Shown here piece by piece: positions 1 to 64,000 of a stretch of DNA of 64,000 bases (its first letter is position 1; every line of letters begins with the position of its first letter). The translations under genes were made by a program, and so were the position numbers. The DNA comes from Alteromonas salexigens (lineage in GTDB: Bacteria; Pseudomonadota; Gammaproteobacteria; Enterobacterales; Alteromonadaceae). Under the pieces are notes generated by a model. The model saw only the letters and a list, made by a program, of their open reading frames with translations. It made no database searches and had not been told where the DNA came from. Location of the stretch: positions 138,161 to 202,160 of the forward strand of contig NZ_JAOTJC010000013.1 of the NCBI RefSeq assembly GCF_025628895.1, in the 5' to 3' direction.

Positions 1-591
1 AAGCGGGAAGCCGCCGAAAATGCCGCCGAAGCCATCCTGACCGAAGCAAAAGCCAACGCCGACTCGAAGATGTTGCAGGCGGAAGCTGACGAAAAAGTGC
101 TGGCCGTAGAAGCGGCAGGTAAACAGGCGCTTTATGAAGCCGAGAACTCGCTCAAAAACGAGCAAATCGATTTACAGAAATCTCTGGCCATTCTGAAGGT
201 ATTACCGGAGCTGGTTGCTAACGCAGTGAAGCCCTTAGAAAACATTGATGGCATTAAAATTCTGCAGGGCTACGGCGCCTCTGGCAGTAACGACAGCAAC
301 AATACCCAGGCGACGGCAAGTCAGGGCGGGCTGGCAGAGCAAGTCACCAACGCCGCGCTTCAATACCGTGCCAATGCACCGGTGGTAGACGCGATGTTGC
401 GTGAAGTCGGCCTGGTGCACGAAAAAGACGGCACCTTGCATGACTTACTTAACGGTAACAGTCCGATAATTGCGTCGGCATCAAACCTGAATAACGCCAC
501 CGCCAAAACAAATGGCGCCGGTGAGATAAACCATGTGGAACAGGTAACACCGGTGGTACCTGAAACACCCCACACTGAAAAAGAACAGTAA
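1..591 (+). CDS. Flotillin-like (SPFH/band 7) protein, C-terminal part
   Basis: The frame is open from base 1, so the N-terminus lies upstream and only 196 residues are visible. They start with an Ala/Glu/Lys-rich helix of coiled-coil type (REAAENAAEAILTEAKAN), continue with a region typical of flotillin C-termini, and end in a low-complexity Asn/Ser/Pro/Thr tail. Flotillins of the YqiK type are inner-membrane scaffold proteins with an N-terminal membrane anchor and SPFH domain, neither of which can be seen here. The family call rests only on the Ala/Glu coiled coil and tail. The stop is followed within about 75 bases by a palindromic repeat array. Confidence 0.65.
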   Translation, partial: KREAAENAAEAILTEAKANADSKMLQAEADEKVLAVEAAGKQALYEAENSLKNEQIDLQKSLAILKVLPELVANAVKPLENIDGIKILQGYGASGSNDSNNTQATASQGGLAEQVTNAALQYRANAPVVDAMLREVGLVHEKDGTLHDLLNGNSPIIASASNLNNATAKTNGAGEINHVEQVTPVVPETPHTEKEQ

Positions 592-663
592 CCCCCCCGT
601 CACCACCGCGCAGGCGGTGGCCTCCTATGCGCGATAGCCGGACGTTGTGAAAGTCAAAAAAGC

Positions 664-773
664 TACCGTCACCCCGGCGTCAGTAGTATTTACCGTCATC
701 CCGGCGTCAGAAGTATTTACCGTCATCCCGGCGTCACTAGTATTTACCGTCATCCCGGCGCAGGCCGGGACCT
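664..773 (-). repeat. Left palindrome array, 27-bp period (copy 0)
   Basis: Units begin at 666, 693, 720 and 747, exactly 27 bases apart. The first three are half-units with one stem arm (CCGTCATCCCGGCGTCAG). The fourth, nearest the nuclease remnant, is a full palindrome with stem TCCCGGC/GCCGGGA. The orientation is opposite to that of the right-hand array at 1.0-1.19 kb. Confidence 0.9.
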
Positions 774-863
774 CCCAAACAGCCTGACTACCCAAAAACC
801 GCCCTCCTCTTACCCAGCTCAAAAAACTAAATTGTTTTTGAAAACACAAAAGGGGCTTTACGC

Positions 864-974
864 GTGAAAACGTAAAGGCTGAAATAACGTCATCGATAAT
901 GTAAATATCGGTTAATAGCAGAGGTTAACCCTGGTTAGTACGACTTATATCCTGTGCTACCGGCGTTTAGGTAA
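864..974 (+). pseudogene. GIY-YIG nuclease gene remnant with internal deletion
   Basis: The 5' end GCGTGAAAAC and the 3' end (TATCGGTTAATAGCAGAG, through a TAA stop) match the intact genes at 14799 and 17807. About 190 bases in between are missing, so the GIY-YIG core and catalytic residues are gone. The junction joins the first codons to the AAAGGCTGAA stretch that lies near codon 67 in the intact copies. The GTG start is kept, but the upstream in-frame ATG of the intact copies is not, which supports GTG as the true start of this family. It cannot encode a working nuclease. Confidence 0.8.
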
Positions 975-996
975 TAGATACGACACGGTTTCCTGA

Positions 997-1190
997 TGGA
1001 GGTCCCGGCCTGCGCCGGGATGACGGTAGCTTTGAGAAACGCCGGGTTGACGGTTGTCTGATGGAGGTCCCGGCCTCCGCCGGGATGACGGTAGCTATGA
1101 AGAGCGCCGGTGTGACAGTTACCAGATGGAGGTCCCGGCCTGCGCCGGGATGACGGTAGCTATGAGAAACGCCGGGATGACGGTAGCTAC
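997..1190 (+). repeat. Right palindrome array, 65-bp period (copy 0)
   Basis: Full palindromes GGTCCCGGCC..GCCGGGATGAC begin at 1001, 1066 and 1131. Each is followed, exactly 27 bases after its second stem arm, by a half-unit (arms at 1014/1041, 1079/1106, 1144/1171). Full and half units therefore alternate with a 65-base period, and the array ends in a half-unit. The outer end supplies the stop codon of the convergent gene beginning at 1444. Confidence 0.9.
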
Positions 1191-1444
1191 GACAGCTTCG
1201 CGGCTATTTTTTTCGGCAGGTATTTCTCTGCAGCTTTGCCGGTAACGGCCCACACCAGAACGGCAGACCATGCGAAAACCGAGAGACCGGCAGGCACACA
1301 TGCGATCGCTATTAGCTTGGCCTGTTTTCGGTTGAACAATAGCGCCAACCCTACAGGCAGAAACCACACAACCAATACCAACACACTCACCAGCGCCAGC
1401 TGGATACCCGTTACATCCTGAAATTGCGCTAAAAACTCGGTCAT
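1187..1444 (-). CDS. Small membrane protein, superinfection-immunity (Imm_superinfect) family
   Basis: An 85-residue protein with two predicted membrane segments, the first around VLVLVVWFLPVGLALLF and the second around LSVFAWSAVLVWAVTG, separated by a short basic loop. The pattern FLP..LAL followed by a W..VLVWA helix resembles the Imm_superinfect family, named after the phage T4 Imm protein; most chromosomal members are of unknown role. The ATG at 1444 is chosen over an in-frame ATG at 1459 because AGGAGT sits 6-7 bases upstream of it. The last codon and stop lie in the flank of the repeat array. Function is not shown by the sequence. Confidence 0.7.
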   Translation of the reverse strand: MTEFLAQFQDVTGIQLALVSVLVLVVWFLPVGLALLFNRKQAKLIAIACVPAGLSVFAWSAVLVWAVTGKAAEKYLPKKIAAKLS

Positions 1445-1685
1445 CGAAACACTCCTCATTGGTTATTGTTGAAGAGGTAGTCGGCGAATAACCGGTTTTA
1501 TTACAAATTATTTGAGAAATTTTTATAAATGATTGGCCAGTGGGAGATTAAGGCAGAGATGACATAGTGAATTAACAGCGCTAACTCACATTGCTCTAGT
1601 CGGCGAGCTATGGTTGCTGGTATATGAACCGCATTTGCTGCATGCTAGTAAAACTTGCAGGGAATAACACAAGAGAAAAATAACC

Positions 1686-2501
1686 ATGCACAAACTGTCT
1701 AAACTTTTACGTACTACTACCGTGATGGCCACACTGTTCTCGCCGCTGGCAATGGCGGACGACCACAGCACTCATACGACGGTAGATCACAGCCACCGCA
1801 GTGAAGCAAACCAGCAGCGCGATGAATTCCGCCAGCCGTACCGCACTTTGGCATTTTTCGGGGTGAAGCCTGAGCACAAGGTGATTGAAATCCTGCCTGG
1901 TGGAGGCTGGTACACAGAAATTCTTGCTCCTATGCTAAAAGAAGATGGCGAATTGATTGCGGCCCACTACTCTGCCAGTTCGCCATCGGAATACCGCAAA
2001 CGTTCGCGTAAGAACTTTGAAGAAAAGATGGCCGGTAACGACGCCGTGTACGGTAACGTGGTTATCCGCGACTTTGATCTGGACGGCGACCTGGACACCA
2101 CCAGCGCGAACGCCGATATGGTTTTAACGTTTCGTGGTCTGCATGGGTTACAAAATGCCGGTGACCTCGCCGCAGCATTTGACCGTTTCAATGCCATGCT
2201 GAAAGCCGGTGGTAAACTAGGCGTGGTTCAGCATCAGGCCCCGGAAGGCTATAATCCTATTCACACCGCCAAGAAGGGCTACCTGCCGAAGTCGCATGTC
2301 ATTGCTGTTGCCCGTGCCGCCGGCTTTGAACTGGTCGCCGAGGGTTATTTCCATAATAATCACAAAGACACCATTATTCAGGATAACGTAGAAGGCGGTG
2401 TGTGGACGCTGCCTCCCAACCTCAACACGGACACTGATAAAGAGAAATATGCAGCCATGGGGGAATCAAACCGCATGACCTTGCTGTTCAAGAAGCTATA
2501 A
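1686..2501 (+). CDS. Exported class I SAM-dependent methyltransferase
   Basis: The 271-residue product starts with a signal peptide (MHKLSKLL, hydrophobic core, cleavage near PLAMA-DD). The body is a Rossmann-type methyltransferase: VIEILPGGGWYTEILAPML is motif I, binding S-adenosylmethionine. ADMVLTFRGLHG and AGGKLGVVQHQAPEG fit later core strands. It resembles the predicted-methyltransferase family COG4798, which often carries a signal peptide. The substrate is unknown, and so is how an exported enzyme would obtain SAM. A His/Asp-rich segment follows the signal peptide. A strong hairpin lies between this gene and the next. Confidence 0.8.
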   Translation: MHKLSKLLRTTTVMATLFSPLAMADDHSTHTTVDHSHRSEANQQRDEFRQPYRTLAFFGVKPEHKVIEILPGGGWYTEILAPMLKEDGELIAAHYSASSPSEYRKRSRKNFEEKMAGNDAVYGNVVIRDFDLDGDLDTTSANADMVLTFRGLHGLQNAGDLAAAFDRFNAMLKAGGKLGVVQHQAPEGYNPIHTAKKGYLPKSHVIAVARAAGFELVAEGYFHNNHKDTIIQDNVEGGVWTLPPNLNTDTDKEKYAAMGESNRMTLLFKKL

Positions 2502-2510
2502 GCCCATGGC

Positions 2511-2537
2511 AGGCGCACCGGTGTCTCCGGTGCGCCT
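2511..2537 (+). terminator. Hairpin after the methyltransferase gene
   Basis: A perfect 11-base-pair stem (AGGCGCACCGG/CCGGTGCGCCT) with a 5-base loop lies 9 bases after the stop codon. There is no clear T-run, so it may act as a processing or attenuating hairpin instead of a full terminator. The next gene's GTG start is only 10 bases downstream. Confidence 0.5.
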
Positions 2538-2546
2538 AATCTAAGT

Positions 2547-3128
2547 GTGTGTCTGATAAAGCAAACGCTACCTTCCCTACTGATTTTATTGGGCCTGTTA
2601 ACACCCGGGAGCCTGGCCATGACCACTGAACCGAACACAAGCACCCATAACCTGGCTTTCACACAGCATAGCGAACGTGATCAATGGCGTATTGTGAACG
2701 ATACGGTCATGGGCGGGCGGTCAGTGGCGAACCTTCAATTCAGTGAAAAGGGGATGGTATTTTCCGGCCGCCTGTCGCTAGAAAACAACGGTGGCTTTGC
2801 CAGTGTACGGCGGAGCGACGCCGATTTGTCCTGGCAACGGGATAAGGCGGTACAGGTTACCGCTACCGGTGATGGCAGAACATATCAGTTCAGAGTGTAT
2901 ACCAAGCTCACACGGGATGGCGTGGCCTATGCTGCCAATCTGCCCACCCAGACCGGTGCCCGTGTTCAAATTACATTTTCTGAGGCCGACTTCTCACCAG
3001 TGTGGCGCGGCAGACCCGTACCCGACGCGCCTCCTCTGCACTTTGATGACGTACGTCAGCTTGGCTTTATGCTAGTGGATAAGCAAGCCGGCGACTTTCA
3101 GTTAACAGTAGAGTCTGTGGGCCAATAA
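2547..3128 (+). CDS. CIA30-like (NDUFAF1-type) exported protein
   Basis: The 193-residue product begins with a hydrophobic signal segment (LLILLGLLTPGSLA). The mature part has WRIVNDTVMGGRSVANL, the typical N-terminal signature of the CIA30 / NDUFAF1 family, followed by beta-rich sequence with NNGGFASVR and a C-terminal DDVRQLGFMLVDKQAGDFQL strand. In mitochondria the family assists complex I assembly; bacterial homologues are mostly uncharacterised jelly-roll proteins. The start is a GTG with no clear ribosome-binding site. A later ATG at 2620 would remove the signal peptide and is less likely. Confidence 0.8.
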   Translation: MCLIKQTLPSLLILLGLLTPGSLAMTTEPNTSTHNLAFTQHSERDQWRIVNDTVMGGRSVANLQFSEKGMVFSGRLSLENNGGFASVRRSDADLSWQRDKAVQVTATGDGRTYQFRVYTKLTRDGVAYAANLPTQTGARVQITFSEADFSPVWRGRPVPDAPPLHFDDVRQLGFMLVDKQAGDFQLTVESVGQ

Positions 3129-3154
3129 TCACAGTTCTGCGTCCACTCAGACTT

Positions 3155-3751
3155 TCAGTCTCTGTGCGCATGCTCAAGAGCCTGCTGATTCACCTCAGCC
3201 ACCAGTTCTGGAAAGAACGCTGCGAAGGTCTCCCGCAATTCCCTGTCATTGGTTGCCAGCTCGTCGGTGATCGTTGCGAATTCATTGGCAAATCTCACCC
3301 GCCGCGCAATATTGCTGATTGCCTGCAGGGTGCCATCCAGTGAAGCATAATGCTCAAACCAGTCCTGCGTAATAATCGCGCTTACCCGCTGTTGCATGAC
3401 AGGGGGCATAACCGGTAATTTTTCAGACAAGCGGGCATAAGCAAGGCGTTTAAACTCAGCAAAGGGCATCGCGTGGTGCTGTGACCAGGCTGTTATCAGA
3501 TAATGGTCGAACATCACATCCAGGGCGACGCCGGAAAATTTGCGGGTACGCCGGGAAAATTGCCGTCGGGCGTCCCGGACAAGCGGGTGCGAGTCGGTAA
3601 ACTTGTCTACCAGTAAGTGATTTTGCACACCAGCAAGCACGGCGTCAGTGGTGGCACCGGGCAGGCCTCCCTGCCGGAAATCGCCCAGCAGGTTGCCATA
3701 ATAAGAATCGCTGGTAGGCTGCGCCAGATAAAGATGTGCAAGGTAATTCAT
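3155..3751 (-). CDS. acpH: Acyl carrier protein phosphodiesterase
   Basis: A 198-residue protein starting MNYLAHLYLA, followed by GNLLGDF, a hallmark of AcpH (the family removes 4'-phosphopantetheine from holo-ACP). VQNHLLVDKFTDSHPLV and VMFDHYLI carry the conserved His and Asp residues expected of this metal-dependent, HD-related hydrolase. Length matches the E. coli enzyme. It sits alone on the minus strand, convergent with the CIA30-like gene. Confidence 0.9.
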   Translation of the reverse strand: MNYLAHLYLAQPTSDSYYGNLLGDFRQGGLPGATTDAVLAGVQNHLLVDKFTDSHPLVRDARRQFSRRTRKFSGVALDVMFDHYLITAWSQHHAMPFAEFKRLAYARLSEKLPVMPPVMQQRVSAIITQDWFEHYASLDGTLQAISNIARRVRFANEFATITDELATNDRELRETFAAFFPELVAEVNQQALEHAHRD

Positions 3752-3805
3752 GGAGGAATTATCCCCTACCCGACTCCCGAATGAAAGCGGACCAACCGCC
3801 AGGCG

Positions 3806-5689
3806 CTAGTTTCCAGCCTGTCCGGCAAATGTCAGCATGCTTTCTTTATGCAATGCTTTTACAAACTGGTTAAAGCGGGAGAAATCCGCGGCAGTCAGTG
3901 TCCGGGAGGGGATCTGCAATACCGTGGTGACTTTTAACACCTGTTGCCCGTCTTTTGGCTGCTGATGTTTGACCTGCCTTTGCAACGAACCAAATGCGTG
4001 CTGTAAGTCCAGCTTTTTGGGCGGTCGGTCGATATACCAGCCCTTTGGAAACGTCAGCGTGTAAGTGGACTTAACCCGGGAGCCGGGATAAAACACGTCG
4101 TACACAGTGTTATCAATACCAGAGGTAGATAGCTCATACTGAACCCAGGCGTCGGCTTCCTCCAGCGTGAACCGGCCCTCAGTCGTAAAGTAGGGTTCAA
4201 AGGAAGTGGCTGAGGCGCTTTTGAGCGTATCAGACAGGTTGTCGATCCCCTCAAACGTAAATGCCGGCGCCGCGCCGTCTGCCACCACACTTTGGTAAAG
4301 GTCGCTGGCCCACTCCTGGCGATCTTTCGCACTCAGTTTAGCGAGTTTTCCGCGAATCTGCCCCTCGTACGCGTTATGGTAGCTCACCTCCTGTTGTTCG
4401 GTTTGACCGCCATCCGGGGCAAAGTCGATGCGGGTATCGGTGGCCAGATCCCAGCGATAGGTTGAGGCCGGAATTTGCTCCAGTTCGCCCTTACCACTTA
4501 GTGAGAGCGCCACCCGGTTTTGGATCCAGTCGGCAATATCATCTGGCCCGGTATACGGATCAGTGGCATCCAGACAGCGAACGCCGTCCTCCACATCGAA
4601 GCACACCACCACGTGATCAAACGTATTCACCGCCGGTAACGTAATGTTATCGATATTACTTTTCTTCGTAGCAACCAGAACCGGGTCTGCATCCACGCCA
4701 ATATGGCGCAACATAGCCAACAGCAGTGCCGATTTGTCCTTACAATCGCCAAAACGGTTATTGATGGTTTCGTCAATATCGTGGGGCACAATGGCATGGC
4801 CATTTTCCGACATCGACACATAGCGGATATCTTTTGCCACAAACTCAAAAATAGCAGCGATTTGCGCCTCTTGTGTATCCTGACCTTCGATGAGGCGTGT
4901 TACCAGGCTTTCCAGTTGGCTGCTGTCCTTAATAGCATTGTTAAAACCGCGCAGCACTATCTGTTGCACCTCCTCCCAGCTGCGTAGCGTAGTCACCGAA
5001 ATATGATTGAGTACGTCCGGCCAGCTCACGTCCTCATCAGTTTCTGCAGGTGGTATATCGCTGCCGGTACACGTGATGCGGTTATCCTGCAGCTCGCAGT
5101 CAACTCTGGCACTGTTATTTACTACGAAAAAAGGACGCTGCTCCGTCCAGGTAGCCTCAAACTGATAATTGAGAATATTGGCGTGCACCTGGGGATAGTA
5201 TTTTGACGACCAGTAGTCACGCTGCTCGGTAAATGGGTGGGTGAGTGTGTACTGGATCAGCGTCGCTCCGCCAGCCTGCAACCCCGGATAAGAGACCACT
5301 GCCTGACGGGTATCCGTAAAAGTATTGTATGTGTCACTTTCAATTTCTTTGATGTTATCCGGTGTGGCGGCCGTAAACTCACCATCAGGACTTATGGCAC
5401 CAGCGGTTATTACGTTAAGAGTTTCAATATCCGGGCGGTAATACACCGACTCGAAACCACTGTCCTGGACCACTGCCGTGTTAGGGTAAAACCAGATTTG
5501 GGTAACGGTGGTGACAACCTGATCTGCCTGCACGTCAACGCTCACCCGTTTATCCAGCGACGTTAACGCGTCGGTCTCAGGCGCGACCTTCGCCAGCGCC
5601 GTTTTGGCCTGTTCAAGCAAGGGAGAATTGGCTATCGCTACCGGGCTAAAAATAAAAAGTAACAGTGCACAGCCAGTAAATCTATTCAT
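3806..5689 (-). CDS. DUF3857 / transglutaminase-like exported protein
   Basis: A 627-residue protein with an N-terminal signal peptide (LLLFIFSPVAIANS), an N-terminal DUF3857 beta domain and a central transglutaminase-like domain. A Cys-His-Asp triad is visible: RFGDCKDKS, FDHVVVCF and CLDATDPYTG. The C-terminal third is beta-rich. These proteins are probably periplasmic and their substrates are unknown. The ATG at 5689 fits an AAGGA site 10 bases upstream better than a TTG at 5698. The start overlaps the 3' end of the upstream membrane-protein gene by 8 bases, which suggests translational coupling. Confidence 0.85.
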   Translation of the reverse strand: MNRFTGCALLLFIFSPVAIANSPLLEQAKTALAKVAPETDALTSLDKRVSVDVQADQVVTTVTQIWFYPNTAVVQDSGFESVYYRPDIETLNVITAGAISPDGEFTAATPDNIKEIESDTYNTFTDTRQAVVSYPGLQAGGATLIQYTLTHPFTEQRDYWSSKYYPQVHANILNYQFEATWTEQRPFFVVNNSARVDCELQDNRITCTGSDIPPAETDEDVSWPDVLNHISVTTLRSWEEVQQIVLRGFNNAIKDSSQLESLVTRLIEGQDTQEAQIAAIFEFVAKDIRYVSMSENGHAIVPHDIDETINNRFGDCKDKSALLLAMLRHIGVDADPVLVATKKSNIDNITLPAVNTFDHVVVCFDVEDGVRCLDATDPYTGPDDIADWIQNRVALSLSGKGELEQIPASTYRWDLATDTRIDFAPDGGQTEQQEVSYHNAYEGQIRGKLAKLSAKDRQEWASDLYQSVVADGAAPAFTFEGIDNLSDTLKSASATSFEPYFTTEGRFTLEEADAWVQYELSTSGIDNTVYDVFYPGSRVKSTYTLTFPKGWYIDRPPKKLDLQHAFGSLQRQVKHQQPKDGQQVLKVTTVLQIPSRTLTAADFSRFNQFVKALHKESMLTFAGQAGN

Positions 5690-6719
5690 CGAGACCAAAT
5701 CCTTTTGCGTCGTTTATGAAGTCTTCACGATATTTTTCCATAATGCCCGGGCTGGCTTTCAGGTAACCAACCAGCTCTACAAATTGCCCGTCGCCAGCCT
5801 GGATTTGCTTTGCGACATACAGCTCATCATCACCACTGTCAGTTGCCGCACACTCTATCCAGGTCACTGTCTGGGTACTGTTTTCAAGAAAACGGGTGGT
5901 GTAGTCACACTCCGGTTGATCCATATCGGCGACAAAGCTGTCATAGCGGTTGTTAGCCAGGCTGTCCGTTTCATCGTTCTTACTATAAATAAATACGGCA
6001 TACCACATGTCCCTTAGCGGGCCTACCAACTCATACTTCGACGTACCGTCAGTTACCTGACCTATTTCTGCAGGCTTCCAGCCTGTCTGACTTAAATCCA
6101 GTCTGAAGGGTAACCCTTCAGCGCGCACCGACGTGTGTGGCTCGTAGGACTCCGTCATCGCCAGCTTCACTTCCTCATGCAGCAGAATAGCGAACACGCC
6201 AGCCAGCAATGGCGTGAATAAGACAACGGCCAGCCACTCTATAACGTTGAAACCGGCTGAGCGGGGCATAACAGGTTTGTTTTCGCAACGCCTGCGAATA
6301 CGGTTCATACGCATATGCAGCGGCAGAAACCAAACGATAGTCGCGATAAACACGGTCAACTGCACCATCATCGACAGATCGACTGCTGTGGAGATGTTGG
6401 ATGTGATGGCTAAGCCGAAGAAACCTGCCATCCACAGGTAGTCTACCAACTGCGGCCAGCGTCTGACTTGCAGGCGTGACTGGACATCCCGCACGGCCTG
6501 GAAAAACCGCGGAAGTGCAAAGACCTGTGCGATAGCAATAAAAGGCACAAATACCCACCACAGCGGGCTGGCTGGCTGTTCGCTGAGACGTTTACAGTCC
6601 CGCGCCGCCAGGTAGAACCATACCCCCAGATACAAGCCGGCGGTTGCAAACACCAGCAGCGCTTCCAGTAATACATGACGGGGTGGCGCCGTTACAGGCG
6701 TGACACCTGGCTTTTCCAT
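5682..6719 (-). CDS. Multi-spanning membrane protein of unknown function
   Basis: A 345-residue protein with about five hydrophobic segments in the first 190 residues, e.g. ALLVFATAGLYLGVWFYLA, PLWWVFVPFIAIAQVFALP and WLAVVLFTPLLAGVFAILL. A soluble C-terminal domain of about 150 residues follows, with paired cysteines. No family was recognised with confidence. Its 8-base overlap with the DUF3857/transglutaminase gene implies co-translation, so a shared envelope role is a reasonable inference. Confidence 0.7.
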   Translation of the reverse strand: MEKPGVTPVTAPPRHVLLEALLVFATAGLYLGVWFYLAARDCKRLSEQPASPLWWVFVPFIAIAQVFALPRFFQAVRDVQSRLQVRRWPQLVDYLWMAGFFGLAITSNISTAVDLSMMVQLTVFIATIVWFLPLHMRMNRIRRRCENKPVMPRSAGFNVIEWLAVVLFTPLLAGVFAILLHEEVKLAMTESYEPHTSVRAEGLPFRLDLSQTGWKPAEIGQVTDGTSKYELVGPLRDMWYAVFIYSKNDETDSLANNRYDSFVADMDQPECDYTTRFLENSTQTVTWIECAATDSGDDELYVAKQIQAGDGQFVELVGYLKASPGIMEKYREDFINDAKGFGLDE

Positions 6720-6968
6720 ACTTCAAGTCCTTCTGCGGCTATTCTTATATGTGAATGGGCTGCCCTTGAACGGGTAACTTAGCAGGCACTACTTGTCCTA
6801 TCCCATCATTCACGTGATGACCTGTAATAAGGTTATACCAGAAAGTGCGCGATCCTGACCAGTACTAGCCCGTTTCCCGGCTGACATAACTTTCACTTGC
6901 ACGCGGTGGCGATATCCGTAGTATTGCGCCGCGAATCCGCTATGCGAAATCTTTGGGAGTACACAGCC

Positions 6969-7745
6969 ATGTCAGACACCACCAGTGAAATTCCTGCGTT
7001 ATTAACGCCAGTGAGTGAATTTCTGTACTGCGCCACGCCGCAGCGCTGGATTGATGAGGCCAGTAAACCAGAGAATTTACGGGTGTTACTGACCGACCAT
7101 CTGATTTGTGAGCTGAAGGCGGCACAGTCTGCCATGTACCTGTTACGGCGCTACATTGCCGACGAGCAGACCAGCGAACAGCTGCTTAGCTGGCTGCGCC
7201 CCTACGAAGACTTTACGTATCGCCATATCGGTAACTGGCAGGACCTGCACACCCGCCACCTGTCCAAATCACAAATCAATACTGACTCCCTCTCGCCCTT
7301 TCAGAAAAGCCTGCTGGACAAGATGGTGATGCTGATAAAAGAAGAGCTCCACCATTTCTATCAGGTGCTGGAAATTATGCATGCAATGGGCATGGAATAT
7401 GAGTCAGTCACGTCCAGTCGCTATGCGAACGGCATGTTGCGCCATGTGCGTACGTATGAGCCCCAAAAGCTTATTGATAAACTGATTTGTGGCGCCTACA
7501 TCGAGGCCCGCTCCTGTGAACGCTTTGCGTCACTTATTCCCCATGTGGCCCCTGAGCTGGGTAAGTTCTATTTGTCATTATTACGCTCGGAAGCGCGTCA
7601 TTTCGAAGACTATCTTACGCTGGCTGCGGATATTGCCGAAGGCCCCATTGATGACAGGGTGGCCTTATTCGGCGAAGTAGAGCAAAGCCTGATCGAATCT
7701 CCGGACCGCGAATTTCGCTTCCACAGTGGTCCGCTGGCTGCCTGA
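6969..7745 (+). CDS. miaE: tRNA-(ms2io6A)-hydroxylase
   Basis: A 258-residue diiron protein matching MiaE, which hydroxylates the isopentenyl group of ms2i6A at tRNA position 37. The expected carboxylate/His ligand motifs are present: ICELKAAQSAMYLLRRY, KEELHHFYQVLEIM, GAYIEARSCERF and LRSEARHFEDYL. The ATG at 6969 is preferred because GGGAG lies 9 bases upstream; the longer frame from 6897 adds an unsupported N-terminus. The gene stands alone, with about 250 bases of gene-free DNA upstream. Confidence 0.93.
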   Translation: MSDTTSEIPALLTPVSEFLYCATPQRWIDEASKPENLRVLLTDHLICELKAAQSAMYLLRRYIADEQTSEQLLSWLRPYEDFTYRHIGNWQDLHTRHLSKSQINTDSLSPFQKSLLDKMVMLIKEELHHFYQVLEIMHAMGMEYESVTSSRYANGMLRHVRTYEPQKLIDKLICGAYIEARSCERFASLIPHVAPELGKFYLSLLRSEARHFEDYLTLAADIAEGPIDDRVALFGEVEQSLIESPDREFRFHSGPLAA

Positions 7746-7869
7746 TCGAATCTGCCCACTATTTCACCAATACTTGTTGACGAAACCATCAGCATCATAG
7801 AGACTGATGTAAATAAAGTGTTAACTTTTAGTAAATTAACATTTCTGGCAGCGAGTGAAGGTGGCAAGT

Positions 7870-8469
7870 ATGATCCTGAATCATCTGGTGGGCATTTATA
7901 CCCATCCAAAAGAAGAATGGCAGAACATTGACCGGCAACATGAGAATTACTTTTACGCTCTAAGTCATATTGCAGTTATTGCGTTAATCCCTGCGTTAAT
8001 TGCCTACTATTCTGCAGCCCACCTCGGCTGGAGTATTGGAGCAGGTGACCTTATCCGGCTAACTCAGGAAAGTGCGCTGGGCATGGCAATTGGGATGTAT
8101 GTGGGTTTGGTCGCAGGGGTCATTGGTCTGGCGGTGCTCATCCATCAGCTGGCCAACGCCTTCGATGCCTCGCCTACCCACACTCAGTCTCTCGAACTGG
8201 CTGCTTATACCGCGACGCCCCTGTTTATGGCTGGTTTTGGGGGTCTTTACCCGGAACTGTGGTTTGTGATGACCGCCATACTGGCTGGGGTGACCTACTC
8301 GGTCTACCTGCTCTACTCCGGCGTCCCCATCCTTATGCACATGCCAGAAGAAAAAGGCTTTATCTATGCCAGTTCGGTGGTGACCTGCGGGTTAGTACTG
8401 CTGGTTATTCTGATGGCGGGTTCGGTGATTTTATGGAGTCTGGGACTGGGGCCGGTTTACGTACAGTAA
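7870..8469 (+). CDS. Yip1-domain inner-membrane protein
   Basis: A 199-residue protein with five hydrophobic segments (IAVIALIPALIAYYSAA, GMYVGLVAGVIGLAVLIHQ, ELWFVMTAILAGVTYSVYLLY, VVTCGLVLLVILMAGSVILW and others). The start MILNHLVGIYTHPKEEWQNI and the overall pattern match bacterial Yip1-domain proteins (PF04893). The function of bacterial members is not established. The ATG at 7870 has AAGGTGG 5 bases upstream; a GTG at 7855 is the alternative. Confidence 0.8.
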   Translation: MILNHLVGIYTHPKEEWQNIDRQHENYFYALSHIAVIALIPALIAYYSAAHLGWSIGAGDLIRLTQESALGMAIGMYVGLVAGVIGLAVLIHQLANAFDASPTHTQSLELAAYTATPLFMAGFGGLYPELWFVMTAILAGVTYSVYLLYSGVPILMHMPEEKGFIYASSVVTCGLVLLVILMAGSVILWSLGLGPVYVQ

Positions 8470-8487
8470 CTTACACCACTTGCATAA

Positions 8488-8514
8488 AAAAAGCCGCGCA
8501 ATTGCGCGGCTTTC
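8488..8514. terminator. Bidirectional terminator between the Yip1 gene and purF
   Basis: The palindrome AAAGCCGCGC-AATT-GCGCGGCTTT is flanked by an A-run on the left and a T-rich stretch on the right, so it can serve both convergent genes. Confidence 0.88.
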
Positions 8515-8517
8515 TTA

Positions 8518-10044
8518 TTAATCGTCGTTACTGTCCATGTTATACAAATCCAGGTTATTAAGCTCGGCCTGGACCACCGGTGCTTTACGCGATTTTTCGC
8601 CCCGCGCAATATCTACTTTTTCCAGGTAAGACTGGTCGACGTCACCGGTAATGTAATTCCCGTCAAACACCGACGTTTCAAAACGCTGAATATCGGGGTT
8701 CTCTTCCCGCACCGCTTCTACTAAATCGCTGATGTCCTGGAATATCAAACCATCGGCCTGGATCAGGTCTGAAATCTGATCGATCTCACGGCCATAGGCA
8801 ATGAGTTCGTTCGCCGATGGCATATCAATACCGTATACGTTAGGGAAGCGAATCTCCGGTGCTGCAGAAGCAAAGTACACTTTCTTGGCACCTGACTCTC
8901 TGGCCATTTCAATAATCTGGCCAGAAGTGGTTCCGCGGACAATAGAGTCGTCTACCAGCAGCACATTCTTACCTTTGAACTCGGAAGAAATCGCGTTCAG
9001 CTTGCGACGCACTGATTTTTTACGCATAGTCTGGCCCGGCATTATGAATGTGCGACCAATATAGCGGTTCTTCACAAAGCCCTGACGGTATGGCAGGTTC
9101 AGCGTGGTCGCGATTTGCAGTGCCACATCCATGGACGTTTCCGGGATGGGAATGACCACATCAATATCTAAGTCCGCCCATTCTTTGGCAATTTTCTCAC
9201 CCAGTTTACGGCCCATGTTCACCCGTGACGCGTACACAGAGATCCCGTCGATAAACGTATCCGGGCGGGCAAAATACACGAATTCAAATATACACGGTGA
9301 CGTGGTTGGGTTCGGTGCACATTGCTGGGTGTGCAACTCACCGGCCTCAGTGATGTAAATGGCTTCGCCGGGCGCAACATCGCGAATGAAAGTAAAACCG
9401 ACTGCATCCAGCGCTACACTTTCAGATGCCACCATCCATTCCTCACCAAGCTCAGTCACCCGCTTACCCAGCGCCAACGGACGAATACCGTTAGGGTCAC
9501 GGAAAGCCACGACGCCCTGGCCAATGATGGCGGCAACTACGGCATAAGCGCCGCGTATTTTGCTGTGTACCTTGGTAACAACCTTGAAGATATCCTCTGC
9601 GCTGACGGTCAGCTCGGTGCATTGCTGCAGCTCGTGCGCCATGATGTTTAGCAGCAGTTCAGAGTCCGATGTGGTGTTGATATGCCGGCGGGCAATTCGA
9701 AATACTTCATCCTGTAACTCATGAGCATTGGTCAGGTTACCGTTGTGGGCAAACGCAATACCAAATGGTGAGTTCACATAGAAAGGCTGTGCTTCGGCTG
9801 AGCTGGACGAACCAGCCGTAGGATAACGGCAGTGACCAATACCCATGTTACCGGTCAGGCGTTTCATGTGGCGCGTATGGAACACGTCGCGCACCAAGCC
9901 ATTGGCCTTTCGCAAATTGAACATGTTCTGGTCAATGGTCATAATACCGGCAGCGTCCTGGCCGCGGTGCTGAAGCACGGTTAAGCCGTCATATAACGAC
10001 TGCGCGACCGGGGTTTTACCAACGATTCCGACAATACCACACAT
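8518..10044 (-). CDS. purF: Amidophosphoribosyltransferase
   Basis: A 508-residue enzyme catalysing the first committed step of purine synthesis (PRPP plus glutamine to phosphoribosylamine). It begins MCGIVGIVG, giving the catalytic Cys2 of class II glutamine amidotransferases after Met removal. HRGQDAAG and the SDSELLL region belong to the glutaminase domain. The C-terminal phosphoribosyltransferase domain has the PRPP loop [14 protein letters not shown] near residue 365. AGGTAA precedes the start. It is the last gene of the accD-folC-dedD-cvpA-purF row, 14 bases after cvpA. Confidence 0.97.
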
Positions 10045-10058
10045 CTGAGTTACCTATA

Positions 10059-10547
10059 TCAAGCGGGTTGCAAAAAACTTGAGCTGTCTTTCACAAACGT
10101 GAAAAACCATTCAATGATGATGGCAAACTCAGGAATGAGTACCGAGTGCTGCCACCATTGTGAAGACGCCGAGGGCGTGAATGTATCCATGAAGAACAGG
10201 AGTGCGCTTACGATAAGAGCGCCTCTGAGTGCACCAAACACCGCGCCCAATGCGCGATCAGTGCCAGACAGTCCGGTTGCCTGAACCAGTTGCCCGAAGG
10301 CAAAATTGAGCATGGCTCCCATAATCAGTGTTGCTACAAATAGCACGGCTATTGCAGCACCGTTACGGAGTAGCTGGTCGTCGATACGAGTGAAATAAAC
10401 TGCCAGGTCGGCATAAAACTGGCTGGCTATAAATAACGCGCCAAACCAGACCACCAAAGAAATAGCCTCTTTAACAAAGCCCCGTATCAGGCTGATAAAG
10501 GTAGATACGGCGATAATACCCAGTATGGAGAAGTCTACCCAGTTCAT
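10059..10547 (-). CDS. cvpA: CvpA family membrane protein
   Basis: A 162-residue inner-membrane protein with four hydrophobic segments, starting [23 protein letters not shown] and including [13 protein letters not shown], which is characteristic of CvpA (colicin V production; more broadly tied to envelope stress and purF expression). Its place directly upstream of purF is the classic gammaproteobacterial arrangement. Confidence 0.94.
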
Positions 10548-10713
10548 TGTCTCATAATCAGCGTTGTGCTCCCGACGTTATGCGCAGGAGACCCATGGCG
10601 AGATGGCGCGCATTCTATCAGAAGCCTGCATGATTACCAATCAGTAATGTGTAACCAAACGTGCCGGGGCGGGACAAGATAACAGCTTGCGATGCAGCCT
10701 CTGCTGGTGCCGC

Positions 10714-11289
10714 TTACTCCACCTTAAAGGTGGTCACTTTGCCTTTCAGGCCGGTCACTTCTTTCAGGTGGGGCAGCGCCGCTTGCAGCTTGGCGCGGTC
10801 GAGATCAGGGCCCACAAACACTTTGGTGAGCGGACCGGAGCGGGTTTGAATGGGGCGACTGAACGCCCGGTAGCCTGCGGTCTCCAGTTTACTCAACAAC
10901 TGGCGCACATTCTTTTGATGGCGGAAACTACCCAGCTGCACTACCCATCCGGCATCTTCGGCATCAACGGCTGGTTCGTCTACGATTGTCTGACTGGCCA
11001 GTTCGTCCGTTTCAGGTGCGGGCGCTTCAACCGGTTCACGGCGAGCGGGGGTGTCGTCTAGCGCAGGCTCATCAACCACTTCCACCGGGCGTTGGGCCGC
11101 ATTGGCTACACGCTCGGCCGGAAAAGGTTCAGGGTTAACAATCGGCTTTTTAGCCGGAGCTGCAGGAACACTAACAAAAGCCTCTTCGGTCTTTTCTTTT
11201 TTGCCATCAAGAAAATCTGGAAGAAATATCACCGCTAATGCCACAATGATTACGGTTCCCACCAGCCGGTTTTGCAGTGCCGACGTCAC
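10714..11289 (-). CDS. dedD: DedD, SPOR-domain cell division protein
   Basis: A 191-residue bitopic protein: short cytoplasmic N-terminus, one membrane segment (LVGTVIIVALAVIFLPDFL), a Pro/Glu/Ala-rich periplasmic linker, and a C-terminal SPOR domain (GWVVQLGSFRHQKNVRQLLSKL). SPOR domains bind denuded septal peptidoglycan, and DedD supports septation. It lies 9 bases downstream of folC. A 166-base gap separates it from cvpA. Confidence 0.92.
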   Translation of the reverse strand: MTSALQNRLVGTVIIVALAVIFLPDFLDGKKEKTEEAFVSVPAAPAKKPIVNPEPFPAERVANAAQRPVEVVDEPALDDTPARREPVEAPAPETDELASQTIVDEPAVDAEDAGWVVQLGSFRHQKNVRQLLSKLETAGYRAFSRPIQTRSGPLTKVFVGPDLDRAKLQAALPHLKEVTGLKGKVTTFKVE

Positions 11290-11298
11290 CTCGCGCTC

Positions 11299-12582
11299 CT
11301 AATCTGTAAACTTCTCAGTATGCAACGCTAATACATCTGCCACAGTAAGGAAAGAGCCAAACACTAAAATCATGTCTGATTGGCTGCATTTAGTGCGGGC
11401 ATGCTGATAGGCATCCACTACCTGCGCAAATGTTGCGCTGTTTTGGCGCTCGGTTTCCGGTAATACGGCTTGCAGAGATTCACCGTCCAACCCCCTTGGC
11501 CCGCTCGTACCGGCCAACAACCACTGTGCATGAAGCCCCTCGAAAGGCGCCAGCGTCGCAGCGACCGATTTATCTTTAAGCATCCCCGCCACGATGTACA
11601 AATTGTCGTACTGATAGTCCTTCAGCCAACGCCGGATATTGGCGGTGGCCTGGGGGTTATGCCCCACATCTACAACCACCCGGGGCGCTTCCTGTAACTG
11701 CTGACGCCGTCCGGGTAAGGACGTGCGGGAGATAATTCGAGTCAGCGCTTCTCTGTCCTGCAGCCAGCCCAGCTGGTACAGTGCCGCAATTGCAGTTGCT
11801 GCATTCTGTAGCGGAATACCAGGGTACGGCAGCTGCGTCAGCTTGTGCTCCTTAAGCTGCCACTGCCAACCTTCGCTGTGCTCAGATATGTTGAAATCCT
11901 GTCCGGCCCACACCGCGTCGGCCTGAAAACGCTCCACCTCAGCTAGTAAACTAGCCGGCGGCTCACGCTCACCAATAACCGCTTTGATCCCCGGACGCAT
12001 TATACCGGCTTTTTCGACTGCAATTTTATCGCGGGTATCACCCAGCCAGTCCTGATGATCAAGATCGATGGTCGTGATTACGGCAAGATTGGGGGTAATT
12101 ATATTGGTGGCATCGAGCCGTCCGCCCAACCCTACTTCAAGGATCACCACATCTGGTTGCCACGCGTACATCATTACCAGCGCGGCCAGGGTTCCAAACT
12201 CAAAATAGGTCAGACTGATATCGCCCCGGGCCTCATCAACGGCAGTGAACGCCTCACAAAAAGCGGCGTCCGCAGCGGGCTTACCGTTTACTCGTACCCG
12301 CTCACGATAACTCAGCAGATGTGGCGAGCTGTACACGGCCACGGATTTACCCTGCTCAATTGCTGTTTGTTCGAGGAACGCGCAGGTTGTGCCTTTGCCG
12401 TTGGTTCCCGCTACGGTGATCACCGTACTGGCGGCAAAATCGAGACCTAGCTTATCAGCAACCTGCTGACATCGTTCCAGGCCCAGATCAATCGCTGTGG
12501 GATGAATAGATTCGAGATACTGCAACCACTGCGTCAGCGTTCGATGCGCCGGCGCAATGGCTGAAACGTCAGAGTGAACCAC
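11299..12582 (-). CDS. folC: Bifunctional folylpolyglutamate synthase/dihydrofolate synthase
   Basis: A 427-residue Mur-ligase-fold enzyme that makes dihydrofolate and adds glutamates to folates. The P-loop GTNGKGTT lies at residues 59-66; YSSPHLLSYRERVRVNG and EVGLGGRLDATN are typical FolC motifs, and VVDVGHNPQA is in the C-terminal domain. The start is GTG, sharing its G with the accD stop (TAGTG), so translation is coupled to accD. Confidence 0.96.
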   Translation of the reverse strand: MVHSDVSAIAPAHRTLTQWLQYLESIHPTAIDLGLERCQQVADKLGLDFAASTVITVAGTNGKGTTCAFLEQTAIEQGKSVAVYSSPHLLSYRERVRVNGKPAADAAFCEAFTAVDEARGDISLTYFEFGTLAALVMMYAWQPDVVILEVGLGGRLDATNIITPNLAVITTIDLDHQDWLGDTRDKIAVEKAGIMRPGIKAVIGEREPPASLLAEVERFQADAVWAGQDFNISEHSEGWQWQLKEHKLTQLPYPGIPLQNAATAIAALYQLGWLQDREALTRIISRTSLPGRRQQLQEAPRVVVDVGHNPQATANIRRWLKDYQYDNLYIVAGMLKDKSVAATLAPFEGLHAQWLLAGTSGPRGLDGESLQAVLPETERQNSATFAQVVDAYQHARTKCSQSDMILVFGSFLTVADVLALHTEKFTD

Positions 12583-13427
12583 TAGTTGGGTCGGTGCAGC
12601 TTAGACAGCAGGCTATGCAACTTGTCACGCATCTGGCGACGGTCAACAATCATATCGATGGCGCCCTTCTCCACCAAAAATTCACTACGCTGGAAGCCTG
12701 GCGGCAAGGTTTCACGTACCGTTTGTTCAATAACCCGCGGGCCGGCAAAGCCAATCAACGCTTTAGGCTCAGCGATGTTAATGTCACCCAACATGGCCAG
12801 GCTGGCTGAGACGCCGCCCATGGTAGGGTCGGTCAGTACCGAAATATACGGCAAGCCTTTTTTACTTAATTTAGCCAGTGCAGCGGACGTTTTGGCCATT
12901 TGCATCAGCGACATCAGCGCTTCCTGCATACGCGCCCCACCACTGGTAGAGAAACAAATTAATGGCGTATTGTGTTCAATGCAGGATTCCACGGCTTTAA
13001 CAAAACGCGCGCCTACTACCGACGCCATAGAGCCTCCCATGAAGGCAAATTCGAAGCTTGCTACCACGACTGGCATGCCCTTCATTTTGCCTTTCATCAC
13101 AATCAGAGCATCTTTTTCATTAGTACTCTTTTGTGCGGCCGAGATACGGTCTTTGTAGCGCTTGGAATCTTTAAACTTCAAGATATCTTGCGGCTCAAGG
13201 TCGGCGCCTATTTCTTCGCGGTCTTGTTCATCTAACAGGCTGTCGATACGACGACGGGCACTGATACGCATGTGATTGTCGCATTTCGGACAAACTTCCA
13301 GCTGCTTCTCCAGGTCGGTTTTGTAAAGCACGGCCTGGCATTTGCTGCATTTGGTCCAGATGCCTTCAGGTACATTCCCTTTTGTAGAGGTTTGTGTACG
13401 GGGAAGGATTTTTTGAATCCAGCTCAT
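12582..13427 (-). CDS. accD: Acetyl-CoA carboxylase carboxyltransferase subunit beta
   Basis: A 281-residue subunit that, with AccA, transfers carboxyl from biotin to acetyl-CoA to form malonyl-CoA. The N-terminal Cys4 zinc ribbon is intact (C27, C30, C46, C49). The crotonase-fold core has [30 protein letters not shown] and a glycine-rich acyl-CoA site ([14 protein letters not shown]). A 257-base region upstream, before truA, probably holds its promoter. Confidence 0.97.
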
Positions 13428-13684
13428 GAAAAACGAATCCTTTTATCTGTGTCGCCGCGTAAGCTGCTTAATCGTATAGTGTTTGTGCAGAACGCGTCGC
13501 GAAAAAATTAACGCAATGGTATTGCGCTGTATTAGACCACAATAGCGATAAATGCGAAAAACAAAACTGGTCTAAGAAGTTAGCTGTAGGCAGCCTTTTT
13601 TGCAACTTTTCGCCGACATTTTGAGCATTAATGCTGAATTAGCCTGATTATCCTGGCTAATTCAGATGACACACCCGGATTTGA

Positions 13685-14476
13685 TCAGTTGTCAGCTAAA
13701 AACAACGGCCCTAACGGACGCGGGGGTAATTCGATGGGCGCCGGATAGGTCACATGGACGAGGTACAAGCCATTGGGTTTTGCCGTGGCAGCCGCCGCGG
13801 TCCGATCTTTCATTGCCAGCAATTCCGCTATCCATTCAACCGGCTGCTCCCCTGCCCCCACTTCAACCAGTGAACCGGTGATGTTGCGAACCATATGATG
13901 CAGGAAGGCGTTGGCCCGAATATCGATGATCACGTAGTTGCCCTGGCGGGAAACGGACACGTGAGTGACATTGCGAAAAGGCGTTTTAGACTGGCACAGG
14001 GATGCCCGAAACGAGGTGAAGTCCTGCTCGCCCAGCAAAGCCTGCGCGGCCTCGTGCATGCGATCCGCGTCCAGCGGTTTATAGATGTGGGTTACACCGC
14101 CGTGGAGAATTGCCGGACGGGTTTTGTTGTTGAAGATCACATAGCGGTAACGCCGGTGCGTCGCCGAAAAACGGGCATGAAAATCACTATCGACTTCCGC
14201 GCTCCAGTTGACTGCAATAGAGTCCGGCAGGTTGGCGTTGACGCCCAACGTCCAGGCGCGTTCAGGACGGTATTCATCACAATCGAAATGCACCACCTGA
14301 CCTGTGGCATGGACGCCGGCATCGGTTCGCCCGGCGCACTGAACCTGAATGGGCTGATTAGCGACCTTCGACAGCGCATTTTCAAGGTATTCCTGTACGC
14401 TGGGTACATCCTTTTGCCGCTGCCAGCCATAGTGTGCCGCACCATCATACTCAATGCCTAAGGCAATGCGCCCCAT
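13685..14476 (-). CDS. truA: tRNA pseudouridine(38-40) synthase
   Basis: A 263-residue enzyme forming pseudouridine at positions 38-40 of the tRNA anticodon stem. The catalytic Asp is D52 in [32 protein letters not shown] and [14 protein letters not shown] are also family signatures. In many gammaproteobacteria truA directly follows the asd/usg-fimV genes. Here about 4.25 kb of repeats, two GIY-YIG genes and an antiporter gene lie between its start and the fimV stop. Confidence 0.97.
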
Positions 14477-14571
14477 AAGTCCGCCCCTGTCTGCAAAAAT
14501 CGGCTAAGTGTAGTCATGCAGCAGGCGCGTGACAAGGCCTGTAGGTATAAAAACAGGCGTCCGTGCGTACC

Positions 14572-14705
14572 TATCGTCATCCCGGCGTCAGAATTAACTA
14601 CCGTCATCCCGGCGTCAGTATCAATTACCGTCATCCCGGCGTCAGTATCAATTACCGTCATCCCGGCGTCAGTATCAATTACCGTCATCCCGGCGAAGGC
14701 CGGGA
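14572..14705 (-). repeat. Left palindrome array, 27-bp period (copy 1)
   Basis: Five units start at 14574, 14601, 14628, 14655 and 14682, exactly 27 bases apart. The four outer units are half-units of the form CCGTCATCCCGGCGTCAG plus an AT-rich spacer. The innermost is a full palindrome with stem TCCCGGC/GCCGGGA. The array lies 98 bases upstream of the truA start and reads away from it. Confidence 0.92.
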
Positions 14706-14798
14706 CCACACAAACAAGCAGACTGATCTAAAACTCTACTTTTCTAACCCAGTGCAAGAAACTAAATTGTTGCTGAACACATGAAAAGGACTTTATGC

Positions 14799-15095
14799 GT
14801 GAAAACACCGAGCATTTATATTCTTACCAATCATCACAATACGACGTTGTATATTGGCGTCACCAGTAACCTTACCCAGCGAATTTATCAACACAAAAAT
14901 AAGCTTGTAAAAGGGTTTAGTGCTAAATACAACCTTACTAAACTCGTATATTTCGAGCAATTTGAAGATATGGAAAACGCTATCCTAAGAGAAAAAAGGC
15001 TGAAGAGGTGGCATCGACAGTGGAAGAATCGGTTAATAGCAGAGATTAATCCTGATTGGCGCGACCTATACCCTGAGCTACTGGGTTGTAGATAA
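14799..15095 (+). CDS. Solitary GIY-YIG nuclease-domain protein, copy 1
   Basis: A 98-residue protein made only of a GIY-YIG domain. Visible features are SIYILT then LYIGVTS (the GIY..YIG strands, YIG at 18-20), catalytic-type R28 in the following helix (QRIYQH), E65 in AILREKRLK and N77 near the end. This is the small solitary type (COG2827/UPF0213-like), whose members are often annotated as putative endonucleases with no proven substrate. The GTG at 14799 is chosen over the ATG at 14781: AAAGGA lies 8 bases upstream of it and the remnant copy keeps only GTG. Palindrome arrays flank it on both sides in opposite orientation. Confidence 0.88.
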   Translation: MKTPSIYILTNHHNTTLYIGVTSNLTQRIYQHKNKLVKGFSAKYNLTKLVYFEQFEDMENAILREKRLKRWHRQWKNRLIAEINPDWRDLYPELLGCR

Positions 15096-15116
15096 TTGAT
15101 ACTTCACGATTACCTG

Positions 15117-15725
15117 ATGGAGATCCCGGCCTTCGCCGGGATGACGGTAGGTATTGCTGACGTCGGGATGACGGGCTATTTTTAACTCGAAGAAACGCGT
15201 CATTGCGGCGGAGGCCGCAACCTCCATCGTCTAAGCGCAATATCAAAAATTACTCTTCTCGCGTGTCCAATGACAGTTGATGAGGTCCCGGCCTACGCCG
15301 GGATGACGGGCTATTTTTAACTCGAAGAAACGCGTCATTGCGGCGGAGGCCGCAATCTTCATCGTCTAACCGCGATTTCGAAAATCACTCTTCTCGCGTG
15401 CACAATGACAGTTGATGAGATCCCAGCCTTCGCCGGGATGACGGGCTATTTTTAACTCGAAGAAACGCGTCATTGCGGCGGAGGCCGCAACCTCCATCGT
15501 CTAAGCGCAATATCAAAAATCACTCTTCTTGCGAGCACAATGACAGTTGATGAGGTCCCGGCCTTCGCCGGGATGACGATAGTATTTATAAGTCAGCCTG
15601 TTTGGGAGGTCCCGGCCTGCGCCGGGATGACGGTAGATTCTATCAGTCAGACTGTTTGGAAGATCCCGGCCTTCGCCGGGATGACGGTAGGTATTGCTGA
15701 CGCCGCAATGACGGTAGCTTTTTAA
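15117..15725 (+). repeat. Right palindrome array with 135-bp higher-order repeat (copy 1)
   Basis: Full palindromes begin at 15122, 15284, 15419, 15554, 15608 and 15662, with spacings of 162, 135, 135, 54 and 54, all multiples of 27. Each of the first three long intervals contains a second palindrome in opposite orientation (CGTCATTGCGGC..GCCGCAA at 15198, 15333 and 15468, 135 bases apart) and near-identical filler such as CTATTTTTAACTCGAAGAAA. The array ends in a half-unit with its arm at 15702, about 40 bases from the convergent antiporter gene's stop. Confidence 0.92.
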
Positions 15726-15760
15726 ATCTCCTACCGTCTAGTAACTGCGACTATATATTC

Positions 15761-17269
15761 TCAGGTATTCATTTTTTCAACCTGTTCTTCGACCGGCTTT
15801 CCGTGCTCATTAAACTTCGCAATATCAGCGTTTGATGATTCCCATTCCTTGCGCTCTTCGTCTGTTGCTTTAGGTGAGAACCAACCAACGTAGGCATAAA
15901 ATATTCCTATCAAGGGCGCCGTCCAACAAGCAAATGCCAGGGGGATATACAGCAAGTTTTCTAAATTATCACCAGAAATACCCAGTCCCAGAGCGGATAT
16001 AACAAACGCCCCACCGGCATTCCAGGGAATAAGGGGAGACATTAAGGTTCCGCCTTCCTCCACTGCCCGTGACAGATTCAGCGTAGAATAACCCATGCCT
16101 CGATAAACGGGGGAATACATGCGCCCTGGTAGTGCAACTGACAAATACGGGTCGCCTGCCACCAGATTGGTTGAAAACGCAGTTCCTACCGCGGCAGCCT
16201 GCGTACCAGCAAACGATTTCGCTTTGCTTTTTATCGAATTAATTATACTTTTCAGACAGCCCGTGGTTTCTAACGCACCACCAAATGCAAGGGCGATAAA
16301 CACCAACGAAATGGTCCACATCATGGATTGAATTCCACCACGATTAAGCAAGCTATCTATCTCAGTTATGTTCGTTTCGATGGAGTAGCCGTTGTTGGCA
16401 TAATCAAAAACAGCCTGCAGGCTCTGGCCTTGCGCGATCATAGCGAATGCACCGCCGACCACAACACCCACGAATAGCGAAGGCAATGGCGGTAATTTCC
16501 TAAGCGCCAGTCCCATGACCACCAGAGCCGGTAGCAACGCCCATAGAGAGATATCAAAATTGTTTTCTAATGTGGTTGTGATCCCTTCTATTTTTTCAAA
16601 CGACACGCTCTGAGTATCAATAACAAAAAAGCCGACCCCAAGATAAATTAGAAACGCAATTACCATAGCCGGAATAGTAGTGGCCATCATATTTTTAATG
16701 TGGGAAAACACGTCTGTTCCGGTCACAGCGGGAGCAAGATTAGTCGTATCAGAAAGTGGCGATACCTTATCCCCGAAAAATGCGCCCGACACCACCGCGC
16801 CGGCTGTCCAGTACATGGGTATTTCAAACCCTCCACCGATGCCCATGAGTGCCAAACCGACCGTACCGACACTGCCCCAGCTTGTCCCGAGAGATACTGC
16901 CACCACTGCACATATCACCATGGCAGCTGGCAGGAAAATCTCGGGAGATAATGTTTTCAGCCCATAGTAAATGATGGTCGGCACGGTCCCGCTCGCAATC
17001 CACGTACCGATAATCATCCCTACCACAATCAGTACGCTTACTGCCGGTAACGCTACATGTATGACTTTGAAAATTCCTGCACGAATGTCTTCCCACGTAA
17101 GCCCAAGGTAAATACCGACAAGGCTAGCCAGCGCCACCCCAATCGCAAGAGGGATATGGGGCTCAAATACGCCAAAATAGAATATCTGTGTGCCAAGTAT
17201 TATCAGTGTCAGAATAACAGGCGTTAATGCAAGTGAGAGGCGTGGGGTAACGTGCTGTTCATCTGTCAT
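15761..17269 (-). CDS. nhaC: NhaC-family Na+/H+ antiporter
   Basis: A 502-residue membrane protein with about 11-12 hydrophobic segments, typical of NhaC-type antiporters, which exchange external protons for internal Na+. LGTSWGSVGTVGLALMGIG, GDKVSPLSDTTNLAPAVTGTDVF and VAGDPYLSVALPGRMYSPVY are the conserved half-helix motifs of the family. GGAAGAAG precedes the ATG. It lies between two near-identical GIY-YIG elements and interrupts the usual truA-fimV junction, so it looks like cargo of, or a passenger next to, those elements. No riboswitch was recognised in the 180 bases upstream. Confidence 0.92.
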   Translation of the reverse strand: MTDEQHVTPRLSLALTPVILTLIILGTQIFYFGVFEPHIPLAIGVALASLVGIYLGLTWEDIRAGIFKVIHVALPAVSVLIVVGMIIGTWIASGTVPTIIYYGLKTLSPEIFLPAAMVICAVVAVSLGTSWGSVGTVGLALMGIGGGFEIPMYWTAGAVVSGAFFGDKVSPLSDTTNLAPAVTGTDVFSHIKNMMATTIPAMVIAFLIYLGVGFFVIDTQSVSFEKIEGITTTLENNFDISLWALLPALVVMGLALRKLPPLPSLFVGVVVGGAFAMIAQGQSLQAVFDYANNGYSIETNITEIDSLLNRGGIQSMMWTISLVFIALAFGGALETTGCLKSIINSIKSKAKSFAGTQAAAVGTAFSTNLVAGDPYLSVALPGRMYSPVYRGMGYSTLNLSRAVEEGGTLMSPLIPWNAGGAFVISALGLGISGDNLENLLYIPLAFACWTAPLIGIFYAYVGWFSPKATDEERKEWESSNADIAKFNEHGKPVEEQVEKMNT

Positions 17270-17447
17270 ACTTCTTCCTTATATTTGACACGGGTGACGT
17301 AAGTCATCTTCTGGTTTAAAAAGCGTACTTTGAGTAATTGCCATCAAATCAGTGATTGTTTGATACCAGTCGATACCTACGGGGCAAGGGGGAAAATAGT
17401 TCTGGAAAGAACAGGACAAACTACTCGTTGTGCCGTTTAATAAACGC

Positions 17448-17717
17448 TACCGCCATCCCGACGTAGGCCGGGACCTCCTAAACAGCTTGACTGAGATGCT
17501 ATCGTCATCCCGGCGTAGGCCGGGACCTCATCAACTGTCACTGGTCACGCGTGAAGAGTGATTTTCGATATTGCGCTTAAACGATGGAGGTTGCGGCCTT
17601 CGCCGCAATGACGCGTTCTTCGAGCTAAAAACAGCCCGTCCTACCGGCGTCAGCAATACCCACCGTCACCCCGGCGCTGCTAATAACTATCGTCATCCCG
17701 GCGAAGGCCGGGACCTC
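17448..17717 (-). repeat. Left palindrome array (copy 2)
   Basis: Units start at 17450, 17502, 17636, 17663 and 17690. The last two steps are exactly 27 bases; the first two (52 and 134) are 2 and 1 bases short of multiples of 27. A palindrome of the TGCGGC/GCCGCA type in opposite orientation lies at 17587-17612. The outer units at 17450 and 17502 are full palindromes, 17636 and 17663 are half-units, and 17690, next to the gene, is full. Confidence 0.88.
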
Positions 17718-17806
17718 CCAAACAAGCAGACTGATCTAAAACCCTACTTTTCTTACCCTGCGCAAGAAACTAAATTGTTGCTGGCCACATGAAAAGGACT
17801 TTATGC

Positions 17807-18103
17807 GTGAAAACACCGAGTATTTATATTCTTACCAATCATCACAATACGACGTTGTATATTGGCGTCACAAGTGATCTTATCCAGCGAATTTATCAAC
17901 ACAAAAATAAGCTTGTAAAAGGGTTTAGTGCTAAATACAACCTTACTAAACTCGTATATTTCGAGCAATTTGAAGATATGGAAAACGCTATCCTAAGAGA
18001 AAAAAGGCTGAAGAAGTGGCATCGACAGTGGAAGAATCGGTTAATAGCAGAGATTAATCCTGGTTGGCGCGATTTATATCCTGAACTTCTGGCTTGTAAG
18101 TAA
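17807..18103 (+). CDS. Solitary GIY-YIG nuclease-domain protein, copy 2
   Basis: A 98-residue protein nearly identical to copy 1. Differences seen are N24D and T26I after LYIGVTS, R70K, a D-to-G change in the NP.WRDLYPEL tail and the last residues (LACK against LGCR). All catalytic-type residues (the two Tyr strands, R28, E65, N77) are kept, so both copies look functional. The GTG start is chosen as in copy 1. Leader and tail sequences also match, pointing to recent duplication. An 11-unit palindrome array starts about 25 bases downstream. Confidence 0.88.
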   Translation: MKTPSIYILTNHHNTTLYIGVTSDLIQRIYQHKNKLVKGFSAKYNLTKLVYFEQFEDMENAILREKRLKKWHRQWKNRLIAEINPGWRDLYPELLACK

Positions 18104-18124
18104 TAGATACGTCACGCTTACCTG

Positions 18125-18727
18125 ATGGAGGTCCCGGCCTTCGCCGGGATGACGGTAGCATCTCTCAGTCAGACTGTTTGGAAGGTCCCGGCCTGCGCCG
18201 AGATGACGGTCACATCTATCAGTCAGTCGGTTTGGGAGGTCCCGGCCTTCGCCGGGATGACGGTAGCATCTCTCAGTCAGACTGTTTGGAAGGTCCCGGC
18301 CTTCGCCGGGATGACGGTAGCATCTCTCAGTCGGCCTGTTTGGGAGGTCCCGGCCTTCGCCGGGATGACAATAGCATCTATCAGTCATGCTGTTTGGGAG
18401 GTCCCGGCCTTCGCCGGGATGACAATAGCATCTATCAGTCGGCCTGTTTGGGAGGTCCCGGCCTTCGCCGGGATGACGGCAGCATCTCTCAGTCAGACTG
18501 TCAGGAAGGTCCCGGCCTTCGCCGGGATGATGGTAGCATCTCTCAGTCAGACTGTTTGGGAGGTCCCGGCCTTCGCCGGGATGACAATAGCATCTATCAG
18601 TCGGCCTGTTTGGGAGGTCCCGGCCTGCGCCGGGATGACGATAGCATCTCTCAGTCATGCTGTTTGGGAGGTCCCGGCCTGCGCCGGGATGACGATAGCT
18701 ATTAGTGACGCCGGGATGACGGTAGCA
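18125..18727 (+). repeat. Right palindrome array, 11 x 54 bp (copy 2)
   Basis: Eleven full units begin at 18130, 18184, 18238, 18292, 18346, 18400, 18454, 18508, 18562, 18616 and 18670, exactly 54 bases apart, followed by one 27-base half-unit (arms at 18683 and 18710). Each unit has a 7-base-pair stem TCCCGGC/GCCGGGA with a CTTC or CTGC loop, then a spacer resembling GATAGCATCTCTCAGTCAG. Spacers repeat, so this is not a CRISPR array. The array ends only a few bases from the fimV stop codon on the opposite strand, so it is the 3' untranslated region of fimV. Confidence 0.95.
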
Positions 18728-18731
18728 TCTA

Positions 18732-21700
18732 TCAGGCAAGCGTCTTTAATAGCTCTTTGGCTTCTTCCTGCTGGTCATCACTGCCTTTATCTGCAACTTC
18801 CTGGAGCAGCTCCCGCGCTGATTCCATATCATCCATTTCCATGTAGGCTCGCGCTAAATCTAAATTTGCACTTTGACCTGCATCTTTATCGATATCTATG
18901 GCTGCGTCGGCATCCCCTACTCCCGTAAAATCTGACAAGCTCACGTCGAGATCCAGTGGCATGTCATCGAGGGCGGTACTGTTCTCTTCATCGGAGTCGT
19001 CCATTAACGACTCAATGTCCAGGTATTGCTCGTCTTTTGGCTGGGTAGCTGTATCTGCGCTGTCTTCCTCGTCATCCTGCAAGAGGGCGTTCAGATCGAG
19101 GTCCGGGTTCTCCAGCTCAAACGCTTTTTGGGCTTTTTCCGCTTTCTCTTCTTCAATGGCGTCAAGCAGCTCATCGAATTCAGTGTTTTCCAGCTCATCG
19201 AAAATTTCACCGTCTTCGCTGTCTTTGCTCCCACTCAGCCAGTCATCCAGTCCGGGAACATCTTCCAATTCATTGATTTCTGGTTCAGGCACCGGCGCGG
19301 GTTTCTCAATGCCATCCACTTCCTGTTCCAGCTCAAACTCGTCTACGCCGTCGAATGCTTCATCTAACAGGCTGTCATCAAAGTCATTGGTATCGGTATC
19401 CGGGCGATCCTCACCCTCTTCCGTTCCTGCTTCTGAAAACGATGGAATGTCGTCCATCAACTGCTTGTCGAACTCTTCCAGCGCCTGGTCTAACGGGTCT
19501 GCTGACGCCACCTCGTCGGAGTGGTCTGGCATGTCCGGAACGTCTGACTGGCTGGTTACCCCGCCCTCTTCAGCGTTGTCCACTTCCGCATCAATTTCAT
19601 CAGCGGCTGCGGGGTCTTCATCTTCTGGTAGAGTGGCTTCAGAGTCATCCGGGGCAGTATCTGTGGCTGATACTGACTCTTCAGTAGCAACATCACTCTC
19701 GTCAGGTACCAGCTCATCGGTGAGGTCGTCCGTACCCGTGGGTGTTTCACTAGCATGTTGCTGTTCAGGCGATTCGGCGTCATCAGCGGTCTCAGCAAGG
19801 TCACTGGCATCATCTTCAGACGTCAGCGTTTCATCTTCCACATCATCAGTCAGAGGAGCAGAGTCACCCGCTTGCTCAACGTCTGCCGGTTCTTCAATAG
19901 TCTCAGCAGTTTCCGTCTCAGCCTCACCACTATTGACGGGTGATTGGTCATCGTCGTCTTCTGATGTACCGTCTTCATCTGACTGTTCTGCTTCCAGCTC
20001 TGCCAGTAATTCGTCGGTCAGTGGATCGTCGACCTCACTGGCAGCACTTTCAGAATCGACGTCACTGTCTGCAATCTCAGCATCATCGACAGCGGCGGGC
20101 TGTGTCTCTGATTCGGCCTCCAGCTCAGACAACAATTCATCCGATAACGCGTCTATTTCCGCGTCACCGGCCTGGTCATCCGCTTCCAGTTCGGCAAGAA
20201 GTTCGTCACTTAAGGTATCAGAAAGGTCGTCATTGTCAGCCTCGGCGGCTGGCTCCGGCTCGCCCTCTGTGGGCATTACCTCGTCCACCACGTCCAGTGC
20301 CACGGGCTCGTTCTCTTCTTCTGCCTGCAGTTCAGAAATGAGGTCGTCAGACAGCGGATCATTAAAGTCTTCCGCATTCTCCATGTCCGCTATGTCTATT
20401 TCATCCAGGTCGTCGGTGATGGTATCGAGATCCTGAATGGCTTGCGGCGAGGGTGTGTTTTGCGCCGTGGTGTCTATTTCGTCACTTTCATCGTCTTCGT
20501 CATCGGTGACGTCACCGAGCATATCACCCATCATTTCCAGCTGTTCAATTTCGCCAATGATGTTGTCGGTAAGTCTGTCTAGCTGCTGGCTCTGGTCATT
20601 AATTTCTTTTTCCAGCTTCTCCAGCATTTCTTCATTTACGGTATCGCTTTCCATGCCCAAGGTGTCGGCGAGGCTGTCATCACCACCGGTATCATCTAAC
20701 AGTTCATCGATACTGATTTCAGGCTTATCGTCGGCGTCGGCCACCGGTGCCACCGGTACTGGCGCAGCTTCCTCTGTGGCAACAGGAGCCGCAGATTCAC
20801 TTTCACCTTCACTGTCCGTGGGTTCCACGGGCTGCGAATCATCCGTAACGCTAACCTCAAACTGATCTTCTTCATTACTGTCGGTGGCGGTTTCGACGAT
20901 ATCGTCAATTTCATCGTCATCAAGGGTGTCTTGATCTAGTTCGTTATCGGCCTCCTGAGCAAGCTCACTGGCCAGCTCGTCGTCCTCATCTGAGGCTAAG
21001 TCAATGCCGTCGAGGTCGTCCCCGAAGTCATCGCCCACGTCATCAGCCTCCAGCACCGACTCCGACAAATCATCTTCATCAAACAGATTGTCCAGATCAT
21101 CCTGATCCAGTTCTTCGCCACCAGCTTCAAATTCATCATTGTCTTCGTTCTCGGGCACGAGCATGTCATCGTCGAGCTCGGCAAAGTTTTCCAGCTCATC
21201 GTCCAGTGCATCTTCCAGCTCACTGGAAAGTACGTCATCCAACAGGTCGTCGTCATTGAACAACTCATCGTCGGTGAGTTCTGCGGTATCGTCTAAATCG
21301 TCAGAAATTGACGTGGACAGATCGTCCATTTCACTGGCCGGTGGCGGGGCTGTTACCGGTGCCGGCTCAGCCTGAGTGGGTTGAGGAGCTGATGTGTTTC
21401 GCCGCAATAACCAGGTAATCAGCCCGCCGACCAGCAGCAATGACACAATACCTGTGCCCAGAATTAACGCCATCGGTTGTGACAGCATATTCATGATGGA
21501 CTGGCTTTCCTGCGCCTCTCGCGCCCGCCGCTCTTCTTCCATCATGGCTAACAGTTGCTGTTGCAACTCTACCTGCGTATCAATCTGGGTTTTAACATCA
21601 CCCTCAAGCTGCGCACGCAGGTTCTGTAGATCCTCATTAACCTGCTCAATGCGGGTATACAACTGGTTATTATTGTCGAGGATGGCCTGCACAGAGTTGA

Positions 21701-22250
21701 TAGACTCGGCAAATTGTTGCCTCAGTTCGTCGAACTGGACGGCCTGCTGTTCGTCCAGCTGGCTGATTTGTTGTTCGATGGCCGTTTTGGTTTGTGACAA
21801 ATCCTGTTGACTGGCCAACTCCACCGGAGGCTTAATATTTTTTGAGGGGTCAGGGTTTTGCAAGGCTTCAGCAAAGCGCTGCTCATCCTGCTCGGCCCGT
21901 TGACGGGCGTTATCGGGGTCAATGCGTGAGGCATAACGTTCCGAAGGCAACTGCAGCATAGTGCCGTCAACCAGCAGGTTGAGATTGTTGTCTTCGAATG
22001 CGTCAGGATTGAGCTCATAAATGGCCATCATCACCTGATAAACGGTGAGATCTTTATTCTGCCGATAGCGTTCGGCAATGCGCCACAAGGTATCTTTGGC
22101 GTCTATGGGGCCATACGTATTGCCGGAGAACTGGCTGGTCGCATCTTTAGGGCCTTTCAGCTGTGTTGCACGGTCTTGCGCGTGCACAGTATTTGGGAAG
22201 GCAGACAACCACAATGTCAGTACCAGTATGCCCGTCAAATGCAATTTCAT
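18732..22250 (-). CDS. fimV: FimV-type polar hub protein (LysM, TM, acidic region, TPR)
   Basis: A 1,172-residue inner-membrane protein. In order: signal peptide (ending near TVHAQ), LysM-like peptidoglycan-binding segment (YGPIDAKDTLWRIAERYRQ to about residue 100), coiled coil at about 150-245, one membrane helix near 262-285 (ALILGTGIVSLLLVGGLITW), a very long Asp/Glu-rich cytoplasmic region, and a C-terminal TPR-like FimV domain (ANLDLARAYMEMDDMESAREL). FimV/HubP proteins organise polar pili, flagella and chemosensory arrays. Short repeats resembling DELLAELEAE recur four times between about residues 628 and 755. AGGA precedes the ATG. Confidence 0.93.
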   Translation of the reverse strand: MKLHLTGILVLTLWLSAFPNTVHAQDRATQLKGPKDATSQFSGNTYGPIDAKDTLWRIAERYRQNKDLTVYQVMMAIYELNPDAFEDNNLNLLVDGTMLQLPSERYASRIDPDNARQRAEQDEQRFAEALQNPDPSKNIKPPVELASQQDLSQTKTAIEQQISQLDEQQAVQFDELRQQFAESINSVQAILDNNNQLYTRIEQVNEDLQNLRAQLEGDVKTQIDTQVELQQQLLAMMEEERRAREAQESQSIMNMLSQPMALILGTGIVSLLLVGGLITWLLRRNTSAPQPTQAEPAPVTAPPPASEMDDLSTSISDDLDDTAELTDDELFNDDDLLDDVLSSELEDALDDELENFAELDDDMLVPENEDNDEFEAGGEELDQDDLDNLFDEDDLSESVLEADDVGDDFGDDLDGIDLASDEDDELASELAQEADNELDQDTLDDDEIDDIVETATDSNEEDQFEVSVTDDSQPVEPTDSEGESESAAPVATEEAAPVPVAPVADADDKPEISIDELLDDTGGDDSLADTLGMESDTVNEEMLEKLEKEINDQSQQLDRLTDNIIGEIEQLEMMGDMLGDVTDDEDDESDEIDTTAQNTPSPQAIQDLDTITDDLDEIDIADMENAEDFNDPLSDDLISELQAEEENEPVALDVVDEVMPTEGEPEPAAEADNDDLSDTLSDELLAELEADDQAGDAEIDALSDELLSELEAESETQPAAVDDAEIADSDVDSESAASEVDDPLTDELLAELEAEQSDEDGTSEDDDDQSPVNSGEAETETAETIEEPADVEQAGDSAPLTDDVEDETLTSEDDASDLAETADDAESPEQQHASETPTGTDDLTDELVPDESDVATEESVSATDTAPDDSEATLPEDEDPAAADEIDAEVDNAEEGGVTSQSDVPDMPDHSDEVASADPLDQALEEFDKQLMDDIPSFSEAGTEEGEDRPDTDTNDFDDSLLDEAFDGVDEFELEQEVDGIEKPAPVPEPEINELEDVPGLDDWLSGSKDSEDGEIFDELENTEFDELLDAIEEEKAEKAQKAFELENPDLDLNALLQDDEEDSADTATQPKDEQYLDIESLMDDSDEENSTALDDMPLDLDVSLSDFTGVGDADAAIDIDKDAGQSANLDLARAYMEMDDMESARELLQEVADKGSDDQQEEAKELLKTLA

Positions 22251-22673
22251 AGCGTTCCTATATGCCCTTAAGCGTCATTACCACCACGCATTTTTCAGTG
22301 GTTTGTCGCCGGTTTCCCCCCTGCTCGCTGTGGCCGGGGTAACCGCTTATTCTTATATGCGAGTGACGCTACGATTACCACACGCTGCAATTAGCATGCT
22401 GCGTTCGCGCCATATATAGTGATTGCGAATACGACGCTGAAACTAGCGTCAATTTTCCACCATCTTAATGATATGCAAAGATTAATCCAGAAAAGCACTT
22501 TGCAGCCCGCAGATTGTTCCGAAACTATAAACCAGTTACGGGAGTCAATCTAGCATGGCACGGAAAAAAGCGTTCGTCAGACTGAGGATAACTGTCAGAA
22601 CAGTCAAACGAACCAGTATGAGAAGGTTATCGGCAGCCGCGTCAAAATATTAACGCCGCTGCCGGCAGGTTAT
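22251..22673. other. Gene-free interval between fimV and asd
   Basis: No coding region is supported here. It should hold the fimV promoter. Close to the asd stop is an imperfect hairpin, CGGCAGCCGCG/CGCCGCTGCCG (about 22631-22664), that could end asd transcription, although no T-run follows it. Confidence 0.5.
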
Positions 22674-23690
22674 TTAGAGGTAGTCGCGGATAAGGGTTTC
22701 TGCAATTTGCACACTGTTAGTTGCAGCGCCCTTCCGGATGTTGTCAGAGACAACCCACAGGTTAAGGCCATTGGGGTGGGTAATATCATTCCGAATGCGT
22801 CCCACATGCACTAAATCATTACCGCTGGCATTACCTACCTGGGTAGGGAACTGCTCTCGCTGGTCGTAAACCGTTACGCCTGGCGCATCAGCCAACAGTT
22901 GTTTAACCGCTTCTGCGTCAATAGGTTGCGTGGTTTCCAGGTGAACCGCCTCGCCATGACCATAGAAAACCGGCACCCGTACTGCCGTGGCATTCACCAA
23001 AATGCTGTTATCGCCCATAATTTTTTGGGTTTCCCACGCCATTTTCATTTCTTCTTTGGTGTAATCGTTGTCCATAAAGACATCAATTTGCGGGATCGCG
23101 TTAAAGGCGATTTGACGGCTGAAAGCTTCTGTTGTCACCTCGCGTGAGTTCAACAGATCGGCGGTTTGCCGGGCCAGCTCTTCCATAGCCGTTTTGCCTG
23201 CACCCGATACCGACTGGTAAGTGCTGACGTTAATGCGCTCAATACCCACCGCATCATGAATAGGCTTTAGCGCCACCAGCATCTGGATAGTTGAGCAGTT
23301 GGGGTTCGCGATGATGTTGCGGTTACGGAAGTCGGCCAGTGCATGGGCGTTCACCTCCGGCACGACCAGGGGGATGTCTGGTTCATAGCGATAATGCGAG
23401 GTGTTATCGATAACGATACACCCGGCTTCCGCTGCACGCGGGGCGAATTCGGCTGATACACTACCGCCTGCCGAGAAAAACCCAAACTGCACCTGACTCC
23501 AGTCAAACTCATCTGCGTCCAGTACCGTTACGTCTTCACCTTTGAATGTCACGGTACCGCCTGCCGAACGTTTACTGGCAAGCGGGTAAAGGGTATTAAT
23601 GGGGAAACCGCGATTTTCCAGTATTTCGATCATGGTCTGACCAACCAGACCTGTGGCGCCGAGAATGGCAACGTCAAAGGCTTGAGACAT
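22674..23690 (-). CDS. asd: Aspartate-semialdehyde dehydrogenase
   Basis: A 338-residue enzyme making aspartate semialdehyde from aspartyl phosphate, for Lys/Met/Thr and diaminopimelate. GATGLVGQTMIEIL binds NADP; the catalytic cysteine is C132 in NPNCSTIQM; TYQSVSGAGKTAMEEL is the matching active-site region. The nucleophile is present, so this is a true Asd and not only the catalytically altered Usg homologue found at this locus in E. coli. The ATG at 23690 with AGGAGT upstream is preferred over the start at 23756, which lies inside pdxB. Confidence 0.94.
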   Translation of the reverse strand: MSQAFDVAILGATGLVGQTMIEILENRGFPINTLYPLASKRSAGGTVTFKGEDVTVLDADEFDWSQVQFGFFSAGGSVSAEFAPRAAEAGCIVIDNTSHYRYEPDIPLVVPEVNAHALADFRNRNIIANPNCSTIQMLVALKPIHDAVGIERINVSTYQSVSGAGKTAMEELARQTADLLNSREVTTEAFSRQIAFNAIPQIDVFMDNDYTKEEMKMAWETQKIMGDNSILVNATAVRVPVFYGHGEAVHLETTQPIDAEAVKQLLADAPGVTVYDQREQFPTQVGNASGNDLVHVGRIRNDITHPNGLNLWVVSDNIRKGAATNSVQIAETLIRDYL

Positions 23691-23736
23691 AGTGAGTGAA
23701 ACTCCTCGATTGATGCGAACCACTGTTCGCTGAATG

Positions 23737-24885
23737 TTAAGTGAACTGCACCTCAAATCCCAGGCATGCTAGTTGATTTCTGATACCTGAAGAGAGGGAT
23801 GTTGGCGCAATTACTGTGTACGCGTCACATTCGCGGCGAACCCGGTAGGCTTTCCTCAGTGCCGCAAACTGGTTCGATTCTGCCATGGCTTGCCGAAAAT
23901 GCCTATCATCTTCACAAATATCATATACCGAAAAAAACAGCGCTTTTAAATCGCTCAGAGTCAGCCGTTCTGCCTGGCTGTCTGACAATCTCAAATGCAG
24001 CGGCGCTGGCGGCGTCAGAAAGTCTCCCAGAGTCCGGGTGGGTGTAACCTTCAGGCCTTCGCATACATGCTCGTAAACCATTTGGGTGCCACGGGTCTTG
24101 CCTTCCAGTGAGTGACCCGCAATGTGCGGGGTAGCCAGCCAGGCTGCCTCGGTAACCGCCATATCAATATCAGGCTCATTCCAGAAAACATCCGTTATAA
24201 ACAACGGGGCGTCACGTTCATTTAATCGTGTTAGCAGCGCCTTCTCATCAATCACCTCACCGCGGCAGGCATTAATCACACACTGGTGTGCCGATAGCCC
24301 TGCCAGCGCAGTGGCATCAAGCAGATGATAGGTGGGGTGAGACCCGGTGGTGGTATAAGGCACGTGCAGGGAAATAACATCACACGCTAATACCTCTTGC
24401 AGACTGACCAGGGCCCGGTGGTCTCCCTGTTCTGCAAGCGGGGGATCGCAGAGTTTGCAGGTAATGCCGAGGCAGTTCAGCAAAGCAGCCAGCGCCGACC
24501 CCACATGCCCGGCTCCGACAATACCTACCGTTGCCGCAGGTAACGACAGATGCCCGTTATCGTCCGCCTGTAACAACGCACTCAGCACGTACTCGGCCAC
24601 CGCCCTGGCGTTACAGCCTCCCGCCGAGCGCCACGGCACCCCGGCTGCATCCAGTGCTGCTTTATCCAAATGGTTTGTGCCGGCGGTCGCTGTGGTCACC
24701 AATTTAAGGTTGCGAGCCTGGCTCAGCAGCGTGGCATCAACCCGGGTGGTAGAGCGTACGACCAGATAATCGGTGTGAGCCAGGTCGGCAGGCTGCAACG
24801 ATTGCCAGCTATAGCGGGTGATCTTCCCCAGCCCTTCAAAGTATTCTGCCCCGTACGGGATGGTGTCTTCAACGAGTATATTCAA
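23737..24885 (-). CDS. pdxB: Erythronate-4-phosphate dehydrogenase
   Basis: A 382-residue D-2-hydroxyacid dehydrogenase of pyridoxal-phosphate synthesis. The start MNILVEDTIPYGAEYFEGLG is characteristic of PdxB; VGIVGAGHVGSALAALL is the NAD site; the catalytic Arg, Glu and His are in INACRGEV, FWNEPDID and TPHIAGHSLEGK. A C-terminal dimerisation domain is present. It is immediately upstream of asd, the standard order. Confidence 0.95.
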   Translation of the reverse strand: MNILVEDTIPYGAEYFEGLGKITRYSWQSLQPADLAHTDYLVVRSTTRVDATLLSQARNLKLVTTATAGTNHLDKAALDAAGVPWRSAGGCNARAVAEYVLSALLQADDNGHLSLPAATVGIVGAGHVGSALAALLNCLGITCKLCDPPLAEQGDHRALVSLQEVLACDVISLHVPYTTTGSHPTYHLLDATALAGLSAHQCVINACRGEVIDEKALLTRLNERDAPLFITDVFWNEPDIDMAVTEAAWLATPHIAGHSLEGKTRGTQMVYEHVCEGLKVTPTRTLGDFLTPPAPLHLRLSDSQAERLTLSDLKALFFSVYDICEDDRHFRQAMAESNQFAALRKAYRVRRECDAYTVIAPTSLSSGIRNQLACLGFEVQFT

Positions 24886-25014
24886 GCTGTTTGCCCCGGT
24901 TCACTGCCAAGTTTGGCACTATACCGAGTTATGCCGCCCTGCTCTACCCGAATTGCCCGCGACGATGAGCGACAATGCACCGGCAGCCTGCCCGGTTTGG
25001 GTGATAATGCACAC

Positions 25015-25049
25015 ACAAAAAAAGCTGCGACATGCGCAGCTCTTTTTAC
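25015..25049 (-). terminator. Terminator downstream of fabB
   Basis: The stem AGCTGCG/CGCAGCT with a 5-base loop (25023-25041) is flanked by an A-run on the left and T-runs on the right. On the minus strand the A-run reads as the terminal T tract after fabB. Confidence 0.85.
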
Positions 25050-25090
25050 GTTTTTTTCAATGCTATTGCCATCCTCGGCTGGCGCCAGAC

Positions 25091-26305
25091 TTATTTCTGA
25101 TAGCGTTGCATCACCAGCGTGGCATTGGTGCCACCGAAGCCGAAGCTATTCGACATCACTGTATTCAGCGTGGCTTGGCGGGCTTCAGTCACAATATCCA
25201 GCCCTTTTGCCTGCTCATCGAGGTTGTCGATGTTGATAGAGGGCGCAATAAAGCCATGCTCCATCATCAGCAGACTGTAAATAGCCTCGTTAACCCCCGC
25301 TGCGCCCAGCGCATGGCCGGTGAGCGACTTCGTGGCGCTGATGGGCACACCGCTGTCACCAAATACATCGCGAATCGCCCCCAGCTCTTTGACATCCCCT
25401 ACCGGCGTAGATGTGCCGTGGGTGTTCAGATAATCAATGGGGCCGTCGAGGTTTTGCATGGCCATTTTCATACAGCGGATGGCACCTTCACCGGAAGGGG
25501 CTACCATGTCGAATCCATCAGAGGTGGCGCCATAACCTACTACTTCACCATATATTTTGGCGCCACGGGCCAGCGCATGTTCCAGTTCTTCAACGACAAC
25601 CATACCGCCACCGCCGGAGCTGACAAAACCGTCACGATCTGCGTCATAAGTCCGCGATGCTACGGCCGGGTTGTCATTATACTTAGATGACAAGGCGCCC
25701 ATTGCGTCAAACTGACTGGACAGTGACCAGTGCAGCTCTTCGCCACCGCCGGCAAAGACCACGTCTTGTTTGCCCAATTGAATTAGCTCCAGTGCATTGC
25801 CAATACAATGGGCACTGGTGGCACAGGCTGATGCTATTGAATAATTCACGCCTTTAATTTTATAGGGTGTGGCCAGACACGCAGATACCGTAGACGCCAT
25901 GCAGCGCGGCACCATATACGGCCCCACACGTTTTACGCCCTTGGCACGCAAGGTGTCGGCAGACAGCACCTGATTTTCCGATGAGGCACCGCCGGAGCCG
26001 GCAATGATACCCGTGCGCTCATTAGAAATATCGCTGTCTTCCAGACCAGAGTCGGCAATGGCCTGTTGCATGGCAACATAAGCATACCCTGCGGCATCGC
26101 CCATGAAGCGCATCGCTTTGCGGTCAATGTGCTCTTTCAGGTCAATATCAATATTGCCCCATACCTGGCTACGCAAGCCCATTTCGGCAAACTGCTCAGA
26201 GAATGTGATCCCTGATTTTCCGGCTTTAAGCGACGCCGTAACGTCCTCTTTGTTCGCACCGATGCTGGACACAATGCCCAGACCTGTGATTACTGCTCTT
26301 CTCAT
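25091..26305 (-). CDS. fabB: 3-oxoacyl-ACP synthase I
   Basis: A 404-residue condensing enzyme of fatty-acid elongation, needed for unsaturated fatty acids. The catalytic triad is visible: C161 in [11 protein letters not shown], a His in [11 protein letters not shown] and a His in [22 protein letters not shown] is the C-terminal signature. It is divergent from mnmC, as in E. coli. A partial FadR-like site lies about 50 bases upstream of its start. Confidence 0.96.
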
Positions 26306-26354
26306 AATTTACCCTTTGCGTTGTTGCGGCCTATGGTAACGATTTTATTCGCTC

Positions 26355-26371
26355 AAGTGGTCTGCTCTTTT
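26355..26371. promoter_or_regulatory. Possible FadR-type half-site upstream of fabB
   Basis: AAGTGGTCTGCTCTTTT matches 9 of the first 10 bases of the E. coli FadR 17-mer (AACTGGTCTGACC-like), but the right half is poor. E. coli fabB is activated by FadR, and a fadR gene is present at 51.3 kb. This could be chance. Confidence 0.25.
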
Positions 26372-26604
26372 CTACGGGTTGTCTGCTTACCGAAAACTGT
26401 CCGGCGTCAAAACCCGTCTCGAATCCTCAGAACCGCGTGTCATTATCGCTACCTGGCAAGGCTGGTCACCTGACATTATCACAGGTATTATTCCTGCGCT
26501 TAAGCATGACACAGATTAAATTTACAGCGATCACGCTATCACAGTGATAGCACCAGTATTAATGTTTGTCTCCACTCTAAAGATTTGAACGAAGGTCTTA
26601 CCGC

Positions 26605-28608
26605 GTGAAAACTACGACTGCCCAGGTACACTTTAATGACAGCGGTACCCCAGTGGCCGACCATTTCGATGATGTGTACTTCTCCAACGACAGCGGCATT
26701 GATGAAACCCGCCACGTCTTTATGTCCGGTAATGACTTGCCTGAGCGTTGGCACACCCACACCGGTGAGAGCTTTGTCATTGCTGAAACAGGTTTTGGAA
26801 CCGGCCTGAATTTTCTGGTGGCCATGCAGGCTTTCCATGAGTTCAGACAAGCAAACCCGCAACATGTTCTTAAACGCCTGTATTTTTTAAGTACCGAGAA
26901 GTTTCCACTGGCGCAAAAGGACATGCAACACGCCCTGCTGCGTTTCACCGCGCTAGAGCATGAAGCGACTGCACTGGCCACGCAGTACCCCATTGCGATG
27001 GAAGGCTGCCATCGCATGAACTTTGCCAACTATGGCGTGACACTGGATTTGTGGATGGGCGATGTTCACGCGCTGCTGCCGCAGTGGCATGCGCCGCGCC
27101 GGGGCCTTGTTGATGCGTGGTTCCTTGATGGTTTTGCTCCCAGTAAAAATCCGGATATGTGGACAGCCCAGCTGTTTAGTGAAATGGCGCGCTTGTCTGT
27201 GGAGGGCTGTACCTTTGGTACTTTCACCGCCGCAGGGGTAGTTAAACGAGGTCTCAAAGAGGCGGGCTTTGCCATTCAGAAACGCCCCGGGTTCGGACGC
27301 AAACGTGACATGCTGACCGGTCAGTATCACCGTGATGCCCCCTCTGCCCCGTCCTCCCCGCCGTATTACCGCTTTGCCGCAGACGCTGTGAACAGCGAAT
27401 CTCATGTGGTGGTAGTGGGTGGCGGACTGGCGGGTGCAGCAGTGACCCACGCACTGGCCTCACGGGGTATTCGCACCACCGTGTTAGTTGCCGATGAACA
27501 GGTTGCCCAAGGTGCATCCGGCAATCCCCAGGGTGGTTTCTATCCGCAATTACACAGCGAAGCCAGCCACGCCAGTCAAATTCAGGCGCACACGTTTTTG
27601 TATGCAAACCGGTTGTATCGCGGCCTGGCGGAACAATCATCACTTCGACACGAATTTTGCGGCGTAATGTTACTTGGCTTCAATGCCGCACAGCAGGCGC
27701 GTCAGCATAAACTGATCACACAACAAGTGTGGCCTGAAGCTCTTATACACGGGCTGGATGCGACAGAGGCTGATACCCGGGCCGGAGTAACCGTAAACAG
27801 CGATGCACTGTTTGTGCCCCTGGGGGGCTGGCTAAGTCCGCCGGACGTAGTGGCGGGCCTGTTTGAACAGGCTGCACACCTGGCACCCACGGTGATTCTC
27901 ACGGGGCATAAGGTCAGCGGTGTGGTGTCTGACGAGCGTCATGTACAGGTTCACTGCGTTAATGGTGAAACCGTGACTGCTGACCACGTAATCATGGCGA
28001 CCGGGGCAGAAAGCATTACCTCGGCGCTGTTTGAGCCTTTGGCGCTGCGGCCGGTGCGGGGTCAGGTAGAAGCGGTGCCGACTCAGTCGCCTCTTGACCA
28101 GCTGCAAACTGTGCTGTGCCACAAAGGCTACCTTACGCCTGCCTGTGACGGCCGCCATGCACTGGGCTCCACCTATATTAAGAACGATACTGATACCAGG
28201 CCGCGCGCTGAAGAATCGACACAAAATCTGGCCACCCATCAGCAGGCGATGGCGAATTGTGACTGGATGGAGCATTTGCAGCACGACGGCACAGCCCGCG
28301 CCGCCGTTCGTCTTGGCGTGGCCGACCACCAGCCGCTGGTAGGCGCGCTGGGCGAGCTGGACACACACCGGGAACACTATGCGTCACTGGCGTCTGGTAA
28401 GCGAGTTGAAACGGCGCCGCTGCCGCCTGCCTCCAGAGTCAGCGCGCTTACCGCCCTTGGCTCCCGCGGCTTAACTACTGCCCCGTTACTGGCAGAACTA
28501 TTGGCCAGCCAGCTATGTCACGACCCCCTGCCACTGCCTGAGCCCTTGCTGCAGGCGCTTAACCCTAACCGGTTTATTGTCAGGGACTGTATTCGGGGTA
28601 AGTGCTGA
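26605..28608 (+). CDS. mnmC: Bifunctional tRNA (mnm5s2U34) methyltransferase/FAD oxidoreductase
   Basis: A 667-residue two-domain enzyme finishing mnm5s2U at the tRNA wobble position. The N-terminal half is the SAM methyltransferase (ETGFGTGLNFL near residue 60; WFLDGFAPSKNPDMW near 176). The C-terminal half is a DAO-type FAD oxidoreductase (VVVVGGGLAGAAV near 265; ASGNPQGGFYPQLH). Both activities look intact. The start is GTG with GAAGG about 10 bases upstream. It is divergent from fabB. Confidence 0.96.
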   Translation: MKTTTAQVHFNDSGTPVADHFDDVYFSNDSGIDETRHVFMSGNDLPERWHTHTGESFVIAETGFGTGLNFLVAMQAFHEFRQANPQHVLKRLYFLSTEKFPLAQKDMQHALLRFTALEHEATALATQYPIAMEGCHRMNFANYGVTLDLWMGDVHALLPQWHAPRRGLVDAWFLDGFAPSKNPDMWTAQLFSEMARLSVEGCTFGTFTAAGVVKRGLKEAGFAIQKRPGFGRKRDMLTGQYHRDAPSAPSSPPYYRFAADAVNSESHVVVVGGGLAGAAVTHALASRGIRTTVLVADEQVAQGASGNPQGGFYPQLHSEASHASQIQAHTFLYANRLYRGLAEQSSLRHEFCGVMLLGFNAAQQARQHKLITQQVWPEALIHGLDATEADTRAGVTVNSDALFVPLGGWLSPPDVVAGLFEQAAHLAPTVILTGHKVSGVVSDERHVQVHCVNGETVTADHVIMATGAESITSALFEPLALRPVRGQVEAVPTQSPLDQLQTVLCHKGYLTPACDGRHALGSTYIKNDTDTRPRAEESTQNLATHQQAMANCDWMEHLQHDGTARAAVRLGVADHQPLVGALGELDTHREHYASLASGKRVETAPLPPASRVSALTALGSRGLTTAPLLAELLASQLCHDPLPLPEPLLQALNPNRFIVRDCIRGKC

Positions 28609-28639
28609 GCACGTCATTGCGCTAATTGGCAGAACATAG

Positions 28640-28668
28640 CAAACGCCCGGCATATAGCCGGGCGTTTT
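28640..28668. terminator. Terminator between mnmC and the FlgO-type operon
   Basis: The perfect palindrome AACGCCCGGC-ATATA-GCCGGGCGTT is followed by a T-run on the plus strand and preceded by AA on the other side. It ends mnmC and may also serve the convergent lipoprotein operon. Confidence 0.88.
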
Positions 28669-28692
28669 TGGTTATGTTTGTAGCAGGCCGGC

Positions 28693-29376
28693 TTATCGTG
28701 CGACGGCCCCGGCATGGTTCAGGCTGCTGACGATAAAGGCAGGAATATAGATATTCGCACTGGCCACTACCTGACGGTTATCCACGGCAATAATTCTGGC
28801 ATTCACCCGCACACCTCGCGGATCTTCAATAATAGTGCCAGTAACAATATGATCCATCGCTACTTTGGAGGCCAGCTCTGCGCCATCCCGGCTTAGTGCC
28901 AGATCACCATAAGGGGTTACTGACACGCCATTGGCCAGCTTAAAATCCACCACGGATAATCCGAAGGTCTGCAGTTCTGCAATCAGATATTCAGATAGTT
29001 GATTGCCCAGTACCGTAGTTTCCTGCAAGCTGCGGTTGAGGCGCACAAAACTGGCTACGCCAACCAGGTCCTGTTGAGTCAGTCTGGTGGCGCTGTCCAT
29101 CAATAACATAGCCAGTTGGCCGGCATAGTCATTGAGTTTTTTATGGGTTTGTGACGGTGAAAAGCCGCTTTGCAACGGATCCCGATAACCGGTTTCGGCC
29201 TGACTGCGCTCTTGGGTTTCCCGGTCACGGGAGTCGGGCCGGTATTCCAGACCCGAGTCGGCAGGCACGTGGGTGACAGGTGCGCCACTGCCGGACCCGC
29301 TCCCCGGCCAGCCTGAAGAAGAACAACCGCTGGTCATCAGCAACACACTTACAATCGGTATCAGGCGGCAGCGCAT
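28693..29376 (-). CDS. FlgO-domain lipoprotein, paralogue 3 of the operon
   Basis: A 227-residue lipoprotein: lipobox MTSGC with Cys18, a Gly/Ser-rich linker, and a C-terminal FlgO-like domain. The domain shows VGVASFVRLNRSLQETTVLGNQLSEYL, then LSRDGAELA, then MDHIVTGTIIEDPRGVRVNARI. FlgO-type proteins in vibrios are outer-membrane flagellar accessory lipoproteins, but the domain also occurs in unrelated envelope contexts. It is the last of three paralogous genes, 5 bases after the second. No flagellar genes are in the window. Confidence 0.8.
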   Translation of the reverse strand: MRCRLIPIVSVLLMTSGCSSSGWPGSGSGSGAPVTHVPADSGLEYRPDSRDRETQERSQAETGYRDPLQSGFSPSQTHKKLNDYAGQLAMLLMDSATRLTQQDLVGVASFVRLNRSLQETTVLGNQLSEYLIAELQTFGLSVVDFKLANGVSVTPYGDLALSRDGAELASKVAMDHIVTGTIIEDPRGVRVNARIIAVDNRQVVASANIYIPAFIVSSLNHAGAVAR

Positions 29377-29381
29377 AATTT

Positions 29382-30116
29382 CTACCCCCGACTCAGCTTC
29401 ACGCCGTCGCGCATGCCATCGCGATGATTACCATTGCTGGGGATCAGCGCATCTACCACGTAAAACGGCACCAGCATTTGAGCGGTGGCAACCACCGCTC
29501 GCGACTCCATTCCCAGGATCCGCGCATTGACCAGCACACCGCCCTGGTGTTTGGTCATGGTCCCGGTCAGCACATACTCAATGGGCATGGCCTCGTCCAG
29601 TTCGAGATAATCCCGGGTAAGTACGAAGTCGCCGTCGTCGGTAATGCGGATATAGTCAGTGGCTTTAAAATCAATTACCGGAATACGGAATTTATGCAGT
29701 TCGTGCACAAAGGACTCGGCCATCTGCTGGCCCATCAGGTTGGTCGCCTGAAGATTGGAGTCCAGCATGGCGAAGTGGGTCACGCCTACCGGTGTCTTGT
29801 TATTTACAAACTCCATATTGGCAATCAGGTCCTGGGTCATGTTTTTCACATAGTCGCCTATGTGTTTGGTCAGCGGTCGCCCTTTATAGGCGCCCTGCAC
29901 GCTGGAATATAATGGTGGCTGACCTACTGCGCCAAAGCTGTCCATATCCTCTTCCGCGGCCTTTACCGGGCCACGATCTACCGCGGTAACGTCCACCACA
30001 TTCATGCCTGGCTGAGTTTGTGACGTTTGTGGTCCCTGCTCATCCATGCTGGCGCATCCTGACACCAGAACCACGGCGGCTGCCAGTAGTCCGGTAGTAT
30101 TCCGGTAAATGCTCAT
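29382..30116 (-). CDS. FlgO-domain lipoprotein, paralogue 2 of the operon
   Basis: A 244-residue lipoprotein with lipobox LVSGC (Cys21). The FlgO-like domain carries VTHFAMLDSNLQATNLMGQQMAESFVHEL, LTRDYLELDEAMPIEYVLTGTM and GVLVNARILGMESRAVVA. The layout is the same as in the flanking paralogues, but sequence identity is modest, so the duplication is old. The start overlaps the stop of the upstream paralogue by 4 bases (ATGA), implying coupled translation. Confidence 0.82.
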   Translation of the reverse strand: MSIYRNTTGLLAAAVVLVSGCASMDEQGPQTSQTQPGMNVVDVTAVDRGPVKAAEEDMDSFGAVGQPPLYSSVQGAYKGRPLTKHIGDYVKNMTQDLIANMEFVNNKTPVGVTHFAMLDSNLQATNLMGQQMAESFVHELHKFRIPVIDFKATDYIRITDDGDFVLTRDYLELDEAMPIEYVLTGTMTKHQGGVLVNARILGMESRAVVATAQMLVPFYVVDALIPSNGNHRDGMRDGVKLSRG

Positions 30117-30751
30117 TCCCCTTTACCCCTTTTTTCGGTTCTGTATAGCCTGCCCTGTCGCTCGGTCACCTGCTCGTGCTCCCAGAATAATTCTGCCGGA
30201 AAGAAACGGGTGGCCGCCGCTACCACATCTTTGTTTAATGCGTTAATTACCCGCGCATTCACAATGGCACCGGATTGCTGCATAACCAGTGTGCCGGTGA
30301 TGTAGTAGTCTACCCGCTCCAGGCCGGAAAGCTGATCAATGTCCCGGGACAGCACTCTGTCACTGTCCTCTGTCATTATTATATCGTTCGTAAGCTTAAA
30401 CTCTTGAGTGGTAAAGCCACGTTTGGTGGCTTCAGTAATCATACCCTGTTCTAACTGATGCCCCAGCATCATCAACGGGTGCTGGTGTCCGGATGAAAAC
30501 GCCATCCGGTCTACGGGCACAAACCCCACCACGGCATAGCGCGCCTGGCGCGCCGGACGCAAACCGGCAAACAGCTCGTTCGCAAGGACATAGGTGTGAT
30601 ATTCCACGTTCCCCAGCGGGGAAGCCGTTAAGGCATCTGCCTGGGCAACAGCCGGGGTCTGCGGTTCACTGGCGCAAGCCACCAGCAACAGGCTGCATGC
30701 CACGCCGGCCACTAACTGGCGACAACCTGAAAAAGAAAATGATGCATTCAT
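30113..30751 (-). CDS. FlgO-domain lipoprotein, paralogue 1 of the operon
   Basis: A 212-residue lipoprotein with lipobox LLVAC (Cys26). It has the same FlgO-like domain: YAVVGFVPVDRMAFSSG, LSRDIDQLSGLERVDYYITGTLV and GAIVNARVINALNKDVVAAA. The ATG at 30751 with AAGG 10 bases upstream gives a proper signal peptide; the longer frame from 30811 does not. It is first in a three-gene operon of paralogues. Confidence 0.8.
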   Translation of the reverse strand: MNASFSFSGCRQLVAGVACSLLLVACASEPQTPAVAQADALTASPLGNVEYHTYVLANELFAGLRPARQARYAVVGFVPVDRMAFSSGHQHPLMMLGHQLEQGMITEATKRGFTTQEFKLTNDIIMTEDSDRVLSRDIDQLSGLERVDYYITGTLVMQQSGAIVNARVINALNKDVVAAATRFFPAELFWEHEQVTERQGRLYRTEKRGKGE

Positions 30752-30944
30752 AAATAGGGTACCTTGCAACTGCAGCTTAGCCTGATCGTCATCAGACAGA
30801 TAACAGCGCATCGCAAAATACGTACCAGTGCAGTGGTTTTTGTTACGGGTAGCGCTCAGGCGAGGATGACTGCGGCGTGCGGCTCCGCCTTCTCTGCTAT
30901 TAGCGCCCGGCGCACGGCAATATGCGGCTACCTGAAGAGGCTAA

Positions 30945-30973
30945 GGCGGCAACTTCATACCGTTATTGCCGCC
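30945..30973 (-). terminator. Hairpin after yfcL
   Basis: An 8-base-pair perfect stem with a 13-base loop lies 12 bases after the yfcL stop. The following T tract is weak, so terminator activity is uncertain. Confidence 0.4.
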
Positions 30974-30984
30974 CGTCAGTGGCA

Positions 30985-31290
30985 TTACTGCTCGGTGTTA
31001 GTTGCGCGTAACCGTGCCCAGAGTGCTGCCACAGCCTGCTGATCATCCGGCTCCAGTTCCCGGTTGGCAAATGCGGCGTCCAGGCTGTCCTGCATGGCAG
31101 CATCCAGCTTGTCCAGTGTGGCATCGGCCTGCATTTCCAGTTGTTTAGAAATGACGGCGAAGTGCCCTTGCAAATAGCTGGCAACGAACAGTTCGTCGTC
31201 ACTGCCATGGTTCACTACGTCGTCCAGAGACTGCTCTATATTATGAACTTTGCCCACAAAGTCGTCTGAGGCTGCTGCCGGTGGAAGCAC
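30985..31290 (-). CDS. yfcL: YfcL family protein
   Basis: A 101-residue acidic helical protein matching YfcL (FVGKVHNIEQSLDDVVNHGSDDELFVASYLQGHF), a conserved gammaproteobacterial protein of unknown function usually found near mnmC and epmC, as here. The start is GTG with GGAGA 6 bases upstream. A hairpin (GGCGGCAA/TTGCCGCC, 30945-30973) follows the stop. Confidence 0.88.
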   Translation of the reverse strand: MLPPAAASDDFVGKVHNIEQSLDDVVNHGSDDELFVASYLQGHFAVISKQLEMQADATLDKLDAAMQDSLDAAFANRELEPDDQQAVAALWARLRATNTEQ

Positions 31291-31311
31291 TATCTTTCTC
31301 CTGTGTTTAAT

Positions 31312-32442
31312 TTAACGAGCCGGATATAACACTTTATCTTTATAACCGGTAATGACGGTTGTCGGGCCAGCCAGTTCAGCATCCAGCGCGGCATCGCCTG
31401 AATCGAGACGCAGTGGCCGCCCCTCCAGTGCCTGCAGCTTTTGCTTGGTGGCCACGACAAGCAGGCTGTCCTTACCAATACGACGGATAAAGTCCGCACT
31501 GAGTTGCTGGTTGCCCCGCCCCAGAATATGTCCCTGACCACCAATGACCGTCAGGACTACCCGGGTGGGTTTATTTTCGGTAAGCGATAATAGCTGATCG
31601 GCCGTAACATCACTGGCGACCAGCTCGCCGTTTTGCACTACATCCACACCCAGCAGGGTATTAGGCAGAGCCAGTGCCTCCATGATGCTGCCTACGGTGG
31701 ATCCGGACCCCATCACGAACAGTGTCTCGGGTTCGTCTTCCATCATTTCGGTCACCGTGGCAACAATGTCATCCAATACCAAGGCTTCATCTTCACGCCC
31801 CCCCATTTTTACTGCCTGCACATAGGTAAGCTCGTTGGGAACCCGCATTTCGCCAAAGTGTCTGGCAATCACTTTGCCGTCCCGGAAGGCGTCTTCATCA
31901 ATATCCCGGACTTCCGCATCCATTTCCGATACCAGCTCTCCGCGGATCATCATCGCCACCACCTGTCCGGCTGCGCTGGGCGTAACGGTATACACGCCTG
32001 AGTGAATTTTGCAGCCTGCCGGCACGCCCAGCACGGCAACCCGCTCTCCCACGCTGTTGCAGATATTCCGGGCCGTACCATCGCCGCCGGCAAACAGGAT
32101 AAGATCCACACCATCGTCCAGCAGGGCTTTGGCGGCGGCTTCCGTGTCGGCACCTTCGGTCTGCTCAGCCTTCGGGGTATAGCGAACGTGGCAGGGCAGC
32201 CCTAGCGCTTCACACACTGACTCCCCCATCTCTCCGGCCGCGGTTTTAATTTCTACCTGGGTATTTAATGCACAGACAGCCTGCAGTGCGCTGGCCATTT
32301 TTTCATTGGCCTGCTTTTTCGCCCCCATGGACAAGGCTTTTTCCCGGATTTCTTTGCCATCACTGCCTTTCAGTGCCAGCGCACCGCCGATCCCCGCGTA
32401 AGGATTAACAAGAATGCCTAAACGAAACTTCGGTGTACTCAT
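31312..32442 (-). CDS. ATP-NAD kinase family protein
   Basis: A 376-residue protein with a diacylglycerol/NAD-kinase type nucleotide site: LILFAGGDGTARNICNSVG and VLGVPAGCKIHSGVYTVTP. MGSGSTVGSIMEAL and VIGGQGHILGRGNQQLS are conserved in the COG3199 group of predicted ATP-NAD kinases (AcoX-related), which is distinct from NadK. The substrate is not established. The start overlaps the epmC stop by 4 bases, so the two are co-translated. yfcL follows 21 bases downstream. Confidence 0.85.
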   Translation of the reverse strand: MSTPKFRLGILVNPYAGIGGALALKGSDGKEIREKALSMGAKKQANEKMASALQAVCALNTQVEIKTAAGEMGESVCEALGLPCHVRYTPKAEQTEGADTEAAAKALLDDGVDLILFAGGDGTARNICNSVGERVAVLGVPAGCKIHSGVYTVTPSAAGQVVAMMIRGELVSEMDAEVRDIDEDAFRDGKVIARHFGEMRVPNELTYVQAVKMGGREDEALVLDDIVATVTEMMEDEPETLFVMGSGSTVGSIMEALALPNTLLGVDVVQNGELVASDVTADQLLSLTENKPTRVVLTVIGGQGHILGRGNQQLSADFIRRIGKDSLLVVATKQKLQALEGRPLRLDSGDAALDAELAGPTTVITGYKDKVLYPAR

Positions 32443-33008
32443 GCAGCTTCTCCGGCCAGCTGTGTAGCCACAGGCGGGGTATTAAAGTGGGAATGCAACG
32501 CCTGAATAAACACCTCAGCGCGGGGCGGAAAGCCCGTTTCCAGATAGGTTTGCAACTGGGTACGCACATTGCGGGTAAATTGCTCACGATCCGGCTCAGC
32601 GCCATTGAGGTTGTCGGTGCTTACCCGGAAACTCTGGTTACTGGCCAGGGAGAACGCCCACTCAAGCGCCTGGGGTTTAATTTCCACCTGTTCAAAGGCG
32701 GCTTGCTGTTCGCTATTGCGGCCATCCGGGCAGTACCAGTAGCCGTAATCCTCTTGCAGGCGCCGCGCCGGGCCAGCGATACACCAGTGCGCCACTTCGT
32801 GGAGCGCACTGGCAAAATAGCCGTGGGCGAAAACAATCTGGTGATAATCAACCGTCTCAGAGGCAGGCAGGTAGACAGGCTCTTCGTTTCCGCGGATCAG
32901 GCGGGTGTTATATTGCGCGTAAAAAGTCTCATCAAACAACGCGATCAGTTCGGCCACCCGTTGGGCTTCCCGCTGTTCAGAATTGTTCTGGGCTAACACG
33001 CTGCTCAT
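32439..33008 (-). CDS. epmC: Elongation factor P hydroxylase
   Basis: A 189-residue protein matching EpmC (YfcM), which hydroxylates the modified lysine of EF-P. The metal site HEVAHW (H70, E71, H74) and GPARRLQEDYGYWYCPDGR are family hallmarks. GGGAG lies 5 bases before the ATG. It is the first gene of epmC - ATP-NAD-kinase-like - yfcL. EpmA and EpmB, which act before it, are not in the window. Confidence 0.93.
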   Translation of the reverse strand: MSSVLAQNNSEQREAQRVAELIALFDETFYAQYNTRLIRGNEEPVYLPASETVDYHQIVFAHGYFASALHEVAHWCIAGPARRLQEDYGYWYCPDGRNSEQQAAFEQVEIKPQALEWAFSLASNQSFRVSTDNLNGAEPDREQFTRNVRTQLQTYLETGFPPRAEVFIQALHSHFNTPPVATQLAGEAA

Positions 33009-33156
33009 ATACTCCCGCTTGCTTTACCTGCATAGGTACTGTTGATGTGGCGGCGAAGTCTACCAAAAAGCCTGCGACCAGACCACAATCTCAGGCTTGC
33101 ATCCGGTTTCACTGTGGGTCAAGCTAACTGTACGCAAAGTAGCAACGGAGAAAGGC

Positions 33157-33855
33157 GTGTCTCAGGCAATCATAGCGCACTTGCATCAGGTAAATGCACA
33201 TCGCGACATGGCTGAAAAGCTCGGTCTGATTGACAAAATCCACCAAATACAGGCATGGCAGTGTGAGCGATTGCTGGCAACCCATGAAGATTTAGCACGT
33301 CAGCAGCGCTATCGGCTGGCCATGGCGTTTTTTGTTGATGAGCTGTACGGGCCGAAAGATTTCAGTCAGCGGGATGCTGATTTAGCCAGAGTCATTCCCA
33401 AGCTGGCAAAAGTATTACCCGACAGCGCCATGCAGGCGCTGGACGACGCGCTGGCACTGAATGCGTTGTCATTCGATCTGGATATGCAGATGGCGCAGCA
33501 ACTTGACGGGGCGCCGCTAAACCGCGAGACCTATGCACTGGCATACCGCCAGGTTGGCCGTCAGGCCGATCGCCAGCATCAGATAGACATTATCGCCCAT
33601 TTGGGGCAGCAACTGGCTGATGTGGTAAATATTCGCGGTATCGGTATGCTTATTAAACTGGCGCGGCGTCCGGCTAAACTGGCTGGGTTGCTTACGCTAC
33701 ATGAGTTTTTACAGCAGGGCTTTGCGGCGTTTAAAGCGCTGGGTGATGTGCACTCTTTTGTCGACCCGGTCATCCGACGGGAACGGATATTAATGGAACA
33801 GCTGCTCGACCCTGAGCGCGATATTACCAAGGACAACCCACTCCCCCATGTCTGA
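33157..33855 (+). CDS. FFLEELY-motif protein
   Basis: A 232-residue mostly helical protein of unknown function. The variant motif FFVDELYGPKDFSQRD near residue 70 matches the conserved FFLEELY signature that names this family. It has no signal peptide. The GTG at 33157 has GGAG 6 bases upstream; a TTG at 33097 without a site is less likely. Its 3' end overlaps the thioesterase start by 8 bases, so the three genes here probably form a coupled operon. Confidence 0.78.
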   Translation: MSQAIIAHLHQVNAHRDMAEKLGLIDKIHQIQAWQCERLLATHEDLARQQRYRLAMAFFVDELYGPKDFSQRDADLARVIPKLAKVLPDSAMQALDDALALNALSFDLDMQMAQQLDGAPLNRETYALAYRQVGRQADRQHQIDIIAHLGQQLADVVNIRGIGMLIKLARRPAKLAGLLTLHEFLQQGFAAFKALGDVHSFVDPVIRRERILMEQLLDPERDITKDNPLPHV

Positions 33856-34309
33856 TTCATTACCCTGGAAATTTGCTGATCCGCACGTTGAACACTGGCA
33901 AATTCAGCAGCCACATATCGACCATTACAACCATGTCAATAACGTGGCTTACCTCAGCCAGCTGGAACGGTTGGCGTGGGCGCATTCACAGGCCCTCGGC
34001 CTGCACTTCGACCACTATCGTGAGCTCGACCGGGGCATGGTGATTCGTCGTCATGAGCTGGATTACCTGCTGCCCGCTCACTTAGGCGATGAGCTTCTGT
34101 GTGCTACCTGGATAATTCACTGCGACAATAAGCTCACGCTGCGACGGGCGTTTCAGTTTATGTGTGCCCGCCGGCGTGTGCCGGTATTCGAGGCAGAAAC
34201 GCAGTTTATTTGCATTAGCCTGTCTACCGGCGCGCCAAAGCGCATGCCACCCCTTTTTCGTCAGATTTATGGCGAGGCATGTCTGCAGAGTTCCGCCCAT
34301 GCAGACTAG
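33848..34309 (+). CDS. Hotdog-fold acyl-CoA thioesterase (4HBT type)
   Basis: A 153-residue single hotdog domain. IDHYNHVNNVAYL contains the catalytic-type Asp25 of the 4-hydroxybenzoyl-CoA thioesterase/YbgC group, and DELLCATWI is the expected following strand. Substrate chain length cannot be told from sequence. It overlaps both neighbours (8 bases upstream, 11 downstream), which is strong evidence of coupled translation. Confidence 0.85.
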   Translation: MSDSLPWKFADPHVEHWQIQQPHIDHYNHVNNVAYLSQLERLAWAHSQALGLHFDHYRELDRGMVIRRHELDYLLPAHLGDELLCATWIIHCDNKLTLRRAFQFMCARRRVPVFEAETQFICISLSTGAPKRMPPLFRQIYGEACLQSSAHAD

Positions 34310-35390
34310 ATATCTGTGGACGGCTTTAGCACTCTCACTGGCGGGTAACGGGTACCTGCTGTTGCAACGCCCTCCCTCTGCCCCGTCTCCTGAAGCACCG
34401 AACGAGATAAATGCTATTCAGGCATCTTCGTCTTTCAGCGAAGGGTTACTGCCAGCGCAGACCCAATCGGCGCCGCAGGGAGGAAGTCAACGACCGGACA
34501 TTACCTATCTTGAAGGGCTGCTGGAGTCCGGCAAGTTCGCCCTGCTGCAACAGGAGTTGCAACGCGCACTGCGCCGGTTCCCCGATGATCCTGCATTGCT
34601 GATGCTGGAAGGAGAGCTGATTGTTAATACGCGCCCGCTTTCCGATGCCCTGCTGCATCTTTACAATTTAGCGGAAAAGCCCCTGCCGTATGCAGAGCGT
34701 CAGGCTCTTAACGAGCGAATCAGCCACTTGCTCCGCACCGCCATGGACGAGCTAAGGGCCGCGAATAACTGGGACTTACTGGCGCGTTTTTTAGAGCCGC
34801 TGTTCCAGTTACAACCAGATAGCCGCCTGTTTACGTTACAGCTTGCAGAAGCGTACGCCCGCCAGGGTAAACCAAACCTGACCGAAGACGTGCTGGCTTC
34901 CTTACCGCCGGGAGACCCTGACGCGCAGAGTATCCGGGATTTACTGAAGCCCGAGGTTGCAAAAGCCCCTGCCGCAGAACGCCCGCGATCAGCCGACGAG
35001 GGCCTGAGTCTGCAGCTGCAACCGCGCGGCGCTCACTTCATTGCCAATGTGCGCTTTGCCAATGTACCTGCCCAGCTGATCTTCGATACCGGCGCCACCA
35101 CTACGGCCATATCTTCCGCGCTGTTCAACCGGTTGAGCGCGCGGGGGGAATTACCGTTTATTGGTATCTTCGAAGTGGCCACCGCTGCCGGACGGGTGTC
35201 GGCACAAATGGTACAGGTGCCCGTGGTACAGTTCGGACCATTTCGCTACACCTACTTGTCGGTACTGGTACTGCCGGATAACGTCATGGACGAGGCCGAT
35301 GGATTACTGGGAATGAATGTACTGAAAAATACCGATTTTCGTCTCAATCAGCTAACCGGAGAACTCATCGTTTACCCCCATAGCCGCTAA
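34299..35390 (+). CDS. Membrane-anchored retropepsin-like aspartic protease with helical repeats
   Basis: A 363-residue protein: N-terminal signal anchor (YLWTALALSLAGNGYLLL), a Pro/Ser linker, a helical TPR-like middle (about 70-240), and a C-terminal retropepsin-like domain. That domain has LIFDTGATTTAISS (catalytic Asp263) and ADGLLGMNVL. A single DTG motif means it must dimerise to be active, as retropepsins do. The ATG at 34299 lies inside the end of the thioesterase gene. It is probably in the periplasm, attached to the inner membrane; the target is unknown. Confidence 0.82.
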   Translation: MQTRYLWTALALSLAGNGYLLLQRPPSAPSPEAPNEINAIQASSSFSEGLLPAQTQSAPQGGSQRPDITYLEGLLESGKFALLQQELQRALRRFPDDPALLMLEGELIVNTRPLSDALLHLYNLAEKPLPYAERQALNERISHLLRTAMDELRAANNWDLLARFLEPLFQLQPDSRLFTLQLAEAYARQGKPNLTEDVLASLPPGDPDAQSIRDLLKPEVAKAPAAERPRSADEGLSLQLQPRGAHFIANVRFANVPAQLIFDTGATTTAISSALFNRLSARGELPFIGIFEVATAAGRVSAQMVQVPVVQFGPFRYTYLSVLVLPDNVMDEADGLLGMNVLKNTDFRLNQLTGELIVYPHSR

Positions 35391-35486
35391 CCCTGTACAA
35401 CATTGCCAAATTTAATCTTTCAAAAGCAAACCGGCTTTTTTGTGCTGCCGTAGCCATGAGCACCAGTAACAAAAAAGGAGAAAGTT

Positions 35487-36047
35487 ATGGAAAAATTATC
35501 AGGTAAACGGGTGGCATTTCTGGTCACCAACGGGTTTGAGCAGGTAGAGCTGACCGAGCCGTTAAATGCTGTCAAGGAAGCCGGTGGTACAGCAGAAATT
35601 GTGTCATTGTCAAAAGACGATATTCAGGGCATGAATCACGACGAAAAAGGCGACACGTTTGCGGTCGATCGCGTGATTGACGACGTCAGTGCCGATGATT
35701 ATCACGGCCTGGTATTACCCGGCGGCGTGCAAAACCCTGATACTCTTCGCACCGACGCCAAAGCGGTGCAGTTCGTGCGTGATTTTTTCAGCCAGCACAA
35801 ACCAGTCGCGGCTATCTGTCATGGTCCCTGGTTATTAGTGGAAGCGGACGTCGTCAAAGATCGTCAGTTAACCTCTTTCCCCAGCATTAAAACTGACATT
35901 CTGAATGCCGGCGGTAACTGGCTGGATGACGAAGTAGTGGTTGATAACGGGCTCACTACCAGCCGCAATCCCGACGACTTACCCGCATTTTGCAAGAAAG
36001 TGGTTGAGGAACTGCGTGAAGGCAAGCACGAGCGTCAAACCACCTGA
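35487..36047 (+). CDS. PfpI/DJ-1 family protein
   Basis: A 186-residue protein of the PfpI group (class I glutamine-amidotransferase-like fold). The nucleophile is C111 in AAICHGPW with His112, and the supporting acid is E18 in NGFEQVEL. Related proteins are described as proteases or as deglycases/glyoxalases, and the true activity is debated. AGGAG precedes the ATG. A perfect 10-base-pair hairpin follows. Confidence 0.9.
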   Translation: MEKLSGKRVAFLVTNGFEQVELTEPLNAVKEAGGTAEIVSLSKDDIQGMNHDEKGDTFAVDRVIDDVSADDYHGLVLPGGVQNPDTLRTDAKAVQFVRDFFSQHKPVAAICHGPWLLVEADVVKDRQLTSFPSIKTDILNAGGNWLDDEVVVDNGLTTSRNPDDLPAFCKKVVEELREGKHERQTT

Positions 36048-36062
36048 GTTGATTATTTAAAG

Positions 36063-36085
36063 CGCTGACGGGACTCCCGTCAGCG
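36063..36085 (+). terminator. Hairpin after the PfpI gene
   Basis: The perfect stem CGCTGACGGG/CCCGTCAGCG has a 3-base loop and lies 15 bases after the stop codon. The T-rich stretch after it is short (CTTTA), so termination may be partial. Confidence 0.55.
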
Positions 36086-36180
36086 TGCTGCTTTACGCCA
36101 GGACAGCCAAGCTTTCTGGCAGAGCGGCGAGTTCACGCCTACAGTTATCACTATCTCCCTTCGCGAAAAGTGCACGCACT

Positions 36181-36411
36181 ATGTCAGAGCTCAGTTCGTT
36201 TTTTGGCTGGATGTCAGTGATAAATATCGGCATATTGTCGGTAATGGGCTTAGCGATCACTCTGGGCAGGCGCCAGATTGCCAGCATTCATCACGCACTG
36301 TTTAACCTTTCTCAGCCAGAACTGTACCTGCTTTATTTTAAATTTCTGGCAGCCTACAAGCTGCTGACACTGTTTTTCTGCGTGGTGCCCTGGTTAGCCT
36401 TACAGCTATAA
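36181..36411 (+). CDS. Small membrane protein, DUF6868-like
   Basis: A 76-residue protein with two hydrophobic segments: SSFFGWMSVINIGILSVMGLA and KLLTLFFCVVPWLALQL. The FFGWM.VINIG start and the closing VPWLAL resemble the DUF6868 family of unknown function. The ATG at 36181 is chosen because the 32 residues upstream in the longer frame look non-coding. The ribosome-binding site is weak. Confidence 0.6.
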   Translation: MSELSSFFGWMSVINIGILSVMGLAITLGRRQIASIHHALFNLSQPELYLLYFKFLAAYKLLTLFFCVVPWLALQL

Positions 36412-36457
36412 GGCGCAAGCATGACAGCGCGCCCCAGACAGGCGCGCAGCGGCGAGC

Positions 36458-39387
<2,930 letters not shown>

Positions 39388-39420
39388 TATGCGCCTCTGC
39401 GTTAACAATTTTGCAAACTA

Positions 39421-39463
39421 GACACCGTCAAGATAAGAGGGTATGTTGACAGTGTCAAGATAA
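39421..39463. promoter_or_regulatory. Putative operator between the tetR gene and the isomerase-fadH operon
   Basis: Two 16-base direct repeats, GACACCGTCAAGATAA (39421) and GACAGTGTCAAGATAA (39448), lie 27 bases apart and differ in 2 positions. The second overlaps a 13-base inverted repeat TTGACAGTGTCAA (39446-39458). Its place between divergent genes, one encoding a TetR-type protein, suggests it is that regulator's binding site. Confidence 0.6.
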
Positions 39464-39489
39464 TTCACAAAACCACCGCAGGATACCGA

Positions 39490-40119
39490 ATGATGAGTGA
39501 GAACGGGCACAGTTATCACCATGGTGACTTACAGGCCACGCTGGTAAGAGTCGCCTCTGAGCGCATTCGTCAGCATGGTATAGACAGCCTGTCATTACGG
39601 AAGCTGGCGGAAGATGCCGGCGTCTCCCGAAGCGCTCCGTATCATCATTTTAAGGACAAAAATGCGCTGCTAAGTGCAGTGGCCGCAAAAGGTTTCAGTG
39701 ACTGGCACGACAAAGCCAAACACATATTCGGCGATAAAACCGCCTCCGCGCCGGTGCGGTTTCGCCAGTTTGTGCATGCCTATATACAGTGGGCGGCCGA
39801 CAATCCACAGTTGTATGAGCTGATGTTTGGCAGAACCCTGTGGCAGTCGGGTAATGCAACCGAAGAACTTAAGTCGGTGGCCTACCCCAGCTTTCAGTTT
39901 CAGGTAGAGATGACCCGGTTCTGGCAGCAACAAGGTGTGCTTTGCTCTACTCAGGACCCCTTGCGTCTGGCACAGGTGACCTGGGGCACACTGCATGGCA
40001 TTGCCCGGTTAGTGATTGATGGGGTGTACGCCAACAGCAGCCACCTTAAAGAGATGTGTGATTGTGCTGCCGACGTATTTATTCAGGCTGGTGTATCAGT
40101 ACCGTCAGACCAAACATAG
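39490..40119 (+). CDS. TetR/AcrR family regulator, divergent from the isomerase-fadH operon
   Basis: A 209-residue regulator. The N-terminal helix-turn-helix is SLSLRKLAEDAGVSRSAPYHHFKDKNALLSAV, preceded by HSYHHGDLQATLVRVA. The YHHGDL start and the C-terminal region (FMFGRTLW-like YELMFGRTLW; TWGTLHGIARLVIDG) are typical of TetR proteins with a WHG-type ligand domain. AGGA lies 6 bases before the ATG. It probably represses the divergent dienoyl-CoA operon in response to an acyl-CoA; the ligand is inferred. Confidence 0.88.
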   Translation: MMSENGHSYHHGDLQATLVRVASERIRQHGIDSLSLRKLAEDAGVSRSAPYHHFKDKNALLSAVAAKGFSDWHDKAKHIFGDKTASAPVRFRQFVHAYIQWAADNPQLYELMFGRTLWQSGNATEELKSVAYPSFQFQVEMTRFWQQQGVLCSTQDPLRLAQVTWGTLHGIARLVIDGVYANSSHLKEMCDCAADVFIQAGVSVPSDQT

Positions 40120-40146
40120 CGCCTGCTGCCGGAATGCACTCTCCTT

Positions 40147-41778
40147 CTAGAGACTGACCGGGGTTCCTGCGTGATTCGCTTTAATAAAGTCTGCCGCACG
40201 TTCGGCGATCATCACCGTCGGTGCATTGGTATTGCCGCCTACGAGCGAGGGCATCACTGAGGCATCGACCACCCGCAGTCCCTGCACGCCGCGAACCCGA
40301 AGCTGTGGATCTACCACGGCCATTGGATCGTTATCTGCGCCTATTTTGCAGGTGCCCACCGGGTGATAAATGGTTTCTGCTTTATCCCGCAAAAATTCAA
40401 TAATATCCGAGTCAGATGTAGCCGACACGCCAGGGTACTTCTCGGTCGCCCGGAATGGCGCAAACGCGTCACTGCCAGCAATACGCCGGGCCAGTTGCAC
40501 GGCTTCTATCATGACCTGGAGATCTTCTTCTGCAGACAGGTAGTTAGGGTCGATTCTGGGATGATCGGCGGGGTGGTTACTCTGCAATGAGATGCTGCCC
40601 CGGCTCTTCGGGTATAAATGGCAGACGTGGACGCCAAACCCATACCCGTAAACCGAATGACGGCCGTGATCATCAAGAATGGCAGGCAGAAAATGCAGCT
40701 GGATATCCGGGCCGTTGGCCGCCTGAGTAGAGCGCACAAAGCCGCCCGCCTCCGCGATATTTGAGGAAAACGGCCCTTTGCGGTTGAATAAATATTGCCA
40801 GGTCCCGCCGATATACATGGGCAGCGCCCCGGCAGCCACCGCATAACCGGCCCGGGCCTTACAGGTATACTGCACTATTGCGTCCAGATGATCCTGCAGG
40901 TTCTGGCCTACTCCCGGCAGATCCACCTGCACATGCACACCCGCCTCCTGCAACGCGTCTTTTGGCCCGATACCGGATAACATAAGCAGTTGAGGAGAAT
41001 TAATGGCCCCACCACACAGCACCACTTCGCACTTGGCCTGCAAGCGGAAAACACTGCCTTTGGCGCGAATTTGTACCCCGGTGGCACGGCGATCTTTCAA
41101 CAGGACCCGCTCCACCATGACATTGGTTTTCACTGTGAGGTTGTTGCGGTTTTTTGCTTCCTGCAGATAGCCTTTGGCGGTGGAGCAGCGCTGCCCATTG
41201 CGTTGGGTGACGTGATAATAGCCCAGTCCTTCACGCTCCTGGCGGTTAAAATCATCACAGACAGACAACCCCACCTGCTCAGCTGACTTCACAAACGCAT
41301 CAGACAACACATCGGTGTGGCGCAGTGACTCAACCCGCAATGGTCCCCCTGCCCCGTGAAACTCGTCTTCACCACCGGCAAAGTCCTCGGCCCGTTTGAA
41401 ATAGGGCAAAACCTTCTCAAAATTCCAGCCTGCGGCGCCTTCCTGCTCCCAGCGGTCATAATCGCTGATTTCGCCACGGATGTAACACATGGCGTTAACG
41501 GAGCTGGAGCCACCCAGGGTCTTGCCCCGCGGCCAGAACAATTCTCTGTCATGCAGCCCGGCCTGAGGGGCGGTATGATAGCCCCAGCCAATACCTTCGA
41601 AGCGGGATAACAAGGAAAGTCCGAATGGAATATGGATGAGTGGGTTGCTGTCGCGACTACCGGCTTCCAGCAGGCACACTTTAAGGGCGGGATTTTCAGA
41701 CAACCTGGCCGCCAACGCTGCTCCGGCCGATCCGGCACCTACCACAATATAATCAAACTGCTCTACTGCCTCTTGCAT
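40147..41778 (-). CDS. GMC family FAD-dependent oxidoreductase (choline/alcohol dehydrogenase-like)
   Basis: A 543-residue flavoenzyme. The FAD site is YIVVGAGSAGAALAARLSE near the N-terminus; WPRGKTLGGSSSVNAM and the AINSPQLLMLSGIGP region are GMC signatures 1 and 2; the C-terminal His is in YHPVGTCKIG. Members include BetA and long-chain alcohol dehydrogenases. With no betB or betI beside it, and lipid genes around it, an alcohol dehydrogenase role is as likely as choline oxidation. The start at 41778 (GGGGA upstream) is preferred over 41805. Confidence 0.88.
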   Translation of the reverse strand: MQEAVEQFDYIVVGAGSAGAALAARLSENPALKVCLLEAGSRDSNPLIHIPFGLSLLSRFEGIGWGYHTAPQAGLHDRELFWPRGKTLGGSSSVNAMCYIRGEISDYDRWEQEGAAGWNFEKVLPYFKRAEDFAGGEDEFHGAGGPLRVESLRHTDVLSDAFVKSAEQVGLSVCDDFNRQEREGLGYYHVTQRNGQRCSTAKGYLQEAKNRNNLTVKTNVMVERVLLKDRRATGVQIRAKGSVFRLQAKCEVVLCGGAINSPQLLMLSGIGPKDALQEAGVHVQVDLPGVGQNLQDHLDAIVQYTCKARAGYAVAAGALPMYIGGTWQYLFNRKGPFSSNIAEAGGFVRSTQAANGPDIQLHFLPAILDDHGRHSVYGYGFGVHVCHLYPKSRGSISLQSNHPADHPRIDPNYLSAEEDLQVMIEAVQLARRIAGSDAFAPFRATEKYPGVSATSDSDIIEFLRDKAETIYHPVGTCKIGADNDPMAVVDPQLRVRGVQGLRVVDASVMPSLVGGNTNAPTVMIAERAADFIKANHAGTPVSL

Positions 41779-41982
41779 ACCCTTGTCCCCTGCGCCCTGC
41801 ATCATGGGTGTTATCTGGCCTGATTATCCCTGCCACAGTGACAGGCTATAAACGGCGGCTGACTTTGCATTGCAAACCTTGAGGGCTCAGCAATGGTAAG
41901 ACCAGTCTAACAAAATTCGTCCTGAGTTCGGTAGAACTATGTTAGGGTTTTATGGCATAAAATCGGCGAGAAACAAACAGAC

Positions 41983-42702
41983 ATGCAGCATTTGGGTTTC
42001 AAGGACAGGTGGCAGTTGTGGGTGGCAACGTTGCTAATCAAGCTGGGTAAGCTTACCCGCGACACCTTCACCAGTGACGAGCTGACCGAACTGGCAAACC
42101 AGTTTTACCCCCATGATCTCATTCTCCCCACCCCCGTGGGCGATGGTCATGTCACCCTGCAGCGGGGGTATGTCTACCTCAATGAAAACGCCAACCGGGT
42201 ATGTTTGCAGTCGCTGGCCAGCATCGCGATTTCCGGCTTGGGCACCACCTTATACCGCGCCCATCTGGTGGTGATTGTCAGTGCATCTCCCTACTATGAT
42301 CCCGCTACTGCGACCCTACATTTTCAGGATCTGGAAGTGGATGATATCCGTCTGATTAACGACGATTATGCATTGCTGCAGGATACCCGGTATCTGATTA
42401 ATAAACGGCTGCCCGGCAGTGGCCTGGCGAACCTGGTCGCAGGCTCAGTAAAAAATATGCTGTCGCTGGTATCTGTGGGCACCAGCGATCAGGCCCTGTC
42501 GTATCTGCAGTTGTACTTAGCGGGCAGTAAACAAAGCATACTCGACTACCACCGACCACAAATTCGTAAAGAGCTACTGGGCATGGCCGAGACACTGCCT
42601 CTCCATCATCAGATGCGCTCAGATGTGTGGCGCGAGGCGCTGTTTGCCCGTTACGGTAAGGCAGTAGTGGTGAATGGCCAGCGGCTGGAGTTTCGATTCT
42701 GA
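41983..42702 (+). CDS. Protein of unknown function
   Basis: A 239-residue protein, not recognised with confidence. It has no clear signal peptide. The middle is beta-rich (GHVTLQRGYVYLNENANRVCLQSLASIAISG; TLYRAHLVVIVSASPYYDPATATLHFQDLEVDDIRL), loosely recalling DUF1439/YceB-like lipid-binding folds. The C-terminus is helical. It is convergent with the wax-ester synthase gene, so lipid binding is a guess from context only. Confidence 0.6.
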   Translation: MQHLGFKDRWQLWVATLLIKLGKLTRDTFTSDELTELANQFYPHDLILPTPVGDGHVTLQRGYVYLNENANRVCLQSLASIAISGLGTTLYRAHLVVIVSASPYYDPATATLHFQDLEVDDIRLINDDYALLQDTRYLINKRLPGSGLANLVAGSVKNMLSLVSVGTSDQALSYLQLYLAGSKQSILDYHRPQIRKELLGMAETLPLHHQMRSDVWREALFARYGKAVVVNGQRLEFRF

Positions 42703-42738
42703 CCGGTAAGTAAAACCGACTATAAAGCGGAATCGCAC

Positions 42739-44178
42739 TCAGGATTCACTGACAATAGAAACCGGTACCCGCTCCACCTGCTCGCCAATATCATCAATAT
42801 TCAGACCCGGATTATCCACACTGGCTTCCAGCATATCGAATGCCTCGCTGAAGTAGTCCGCTAACGGCTGTAATGAGGTGATATTTTTATTGCAGCACAC
42901 CATGCCTACATTGGCTTTGCCGGCGTAAGTCATCAAAGTGATATTGACTCCGCCACCCGGCGTCATGGTAGAAATGGGGTAACACGCCAGTAATTTTGCG
43001 TCTTTTAGATAGCGGTGTTCCGGGGGCCCCGGCACATTTGAAACCAGCACATTGGCAATAGGCTTTACCACGCTGGACAAGCGCAACCACTCGAATAACA
43101 GGGCAAAGCTCTGAATTACAATGGTATAGGCGCTGAATGAGCCCGGGCTGGCATGCTGAGCGGCATGCTTAACGATGCGGTGGTTAATAATAATTTGCCG
43201 TAACCGCAGGTACGGGTCCTGCTCACCATGGGCGAGTTTAACCGGTACGATTGCTATTTTATTGCCGGACGTTTTTTCACCGGGTTTACGCAGGTTGATG
43301 GGCATATTGGTATACAGGGCTTTTTTAAACACATGCCCGTGATCCTGCAATAAGCGATGCACGCCTATATCAAACGCACATAATAATACCTCATTGGCTG
43401 AAGCCCGGGTCCGCTTTGCCAGTGCTCTGACCCGTGCAAAGTCAAGATCCATCGTTGCCACCGCCCTGCCCGGTTTGACCTGGCCGGTCAGCAAGGTTTT
43501 AGTCCCGGTGAACGGTACCGGCATGTAATGGGAATTGACCCGGCACAAATTGAGCAACAGCCGTAAGAAAATGACCGACAAGTCGAGAAAGATCCGTACT
43601 CCCCCCACCACCGACTGCCAGTAACGGTTCAGCCGGCGCTGTCGTGTTGAACGGCGCCGTTGACGTTTGACTGCCCACACCGGAACAAAGGATTCAGTCT
43701 CTGGCTTGCTCAGATAACCGGCCTGAAACCAGCGCACCAGAGTGGCGCCATCGCCGTACAAATGGTGAACCCGGGCATAGATAGCAAACTGCCGGTGGAT
43801 GCCATCGTACAGAAAGTGGTATTGCCAAAGTGGCTTGTCAGGATCAAGGCGGGACTCATGAAGCCTGGCGGCGAATTCATCTAATGCCTGTTTGTCGGTG
43901 GCATCGGCCACCTTATGCAATTGCAGATGATAATCCATATGCTGCGATTTCACCGGTTGCAATCCCAGCGGATAACCCATAAAGGTTTTTACCCGGCAAT
44001 TGAAGGGAGGCGTAGACCTGGAAAACTGCTTCATCTCAGCGAACAATTGATGGATGTATCGGGTAGGGTCGGCCCCCTCAGGCATTTCCAGCAATTGCAG
44101 GCAGGCTACATGCTTAGGGTTGGCATCTGACTCGGTTAGCCAAAAAGATTTGTCCAGAAAACTTAATGAACGGGACAT
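42739..44178 (-). CDS. Wax ester synthase/diacylglycerol acyltransferase (WS/DGAT)
   Basis: A 479-residue acyltransferase that joins acyl-CoA to fatty alcohol or diacylglycerol to form storage wax or triglyceride. The catalytic HHxxxDG motif is intact as HHLYGDG (H138-G144); KPLW at about 115 and NVLVSNVPGPP are the other conserved WS/DGAT motifs. The start overlaps the stop of the upstream TetR gene (TGATG), so the two are co-translated. Confidence 0.93.
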   Translation of the reverse strand: MSRSLSFLDKSFWLTESDANPKHVACLQLLEMPEGADPTRYIHQLFAEMKQFSRSTPPFNCRVKTFMGYPLGLQPVKSQHMDYHLQLHKVADATDKQALDEFAARLHESRLDPDKPLWQYHFLYDGIHRQFAIYARVHHLYGDGATLVRWFQAGYLSKPETESFVPVWAVKRQRRRSTRQRRLNRYWQSVVGGVRIFLDLSVIFLRLLLNLCRVNSHYMPVPFTGTKTLLTGQVKPGRAVATMDLDFARVRALAKRTRASANEVLLCAFDIGVHRLLQDHGHVFKKALYTNMPINLRKPGEKTSGNKIAIVPVKLAHGEQDPYLRLRQIIINHRIVKHAAQHASPGSFSAYTIVIQSFALLFEWLRLSSVVKPIANVLVSNVPGPPEHRYLKDAKLLACYPISTMTPGGGVNITLMTYAGKANVGMVCCNKNITSLQPLADYFSEAFDMLEASVDNPGLNIDDIGEQVERVPVSIVSES

Positions 44179-44846
44179 CAGCTACGCTCCAGTGAAGTAA
44201 ACCTGTGGTCAGCCAAGTTGGCCAAGGCATGGCTGTCGATGGCATTGCGAATGTTGGCAAGGGCATCTTCAGGTAAATTCAGGCGTGGCAGCAATATCAC
44301 CATAATAAGGGATAGTGCATGATAGTGCTGCGCGGTTTCATCACTGCCACCTTTGGCACTATCGAAACTGCAAGACTGGGTTAATATCAGGCTCAACATT
44401 TCCGCCAGCAGTTTCTTGTCGGTCTGGGAAGCATTCAGGGCCTGATCCTCACGCAACTTTTCCAGTACGGCCATCAGCTGCGTTTCCAGTGCGCTGATAA
44501 TATTTCTTACTGGCTTTTCTACAACCGGATATTTTTCCAGCAAATCGGTCTGACTGCGGTAGAGAAAACGAAATAAATGCAGCTTCTCAACCAGAATGTA
44601 CAAATAGTAGAACACATCTTCCGGCGACAACGACGCCAATACGCTAGCCGACAACACGCCATGCATTTGTCGCTTATGCAACGCCACCAGCGACTCAATC
44701 AGCACTTCTTTGCCCTTGTAATGGTAGTACAAATTGCCCGGGCTGATATCCAGCTCCATTGCTATGTCCACACTGGTGACACTGTTTTCACCATGCTGGT
44801 TAAAAAGCTCCAGCGCAGTAAGCAAAATCCGTTCTGCCGTTTTCAT
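44178..44846 (-). CDS. TetR family regulator coupled to WS/DGAT
   Basis: A 222-residue regulator starting MKTAERILLTALELFNQHGE, with a helix-turn-helix (SVDIAMELDISPGNLYYHYKGKEVLIESL). The C-terminal ligand domain is all helical. The ATG at 44846 gives the normal TetR length; the frame extends to 44924 but that part overlaps the upstream gene. It lies 2 bases after the DUF445 gene and overlaps the WS/DGAT start by 1 base, so it probably controls this storage-lipid operon. Confidence 0.88.
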   Translation of the reverse strand: MKTAERILLTALELFNQHGENSVTSVDIAMELDISPGNLYYHYKGKEVLIESLVALHKRQMHGVLSASVLASLSPEDVFYYLYILVEKLHLFRFLYRSQTDLLEKYPVVEKPVRNIISALETQLMAVLEKLREDQALNASQTDKKLLAEMLSLILTQSCSFDSAKGGSDETAQHYHALSLIMVILLPRLNLPEDALANIRNAIDSHALANLADHRFTSLERS

Positions 44847-44848
44847 GG

Positions 44849-46057
44849 TTAGTTGAATACCAGATAGAGTTGTGCAAAACCGGCCAGCATACCCAGCACG
44901 GCACCCGTGACAATAAGCTTCCATTCGTCCTGCTGATACGCAGGTCGCAACACCCCTTCAAATTCCTCAGGGCTGAGTTGCTGCATTCTGGCACTCAGGT
45001 CTTCCCCTATTCGCATGGCGCCGTTTGCATAATCAAATGCATACAGCAGGTATTTGTCTGAATTCTCAAAAATTTGCTGGACCGCCAGTGCTTTCATGCG
45101 GTGATAATTTTCTGAACCGACGCCGAGGGCAAAGTAAGGCTGCGCCACTGCGACATAGCGTTCAATGGCATCGTTTACGTGTAGCTCAATCAGTTCCAGG
45201 AGCTGCGCCGAGCCTGAACCATGTAAAATAATATGGGTGATGTTACGTGGGGTGATCAGCTTCTCTTCAATAATTGCTGAGTACACCTCGGAAACTTCTT
45301 TTTGCCGCTTCAGAAACATACCCTGCAACGTCACAGGCCCAAGCCTGATTGGTCTTTTCGGTTGGAAAATTACCGCCAGCGCAATCCAGTTGGTGGCATA
45401 GCCTACCAGTAAGCCCCCCAGTGGCAGGATCCACCACGCCTGGAAAAAATACCACAGCGCCATGGTCGGCAAGCCGAACAGAAAGCCAAAGTAAAAGCCC
45501 GAGCGAATAATAAACGGAAACTCTTTGGCGCCGGCAGTCAGAAAAATTTCATTAATGAGTTCGGGGGAGTTGACCAGCTGCTCAACCACCAGCTCTTTGA
45601 TATCGAGTATTTCGTTAACGTTATTCTGAAAGTCGCCCACCATTTTATGAACGACATTAGGCAGGTCGTTTTCGATGCGCTGGTACACCAGGTTTTTACC
45701 CTGCACAGGCAGTGCTGCCCATAACTGGGGCGCCGACTCTGTCATCACATCGTTGATGACTTTGCGTACTACCTGCTGCAGGCGCCGTTCTATTGCCTCG
45801 GTAAGCGCATCCGGGTCGAGCCGCTGGGCCAGTTCCTCTACACTGAGCAGTTTGCCCAGTACCAGCTCCACCTCAATTTCTGCCATCTTCCGGCGTTTAG
45901 CGGGGATCAGTCCCTGCCAGCCGAAGATCGGCCGCAAGCCGACAAACTCAATTGGGTAAAACATCATTTTTACCGCCAGATAGTTTGTCACCCAGCCCAC
46001 AAGCGCGCTAATAACCGGTATCGACAACAAACTAAGCGTCTGAATATTCCATTCCAT
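44849..46057 (-). CDS. DUF445 family membrane protein
   Basis: A 402-residue protein with an N-terminal membrane helix (LSIPVISALVGWVTNYLAVKMMF), two central helices (FGFLFGLPTMALWYFFQAWWILPLGGLLVGYATNWIAL) and a C-terminal helix (IVTGAVLGMLAGFAQLYLVF). GWVTNYLAVKMMFYP and its repeat GYATNWIALAVIFQP are the DUF445 hallmark. The family is of unknown function. It is the first gene of an operon with TetR and WS/DGAT. Confidence 0.88.
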   Translation of the reverse strand: MEWNIQTLSLLSIPVISALVGWVTNYLAVKMMFYPIEFVGLRPIFGWQGLIPAKRRKMAEIEVELVLGKLLSVEELAQRLDPDALTEAIERRLQQVVRKVINDVMTESAPQLWAALPVQGKNLVYQRIENDLPNVVHKMVGDFQNNVNEILDIKELVVEQLVNSPELINEIFLTAGAKEFPFIIRSGFYFGFLFGLPTMALWYFFQAWWILPLGGLLVGYATNWIALAVIFQPKRPIRLGPVTLQGMFLKRQKEVSEVYSAIIEEKLITPRNITHIILHGSGSAQLLELIELHVNDAIERYVAVAQPYFALGVGSENYHRMKALAVQQIFENSDKYLLYAFDYANGAMRIGEDLSARMQQLSPEEFEGVLRPAYQQDEWKLIVTGAVLGMLAGFAQLYLVFN

Positions 46058-46267
46058 GTGGCGAGGGATATGCCTTGCTGTTATTTTTATTCCCCTTCAG
46101 GCTACTGACTGCGCAGGCATTGGTCAATATGTAATCCTCGCAATCTACTGACATAATACCGTTGTTTCAGAGGCGCGCTTAAATTGGGTAGTGCTTTCTA
46201 ACTTCCTTGCATAAACTGAGGTCTGAGAACAGATCTGACCTGCACATTTCACGTCACAGGGGGAAGT

Positions 46268-47752
46268 ATGCCAATGTTCAATACCGTACTGGGAAAGCTC
46301 GAGCGTGATATCGAGCACGCCAATTCCTATCAGGCTTATCGCGAAGCATGCCTGGCTCATGATGAACTATCAGGAGCTAACGACTGGAAGGCCAAAGATC
46401 CCTGCCGCGATTACGACTATCGCCTCATCCGTAAACGGGTACAGCGATTACAGCTAGCCCGGGGTAAAGGTGACAGCCTGGCGATGATGTCCATTCTGCA
46501 TGAAGGATTACACGGTAACCTCGGTAATATTGCGAACCCGGCGCTGGACGATGGCAGCAAAATCGGCACTAAAGTACTTATCGAGACCTTCATCGAAGAA
46601 GTGGTGCTGACCCTCGATCACATATTCGAAGCCGACGAGCAGGAAGTCGACTTTTACGAAAAACTGTCTTTTTTTGAAGAAACTGCCCATGCCTTTGGAC
46701 GCAGCTGCCTGATGCTGTCCGGCGGGGCAGGACTGGGCTTTTTTCATTGCGGCGTAGTTAAGTCGCTCAACGAAAAAAACCTGGTTCCCAGCGTCATATC
46801 CGGTGCCAGCGCCGGCTCAATTATTGCGGCCATGCTGGGAACCCGCTCACATGACGAGCTACTTGAGTCTTTGTCCCCTGCCTTTATTTATGAAACTTTT
46901 CAGGACTGGCGGCACTGGGCTGGCTTTGGCAAGAAGAGCCTGTTTAATAGTCAGGCGCTGGAAAACGCATTAATTGGTCTGTTCGATGTGATGACATTTG
47001 AAGAGGCTTTCCATAAAACCGGTCGTCACGTCACGGTATCGGTCTCACCCGCAGACTTGCATCAGCACTCACGGTTACTGAATGCTAAAACCGCGCCAAA
47101 CGCTATCATAACCCAGGCTGTGCGGGCTTCCTGTGCGGTGCCGGTCTTGTTTAGCCCGGTTCAGTTGCGGGCGAAGACCGCAAACGGCGACATTGTACCC
47201 TATATTCCCAACCGTCGGTTTGCGGACGGCTCGCTGATGGCGGACCTGCCCTTCGAACGCCTCTCCCGGCTGTATGGTGTCAATCACTCCATCGTCAGTC
47301 AGACAAACCCGTTGGCCGTACCCTTTTTATCCACTAACCGCACCCATGCAAAAACCATGGGGGCGCTGACGTGGCGCCATCTGGGCCAACTGGCTAAATC
47401 TAACAGCATATTTGCAATTGACTTGCTGGAAGGTCTGGTAGAACATCGCGGCGCCAAACTCGCAATTCATAAAGTTCGTTCTATTATTGATCAACAATAT
47501 GTTGGCAACGTAAATATCCTGCCAAACAAGCAGTTACGGAATTTGGCTCAGATCCTGGCAAACCCGACACTCGAAAGTATTACGCACCTGATTGAAAGTG
47601 GTGAGCGAGCCACCTGGCCGCACATTGATGTTATAGAACGTAATACTAAAATCAGCGAAACGTTGCGCTATTATTTAGCCAAGCTGAAGCAGCGCGAGGC
47701 AGAAAAACTGGGACATACCCATCATAATGCGATAGCCCGAGCCGCGTCATAA
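46268..47752 (+). CDS. Patatin-like phospholipase/triacylglycerol lipase with DUF3336
   Basis: A 494-residue protein. The N-terminal DUF3336 domain (about 1-140) is the one found in yeast and plant triacylglycerol lipases. It is followed by a patatin domain with glycine-rich SGGAGLGFFHCGVV, the nucleophile S181 in GASAGS and the dyad Asp near 320 in ADGSLMADLP. A lipase of stored neutral lipid is the best fit given the divergent WS/DGAT operon. An in-frame ATG at 46274 has the better spacing from AGGGGGAAG and is an alternative start. Confidence 0.9.
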   Translation: MPMFNTVLGKLERDIEHANSYQAYREACLAHDELSGANDWKAKDPCRDYDYRLIRKRVQRLQLARGKGDSLAMMSILHEGLHGNLGNIANPALDDGSKIGTKVLIETFIEEVVLTLDHIFEADEQEVDFYEKLSFFEETAHAFGRSCLMLSGGAGLGFFHCGVVKSLNEKNLVPSVISGASAGSIIAAMLGTRSHDELLESLSPAFIYETFQDWRHWAGFGKKSLFNSQALENALIGLFDVMTFEEAFHKTGRHVTVSVSPADLHQHSRLLNAKTAPNAIITQAVRASCAVPVLFSPVQLRAKTANGDIVPYIPNRRFADGSLMADLPFERLSRLYGVNHSIVSQTNPLAVPFLSTNRTHAKTMGALTWRHLGQLAKSNSIFAIDLLEGLVEHRGAKLAIHKVRSIIDQQYVGNVNILPNKQLRNLAQILANPTLESITHLIESGERATWPHIDVIERNTKISETLRYYLAKLKQREAEKLGHTHHNAIARAAS

Positions 47753-47784
47753 GCAAGGCAGCAGATTACAATTAAAGGACCACA

Positions 47785-49215
47785 GTGAGTAAGATAGAGC
47801 ACCCTGATAACCATTATACGCAGCAGGTTAAGCAGCTTATTGAGTTGGTATATCCCAAGGAAGCCGGACGCGGCTCAGTCTGCGAGGATGCCCGTCATTA
47901 TTACATTCTTACGCCGGACCTTGAGGATCATATCAACGAGCTGCAGGGCAAACTAAAGGCCGTGGCCAACCCGGACAAGCAACCCGCGGTGGTCGAGCAG
48001 CTGACCAAGAAACTCAAGTCCGCGCAGGCAAAGCTGGAAAGCGAGCGACTGGAGCGCCTTGAACGGCTGCAATCCGTTGCGCACCGGTTATTGGCACTGT
48101 GTGAAGGCGATACTTACGAAGAAACGCAACTACTCAGTGCTAAGTTCCTCGGCACCGTAATGCTTCTTACCCGTGGCCCGGAGGGCAAATTTGCCCAACT
48201 GCATCAGCGCCTCAAACCACTGTATAAAGCCGTGCTAGCACTGCGTTTAAGTGACAAAGCACTGGAACACGACTACATCTCGCACCCTTACCTGACTGCA
48301 CGCAAAGCGGCCCTCACTCGCTTCAAAGGTAACCGGGCCTGGCAGGAACGCTGGCAAAACGAAGTTGCCATGCCCATCATCTGGTGTGCGTTACTGCAGG
48401 ATATTGGCCTGCAGTCTTATGAGGCGCGGGCTATCTTGCACGGGCCGGACAACAATCTCGATGAATTTCGGGTACTGGAAAACGATCAGCGCAAACAGCT
48501 GCTTAAAATTAACTTTTCCAGCACACTGAATTATTTAAAAAATGGGTTGGGGCTGCCTGCCTACGTGGGTAACGATAAAGCCGAGCGCGATGCGTTTATT
48601 GCCAGCCACACTGCCACCATGGAATTCATGCAGGCATTAATGAAAGACGCCTTTATCAGTAAGTCAGGACTTGGGGAGATACTTAAAATACCGCAAATTT
48701 ACGTTTCGGTAGTATTGTCCACCAAACCGGATTACAGCCGCAAAAGCCTGCCCAAGGGCTATTTACTCATCGAGCAGCTGGCCAAAAAAGGGGCACTGCA
48801 CAATAAGCTGGCTGAAGCTTTTATTGGCATTGTGGGTTATTTCCCGCTCGGCTTTGGAATTACCTATATCCCGCAGACTGAACGTGGTTTTGACCGTGAA
48901 GGCTATGAGTGTGCGATTGTAACCCGGTTGAACCCGGAGCACCCTGCCGAGCCGATTTGCCGACCGGTGACCCGCAACCTCACGTATATTCGCTCAGGCA
49001 GTGATGAAACTGTAGGTCGTAATGTAAACCTGTTCTTTCCTGCCAACCGCAAGAAACTGATGAAGATGGGTGAAGACCGGCTGAAAGAGATCATGAGTCA
49101 GCTGTCCGGCAACTTCACGCCTGATGCGATTGATGATCTTATCCCGAGTTTTTGGGAGCCGGCTGATTATTTCGCTTATAAGAACAACCAGAACTTGTGG
49201 AACCGGGGGCGCTAA
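47785..49215 (+). CDS. Protein of unknown function with HD-GYP-like C-terminal region
   Basis: A 476-residue cytoplasmic protein. There is a coiled coil at about 50-110 (rich in Lys, Leu and Glu). The part near residues 340-365 (LHNKLAEAFIGIVGYFPLGFGITYI) resembles the tail of HD-GYP phosphodiesterases, where a similar stretch follows the catalytic core. No HD..GYP metal-binding residues were found, so any relation is structural at most. The start is GTG with AAAGGA 7 bases upstream, 32 bases after the patatin gene, so an operon with it is likely. Confidence 0.68.
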   Translation: MSKIEHPDNHYTQQVKQLIELVYPKEAGRGSVCEDARHYYILTPDLEDHINELQGKLKAVANPDKQPAVVEQLTKKLKSAQAKLESERLERLERLQSVAHRLLALCEGDTYEETQLLSAKFLGTVMLLTRGPEGKFAQLHQRLKPLYKAVLALRLSDKALEHDYISHPYLTARKAALTRFKGNRAWQERWQNEVAMPIIWCALLQDIGLQSYEARAILHGPDNNLDEFRVLENDQRKQLLKINFSSTLNYLKNGLGLPAYVGNDKAERDAFIASHTATMEFMQALMKDAFISKSGLGEILKIPQIYVSVVLSTKPDYSRKSLPKGYLLIEQLAKKGALHNKLAEAFIGIVGYFPLGFGITYIPQTERGFDREGYECAIVTRLNPEHPAEPICRPVTRNLTYIRSGSDETVGRNVNLFFPANRKKLMKMGEDRLKEIMSQLSGNFTPDAIDDLIPSFWEPADYFAYKNNQNLWNRGR

Positions 49216-49271
49216 CCCCCTGCCACCTTCCTGCTGGAAGAGTGCTTAGCGCGTAGTGCCGGCAACCGGGT

Positions 49272-49883
49272 TCAGCTGTTTTTACTCTCAGATTTTGTGC
49301 TACTGGCTGACTTTGCTTTTGTCGATGTTTCCGCTGAAGAACTGGCCGACGTTTTCTTCGTAGCGGCTTTCTTAGTGCCAGAGGTGCTGGAAGCAGACGA
49401 TTTCTTCGCAGTTGAGGCTGATCCTCGTCCGGAACCCGAGTCAGTTGTGCTCTTTTTGGTAGTCTGTTTGGCTGCTGCTGTGGCAGGTTTTTTAGCTGCG
49501 GGTTTCTCTGCCGCTTTTTTCTCCGCGGCTTCTTTTGCTGCCAGCAACGCCACTTGCTCAATTAACAGATCGACCTTGGTCGATAACGCCTGCAGTTGTT
49601 GTTCACGCTTTTCAGCTTTACTGCCCTGACCAAACATCGAGAAAATCGGGTTTGCCATAATCAGCTCCTGAAACGAGGTAAATACCTGCGAGGGTGCAAG
49701 TTGCGCCTTAATTTGTTTGTCCATAACCGCGCCGCGTGCCTGTAGCTCTTCAAACAGTGCGTGTGTCTCATCCAGACGTTTATTCACGGTTTCGGTTACG
49801 TCTGACAGCTGTGCTGCCATTAAATCACTGCCGGCTTCCAGCCAGCCAAACAGTGGTGATGCTGAACTTTTACTTGTTGCCAC
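49272..49883 (-). CDS. Phasin-like protein with Lys/Ala/Ser-rich tail
   Basis: A 203-residue protein. The first 120 residues are helical and amphipathic (FGWLEAGSDLMAAQLSDVTETVNKRLDET; QLQALSTKVDLLIEQVALLA), as in phasins. The last 80 are a low-complexity tail of Lys, Ala, Ser and Thr (AAKKPATAAAKQTTKK type) like those of PhaF, which binds DNA and links polyhydroxyalkanoate granules to the nucleoid. The start is GTG with GGGAGG 6 bases upstream. The next gene upstream is a phasin. Confidence 0.72.
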   Translation of the reverse strand: MATSKSSASPLFGWLEAGSDLMAAQLSDVTETVNKRLDETHALFEELQARGAVMDKQIKAQLAPSQVFTSFQELIMANPIFSMFGQGSKAEKREQQLQALSTKVDLLIEQVALLAAKEAAEKKAAEKPAAKKPATAAAKQTTKKSTTDSGSGRGSASTAKKSSASSTSGTKKAATKKTSASSSAETSTKAKSASSTKSESKNS

Positions 49884-49938
49884 TTCAAACCTCCCGGTCG
49901 GGCTGTTGTAACACCTGCACAGTGTTAATAAATAAGCA

Positions 49939-49962
49939 AAGGGCCGGCATTAGCCGACCCTT
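49939..49962 (-). terminator. Terminator after the phasin gene
   Basis: On the minus strand a GGGTCGGC/GCCGGCCC stem (one G-T pair) with a 4-base loop is followed by a T-rich stretch (TTTGCTTATTT). It lies 8 bases after the phasin stop. Confidence 0.75.
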
Positions 49963-49968
49963 ATGGAT

Positions 49969-50328
49969 TTACTTGTTTGCCGCCAGCTTGGCTACGGCTT
50001 CAGTCAGTGCGTCGACTTTGGCCGACAACTCTTCAATCTTCTGGTCTGAATGATCCACATCCAGGCCCAGCTTCTTGCGCACGTCAGCAACACGGTTCTC
50101 AACGTCATTGGTAGTTGACTGGAACTTACTGCGCGCGTCGTCTTCAAGAGTTTCCCCTTTCGTCACCAGCTCATCAAACATCTTGCTGGCTTCGGCGCTC
50201 AGTTTGTCATAACGACCCTGTGCTTCTTCTACACTTTTACCGTAGGCACCCAGACCGGCTAACCAGACTTTACGGGCAAAATCTTCAGCTTCGTTAATTT
50301 TAGACTTCACAGTATCTTTGTTACTCAT
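49969..50328 (-). CDS. Phasin family protein
   Basis: A 119-residue helical protein matching PhaI/PhaF-type phasins: EDFARKVWLAGLGAYGKSVEEAQ is the conserved core, and a leucine-zipper-like end (KIEELSAKVDALTEAVAKLA) supports oligomer formation. Phasins coat polyhydroxyalkanoate granules. GAGGAA precedes the ATG at 50328; the longer frame from 50379 adds an unsupported start. No PHA synthase gene is in the window, so its granule type is not shown. Confidence 0.88.
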   Translation of the reverse strand: MSNKDTVKSKINEAEDFARKVWLAGLGAYGKSVEEAQGRYDKLSAEASKMFDELVTKGETLEDDARSKFQSTTNDVENRVADVRKKLGLDVDHSDQKIEELSAKVDALTEAVAKLAANK

Positions 50329-50572
50329 AGCAATTTCCTCTCGGGATTTGATTCGATGCGCAAACAATAGCGCCGTCAATTAGAAACCGCATACTAAAAC
50401 TGCATTTATTTTATCGAGGGTGAATAAAAAGCTCGCCTTCCTTGTTCCAGACCGAAAATTAGGTGATATAGATGCGTATTACCAGAGCAGGTAAACAAAC
50501 AATGCTGATACGAACAGTAAGTAGCTTGTAAAGGGTATAGCACATTATTGAGTGAATGCTTCGGGAGGGATC

Positions 50573-50600
50573 AAAAAAGCCTCCGCTAAGGAGGCTTTTG
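50573..50600 (-). terminator. Terminator after fadR
   Basis: A stem AAGCCTCC/GGAGGCTT with a 5-base loop is followed, on the minus strand, by a run of T residues. It is 20 bases after the fadR stop. Confidence 0.88.
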
Positions 50601-50619
50601 TAGGTCTGACTGGTGGTTG

Positions 50620-51330
50620 TTAGTCCACCAAATCTTTCGGCATGTTTTCACGCACCTGCTGCCAGACCTTGCCACTTTCAATACCGTACTTACGTACAAC
50701 TTGTGGTACTGCATCGTAATTACCTTGCTCGGCAATTTTGTGCAGCTCCTCATAAAAGTCTCTGGCTACCTGGCGGGCACTTTCATGGGAGAAGAAATAC
50801 CCTCCAATCCGTGAATATAAGCCACGGAAACCGTTCATCATCAGCACGAATACGTTGTTATTCGACGCCAGTGCCAGATCATGGTTCATTTGATAATCGA
50901 ACTGCGCAAATGCCAGCCCATCGGCTTCCACGTCTTTATACCGTGCAATGATGTCAGCCGACTCCTGGGGATTATTACGAATCGCACCACGAATAAATAC
51001 TGCACTCAGATTGGTTCTGGCTGCCAGCAGGTTGTCTACCAGTTCAGGAATACCTTCCTGATCCAGCCGTGCCAGTGTTTCCAGAATATTCAGACCGCAG
51101 GTTTCCCAGAAGTTGTTCACTTTAGTGGGTTTGCCATGCTGAATAGTCAGCCAGCCATCACGGGCGAGGCGTTGCAGCACTTCCCGCAATGTGGTGCGGG
51201 TGACACCAATTAATTCAGATAACTCGCGCTCAGCGGGCAATATCGTGCCTGGAGGAAAACGACCACTCCAAATGGATTCAACGATGTATTCTTCTGCGAA
51301 TCCTGCCGGACTCTGCGCCTTGTAAATCAT
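50620..51330 (-). CDS. fadR: Fatty acid metabolism regulator FadR
   Basis: A 236-residue GntR-family regulator. The winged helix ([43 protein letters not shown]) matches E. coli FadR closely, as does the acyl-CoA-binding helical domain ([24 protein letters not shown]). It represses beta-oxidation genes and activates fabA/fabB when no long-chain acyl-CoA is present. Likely targets in this window are fabB and fadD. In E. coli it is divergent from nhaB; here 5 kb separate them. Confidence 0.95.
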
Positions 51331-51648
51331 AACCTGCTCGCCTGAACGTTCTTGTTATTTTGTTAACTGATTGTACCAGATGCCATTTCGATAGCACAAT
51401 GAATAAATCAGTTTCGGGATTTGGCTACTGCCACTTAAACTGGGATTTCGAGGCAAGATGAGAATGGTTTCGTGCGAGACTCTGTTTGTCTAGGGTTCAG
51501 GGGAAGCATTGCCTGCGATTGTCATTTCAGGGCGAGGTAGATTCTAAAGGACTGCGTTGAGAGATGAATGAGCTGTTGATTAACTCATTCGGCAAAGTCA
51601 GCTTCAGACAATGAGCGGACATATATTCGTGCTTCCTCACCAGATTAT
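51331..51648. other. Gene-free interval upstream of fadR
   Basis: It should contain the fadR promoter next to 51330. No reading frame, repeat or terminator here is convincing. It marks the start of the AT-richer accessory stretch. Confidence 0.5.
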
Positions 51649-52761
51649 CTACCAGCGCATAACAATGCGTGAAAACAAATCAGGCATCACCAAATATTGT
51701 ACAGAATCAACCAAATTACGAGACCACACACCATCTTTATTGCCATTCGTTAGGTACACTATTACATAGTGGTCATCTAAATTTTCTTGAAATAATATTC
51801 TCACTCTCACGAGGCCCCCGCCATCGTGCCCTAGCTCTTGCCAGTTCCCAGCCTTGTTATAATCCCAACCAGATGCAAAGTATCCCTCATCACCATTGGA
51901 TAACCGGTATGGTTGCCAGTAACCCATCAACGATTGCTTAGATATTAAATGTCCTTGGGCTATCGCTGACAAAAACTTACTCAGATCACCTAATGTTGAA
52001 TACGCATCTGCATGTGAAATCGAATAATCTGGAAAGGTGGCTTCATTTTCTTGAAGCGTGCTACCACTATTGGAATGATAAGCGGTAACGAGCCTTTGCT
52101 TAGGGACACTTTCTAACCCAAGCCACGTATTTTGAAGGTTTAGAGGCTTGAAAATTCGGCTATACACTAACTTACGATATGAAGTTTCAGTAACGCTCTC
52201 TATAACAGACTTAAGTAAGAGATAGTTAGTCTGGTTATACTGCATTTGCGCATCAGGCTCAAACAACATGGGAGCATTTCTTATGCGACTAATAGCAGTT
52301 TCAAACGAAACAGGAAATTTACACTCCTTGTTTTTACAGTTGTAGTACTCTGGTAAACCGGAGGTATGGTTTAACAATTGTTGGACTCGTATCTTCTGCC
52401 AATTAATAGGTAGATTATCAACATATTTGGATACGTAATCGGATAATTCTAATCTTCCTTCTTCGTGGAGTTGCATAACTATCGTGCTAGCAAAAAGCTT
52501 AGTTATTGAGTAGATGGGAAAAACTGCTTCGTTGCTAATGGGCTTTGCGCTATTTACATCGTTGATACCGAGGTTGTTACGAAACATAACTGCTTGATTG
52601 TGCATTATCATTAACGCTTGCGCAGGAATTCCATGCTTTTCTGAGTTTACTTTGAGCTGTTCGTTTATTGTTTCACTTAACTCGGTTGTACTCGTGCTGC
52701 ATCCAGCTAAAAAGATACTAATTAGAATAATAACAACTGTTCTTGCTCCAGTAGATTGCAT
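51649..52761 (-). CDS. Serine hydrolase of the beta-lactamase class C family, lipoprotein
   Basis: A 370-residue protein with lipobox FLAGC (Cys21). The catalytic SxxK is SITK (S85-K88), YNQTNY provides the YxN-type Tyr, and HDGG near the C-terminus replaces the KTG motif, as in many esterases and D-aminopeptidase-like members. It is probably an esterase or peptidase and not a resistance enzyme. AAGGA precedes the ATG. Codon use is clearly richer in A and T than that of fadR or nhaB, suggesting horizontal acquisition. Confidence 0.85.
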   Translation of the reverse strand: MQSTGARTVVIILISIFLAGCSTSTTELSETINEQLKVNSEKHGIPAQALMIMHNQAVMFRNNLGINDVNSAKPISNEAVFPIYSITKLFASTIVMQLHEEGRLELSDYVSKYVDNLPINWQKIRVQQLLNHTSGLPEYYNCKNKECKFPVSFETAISRIRNAPMLFEPDAQMQYNQTNYLLLKSVIESVTETSYRKLVYSRIFKPLNLQNTWLGLESVPKQRLVTAYHSNSGSTLQENEATFPDYSISHADAYSTLGDLSKFLSAIAQGHLISKQSLMGYWQPYRLSNGDEGYFASGWDYNKAGNWQELGHDGGGLVRVRILFQENLDDHYVIVYLTNGNKDGVWSRNLVDSVQYLVMPDLFSRIVMRW

Positions 52762-53310
52762 TGGTCAATTCCTTTGTACTAGTAGTAGTTTATTTTTCAG
52801 TCAGAGTAGTTTAACGAAAATTACATCAACCATACACGCTACTAGGAACGCCACCTATTCAGAGTCCGTTGTTCGCACTTTGTTGCCGGAAAATTGTCAA
52901 TGTGCAAAGGTCCGGTATACGTACAAAGCTTCCTGTGCACTCAAGCTATGGCTATGGTGTCTCTAGCACAACAATGAAAATTCACTGTCCCCTAGTAAAA
53001 AACTTTCTCGATTTAAGTGACAACATCTATTAGTAATCTCAATTTGAGAGGCACAGCGTATTTTTTTGTATTTCATAGAGTATTGGATTTAATAGCGGCG
53101 GCTTGCCTGAGACTCTCAGTTTGAGTGGCAACAGCCAAGTATGGGCTTTCACACTGCGTTTAAATAGCGTGCCTGCCTTTTAAAACGAGGCAACGCTCAA
53201 TAATAGGGTTTGCGTACGCATAGTCTATTTTCAGTCATGACAGTGGCAGAAGCGCTACTGTATCACCCGGTAAAGCCGGCTTTCGCCCGGAAACGCAACA
53301 TAGTTACCCA
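52762..53310. other. Gene-free, AT-rich interval
   Basis: Short frames exist but none has a ribosome-binding site or a recognisable product. Two partly similar segments, TCTCAATTTGAGAGGC (53036) and TCTCAGTTTGAGTGGC (53115), may be diverged copies of a short sequence. I see no transposase remnant. Confidence 0.4.
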
Positions 53311-54417
53311 TTACGTCTTTTTGGCCACATTACTTTTTACTGTTTGAACCGCCTCCTCTGTCACCAGGTCCAGTGTTCGTGCGTGACCAGCGGCTTCTGC
53401 AGCGTCTTTAATAAATTTAAACGGCACGTTACAGGTCGCATATTCGTCCGCCGCACGGGTAATTTTTGCAGAGCGGGAGGTGGGATTGAGGTCGCGAATA
53501 TACACAGCCGCAATTCTTTTGGGGTGCGCTTTGGCTATTTTTAAATAGGCATAAACATCATGTTGCCCAGAATCGCCTATTAATATTAACTTCAGGTGAG
53601 GATAAGTTTTTAAGATAGTTTCTATACGCTCGGTTTTATAGTTCTCATGGCCACTCTTAAACCAGCGATCCTCTCTTAATCCAAAGTCCTTTAGTAATAC
53701 GGGCCCTTTGGGTAAGCCATTAATTTCAATAAACTCGGCTATGAGGTCATAAATATTCCAGGGGCTGCTTGATACATAGAAAAAAGGGTTACCGGCATCT
53801 CCTGAGGCCCCTTGGTGTAAGGCGTTGTAAAATTCACAGGTTCCCGGGAACAGTTCACGGCTGTGGGCGTTATTCAGTAATACGGTTTTCGTGTGTCGGA
53901 AAAAATTGGTGGCCCCTGTACGCATGATAGTGTCATCAACATCACTGACAACGGCAAACTCCGCACTTTCGGGTGGCACGGATACCTCTGCAACACTGTG
54001 TGACTCGGCTTTTGGGAGCGCCGGATCAGCGGCGTGTAGTGTGAGGTTAGTCCAGGGCTGCTGCACACAATCGTCCGCAGGGTTTTGCCAGTGATAGTGA
54101 AAATACCCGTCCGCATCCGTCGTCACAGTTCGCTCGTCAGTGCCCAATGAGATGCTAATGTCCGTAAAGGGGATTTCATCGCTTCGATAACGGCGCATCA
54201 TATGCACCAGGTTTTTCCAGCGACTGTCGTCAATGCTCCCCGCTACGCCTTTAGCTTCTAACAACCTGCCGGCAACCCATAATTCATCCGTCGTGCCATA
54301 CGTGATATACGGTTGTACAATGACCGGTGAGTAGCCATACCATCGTTTAAAGCGATGTCTTAATTTATCCAGACGCCTTTCAAGGCGGTGCACCCAGTAG
54401 CGCGCGTGTTTTTGCAT
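53311..54417 (-). CDS. App1-type (DUF2183) phosphatase
   Basis: A 368-residue protein. The C-terminal half is the App1 catalytic domain, a HAD-type fold with DVDDT (D159-T163), FFYVSSSPWNIYDL and LILIGDSGQHDVYAY. The N-terminal half is a beta-rich domain common to bacterial members. Yeast App1 is a phosphatidate phosphatase; bacterial substrates are unproven. No signal peptide is seen. It is isolated, with about 500 gene-free bases on each side. Confidence 0.88.
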   Translation of the reverse strand: MQKHARYWVHRLERRLDKLRHRFKRWYGYSPVIVQPYITYGTTDELWVAGRLLEAKGVAGSIDDSRWKNLVHMMRRYRSDEIPFTDISISLGTDERTVTTDADGYFHYHWQNPADDCVQQPWTNLTLHAADPALPKAESHSVAEVSVPPESAEFAVVSDVDDTIMRTGATNFFRHTKTVLLNNAHSRELFPGTCEFYNALHQGASGDAGNPFFYVSSSPWNIYDLIAEFIEINGLPKGPVLLKDFGLREDRWFKSGHENYKTERIETILKTYPHLKLILIGDSGQHDVYAYLKIAKAHPKRIAAVYIRDLNPTSRSAKITRAADEYATCNVPFKFIKDAAEAAGHARTLDLVTEEAVQTVKSNVAKKT

Positions 54418-54938
54418 ACAAATCTCTATCAGCAGGAGAGGTTCAGGTGAAAATAGTGAACTGATGTTTCAAACTCTGACCGAAGCTCGACCACCGTCTG
54501 TGCTCAGGGCTTGAAACAAGATGTGATCAAACCGTCCCTCCTGCCATCTCAGTGACGATGAAAAGTCAGTTCATTTTCGTAAGTCTGCAGGAACGCTCCT
54601 AACAGGAGCTCGCATTCAACTTCCCACTACCTGATTGTTGTACTACGGAATGAACGAAAGGGGTCAGAGTTTGTATTAATAAATATGATTGAATGCTTAA
54701 GTTCTACATCACAGCACTAGTGGAGTCCGAATTCGTCTCTCCGTTTCGTTGGCTATTGCGATATCTGTGAGTACCAAAAACGAGAATTCGGTCAACAAAT
54801 AAAGTACGTTGTGGTTATTTTTCACGATGTTCAGATTGTTGGGGGTTTGCCTGTAGCGCTATACTTAGCGCGCAATGCAGTTAACACCCTCGTCGATTTG
54901 CCGCAACAATGACCCGAGGCTGGTTATGCGAGAGAATT
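54418..54938. other. Gene-free interval with possible promoter and mobile-element relic
   Basis: No gene is supported. At 54659-54680 the sequence AAAGGGGTCAGAGTTTGTATT resembles short conserved stretches that I recall near IS200-like or REP-associated transposase genes; no transposase is present. A candidate promoter for the next gene lies at 54836-54865. Confidence 0.4.
54836..54865 (+). promoter_or_regulatory. Candidate sigma-70 promoter for the STAS-like gene
   Basis: TTGTTG and TATACT are separated by 18 bases and end about 73 bases before the ATG at 54939. Confidence 0.35.
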
Positions 54939-55376
54939 ATGAAGCTATTTGATAACCCTTCTGCCACTGTTAAAAGCCGATATGGTCAATACCGCATCGC
55001 GGTAACAGGTAACATCGTTGCGGTTTGCGCCGGTGGGATGGCGGGAGAGAGCGCCATCGCCTCATACAGCCGCGATATGGAGGCTACAACGGCACTCCTT
55101 GACGGTCAACGATGGGCGTTTTTAGGGTTACTCCATGGGTCTGCTGTGCTGACTGGCGATGGCGAAGTTGCGTTGCAGAAATCGGTCGAGTGGCGCGCGG
55201 CGAGAGGCATGGCGGTTGGTGCTTTGGTAGTGGGTGACACCACTGTTGCGGCGCTGGTAACATCGCAGTTTGCTCGTATTTACGAAAATGCGGGTGTACC
55301 GTTAGGCGTATTCAGCGACGAAGATAGCGCGCTCGACTGGTTAGCGAGCCAGGGTTTTCACACTGCCCTCTCATAA
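54939..55376 (+). CDS. SpoIIAA/STAS-like protein of unknown function
   Basis: A 145-residue cytoplasmic protein. The pattern YGQYRIAVTGNIVAVCAGG, helix, GQRWAFLGLLHGSAVLT, helix, VGALVVGDTTVAAL, and closing VFSDEDSALDWLASQGF matches small stand-alone STAS/SpoIIAA-like proteins, usually uncharacterised. The ATG at 54939 is preceded by GAGAG; a start at 54909 is possible. Its neighbours give no functional hint. Confidence 0.65.
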   Translation: MKLFDNPSATVKSRYGQYRIAVTGNIVAVCAGGMAGESAIASYSRDMEATTALLDGQRWAFLGLLHGSAVLTGDGEVALQKSVEWRAARGMAVGALVVGDTTVAALVTSQFARIYENAGVPLGVFSDEDSALDWLASQGFHTALS

Positions 55377-55470
55377 TTAACGCCTGAAAGTTTTTATCTT
55401 CATCGCCTGTACCTGCACCGCATTCGGTACCAGAACATCTGACTATATACCAACTGGCAACGGCGTTTTG

Positions 55471-55968
55471 TCAGCGCGTCTCCAATAGCAGCGGTGTATC
55501 TATAGCGAAAAACTGGCTGGCAGCCTGGATTAACGACTGTGCGGTGAGTGCCTCTACCCCATACACTTCCACCCGCTTACCGTGATCTTCACGCAGTGTT
55601 TTGGCCAGTAAATCAAAGTCCCCGTCCCCTGAGACCAGCACAATTACATCGGCGTCACGGGCGGCGGCGAGTGCATCTATAGTAATGCCCACATCCCAGT
55701 CTCCTTTGGCAGATCCATCCTGCCGCTGAATATACGGTTTCAGCCTGATTGAAAAGCCAATGCCACGCAGCACATTCTGAAACTGGCGTTGTTTGGGGTC
55801 ATTGCGGTCGATGGCGTATGCATTGGCCAGCGTAACTTCCCGGTCGGCAGTAGCATGTCGCCAAAAGGTGTTGTAATCAAAATGCCGTTTATAACGTTCA
55901 CGGGTGGTGTAATACACGTTTTGTACATCTACCAGTAAGGCAACTTTTTCCAAGGTCTGCTCCATCAT
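55471..55968 (-). CDS. NYN-domain protein (LabA/DUF88 type)
   Basis: A 165-residue PIN-like domain protein. LLVDVQNVYY carries the first catalytic-type Asp (D14). WDVGITIDALAAARDADVIVLVSGDGDFDLLAKTLRE carries the later acidic residues. NYN proteins are predicted or proven RNases. The start is uncertain: two adjacent ATGs at 55968 and 55965 fit the family's usual N-terminus but lack a good ribosome-binding site, and the open frame extends to 56124. Confidence 0.82.
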   Translation of the reverse strand: MMEQTLEKVALLVDVQNVYYTTRERYKRHFDYNTFWRHATADREVTLANAYAIDRNDPKQRQFQNVLRGIGFSIRLKPYIQRQDGSAKGDWDVGITIDALAAARDADVIVLVSGDGDFDLLAKTLREDHGKRVEVYGVEALTAQSLIQAASQFFAIDTPLLLETR

Positions 55969-56366
55969 TAATTCGGGGGAAGTGGCTTCGCCCGTAAACG
56001 CAGCCAATGCGCCTGACGCTGTCGGCTCATTAAGAATATTCGCTGTAGTGAAGCACACTCTGTTGGCCGACGACCAGCATTGTTTGACCATAAATCGTTG
56101 TTTTGGTGACTCAAGGGAAGTCACGAACGCGAGTCTCTGTCTGCCGCCAGGTCATCTTACGAGCGATTTGCGGCTAAATGCCCGCCATACTGGTGATGCT
56201 GCTTTCTCACTATTGAAAATTCATGTAGTCTTGATGGCGAGGTACCGCCAGGCAAAGAAAACCGCTATAAAACGATAACTTGGCGCTTTCACTTGCTATT
56301 GTAAGTGACTATAACTACAACAATACGCAACACTTGCCTACTTTTTAGTAGAAGGAACACAAACCT

Positions 56367-57950
56367 ATGCAGACCACTTTCTCCGCGGCTGTTTACCAGA
56401 ACTTTCTCGGTCATGCGCCCGACTGGTATAAAAAAACCATCATTGCCTTTTTACTTGTTAACCCACTGATCTTCATGGCCGACCCCTATGTGGCGGGTTG
56501 GGCTCTGGTGATCCAGTTCATCTTCACCCTGGCAATGGCGCTAAAGTGCTACCCTTTGCAACCTGGTGGTCTGTTGCTCATTGAGGCCATGTTCATTGGC
56601 ATGACCTCCCCCGGTCACATGATGCATGAAATTGAAGTGAACCTGGAAGTTATCCTGTTGCTGGTCTTTATGGTGGCCGGTATCTACTTCATGAAAGACC
56701 TGCTGCTGTACCTGTTCACCAAACTGGTGATTAAAGTCAAAAATAAGCTCGTGCTGTCACTGGCATTTATTTTTGCGTCAGCGTTTTTGTCTGCATTTCT
56801 GGATGCACTGACTGTCGTAGCGGTTATCATCGCGGTGGGCCTGGGCTTTTACTCTATTTATCATAAGGTGGCGTCTGGCAAAGAGTTTCACCATGACCAT
56901 GATCACACCAGCGACGATGCCGTTCAGGATCTTGGCCGTCACGATTTAGAGAATTTCCGCGCCTTTCTGCGCAACCTGATGATGCACTCAGCGGTGGGAA
57001 CTGCACTGGGCGGCGTTATGACGATGGTGGGAGAACCCCAGAACCTGATCATTGCCGACAAGGCAGGCTGGGATTTTGTGGAGTTTTTCATTCGCATGTC
57101 CCCTGTCACCCTACCGGTATTCATTGCCGGCTTAGCCACCACCTTATTCCTCGAAAAAACCAAAGTATTCAGTTATGGCGCCCAGTTGCCTAAAAATGTG
57201 CGCGCCATTTTGGTGGACTACAGCGAGCATACTGACCGTAGCCGCACGCACAGGGATAAGGCCAAACTGGTGGTTCAGGCCATTATCGGCCTGTGGCTGG
57301 TGGTTGGCCTGGCTACCCACATGGCTTCAGTGGGCTTAATCGGCTTATCAGTTATTGTATTAGCAACCTCTATGAGTGGCGTGATTGAAGAGCATGCGCT
57401 GGGTAAAGCCTTTGAAGAGGCGCTGCCCTTCACCGCTTTGCTATGCGTATTCTTCGGCGTGGTTGCGGTAATCATTGATCAGGGTCTGTTCCAGCCGGTT
57501 ATCCAGTGGGTACTGAGCTACGAAGGTGAAACACAGATGATCATGTTCTACCTGGCCAATGGGGTGCTCTCGATGGTCAGTGACAACGTATTTGTCGGCT
57601 CCGTTTATATCACCGAAGTCACCGCAGCACTTGAAAACGGACAGATCACCCGTGACCAGTACGACATGCTGGCAGTGGCGATTAACACCGGCACCAACCT
57701 GCCAAGCGTAGCCACGCCGAATGGTCAGGCTGCATTCCTGTTCCTGCTGACGTCTGCAATCGCCCCTCTGCTACGCTTATCGTATGGCCGCATGGTGTAT
57801 ATGGCTCTGCCTTATACCATTGTGCTGACTATTGTGGGCCTGCTGGCCACCTACATCGGTCTGACCGACGCTACCCAGTGGCTGTACGACATGCACTTTA
57901 TCGAGCATCACAGCGCCACAGCGGTGAGCGCTGGCGACGATGGGCATTAG
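56367..57950 (+). CDS. nhaB: Na+/H+ antiporter NhaB
   Basis: A 527-residue inner-membrane antiporter with about 12 hydrophobic segments. [39 protein letters not shown] and [14 protein letters not shown] are NhaB signatures. A His/Asp-rich cytoplasmic loop ([10 protein letters not shown]) lies near residue 175. Its partner in E. coli order is dsbB, 9 bases downstream. With the NhaC-type gene at 17 kb, two Na+ export systems are present, fitting a marine lifestyle. Confidence 0.96.
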
Positions 57951-57959
57951 GAGAGCAGC

Positions 57960-58484
57960 ATGAGCGTGGTTCACTCTATTAGCCGCTGGGCAGAGCATAA
58001 GTCGTCGTGGCTGTTGTTATTTGCCTCAGCGCTGGCTTTACAGATCACTGCCTTGTACTTTCAGTACGGCATGGATCTGAAGCCCTGTATTATGTGCATC
58101 TATCAGCGCACTGCCGTGTATGGCATTTTGCTGGCAGGCTTGCTGGTACTGATAGTCAATCACGGCCTCACCCGCTTGCTCGGCTTCGCGGGGTGGATTG
58201 TCTCTGCCGTCTGGGGTTACCTGTTGGCCACCGAGCATCTGGAAATCATTAACGCCAGCAATCCGTTTTTCGCCAGTTGCGGCATAGAGCCAAACTTCCC
58301 CTCATGGGCCCCCTTGCACGAGTGGCTGCCAGCGATATTTGCGGCAGAAGGATTATGTGACGAAAACAGCTGGCAGTTTATGTCCATGGGCATGGCAGGC
58401 TGGATGCAGATTATCTTCGGCATTTACATTGCGGCCTTTGTCGTGGTGTTTGGGTGTCGGTTGTTAGATAAGAAGCCCTTTTGA
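57960..58484 (+). CDS. dsbB: Disulfide bond formation protein DsbB
   Basis: A 174-residue four-helix inner-membrane protein that reoxidises DsbA using quinone. Both redox pairs are present: C43-C46 in KPCIMCIYQR and C107/C133 in ASCGIEP and GLCDEN. A GGAG site precedes the ATG. It is in an operon with nhaB and overlaps the next gene by 4 bases. Confidence 0.95.
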   Translation: MSVVHSISRWAEHKSSWLLLFASALALQITALYFQYGMDLKPCIMCIYQRTAVYGILLAGLLVLIVNHGLTRLLGFAGWIVSAVWGYLLATEHLEIINASNPFFASCGIEPNFPSWAPLHEWLPAIFAAEGLCDENSWQFMSMGMAGWMQIIFGIYIAAFVVVFGCRLLDKKPF

Positions 58485-59032
58485 TCGACCTCAGTATTTT
58501 ACCTTCGCGGCTGCCGCCTTTGAAAACAGACGACAGCCCGGTCGCCATTGAGCGAATTGGAATGAAGCACGCTGAGGTGTTGTGCCGCGCTGGGCAGGCG
58601 TCGGCCCATCATGTAAAACCCTGGCTGGGCACCAGTCTGTGCCCTGTTACGCCCGCCGCGACTAAGCACTGCATTGAGTCTCTTGATGCCAGTCGTCATC
58701 AGAATTACGGCATCACCTACTTACTGGTACAAGAAGACACCTGCCTGGGTATGGGGATCATCAATTATATTCATCCACTTCACCTTACCGGCAATCTGGG
58801 TTACTGGATCCGACCTGACGCCTGCGGCCAGGGCCTCGCTGTTGCCTTATGCAAAGCGCTGCTTAAACTGGCATTTACGCAAATGGGGCTGAACCGGTTG
58901 GAATGTTTTATTGAGCCCGCCAATAAAGCAAGCCTGCGGGTAGCGGAGAAACTCGGCGCGGAGCGAGAAGGTCTGTGCCGTAAGCGTATTTTCGGGCGCG
59001 ACGCCTTGCTTTACAGCTTAACGTCAGCCTGA
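58481..59032 (+). CDS. GNAT acetyltransferase, RimJ/RimL type
   Basis: A 183-residue acetyltransferase. GNLGYWIRPDACGQGLAVALCKALLKLAF holds the acetyl-CoA-binding Q/RxxGxG/A loop, and NRLECFIEPANKASLRVAEKLGAEREGLCR is the typical RimJ/RimL C-terminus. The substrate is not known; ribosomal protein N-termini are the usual ones in this group. The start is a TTG that overlaps the dsbB stop by 4 bases, since no ATG upstream of the fold is available. Confidence 0.85.
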   Translation: MIDLSILPSRLPPLKTDDSPVAIERIGMKHAEVLCRAGQASAHHVKPWLGTSLCPVTPAATKHCIESLDASRHQNYGITYLLVQEDTCLGMGIINYIHPLHLTGNLGYWIRPDACGQGLAVALCKALLKLAFTQMGLNRLECFIEPANKASLRVAEKLGAEREGLCRKRIFGRDALLYSLTSA

Positions 59033-59033
59033 A

Positions 59034-59528
59034 CTAGCTTACATCTTCCAGCGGCCAAATCGCGATATAATCTTCAAAGTGCTCTAAATCCACATCGGTT
59101 TCAGACACGGTTTTATTGCGCACCGACATGCCTTTCTGATGCATCACATGCTTTTTGCCTTTATTCAGCAACGGATGCCAGGACGGTAAGCCTCGTCCCT
59201 CGTGGAGGCGCCGATACGCACAGCTCGGGGGCATGAAAAAGATGTCTTTTAAATTGTCTTTAGTCAGTTTAACGCAGTCCGGCACCAGCTCGGTGCGGCG
59301 TTCGTACTGAGAACATGCACAACTTTTGGTGTTTAGTAACGAACACACAATGTTGGTGTAATGTACCTGCTCTTCAGGGAATATTTCATCGGTGGATGCC
59401 GCTTCGTCTGCGTCATCGTCTTCGATAAATTTGTGCAGACAGCATTTAGCACAGCCATCACACAGTGACTCCCACTCTGCTTGCGACATTTCTGACAGTG
59501 ACTTGGTTTCCCAGAATGGTGCGGACAT
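59034..59528 (-). CDS. ycgN: YcgN family cysteine cluster protein
   Basis: A 164-residue protein with the conserved cysteine pattern of the UPF0260/YcgN family (CDGCAKCCLHK; CSLLNTKSCACSQY; PDCVKL; PPSCAYRRL). It probably binds zinc or an Fe-S cluster; its function is unknown. It overlaps the ycgM stop by 1 base, and the ycgL - mltB-like - ycgM - ycgN genes run as one tight operon. Confidence 0.93.
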   Translation of the reverse strand: MSAPFWETKSLSEMSQAEWESLCDGCAKCCLHKFIEDDDADEAASTDEIFPEEQVHYTNIVCSLLNTKSCACSQYERRTELVPDCVKLTKDNLKDIFFMPPSCAYRRLHEGRGLPSWHPLLNKGKKHVMHQKGMSVRNKTVSETDVDLEHFEDYIAIWPLEDVS

Positions 59529-60190
59529 TAGCCAATTACCTTGGTTGAAACGTGAAAATGGTCGGCCAACTCTGCCCGGACAACATCATTATTGTTAAGG
59601 GCGGCGACGCCCTTCGGCGTGCCGGTGAGAATAACATCACCAGCGTCCAGCGTGAACACGCCCGACATATGCGCAATAAGTTCGGGGATGGCATGCAGCA
59701 TCATGGCAGTGTTTCCGCTCTGACGTTGCTGGTCATTTACTGTCAGCGAAAAGTGAATATCATCCAGGCGGGTGAATTGAGAAACCGGCACAAAGCCGGA
59801 CAACGGGCAGCTAAAGTCGAATGCCTTACTGCGTTCCCACGGCAGTCCTTTCTGCTTGAGCGTCTGTTGCACATCACGCAGCGTCAGATCCAGTCCCAGC
59901 CCGATGCCCCAAATTGCGGCGAGCACCTCCCCCACTGAGGCATTGCACAGCGGTTGCTTTAATAATACCGCCACTTCCAATTCATTATGGCACTCGCCCT
60001 TTCCTTCCGGGATGCGCAGCGGGTTTTGCATGTGACAGAACGCGGCTTTCGGTTTCATAAACAGCAGAGGTTCTGCAGGGACTTCAGAGCGCATTTCATC
60101 AATGTGGTCATGGTAATTACGCCCCACACAGATAGCCTTCCCCACCGGTAAAGCGATGGGATTACCCAGATTGTCCTGGTGCATGTACAT
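59528..60190 (-). CDS. ycgM: Fumarylacetoacetate hydrolase family protein YcgM
   Basis: A 220-residue FAH-fold protein. ICVGRNYHDHIDEM, ECHNELEVAVLL (metal-binding Glu residues) and GDVILTGTPKGVAAL are conserved. Related human FAHD1 is an oxaloacetate decarboxylase/acylpyruvase; the substrate here is not proven. Two ATGs, at 60190 and 60184, could both serve as start. It is 1 base from the transglycosylase stop. Confidence 0.9.
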   Translation of the reverse strand: MYMHQDNLGNPIALPVGKAICVGRNYHDHIDEMRSEVPAEPLLFMKPKAAFCHMQNPLRIPEGKGECHNELEVAVLLKQPLCNASVGEVLAAIWGIGLGLDLTLRDVQQTLKQKGLPWERSKAFDFSCPLSGFVPVSQFTRLDDIHFSLTVNDQQRQSGNTAMMLHAIPELIAHMSGVFTLDAGDVILTGTPKGVAALNNNDVVRAELADHFHVSTKVIG

Positions 60191-60191
60191 G

Positions 60192-61190
60192 TCAGTAGCC
60201 TCGTTTTATCCGATCAGAAAGATAACCCACCGATACACCGAAGTATGAAGAGCGGTTCCACTTCATCAGGGTATGGAAGTTATTATAAACCAGATAAATG
60301 CGTCCGTCGGGACCATCAGGCATTATTAACGAGGCACGTATGTCCACGTCAGGCAGCGCGCTGCCATCGTAGCGACGCACACCCAGCTGTTGCCATGCTG
60401 CCAGTGGCTGGTAATGCTGCTTATCCAGCCCCCGTTTACTCAGCGCCTCATCGCTTGTCAGCGTGACCTGACGTCCCCACGTATAATCACCCTGCCAGCC
60501 TTCGGAAGACAAGAAGTTGGCAATCGACGCGAACACATCGGCCGGCGTACCCCAGATATCTTTTTTACCGTCCTTATTGTAGTCCACCGCGTAGGTCAGA
60601 AAAGAAGTCGGCATAAACTGGCTCTGGCCCATCGCTCCTGCCCACGATCCCTTGAAGTCGGCCAGTTCAATGTGGCCTTCATTCAAAATAGTCAGTGCGG
60701 CGAAAAACTGTTTTCTGAACAGGGTTTCCCGGCGTCCTTCATAGGCCAGCGAAGACAACGCGGACAATACATCAAACTTGCCCTGAATTCGTCCGAAGTT
60801 AGACTCATTTCCCCACAATGCCACGATAAATCTGGGCTGCACCTGATAGACATCGGCAATTTCTTCCAGCACTCCGCGGTGTGCAGACAGCTTTTCGACC
60901 GCCTGATTCACTTTCCAGTCGGGGACCCGGGTAGCCAGGTAATCATCCAGGGTAATTTTGCGTTCGGGCTGATTTTTGTCCGATTTGACCACCGTTGGCC
61001 GAAACTCGATGGTGGCGAAAGCCTTATCTAACAACGCCGGATCAATGCCACGCGTCACGGCTTCCTGTTGTAACTCAGAGAGGTACGCCTGAAAACCCGC
61101 CGCTGTTTTGTCTTTTGCTGTCACCGGCATAACTGCCAGACTGCTGGCCACCAGCGCCAGCTTTAATATCGAACTTGCTACTTTCATCAT
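60192..61190 (-). CDS. Lytic murein transglycosylase, MltB family
   Basis: A 332-residue exported enzyme with a signal peptide (LALVASSLAVMPVTA). It cleaves peptidoglycan to form 1,6-anhydro ends. The catalytic Glu is E129 in VALWGNESNFG. GSWAGAMGQSQFMPTSFLTYAVDYNKDGKKDIW, with an EF-hand-like Ca site, and SIANFLSSEGWQ are MltB signatures. No lipobox is seen, so it is probably soluble in the periplasm. The start overlaps the ycgL stop by 4 bases. Confidence 0.93.
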   Translation of the reverse strand: MMKVASSILKLALVASSLAVMPVTAKDKTAAGFQAYLSELQQEAVTRGIDPALLDKAFATIEFRPTVVKSDKNQPERKITLDDYLATRVPDWKVNQAVEKLSAHRGVLEEIADVYQVQPRFIVALWGNESNFGRIQGKFDVLSALSSLAYEGRRETLFRKQFFAALTILNEGHIELADFKGSWAGAMGQSQFMPTSFLTYAVDYNKDGKKDIWGTPADVFASIANFLSSEGWQGDYTWGRQVTLTSDEALSKRGLDKQHYQPLAAWQQLGVRRYDGSALPDVDIRASLIMPDGPDGRIYLVYNNFHTLMKWNRSSYFGVSVGYLSDRIKRGY

Positions 61191-61480
61191 TTAGTTTCTG
61201 GTCTTTTCGGCAACCCCTGCTCAACACGGTGCGCTTCCAGCAGGTTGTCTTCCTTAGGGGGCAGTTGCAGATAAAAGCCTTTTTCTTCCATTGCTTCGCG
61301 GACGTTGTTCACCGCCACACCGGCCAGGGTTTTACGTTTGTCCAGCGCCACCACCATAACCAGTTCGGGCTTTCCAAACTGCTCCATGAGCGCTTCAGGA
61401 ATATCGTCAAACTGCTCTTGTTTAGGCACATACAGAAACATGCCCGGCTTTTTTTTACTTCGGTATACTGCACACAACAT
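61187..61480 (-). CDS. ycgL: YcgL domain protein
   Basis: A 97-residue protein matching the YcgL family (MLCAVYRSKKKPGMFLYVP; LVMVVALDKRKTLAGV), of unknown function, normally found downstream of rnd as here. The ATG at 61480 is preferred over a TTG at 61486; AAGAG lies about 9 bases upstream. Confidence 0.92.
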   Translation of the reverse strand: MLCAVYRSKKKPGMFLYVPKQEQFDDIPEALMEQFGKPELVMVVALDKRKTLAGVAVNNVREAMEEKGFYLQLPPKEDNLLEAHRVEQGLPKRPETK

Positions 61481-61497
61481 AATCAAAACTCTTAAAA

Positions 61498-62655
61498 TTA
61501 GTCGTTTTCTGACTCACCCAGAATGCGGATAACAGCAGGCGCGAACAATGGCGCTCGCCACCCCACCAGTAAGTCTGGTTTCAGCCCCTGGGCCCGGGTT
61601 TCACACATATCAAACCATCGCCACTTTAACAGTTGGTTCAGTTGCTTCTTTGAAGCCAGGACTTCGGGTGACACGCCCTGTTCTATCGCTATTTGGTTAG
61701 TGGCATGCTTGAGCTCGGCCAGCGTTTTTTTGTATGCCGGCACGTCGATCAGGCGTTTGATAACGGCCGGTTTAGCTGCATCATCAAGCGCAGCGTACTC
61801 TGCTCTGGCAGTACGCACTATCTCGGTTATAACCTCGCTGTAGCGACGAAAAGCCGGTGGGCTAATGCCCTCCACTTTCGACAGCGCGCTGCGCGACTCG
61901 GGCAGCTTCTGAGCTACCTCAAACAAATGTATTTCTTTAAACACAAAGTTGAGCGCCAGATCCTTTTCCCGCGCCTTTGCCAGTCGCCAGCCAGCCAGTG
62001 CTTTCAGTACGTACAGTTGTTCACTGTTCAGCCGCCAGTTATTTTTAATGCCGATATAGGCATATTCCACCGGCATGCTAGCCTGCTTTTTAACCCCCAG
62101 CTGCGCCACTTCATCGACCACCCACTGGCGCTTTCCGCGGTCAATAATCATATTGTTCAGCTGCTCATAAGCAGGCAACAGGTACAGTACGTCGTTGGCG
62201 GCATAGACCAGCTGACTTTCACGCAGCGGGCGTGCCAGCCAGTCGGTACGGGACTCCCCTTTATCAAGAGATTCACCACATAGCTCTTCAACCAGTTTGG
62301 CATAACCAAGGGTGGCCCCCAGTCCCAGGATACTGGCTGCAAACTGCGTATCGAAGACCGGCGCAGGCAACACGCCAAAAAAACTGAGAAAGGTTTCCAG
62401 GTCTTCCGAGCAGGAATGCAGAACCTTGGTCACTTCCGGGTTTTCCAGGAGATGCACAAATGGTCTGAAATCGGAAATAGTAAGCGGGTCGATGAGCACC
62501 AGCTGGTGTCCGTCATAGAGCTGGATGAGGCCCAATTTTGGGGTCAGTGTGCGGGTGCGCACAAACTCAGTGTCCAGCGCCACAGCCTGGTATCGCTGTG
62601 CGCGAGCACACACTTCTGCCAGGTCGTTATTAGTGGTGATTAATACATAGTCCAT
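61498..62655 (-). CDS. rnd: Ribonuclease D
   Basis: A 385-residue 3'-5' exoribonuclease acting in tRNA and stable RNA processing. The DEDD catalytic residues begin with D28 and E30 in ALDTEFVRT; YAANDVLYLLPAYEQL gives the last DEDDy motif. HRDC-type domains follow (LNSEQLYVLKALAGWRLAKAREKD). It lies between fadD and ycgL, the conserved order. Confidence 0.95.
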   Translation of the reverse strand: MDYVLITTNNDLAEVCARAQRYQAVALDTEFVRTRTLTPKLGLIQLYDGHQLVLIDPLTISDFRPFVHLLENPEVTKVLHSCSEDLETFLSFFGVLPAPVFDTQFAASILGLGATLGYAKLVEELCGESLDKGESRTDWLARPLRESQLVYAANDVLYLLPAYEQLNNMIIDRGKRQWVVDEVAQLGVKKQASMPVEYAYIGIKNNWRLNSEQLYVLKALAGWRLAKAREKDLALNFVFKEIHLFEVAQKLPESRSALSKVEGISPPAFRRYSEVITEIVRTARAEYAALDDAAKPAVIKRLIDVPAYKKTLAELKHATNQIAIEQGVSPEVLASKKQLNQLLKWRWFDMCETRAQGLKPDLLVGWRAPLFAPAVIRILGESEND

Positions 62656-62664
62656 AGTACGAAA

Positions 62665-62688
62665 ACAGCCGGCAATAAGCCGGCTGAT
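62665..62688 (-). terminator. Terminator after fadD
   Basis: The perfect stem AGCCGGC/GCCGGCT with a 5-base loop is followed on the minus strand by TGTTTTC. It is between fadD and rnd, so rnd probably has its own promoter or is expressed by read-through. Confidence 0.72.
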
Positions 62689-62715
62689 ATCTTTCTCCCG
62701 GGTTAGCGCCAGCCC

Positions 62716-64000
62716 TTAATCACGGAGCTCGCGACGTAAAATTTTTCCAACATTGGTTTTCGGCAGATCATCTTTAAAGACCACCTGTTTAGGTACTTTG
62801 TACCCGGTAAGATGGGCTCGGCAATGGGTAATCACTGCTTCTTCAGTGAGTGCCTCGTTTTTCCGAACAATGAACAGTTTAACTACTTCACCACTACTTG
62901 CGTGGGGAACACCTACTGCGGCCGCTTCAATGACATCGTCATGCATGGCTGCCACTTCTTCAATTTCATTCGGAAACACATTGAAACCAGATACCAGGAT
63001 CATATCTTTTTTACGGTCAACAATATAGAAATAACCTTCATCGTCCACTGTGGCAATGTCACCGGTCGCCAGCCAGCCGTCTTTGAGTATTTCATCAGTA
63101 GACTCTGTGCGGTTCAGATACCCTTTCATCACCTGTGGGCCTTTAACCCACATCTCACCTGGCTCACCTTTGCCAACTTCTTTGCCATCTTCATCTAACA
63201 GCATAATGTCTGTAGATGGAACCGGCATGCCGATTGCGCCTTTGTAAGCTTCAATTTGTGGTGGGTTCACCGTCACCACCGGTGAGCATTCGGTCAGTCC
63301 ATAGCCTTCCAGTAACACGGTACCGGTGACTTTCTGCCATTTTTCGGCCACTGGTCGCTGCACGGCCATGCCGCCACCCAAACCGAATTTGAAGTTAGAA
63401 AAGTCCAGCTCACTGAATCCTGGGGTGTTCAGCAATCCGTTAAACAGGGTATTCACACCAGGCAGAATGGTAAACGGGTACTTACTGAGTTCATCTACGA
63501 AGGCCGGCATGTCACGGGGATTCGTAATAAGCAGGTTGCGACAACCATATTTTACGAATAACAGGCAGTTCGCCAGCAGCGCGAAGATATGGTAAAGCGG
63601 CAGTGCCGTGACTACGAAGTCTTTGCCGGGCTCAATGACGGTTTCCAGAATACCGGAGACCTGCTCCAGGTTGGCTATCATATTACGGTGAGTTAGCATC
63701 GCCCCTTTCGATACGCCCGTGGTCCCCCCGGTGTACTGCAGAAATGCCAGCTCATCGTTTTGAATATCCGGTCGGGTGTATTGGAGATCCTTGCCGCTCT
63801 TGATTGCCGCCATCAAAGGTGTCGCGTCGGATAAGGAATAAGCCGGCACCATCTTCTTCACGCGTTTTACTACGAAATTGACAATCCAGCGTTTCGGCGC
63901 TGGCAGCATATCGCCCAGCGAAGTAAGCAGTACGTGCTCCAGGTTCGTATCACCCAGCACTTTTTCCAGCGTACAGGCGAAATTTTCGACAATAACAATT
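62716..64000 (-). CDS. fadD: Long-chain-fatty-acid-CoA ligase, C-terminal part
   Basis: The gene runs off the window's right edge; 427 C-terminal residues are visible. The frame continues through 64000 with the FadD-like [20 protein letters not shown]. The AMP-binding motif [14 protein letters not shown] is present, followed by [37 protein letters not shown] and the C-terminal lysine motif ([11 protein letters not shown]). FadD activates imported fatty acids to acyl-CoA, the signal sensed by FadR. No start codon lies within the window. Confidence 0.95.

Follow-up and report, generated by a model that had tools for sequence, protein, structure and literature searches.

Three copies of a GIY-YIG nuclease gene framed by inverted CGTC-REPs: most likely a REP-like mobile element

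In the REP/RAYT systems (REPtrons, REPINs), a small gene for a single enzyme is flanked by inverted palindromes, and gene-free dimers of the palindromes are dispersed. The enzyme is a Y1/HUH protein and the palindromes are of the GTAG type. GIY-YIG nucleases are known from another mobile setting, that of the homing endonucleases of the I-TevI type, in which a GIY-YIG catalytic domain is joined to a further DNA-binding domain, introns or inteins surround the gene, and empty sites are found. The CGTC-REPs, a superfamily that includes dRS3 of Neisseria and RPE-4 and RPE-6 of Rickettsia (Di Nocera 2013, PMC3733652), have been listed from many bacteria since 2013, with no enzyme to account for their presence. 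According to that survey they have no transposase dedicated to them, and it reports no other enzyme of their own (PMC3733652). Here we present a stretch of DNA in which, unlike in the CGTC-REPs as described there (PMC3733652), the repeats enclose a GIY-YIG gene. Three copies of a small mobile element are probably present, each a gene for a single-domain GIY-YIG nuclease bounded by inverted CGTC-REPs, with the nuclease as the dedicated enzyme partner of the repeats and the gene-free dimers and tandem arrays as non-autonomous by-products. In the parallel that we propose, the GIY-YIG nuclease would be to CGTC-REPs what the Y1 protein RAYT is to GTAG-REPs.

The window, i.e., the whole stretch analysed, is 64 kb of the Alteromonas salexigens genome. 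A pattern search for GTCATCCCGGCGNAGGCCGGGA with up to 3 mismatches gave 25 matches in it, against a mean of 0.00 in 100 dinucleotide shuffles. As originally predicted, the GIY-YIG gene is present in three copies framed by palindromes, two intact and one decayed, and the 22-base palindrome occurs nowhere in the window outside the corresponding clusters (749-1154, four palindromes; 14684-15685, seven; 17452-18693, fourteen). A detector that works on structure, requiring a GTCA tag and at least 7 stem pairs, found 26 hairpins in the window and 0 in each of 10 shuffles. Inside the three loci are 25 of them, a set that differs from the 25 of the pattern search by the addition of sister stems and the loss of degenerate copies. 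The outlying hairpin (599-620, + strand), about 130 bp ahead of the first full palindrome, has a stem of the sister type CCACCGC in the same tag and loop frame as the others. At up to 2 mismatches the host genome carries 52 palindromes in 3.55 Mb (reversed control, 0), grouped in nine clusters. Four of these have the gene or a remnant of it, and gene-free clusters are also present.

Copy 2 begins with a left array of four 27-bp half-palindrome units (14567-14683, + strand) and a full palindrome (14684-14705, +) with its tag outward and its tail gene-ward. The intact gene (14781-15095, +; 104 aa, or 98 aa from the GTG at 14799) is followed by a first inverted palindrome (15124-15145, -), by three gene-free 109-bp heterodimers, one of them degenerate and the others strict, in which a 63-bp spacer separates the stems TGCGGC and CCCGGC (15199-15577, unstranded), and by two more inverted palindromes with a terminal half-palindrome (15610-15725, -). 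In copy 3 the left array (17448-17691, +) consists of a degenerate palindrome, one heterodimer (17504-17612) and half-palindrome units; after the full palindrome (17692-17713, +; pattern search) and the intact gene (17789-18103, +; 104 aa) comes a right array of eleven inverted palindromes in 54-bp units with a terminal half-palindrome (18132-18727, -), whose end adjoins the stop codon of a fimV-like gene. The two copies bracket a Na+/H+ antiporter gene (15761-17269, -); no such gene lies next to truA in the loci of 29 relatives. Copy 1 has a left array of 27-bp half-palindrome units (664-748, +), a full palindrome (749-770, +; pattern search), a leader with a decayed gene remnant (771-1000, +; 55% identity over 42 residues, four stops, three of them TAA and one TAG) and a right array of three inverted palindromes in 65-bp units with a terminal half-palindrome (1003-1190, -). 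Compared with copy 2, its leader (663-871) is 81% identical and its 3′ part (874-1053) 77%.

In each cluster the + strand carries the nearest palindrome 5′ of the gene and the - strand the CCCGGC-type ones 3′ of it, so that tags point outward and tails gene-ward. Inverted palindromes around the enzyme gene, a feature of REPtrons, are present in all three copies, as is CCTGATGGA. In contrast to a REPtron, the only enzyme gene between the palindromes is of the GIY-YIG and not of the Y1/HUH type, and the tag is CGTCA and not GTAG. The order that had been proposed as common to the copies is confirmed, with the refinement that the make-up of the arrays varies: 27-bp half-palindrome units lie left of copies 1 and 2, and the right arrays have units of 65 bp (copy 1), 135/54 bp (copy 2) and 54 bp (copy 3).

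The window repeats fit the published CGTC-REP superfamily. In common with it, as described in the survey, they have a stem (7-9 bp) with a GTCA(T) tag on its outer side, a 4-5 nt loop and a short C-rich tail, and they are intergenic and form dimers, heterodimers and clusters, the latter as in Neisseria (PMC3733652). The unpaired CGTC end motif is present, as CGTCA in most window copies; among 112 flanking palindromes the base 5′ of GTC is C in 77, T in 25, A in 6 and G in 4. The tail is given there as short, unpaired and mostly CCA (PMC3733652), whereas most window copies have CCTC instead; over 572 palindromes the counts were CCA 206, CTC 83 and CTA 56. For the stem, the survey gives 8-9 bp with A-T pairs at the first two positions (PMC3733652). 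Window stems have 7 pairs, with mostly A opposite C at the first position and T-A at the second, and A-T is common at the first stem positions of 62 flanking pairs. The window loop is a GNAG tetraloop, and over 91 loci the loop classes were GNAR4 (44), CTTG5 (21) and long loops (18). Between a GTCA tag and a tail that stay constant, the stem varies freely but keeps its pairing: of 117 frame matches, selected with no requirement for pairing, 90 are fully paired (7/7), and there are 31 distinct paired stems. With 40 distinct 7-nt arms among the 124 of the 62 flanking pairs, two different stems combined in dimers, and changes of stem between near relatives, the stem sequence is unlikely to be the recognised feature.

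The two intact ORFs match PF01541 (E 4.5e-17 and 1.4e-16). Each reads 104 aa from ATG; a start at the GTG that follows 18 nt later gives 98 aa, the length of database entry P0003. The Pfam domain covers residues 11-82 of the 104, and no second Pfam domain was found except a weak overlapping one. Y24, G26, R34, H38 and E71, which we take to be active-site residues, are invariant in 21 of 21 proteins compared, and Y13 is conserved in at least 90%. The predicted structure (pLDDT 90.8) is nearest to GIY-YIG folds, the closest solved ones being UPF0213, the UvrC N-terminal domain and Slx1. The protein has the GIY-YIG catalytic domain, mobile setting and empty sites of the I-TevI type; unlike that type, it is a single domain of 98-104 aa with no further DNA-binding domain, and no intron or intein was recognised around the gene. 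It resembles UPF0213/YhbQ proteins in Pfam domain, size and nearest solved structure (1zg2), yet is set apart from them by a gap in profile score (profile A1: subfamily at least 72 bits, other loci at most 57) and by its palindromes, as detailed below. This one query retrieved 1091 clustered database proteins at E 1e-10. Among phages there was no match at E 1e-10.

Linkage of the gene to inverted palindromes extends over the subfamily. From 177 family loci, 163 remained after removal of 14 near-duplicates; those with short flanks were then dropped, leaving 155, from at least three phyla, for the hairpin-pair test and 157 for the flank-repeat test. Two loci, L064 and L071, were set aside in one analysis only. 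Of the 155 loci, 54 had inverted tagged hairpins on each side at a distance of at most 250 bp, vs. 1 of 147 and 0 of 142 when the windows were shifted outward by 400 and 900 bp. For any hairpin the corresponding figures were 96/155, 24/147 and 9/142, and for inverted repeats between the two flanks (score of at least 14) 87/157, 2/147 and 0/140. The inverted pair was found in every sample: own family (15/26), named genomes (10/26), Pseudomonadota (13/45), the Bacteroidetes-MAG phylum (8/28), the Chloroflexota-MAG phylum (7/25) and other genomes (1/5). In 35 of the 157 loci the automatic searches gave no hairpin and no flank repeat, although on visual inspection most of these carry other repeats of the GTCAT..ATC type. 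The gene of A. lipoferum is flanked by whole dimers, so that the tags there point toward it. Low-scoring loci served as a negative control, which is clean for the inverted CGTC pair once decayed members are set aside and not for flank repeats generally. Two of the 55 (L033 and L099) had the pair, and both are decayed family members, which leaves 0 of 53 true paralogs with a pair and 2 of 53 with any hairpin. Inverted flank repeats occurred in 10 of 53 low-scoring loci (two are decayed members, seven have palindromes of other types and one is unclear), and a hairpin or flank repeat in 12 of 55.

Palindrome number follows the gene across genomes, an enrichment that the original prediction had called for. 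In Pseudomonadota (G000 left aside) the median was 15 palindromes in 41 genomes with the gene and 2 in 158 without (p 7e-10); in the Bacteroidetes-MAG phylum it was 11 in 50 with and 2 in 68 without (p 6e-9), nine genomes with a best E between 1e-15 and 1e-20 being counted as negative. The idea would have been in difficulty had abundance been independent of the nuclease or had most palindromes been in gene-free genomes. Since abundance follows the gene and 1516 of 1976 matches in the Bacteroidetes-MAG phylum lie in the 50 of 118 genomes that carry it, neither is the case. In the host's own family, at least 3 copies were found in 15 of 29 genomes with the gene vs. 7 of 118 without (15/31 vs. 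7/116 when two genomes with matches of 33-39% identity, G015 and G105, are included as positives). The contrast within genera was positive in 9 of 12 untied genera (p 0.07). Genomes rich in palindromes (at least 10 matches) yet gene-free numbered 19 of 158 in Pseudomonadota and 11 of 68 in the Bacteroidetes-MAG phylum.

Loci are homologous up to the palindrome edge and no further, and relatives have element-free sites. The stop is -3 to +8 bp from the outer edge in 171 of 214 right and 96 of 142 left comparisons (pairs that share loci, in alignments that would stop after the last shared motif anyway), with homology running more than 30 bp beyond in 21 left and 7 right cases. Sites without the element are found at fimV-truA (in the genus), in Sphingobium, in Sinorhizobium (read from raw sequence), in Shinella and in the suf operon of Azospirillum; Azospirillum thermophilum is, by coverage, a fourth relative lacking it. 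No target-site duplication was seen in the alignments examined. These sites bear on the possibility that the protein is a homing-type endonuclease, which would cut the loop of gene-free, double-tagged palindromes, so that repair from a gene-bearing copy inserts the gene with a full palindrome on each side; the mobile unit would then be the gene and not the palindrome. In two of four plasmid comparisons the empty allele is one palindrome tagged on both sides. Those of Sphingobium TYG64 and TYG74 and Sinorhizobium K101 (one tag of which is CTCA) are of this kind, that of TYG64 being the outer halves of the two flanking palindromes, and double-tagged palindromes are otherwise rare (17 of 572 entries, both strands counted). 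A split recognition site fits these three but not Shinella, Azospirillum and Sphingobium TYG72/65, whose empty sites have no palindrome. Moreover, deletion between direct repeats in the arms gives an identical product, and the double-tagged alleles could be such deletion products. Homing also leaves the dispersed gene-free dimers unexplained. We consider it unlikely.

REP clusters attract insertions, and the gene might be a passenger, inert on the palindromes, in clusters that owe their spread to replication slippage or to some other enzyme; the gene-free clusters in the host genome and in genomes without the gene would agree with this. Against it stand the linkage to different stems in distant phyla and the homology units that end at palindromes, and a passenger would not be expected to have kept the inverted orientation. 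The low dN/dS between the two intact window copies (0.025 and 0.158, from only 15 differences) also speaks against it, as does the host genome's lack of a match to the Y1 transposase profile PF01797 at E 0.001, in a search positive in 5 of 14 control genomes; on the same result RAYT was rejected as the driver in this genome. A mere passenger is quite improbable. Even less probable, in our judgement, is that the nuclease resolves or prunes REP cruciforms on behalf of the host and is kept nearby as a countermeasure, the role of SbcCD, rather than as a spreader. UvrC and Slx1, whose folds are among the closest, are repair or branched-DNA nucleases, which would suit this role; but the gene is multi-copy, decaying, missing at orthologous sites and placed inside palindrome pairs, and palindromes are more, not fewer, where it is present.

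A REP-like mobile element driven by the GIY-YIG nuclease is the most likely reading, and the nuclease is the best candidate for the spreader of CGTC-REPs. The enzyme would recognise a tagged hairpin or cruciform by structure and tag, not by stem sequence, and may nick or cut it in or close to the loop or the tag. Repair could then copy the element, or a dimer alone, into the break, the palindrome arms serving as homology. Whether such elements form a separate class that crosses phyla is a more tentative matter, on which we lean slightly to the negative: a lone GIY-YIG nuclease would recognise tag and hairpin irrespective of stem, the palindromes would be the ends of the element, CGTC-REPs (dRS3, RPE and many unnamed GTCAT..ATCC repeats) would originate from it, and the asymmetry of tag and tail would record the target-facing and element-facing sides. 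As a specific, small and expressible protein is tied to CGTC-REPs by position, orientation and copy number, the question of their enzyme becomes directly testable, and a large set of genes annotated as 'GIY-YIG nuclease family' could receive a name in annotation pipelines. It would also mean that REP-type repeats can be sustained by a nuclease whose fold is not HUH. The system had been proposed as undescribed. The association and the mobile unit are well supported, and the repeats had already been described as CGTC-REPs (PMC3733652). Among the matches listed from titles and abstracts of the open-access literature, none links GIY-YIG proteins to REPs; one table of PMC9465073 names genes of both kinds, RAYT and GIY-YIG, and draws no link.

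The pairing of related subfamilies with different palindromes, also raised in the original prediction, is weakly supported. Loop type appears to follow protein phylogeny weakly, with 37 changes on a poorly resolved tree of 94 columns vs. 41.2 when shuffled (11 of 200 shuffles as low); close protein clades share loop types. The paralog subfamily seems to adjoin other palindrome types in 7 loci, and TTCGACAAGCTCAGG-type repeats are a candidate partner for it. In Neisseria gonorrhoeae, a dRS3-type array contains the nuclease gene.

The palindrome GTCATCCCGGCGNAGGCCGGGA occurs 25 times in the window at up to three mismatches, always inside one of three clusters (pattern matches at 749-1154, 14684-15685 and 17452-18693); shuffled window sequence gave no match. 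A structure-based detector with only two requirements, a GTCA tag and 7 or more stem pairs, finds 26 hairpins: 25 within the clusters and one about 130 bp ahead of the first full palindrome. Ten shuffles of the window yield none. Each cluster holds a GIY-YIG gene (PF01541), intact at 14781-15095 and 17789-18103 and reduced in the third case (copy 1) to a remnant with four stops. The gene-adjacent palindrome is a + strand copy upstream and a - strand copy downstream, which makes the tags face outward and the tails face the gene. The original prediction gave all three copies the same order of parts; the make-up of the arrays is found to differ among them. Between the two intact genes there are 15 differences in 315 bases, and dN of 0.025 against dS of 0.158 suggests selection on the protein, on the strength of few events. 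On either side of the clusters, the outermost array units are half-palindromes truncated at the loop (664-748, 14567-14683, 1170-1190 and 18700-18727), those left of copies 1 and 2 being 27-bp units. Copy 1 is adjoined by a small gene (1187-1459) whose product has a superinfection immunity domain (PF14373).

The system was originally predicted as possibly undescribed; its repeats match the CGTC-REP superfamily described by Di Nocera and colleagues (PMC3733652). Common to both are a CGTC tag, a short stem, a 4-5 nt loop, a short tail and dimers. In the same source, CGTC-REP clusters in Neisseria are dRS3. A member of the present GIY-YIG family lies within a dense dRS3-type array in Neisseria gonorrhoeae (2.17-Mb records filed as plasmids; loci L301:2109-3690 and L340:770-2111), and no dRS3-type palindrome occurs outside these arrays in the 6.3 kb and 3.3 kb read, respectively. 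Among the matches listed, no title or abstract opening links GIY-YIG with REP; one table of PMC9465073 lists a RAYT gene and a GIY-YIG gene and draws no link between them.

The pairing of gene and palindrome is general. For relatives of the protein we sampled 29 loci from named genomes, 147 genomes of the same family as the window, 200 of its phylum, 118 from the phylum to which a MAG titled Bacteroidetes belongs, 121 from that of a MAG titled Chloroflexota, and seven others. By a profile built from 21 members, 177 loci belong to the protein family (at least 72 bits) and are separated from 56 others (at most 57 bits); near-duplicates were removed before counting. An inverted pair (+ hairpin upstream, - hairpin downstream, within 250 bp) is present at 54 of 155 family loci, against 1/147 and 0/142 when the windows are shifted 400 and 900 bp outward; for any hairpin the figures are 96/155 against 24/147 and 9/142. 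The pair occurs at two of 55 low-scoring loci and any hairpin at four, and both pair loci (L033 and L099) are decayed family members, without which the counts are 0/53 and 2/53. By sample, the pair is found at 15/26 loci of the window's own family, 10/26 from named genomes, 13/45 from Pseudomonadota, 8/28 and 7/25 from the phyla of the Bacteroidetes and Chloroflexota MAGs, and 1/5 from the others.

A flank test that makes no assumption about the palindrome (two 200-bp flanks, inverted repeat score at least 14) is positive at 87/157 family loci against 2/147 and 0/140 in the shifted windows, at 10/53 low-scoring loci, and in 5.1% of random pairings of flanks from different family loci. A hairpin or an inverted repeat is seen at 122/157 family loci against 22/147 and 8/141 shifted, and at 12/55 low-scoring loci. 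In most of the other 35 family loci, inspection by eye shows repeats of the form GTCATTGCGAG..GCAATC or GTCATTCTGAG..GAATC, which fall outside the detector's definition; in a few (L095, L098) no repeat is visible. Loop class is tied weakly to protein phylogeny.

Palindrome number also goes with the gene. With the pattern GTCATYCYN{9,13}RGRATC, the median in the 200 Pseudomonadota genomes (one, G000, set aside) is 15 copies with the gene (n=41) versus 2 without (n=158; p 7e-10), and at least 10 copies are present in 23/41 versus 19/158. In the phylum of the Bacteroidetes MAG the medians are 11 (n=50) and 2 (n=68; p 6e-9), with at least 10 copies in 28/50 versus 11/68. Within the window's own family, a class-specific pattern reaches at least 3 copies in 15/29 genomes with the gene versus 7/118 without. 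Compared within genera, the contrast is positive in 9, goes the other way in 3 and is a tie in 1 (p 0.07), so shared ancestry may account for some of the signal.

When gene loci from different contexts are aligned in pairs, the alignments stop near the outer edge of the palindrome that flanks the gene: of those reaching the edge, 171/214 on the right and 96/142 on the left end -3 to +8 bp from it, and 7 and 21 extend more than 30 bp beyond, the pairs being non-independent since they share loci. Where a flanking pair is present (62 loci), CGTCAT predominates on the tag side (the first C is often T) and ATCCA on the tail side; the palindrome ends 58 bp before the domain and starts 37 bp after it (medians). 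Among 117 tetraloop-frame matches, in which pairing was not demanded, 90 pair at 7/7 positions and comprise 31 distinct stems; two-sided changes occur at all seven pairs in an 18-sequence subset, picked from paired copies and illustrative only. The stem varies in sequence, and tag, fold and tail are conserved.

Several orthologous sites lack the element. The block of copy 2, a Na+/H+ antiporter gene and copy 3 (14567-18727) sits between fimV and truA. A match was obtained in 39 other genomes, and 29 of their truA loci were read: a fimV-like match lies within 1.5 kb in 19, antiporter and palindrome array are absent from all, and eight show unrelated, isolated hairpins or nothing notable. When three filled alleles of Sphingobium plasmids are aligned to empty ones, TYG64 and TYG74 retain a single palindrome that is tagged at either end, and there is no palindrome in TYG72 and TYG65. 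Sinorhizobium K101 has one double-tagged palindrome (one tag CTCA) at the site of the S. meliloti Ak57 element; two aligned empty alleles of Shinella contain no palindrome. In Azospirillum lipoferum 4B the element separates sufB from sufC in the suf operon, a place where the three relatives read have no palindrome.

Double-tagged palindromes are otherwise rare (17 of 572 entries, both strands counted), and may be the pre-insertion target or a deletion scar between repeated arms. If the element were of a homing type, the double-tagged empty alleles would be well accounted for, but not the empty sites that have no palindrome. Beyond the observed linkage, orientation, co-occurrence, termini and absence at orthologous sites, we infer recognition, cutting and copying: the nuclease would recognise the tagged hairpin and drive multiplication of the unit bounded by the palindromes, and repair would do the copying itself. 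The predicted protein model (pLDDT 90.8) has UPF0213, the UvrC N-terminal domain and Slx1 as its nearest solved structures, with modest scores.

The whole A. salexigens genome (3.55 Mb, 17 contigs) has 52 GTCATCCCGGCGNAGGCCGGGA-type palindromes at up to two mismatches, with no matches in a reversed control; an array at locus L038 includes a run of N, so the counts may be too low. They form nine clusters: two on contig C1, three on C9, one (counted as such) on C12 and the three of the window on C15. A second decayed GIY-YIG gene lies in the C9 cluster at 44.5-45.7 kb, and a protein search found none in the remaining five non-window clusters; a Y1 transposase had no match in the genome. Sister palindromes with stems TTGCGGC, CCCTCGC and CCACCGC have a frame identical to that of the main one. 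The loci read contain a gene-free 109-bp heterodimer, in which 63 bp of spacer separate a CCCGGC palindrome from a TGCGGC palindrome in inverted orientation. Its strict copies number eight, of which the window has three, L041 three, and L036 and L037 one each; a variant with a 72-bp spacer occurs once, in L040. About 1.3 kb without a nuclease-gene match is framed by the same inverted arrays at L041:1420-3250 in this genome, and is another composite block comparable to the antiporter block.

The gene of Sinorhizobium sp. C101 (L336:1308-2140) sits amid CCTC-tagged repeats, CTCATTCCTGTGCTTGTCACAGGAATCCAG and its like, for which several related records give 20 to 31 matches. Paralog GIY-YIG genes (L143, L174, L175, L177, L181, L183 and L185; 34-49 bits) have inverted repeats of other palindrome types nearby (CCTGAGCTTGTCGAAGG; CTCGTCCTGAGG..CCTCGAAGGACGAGG), and may represent a second enzyme-palindrome pairing.
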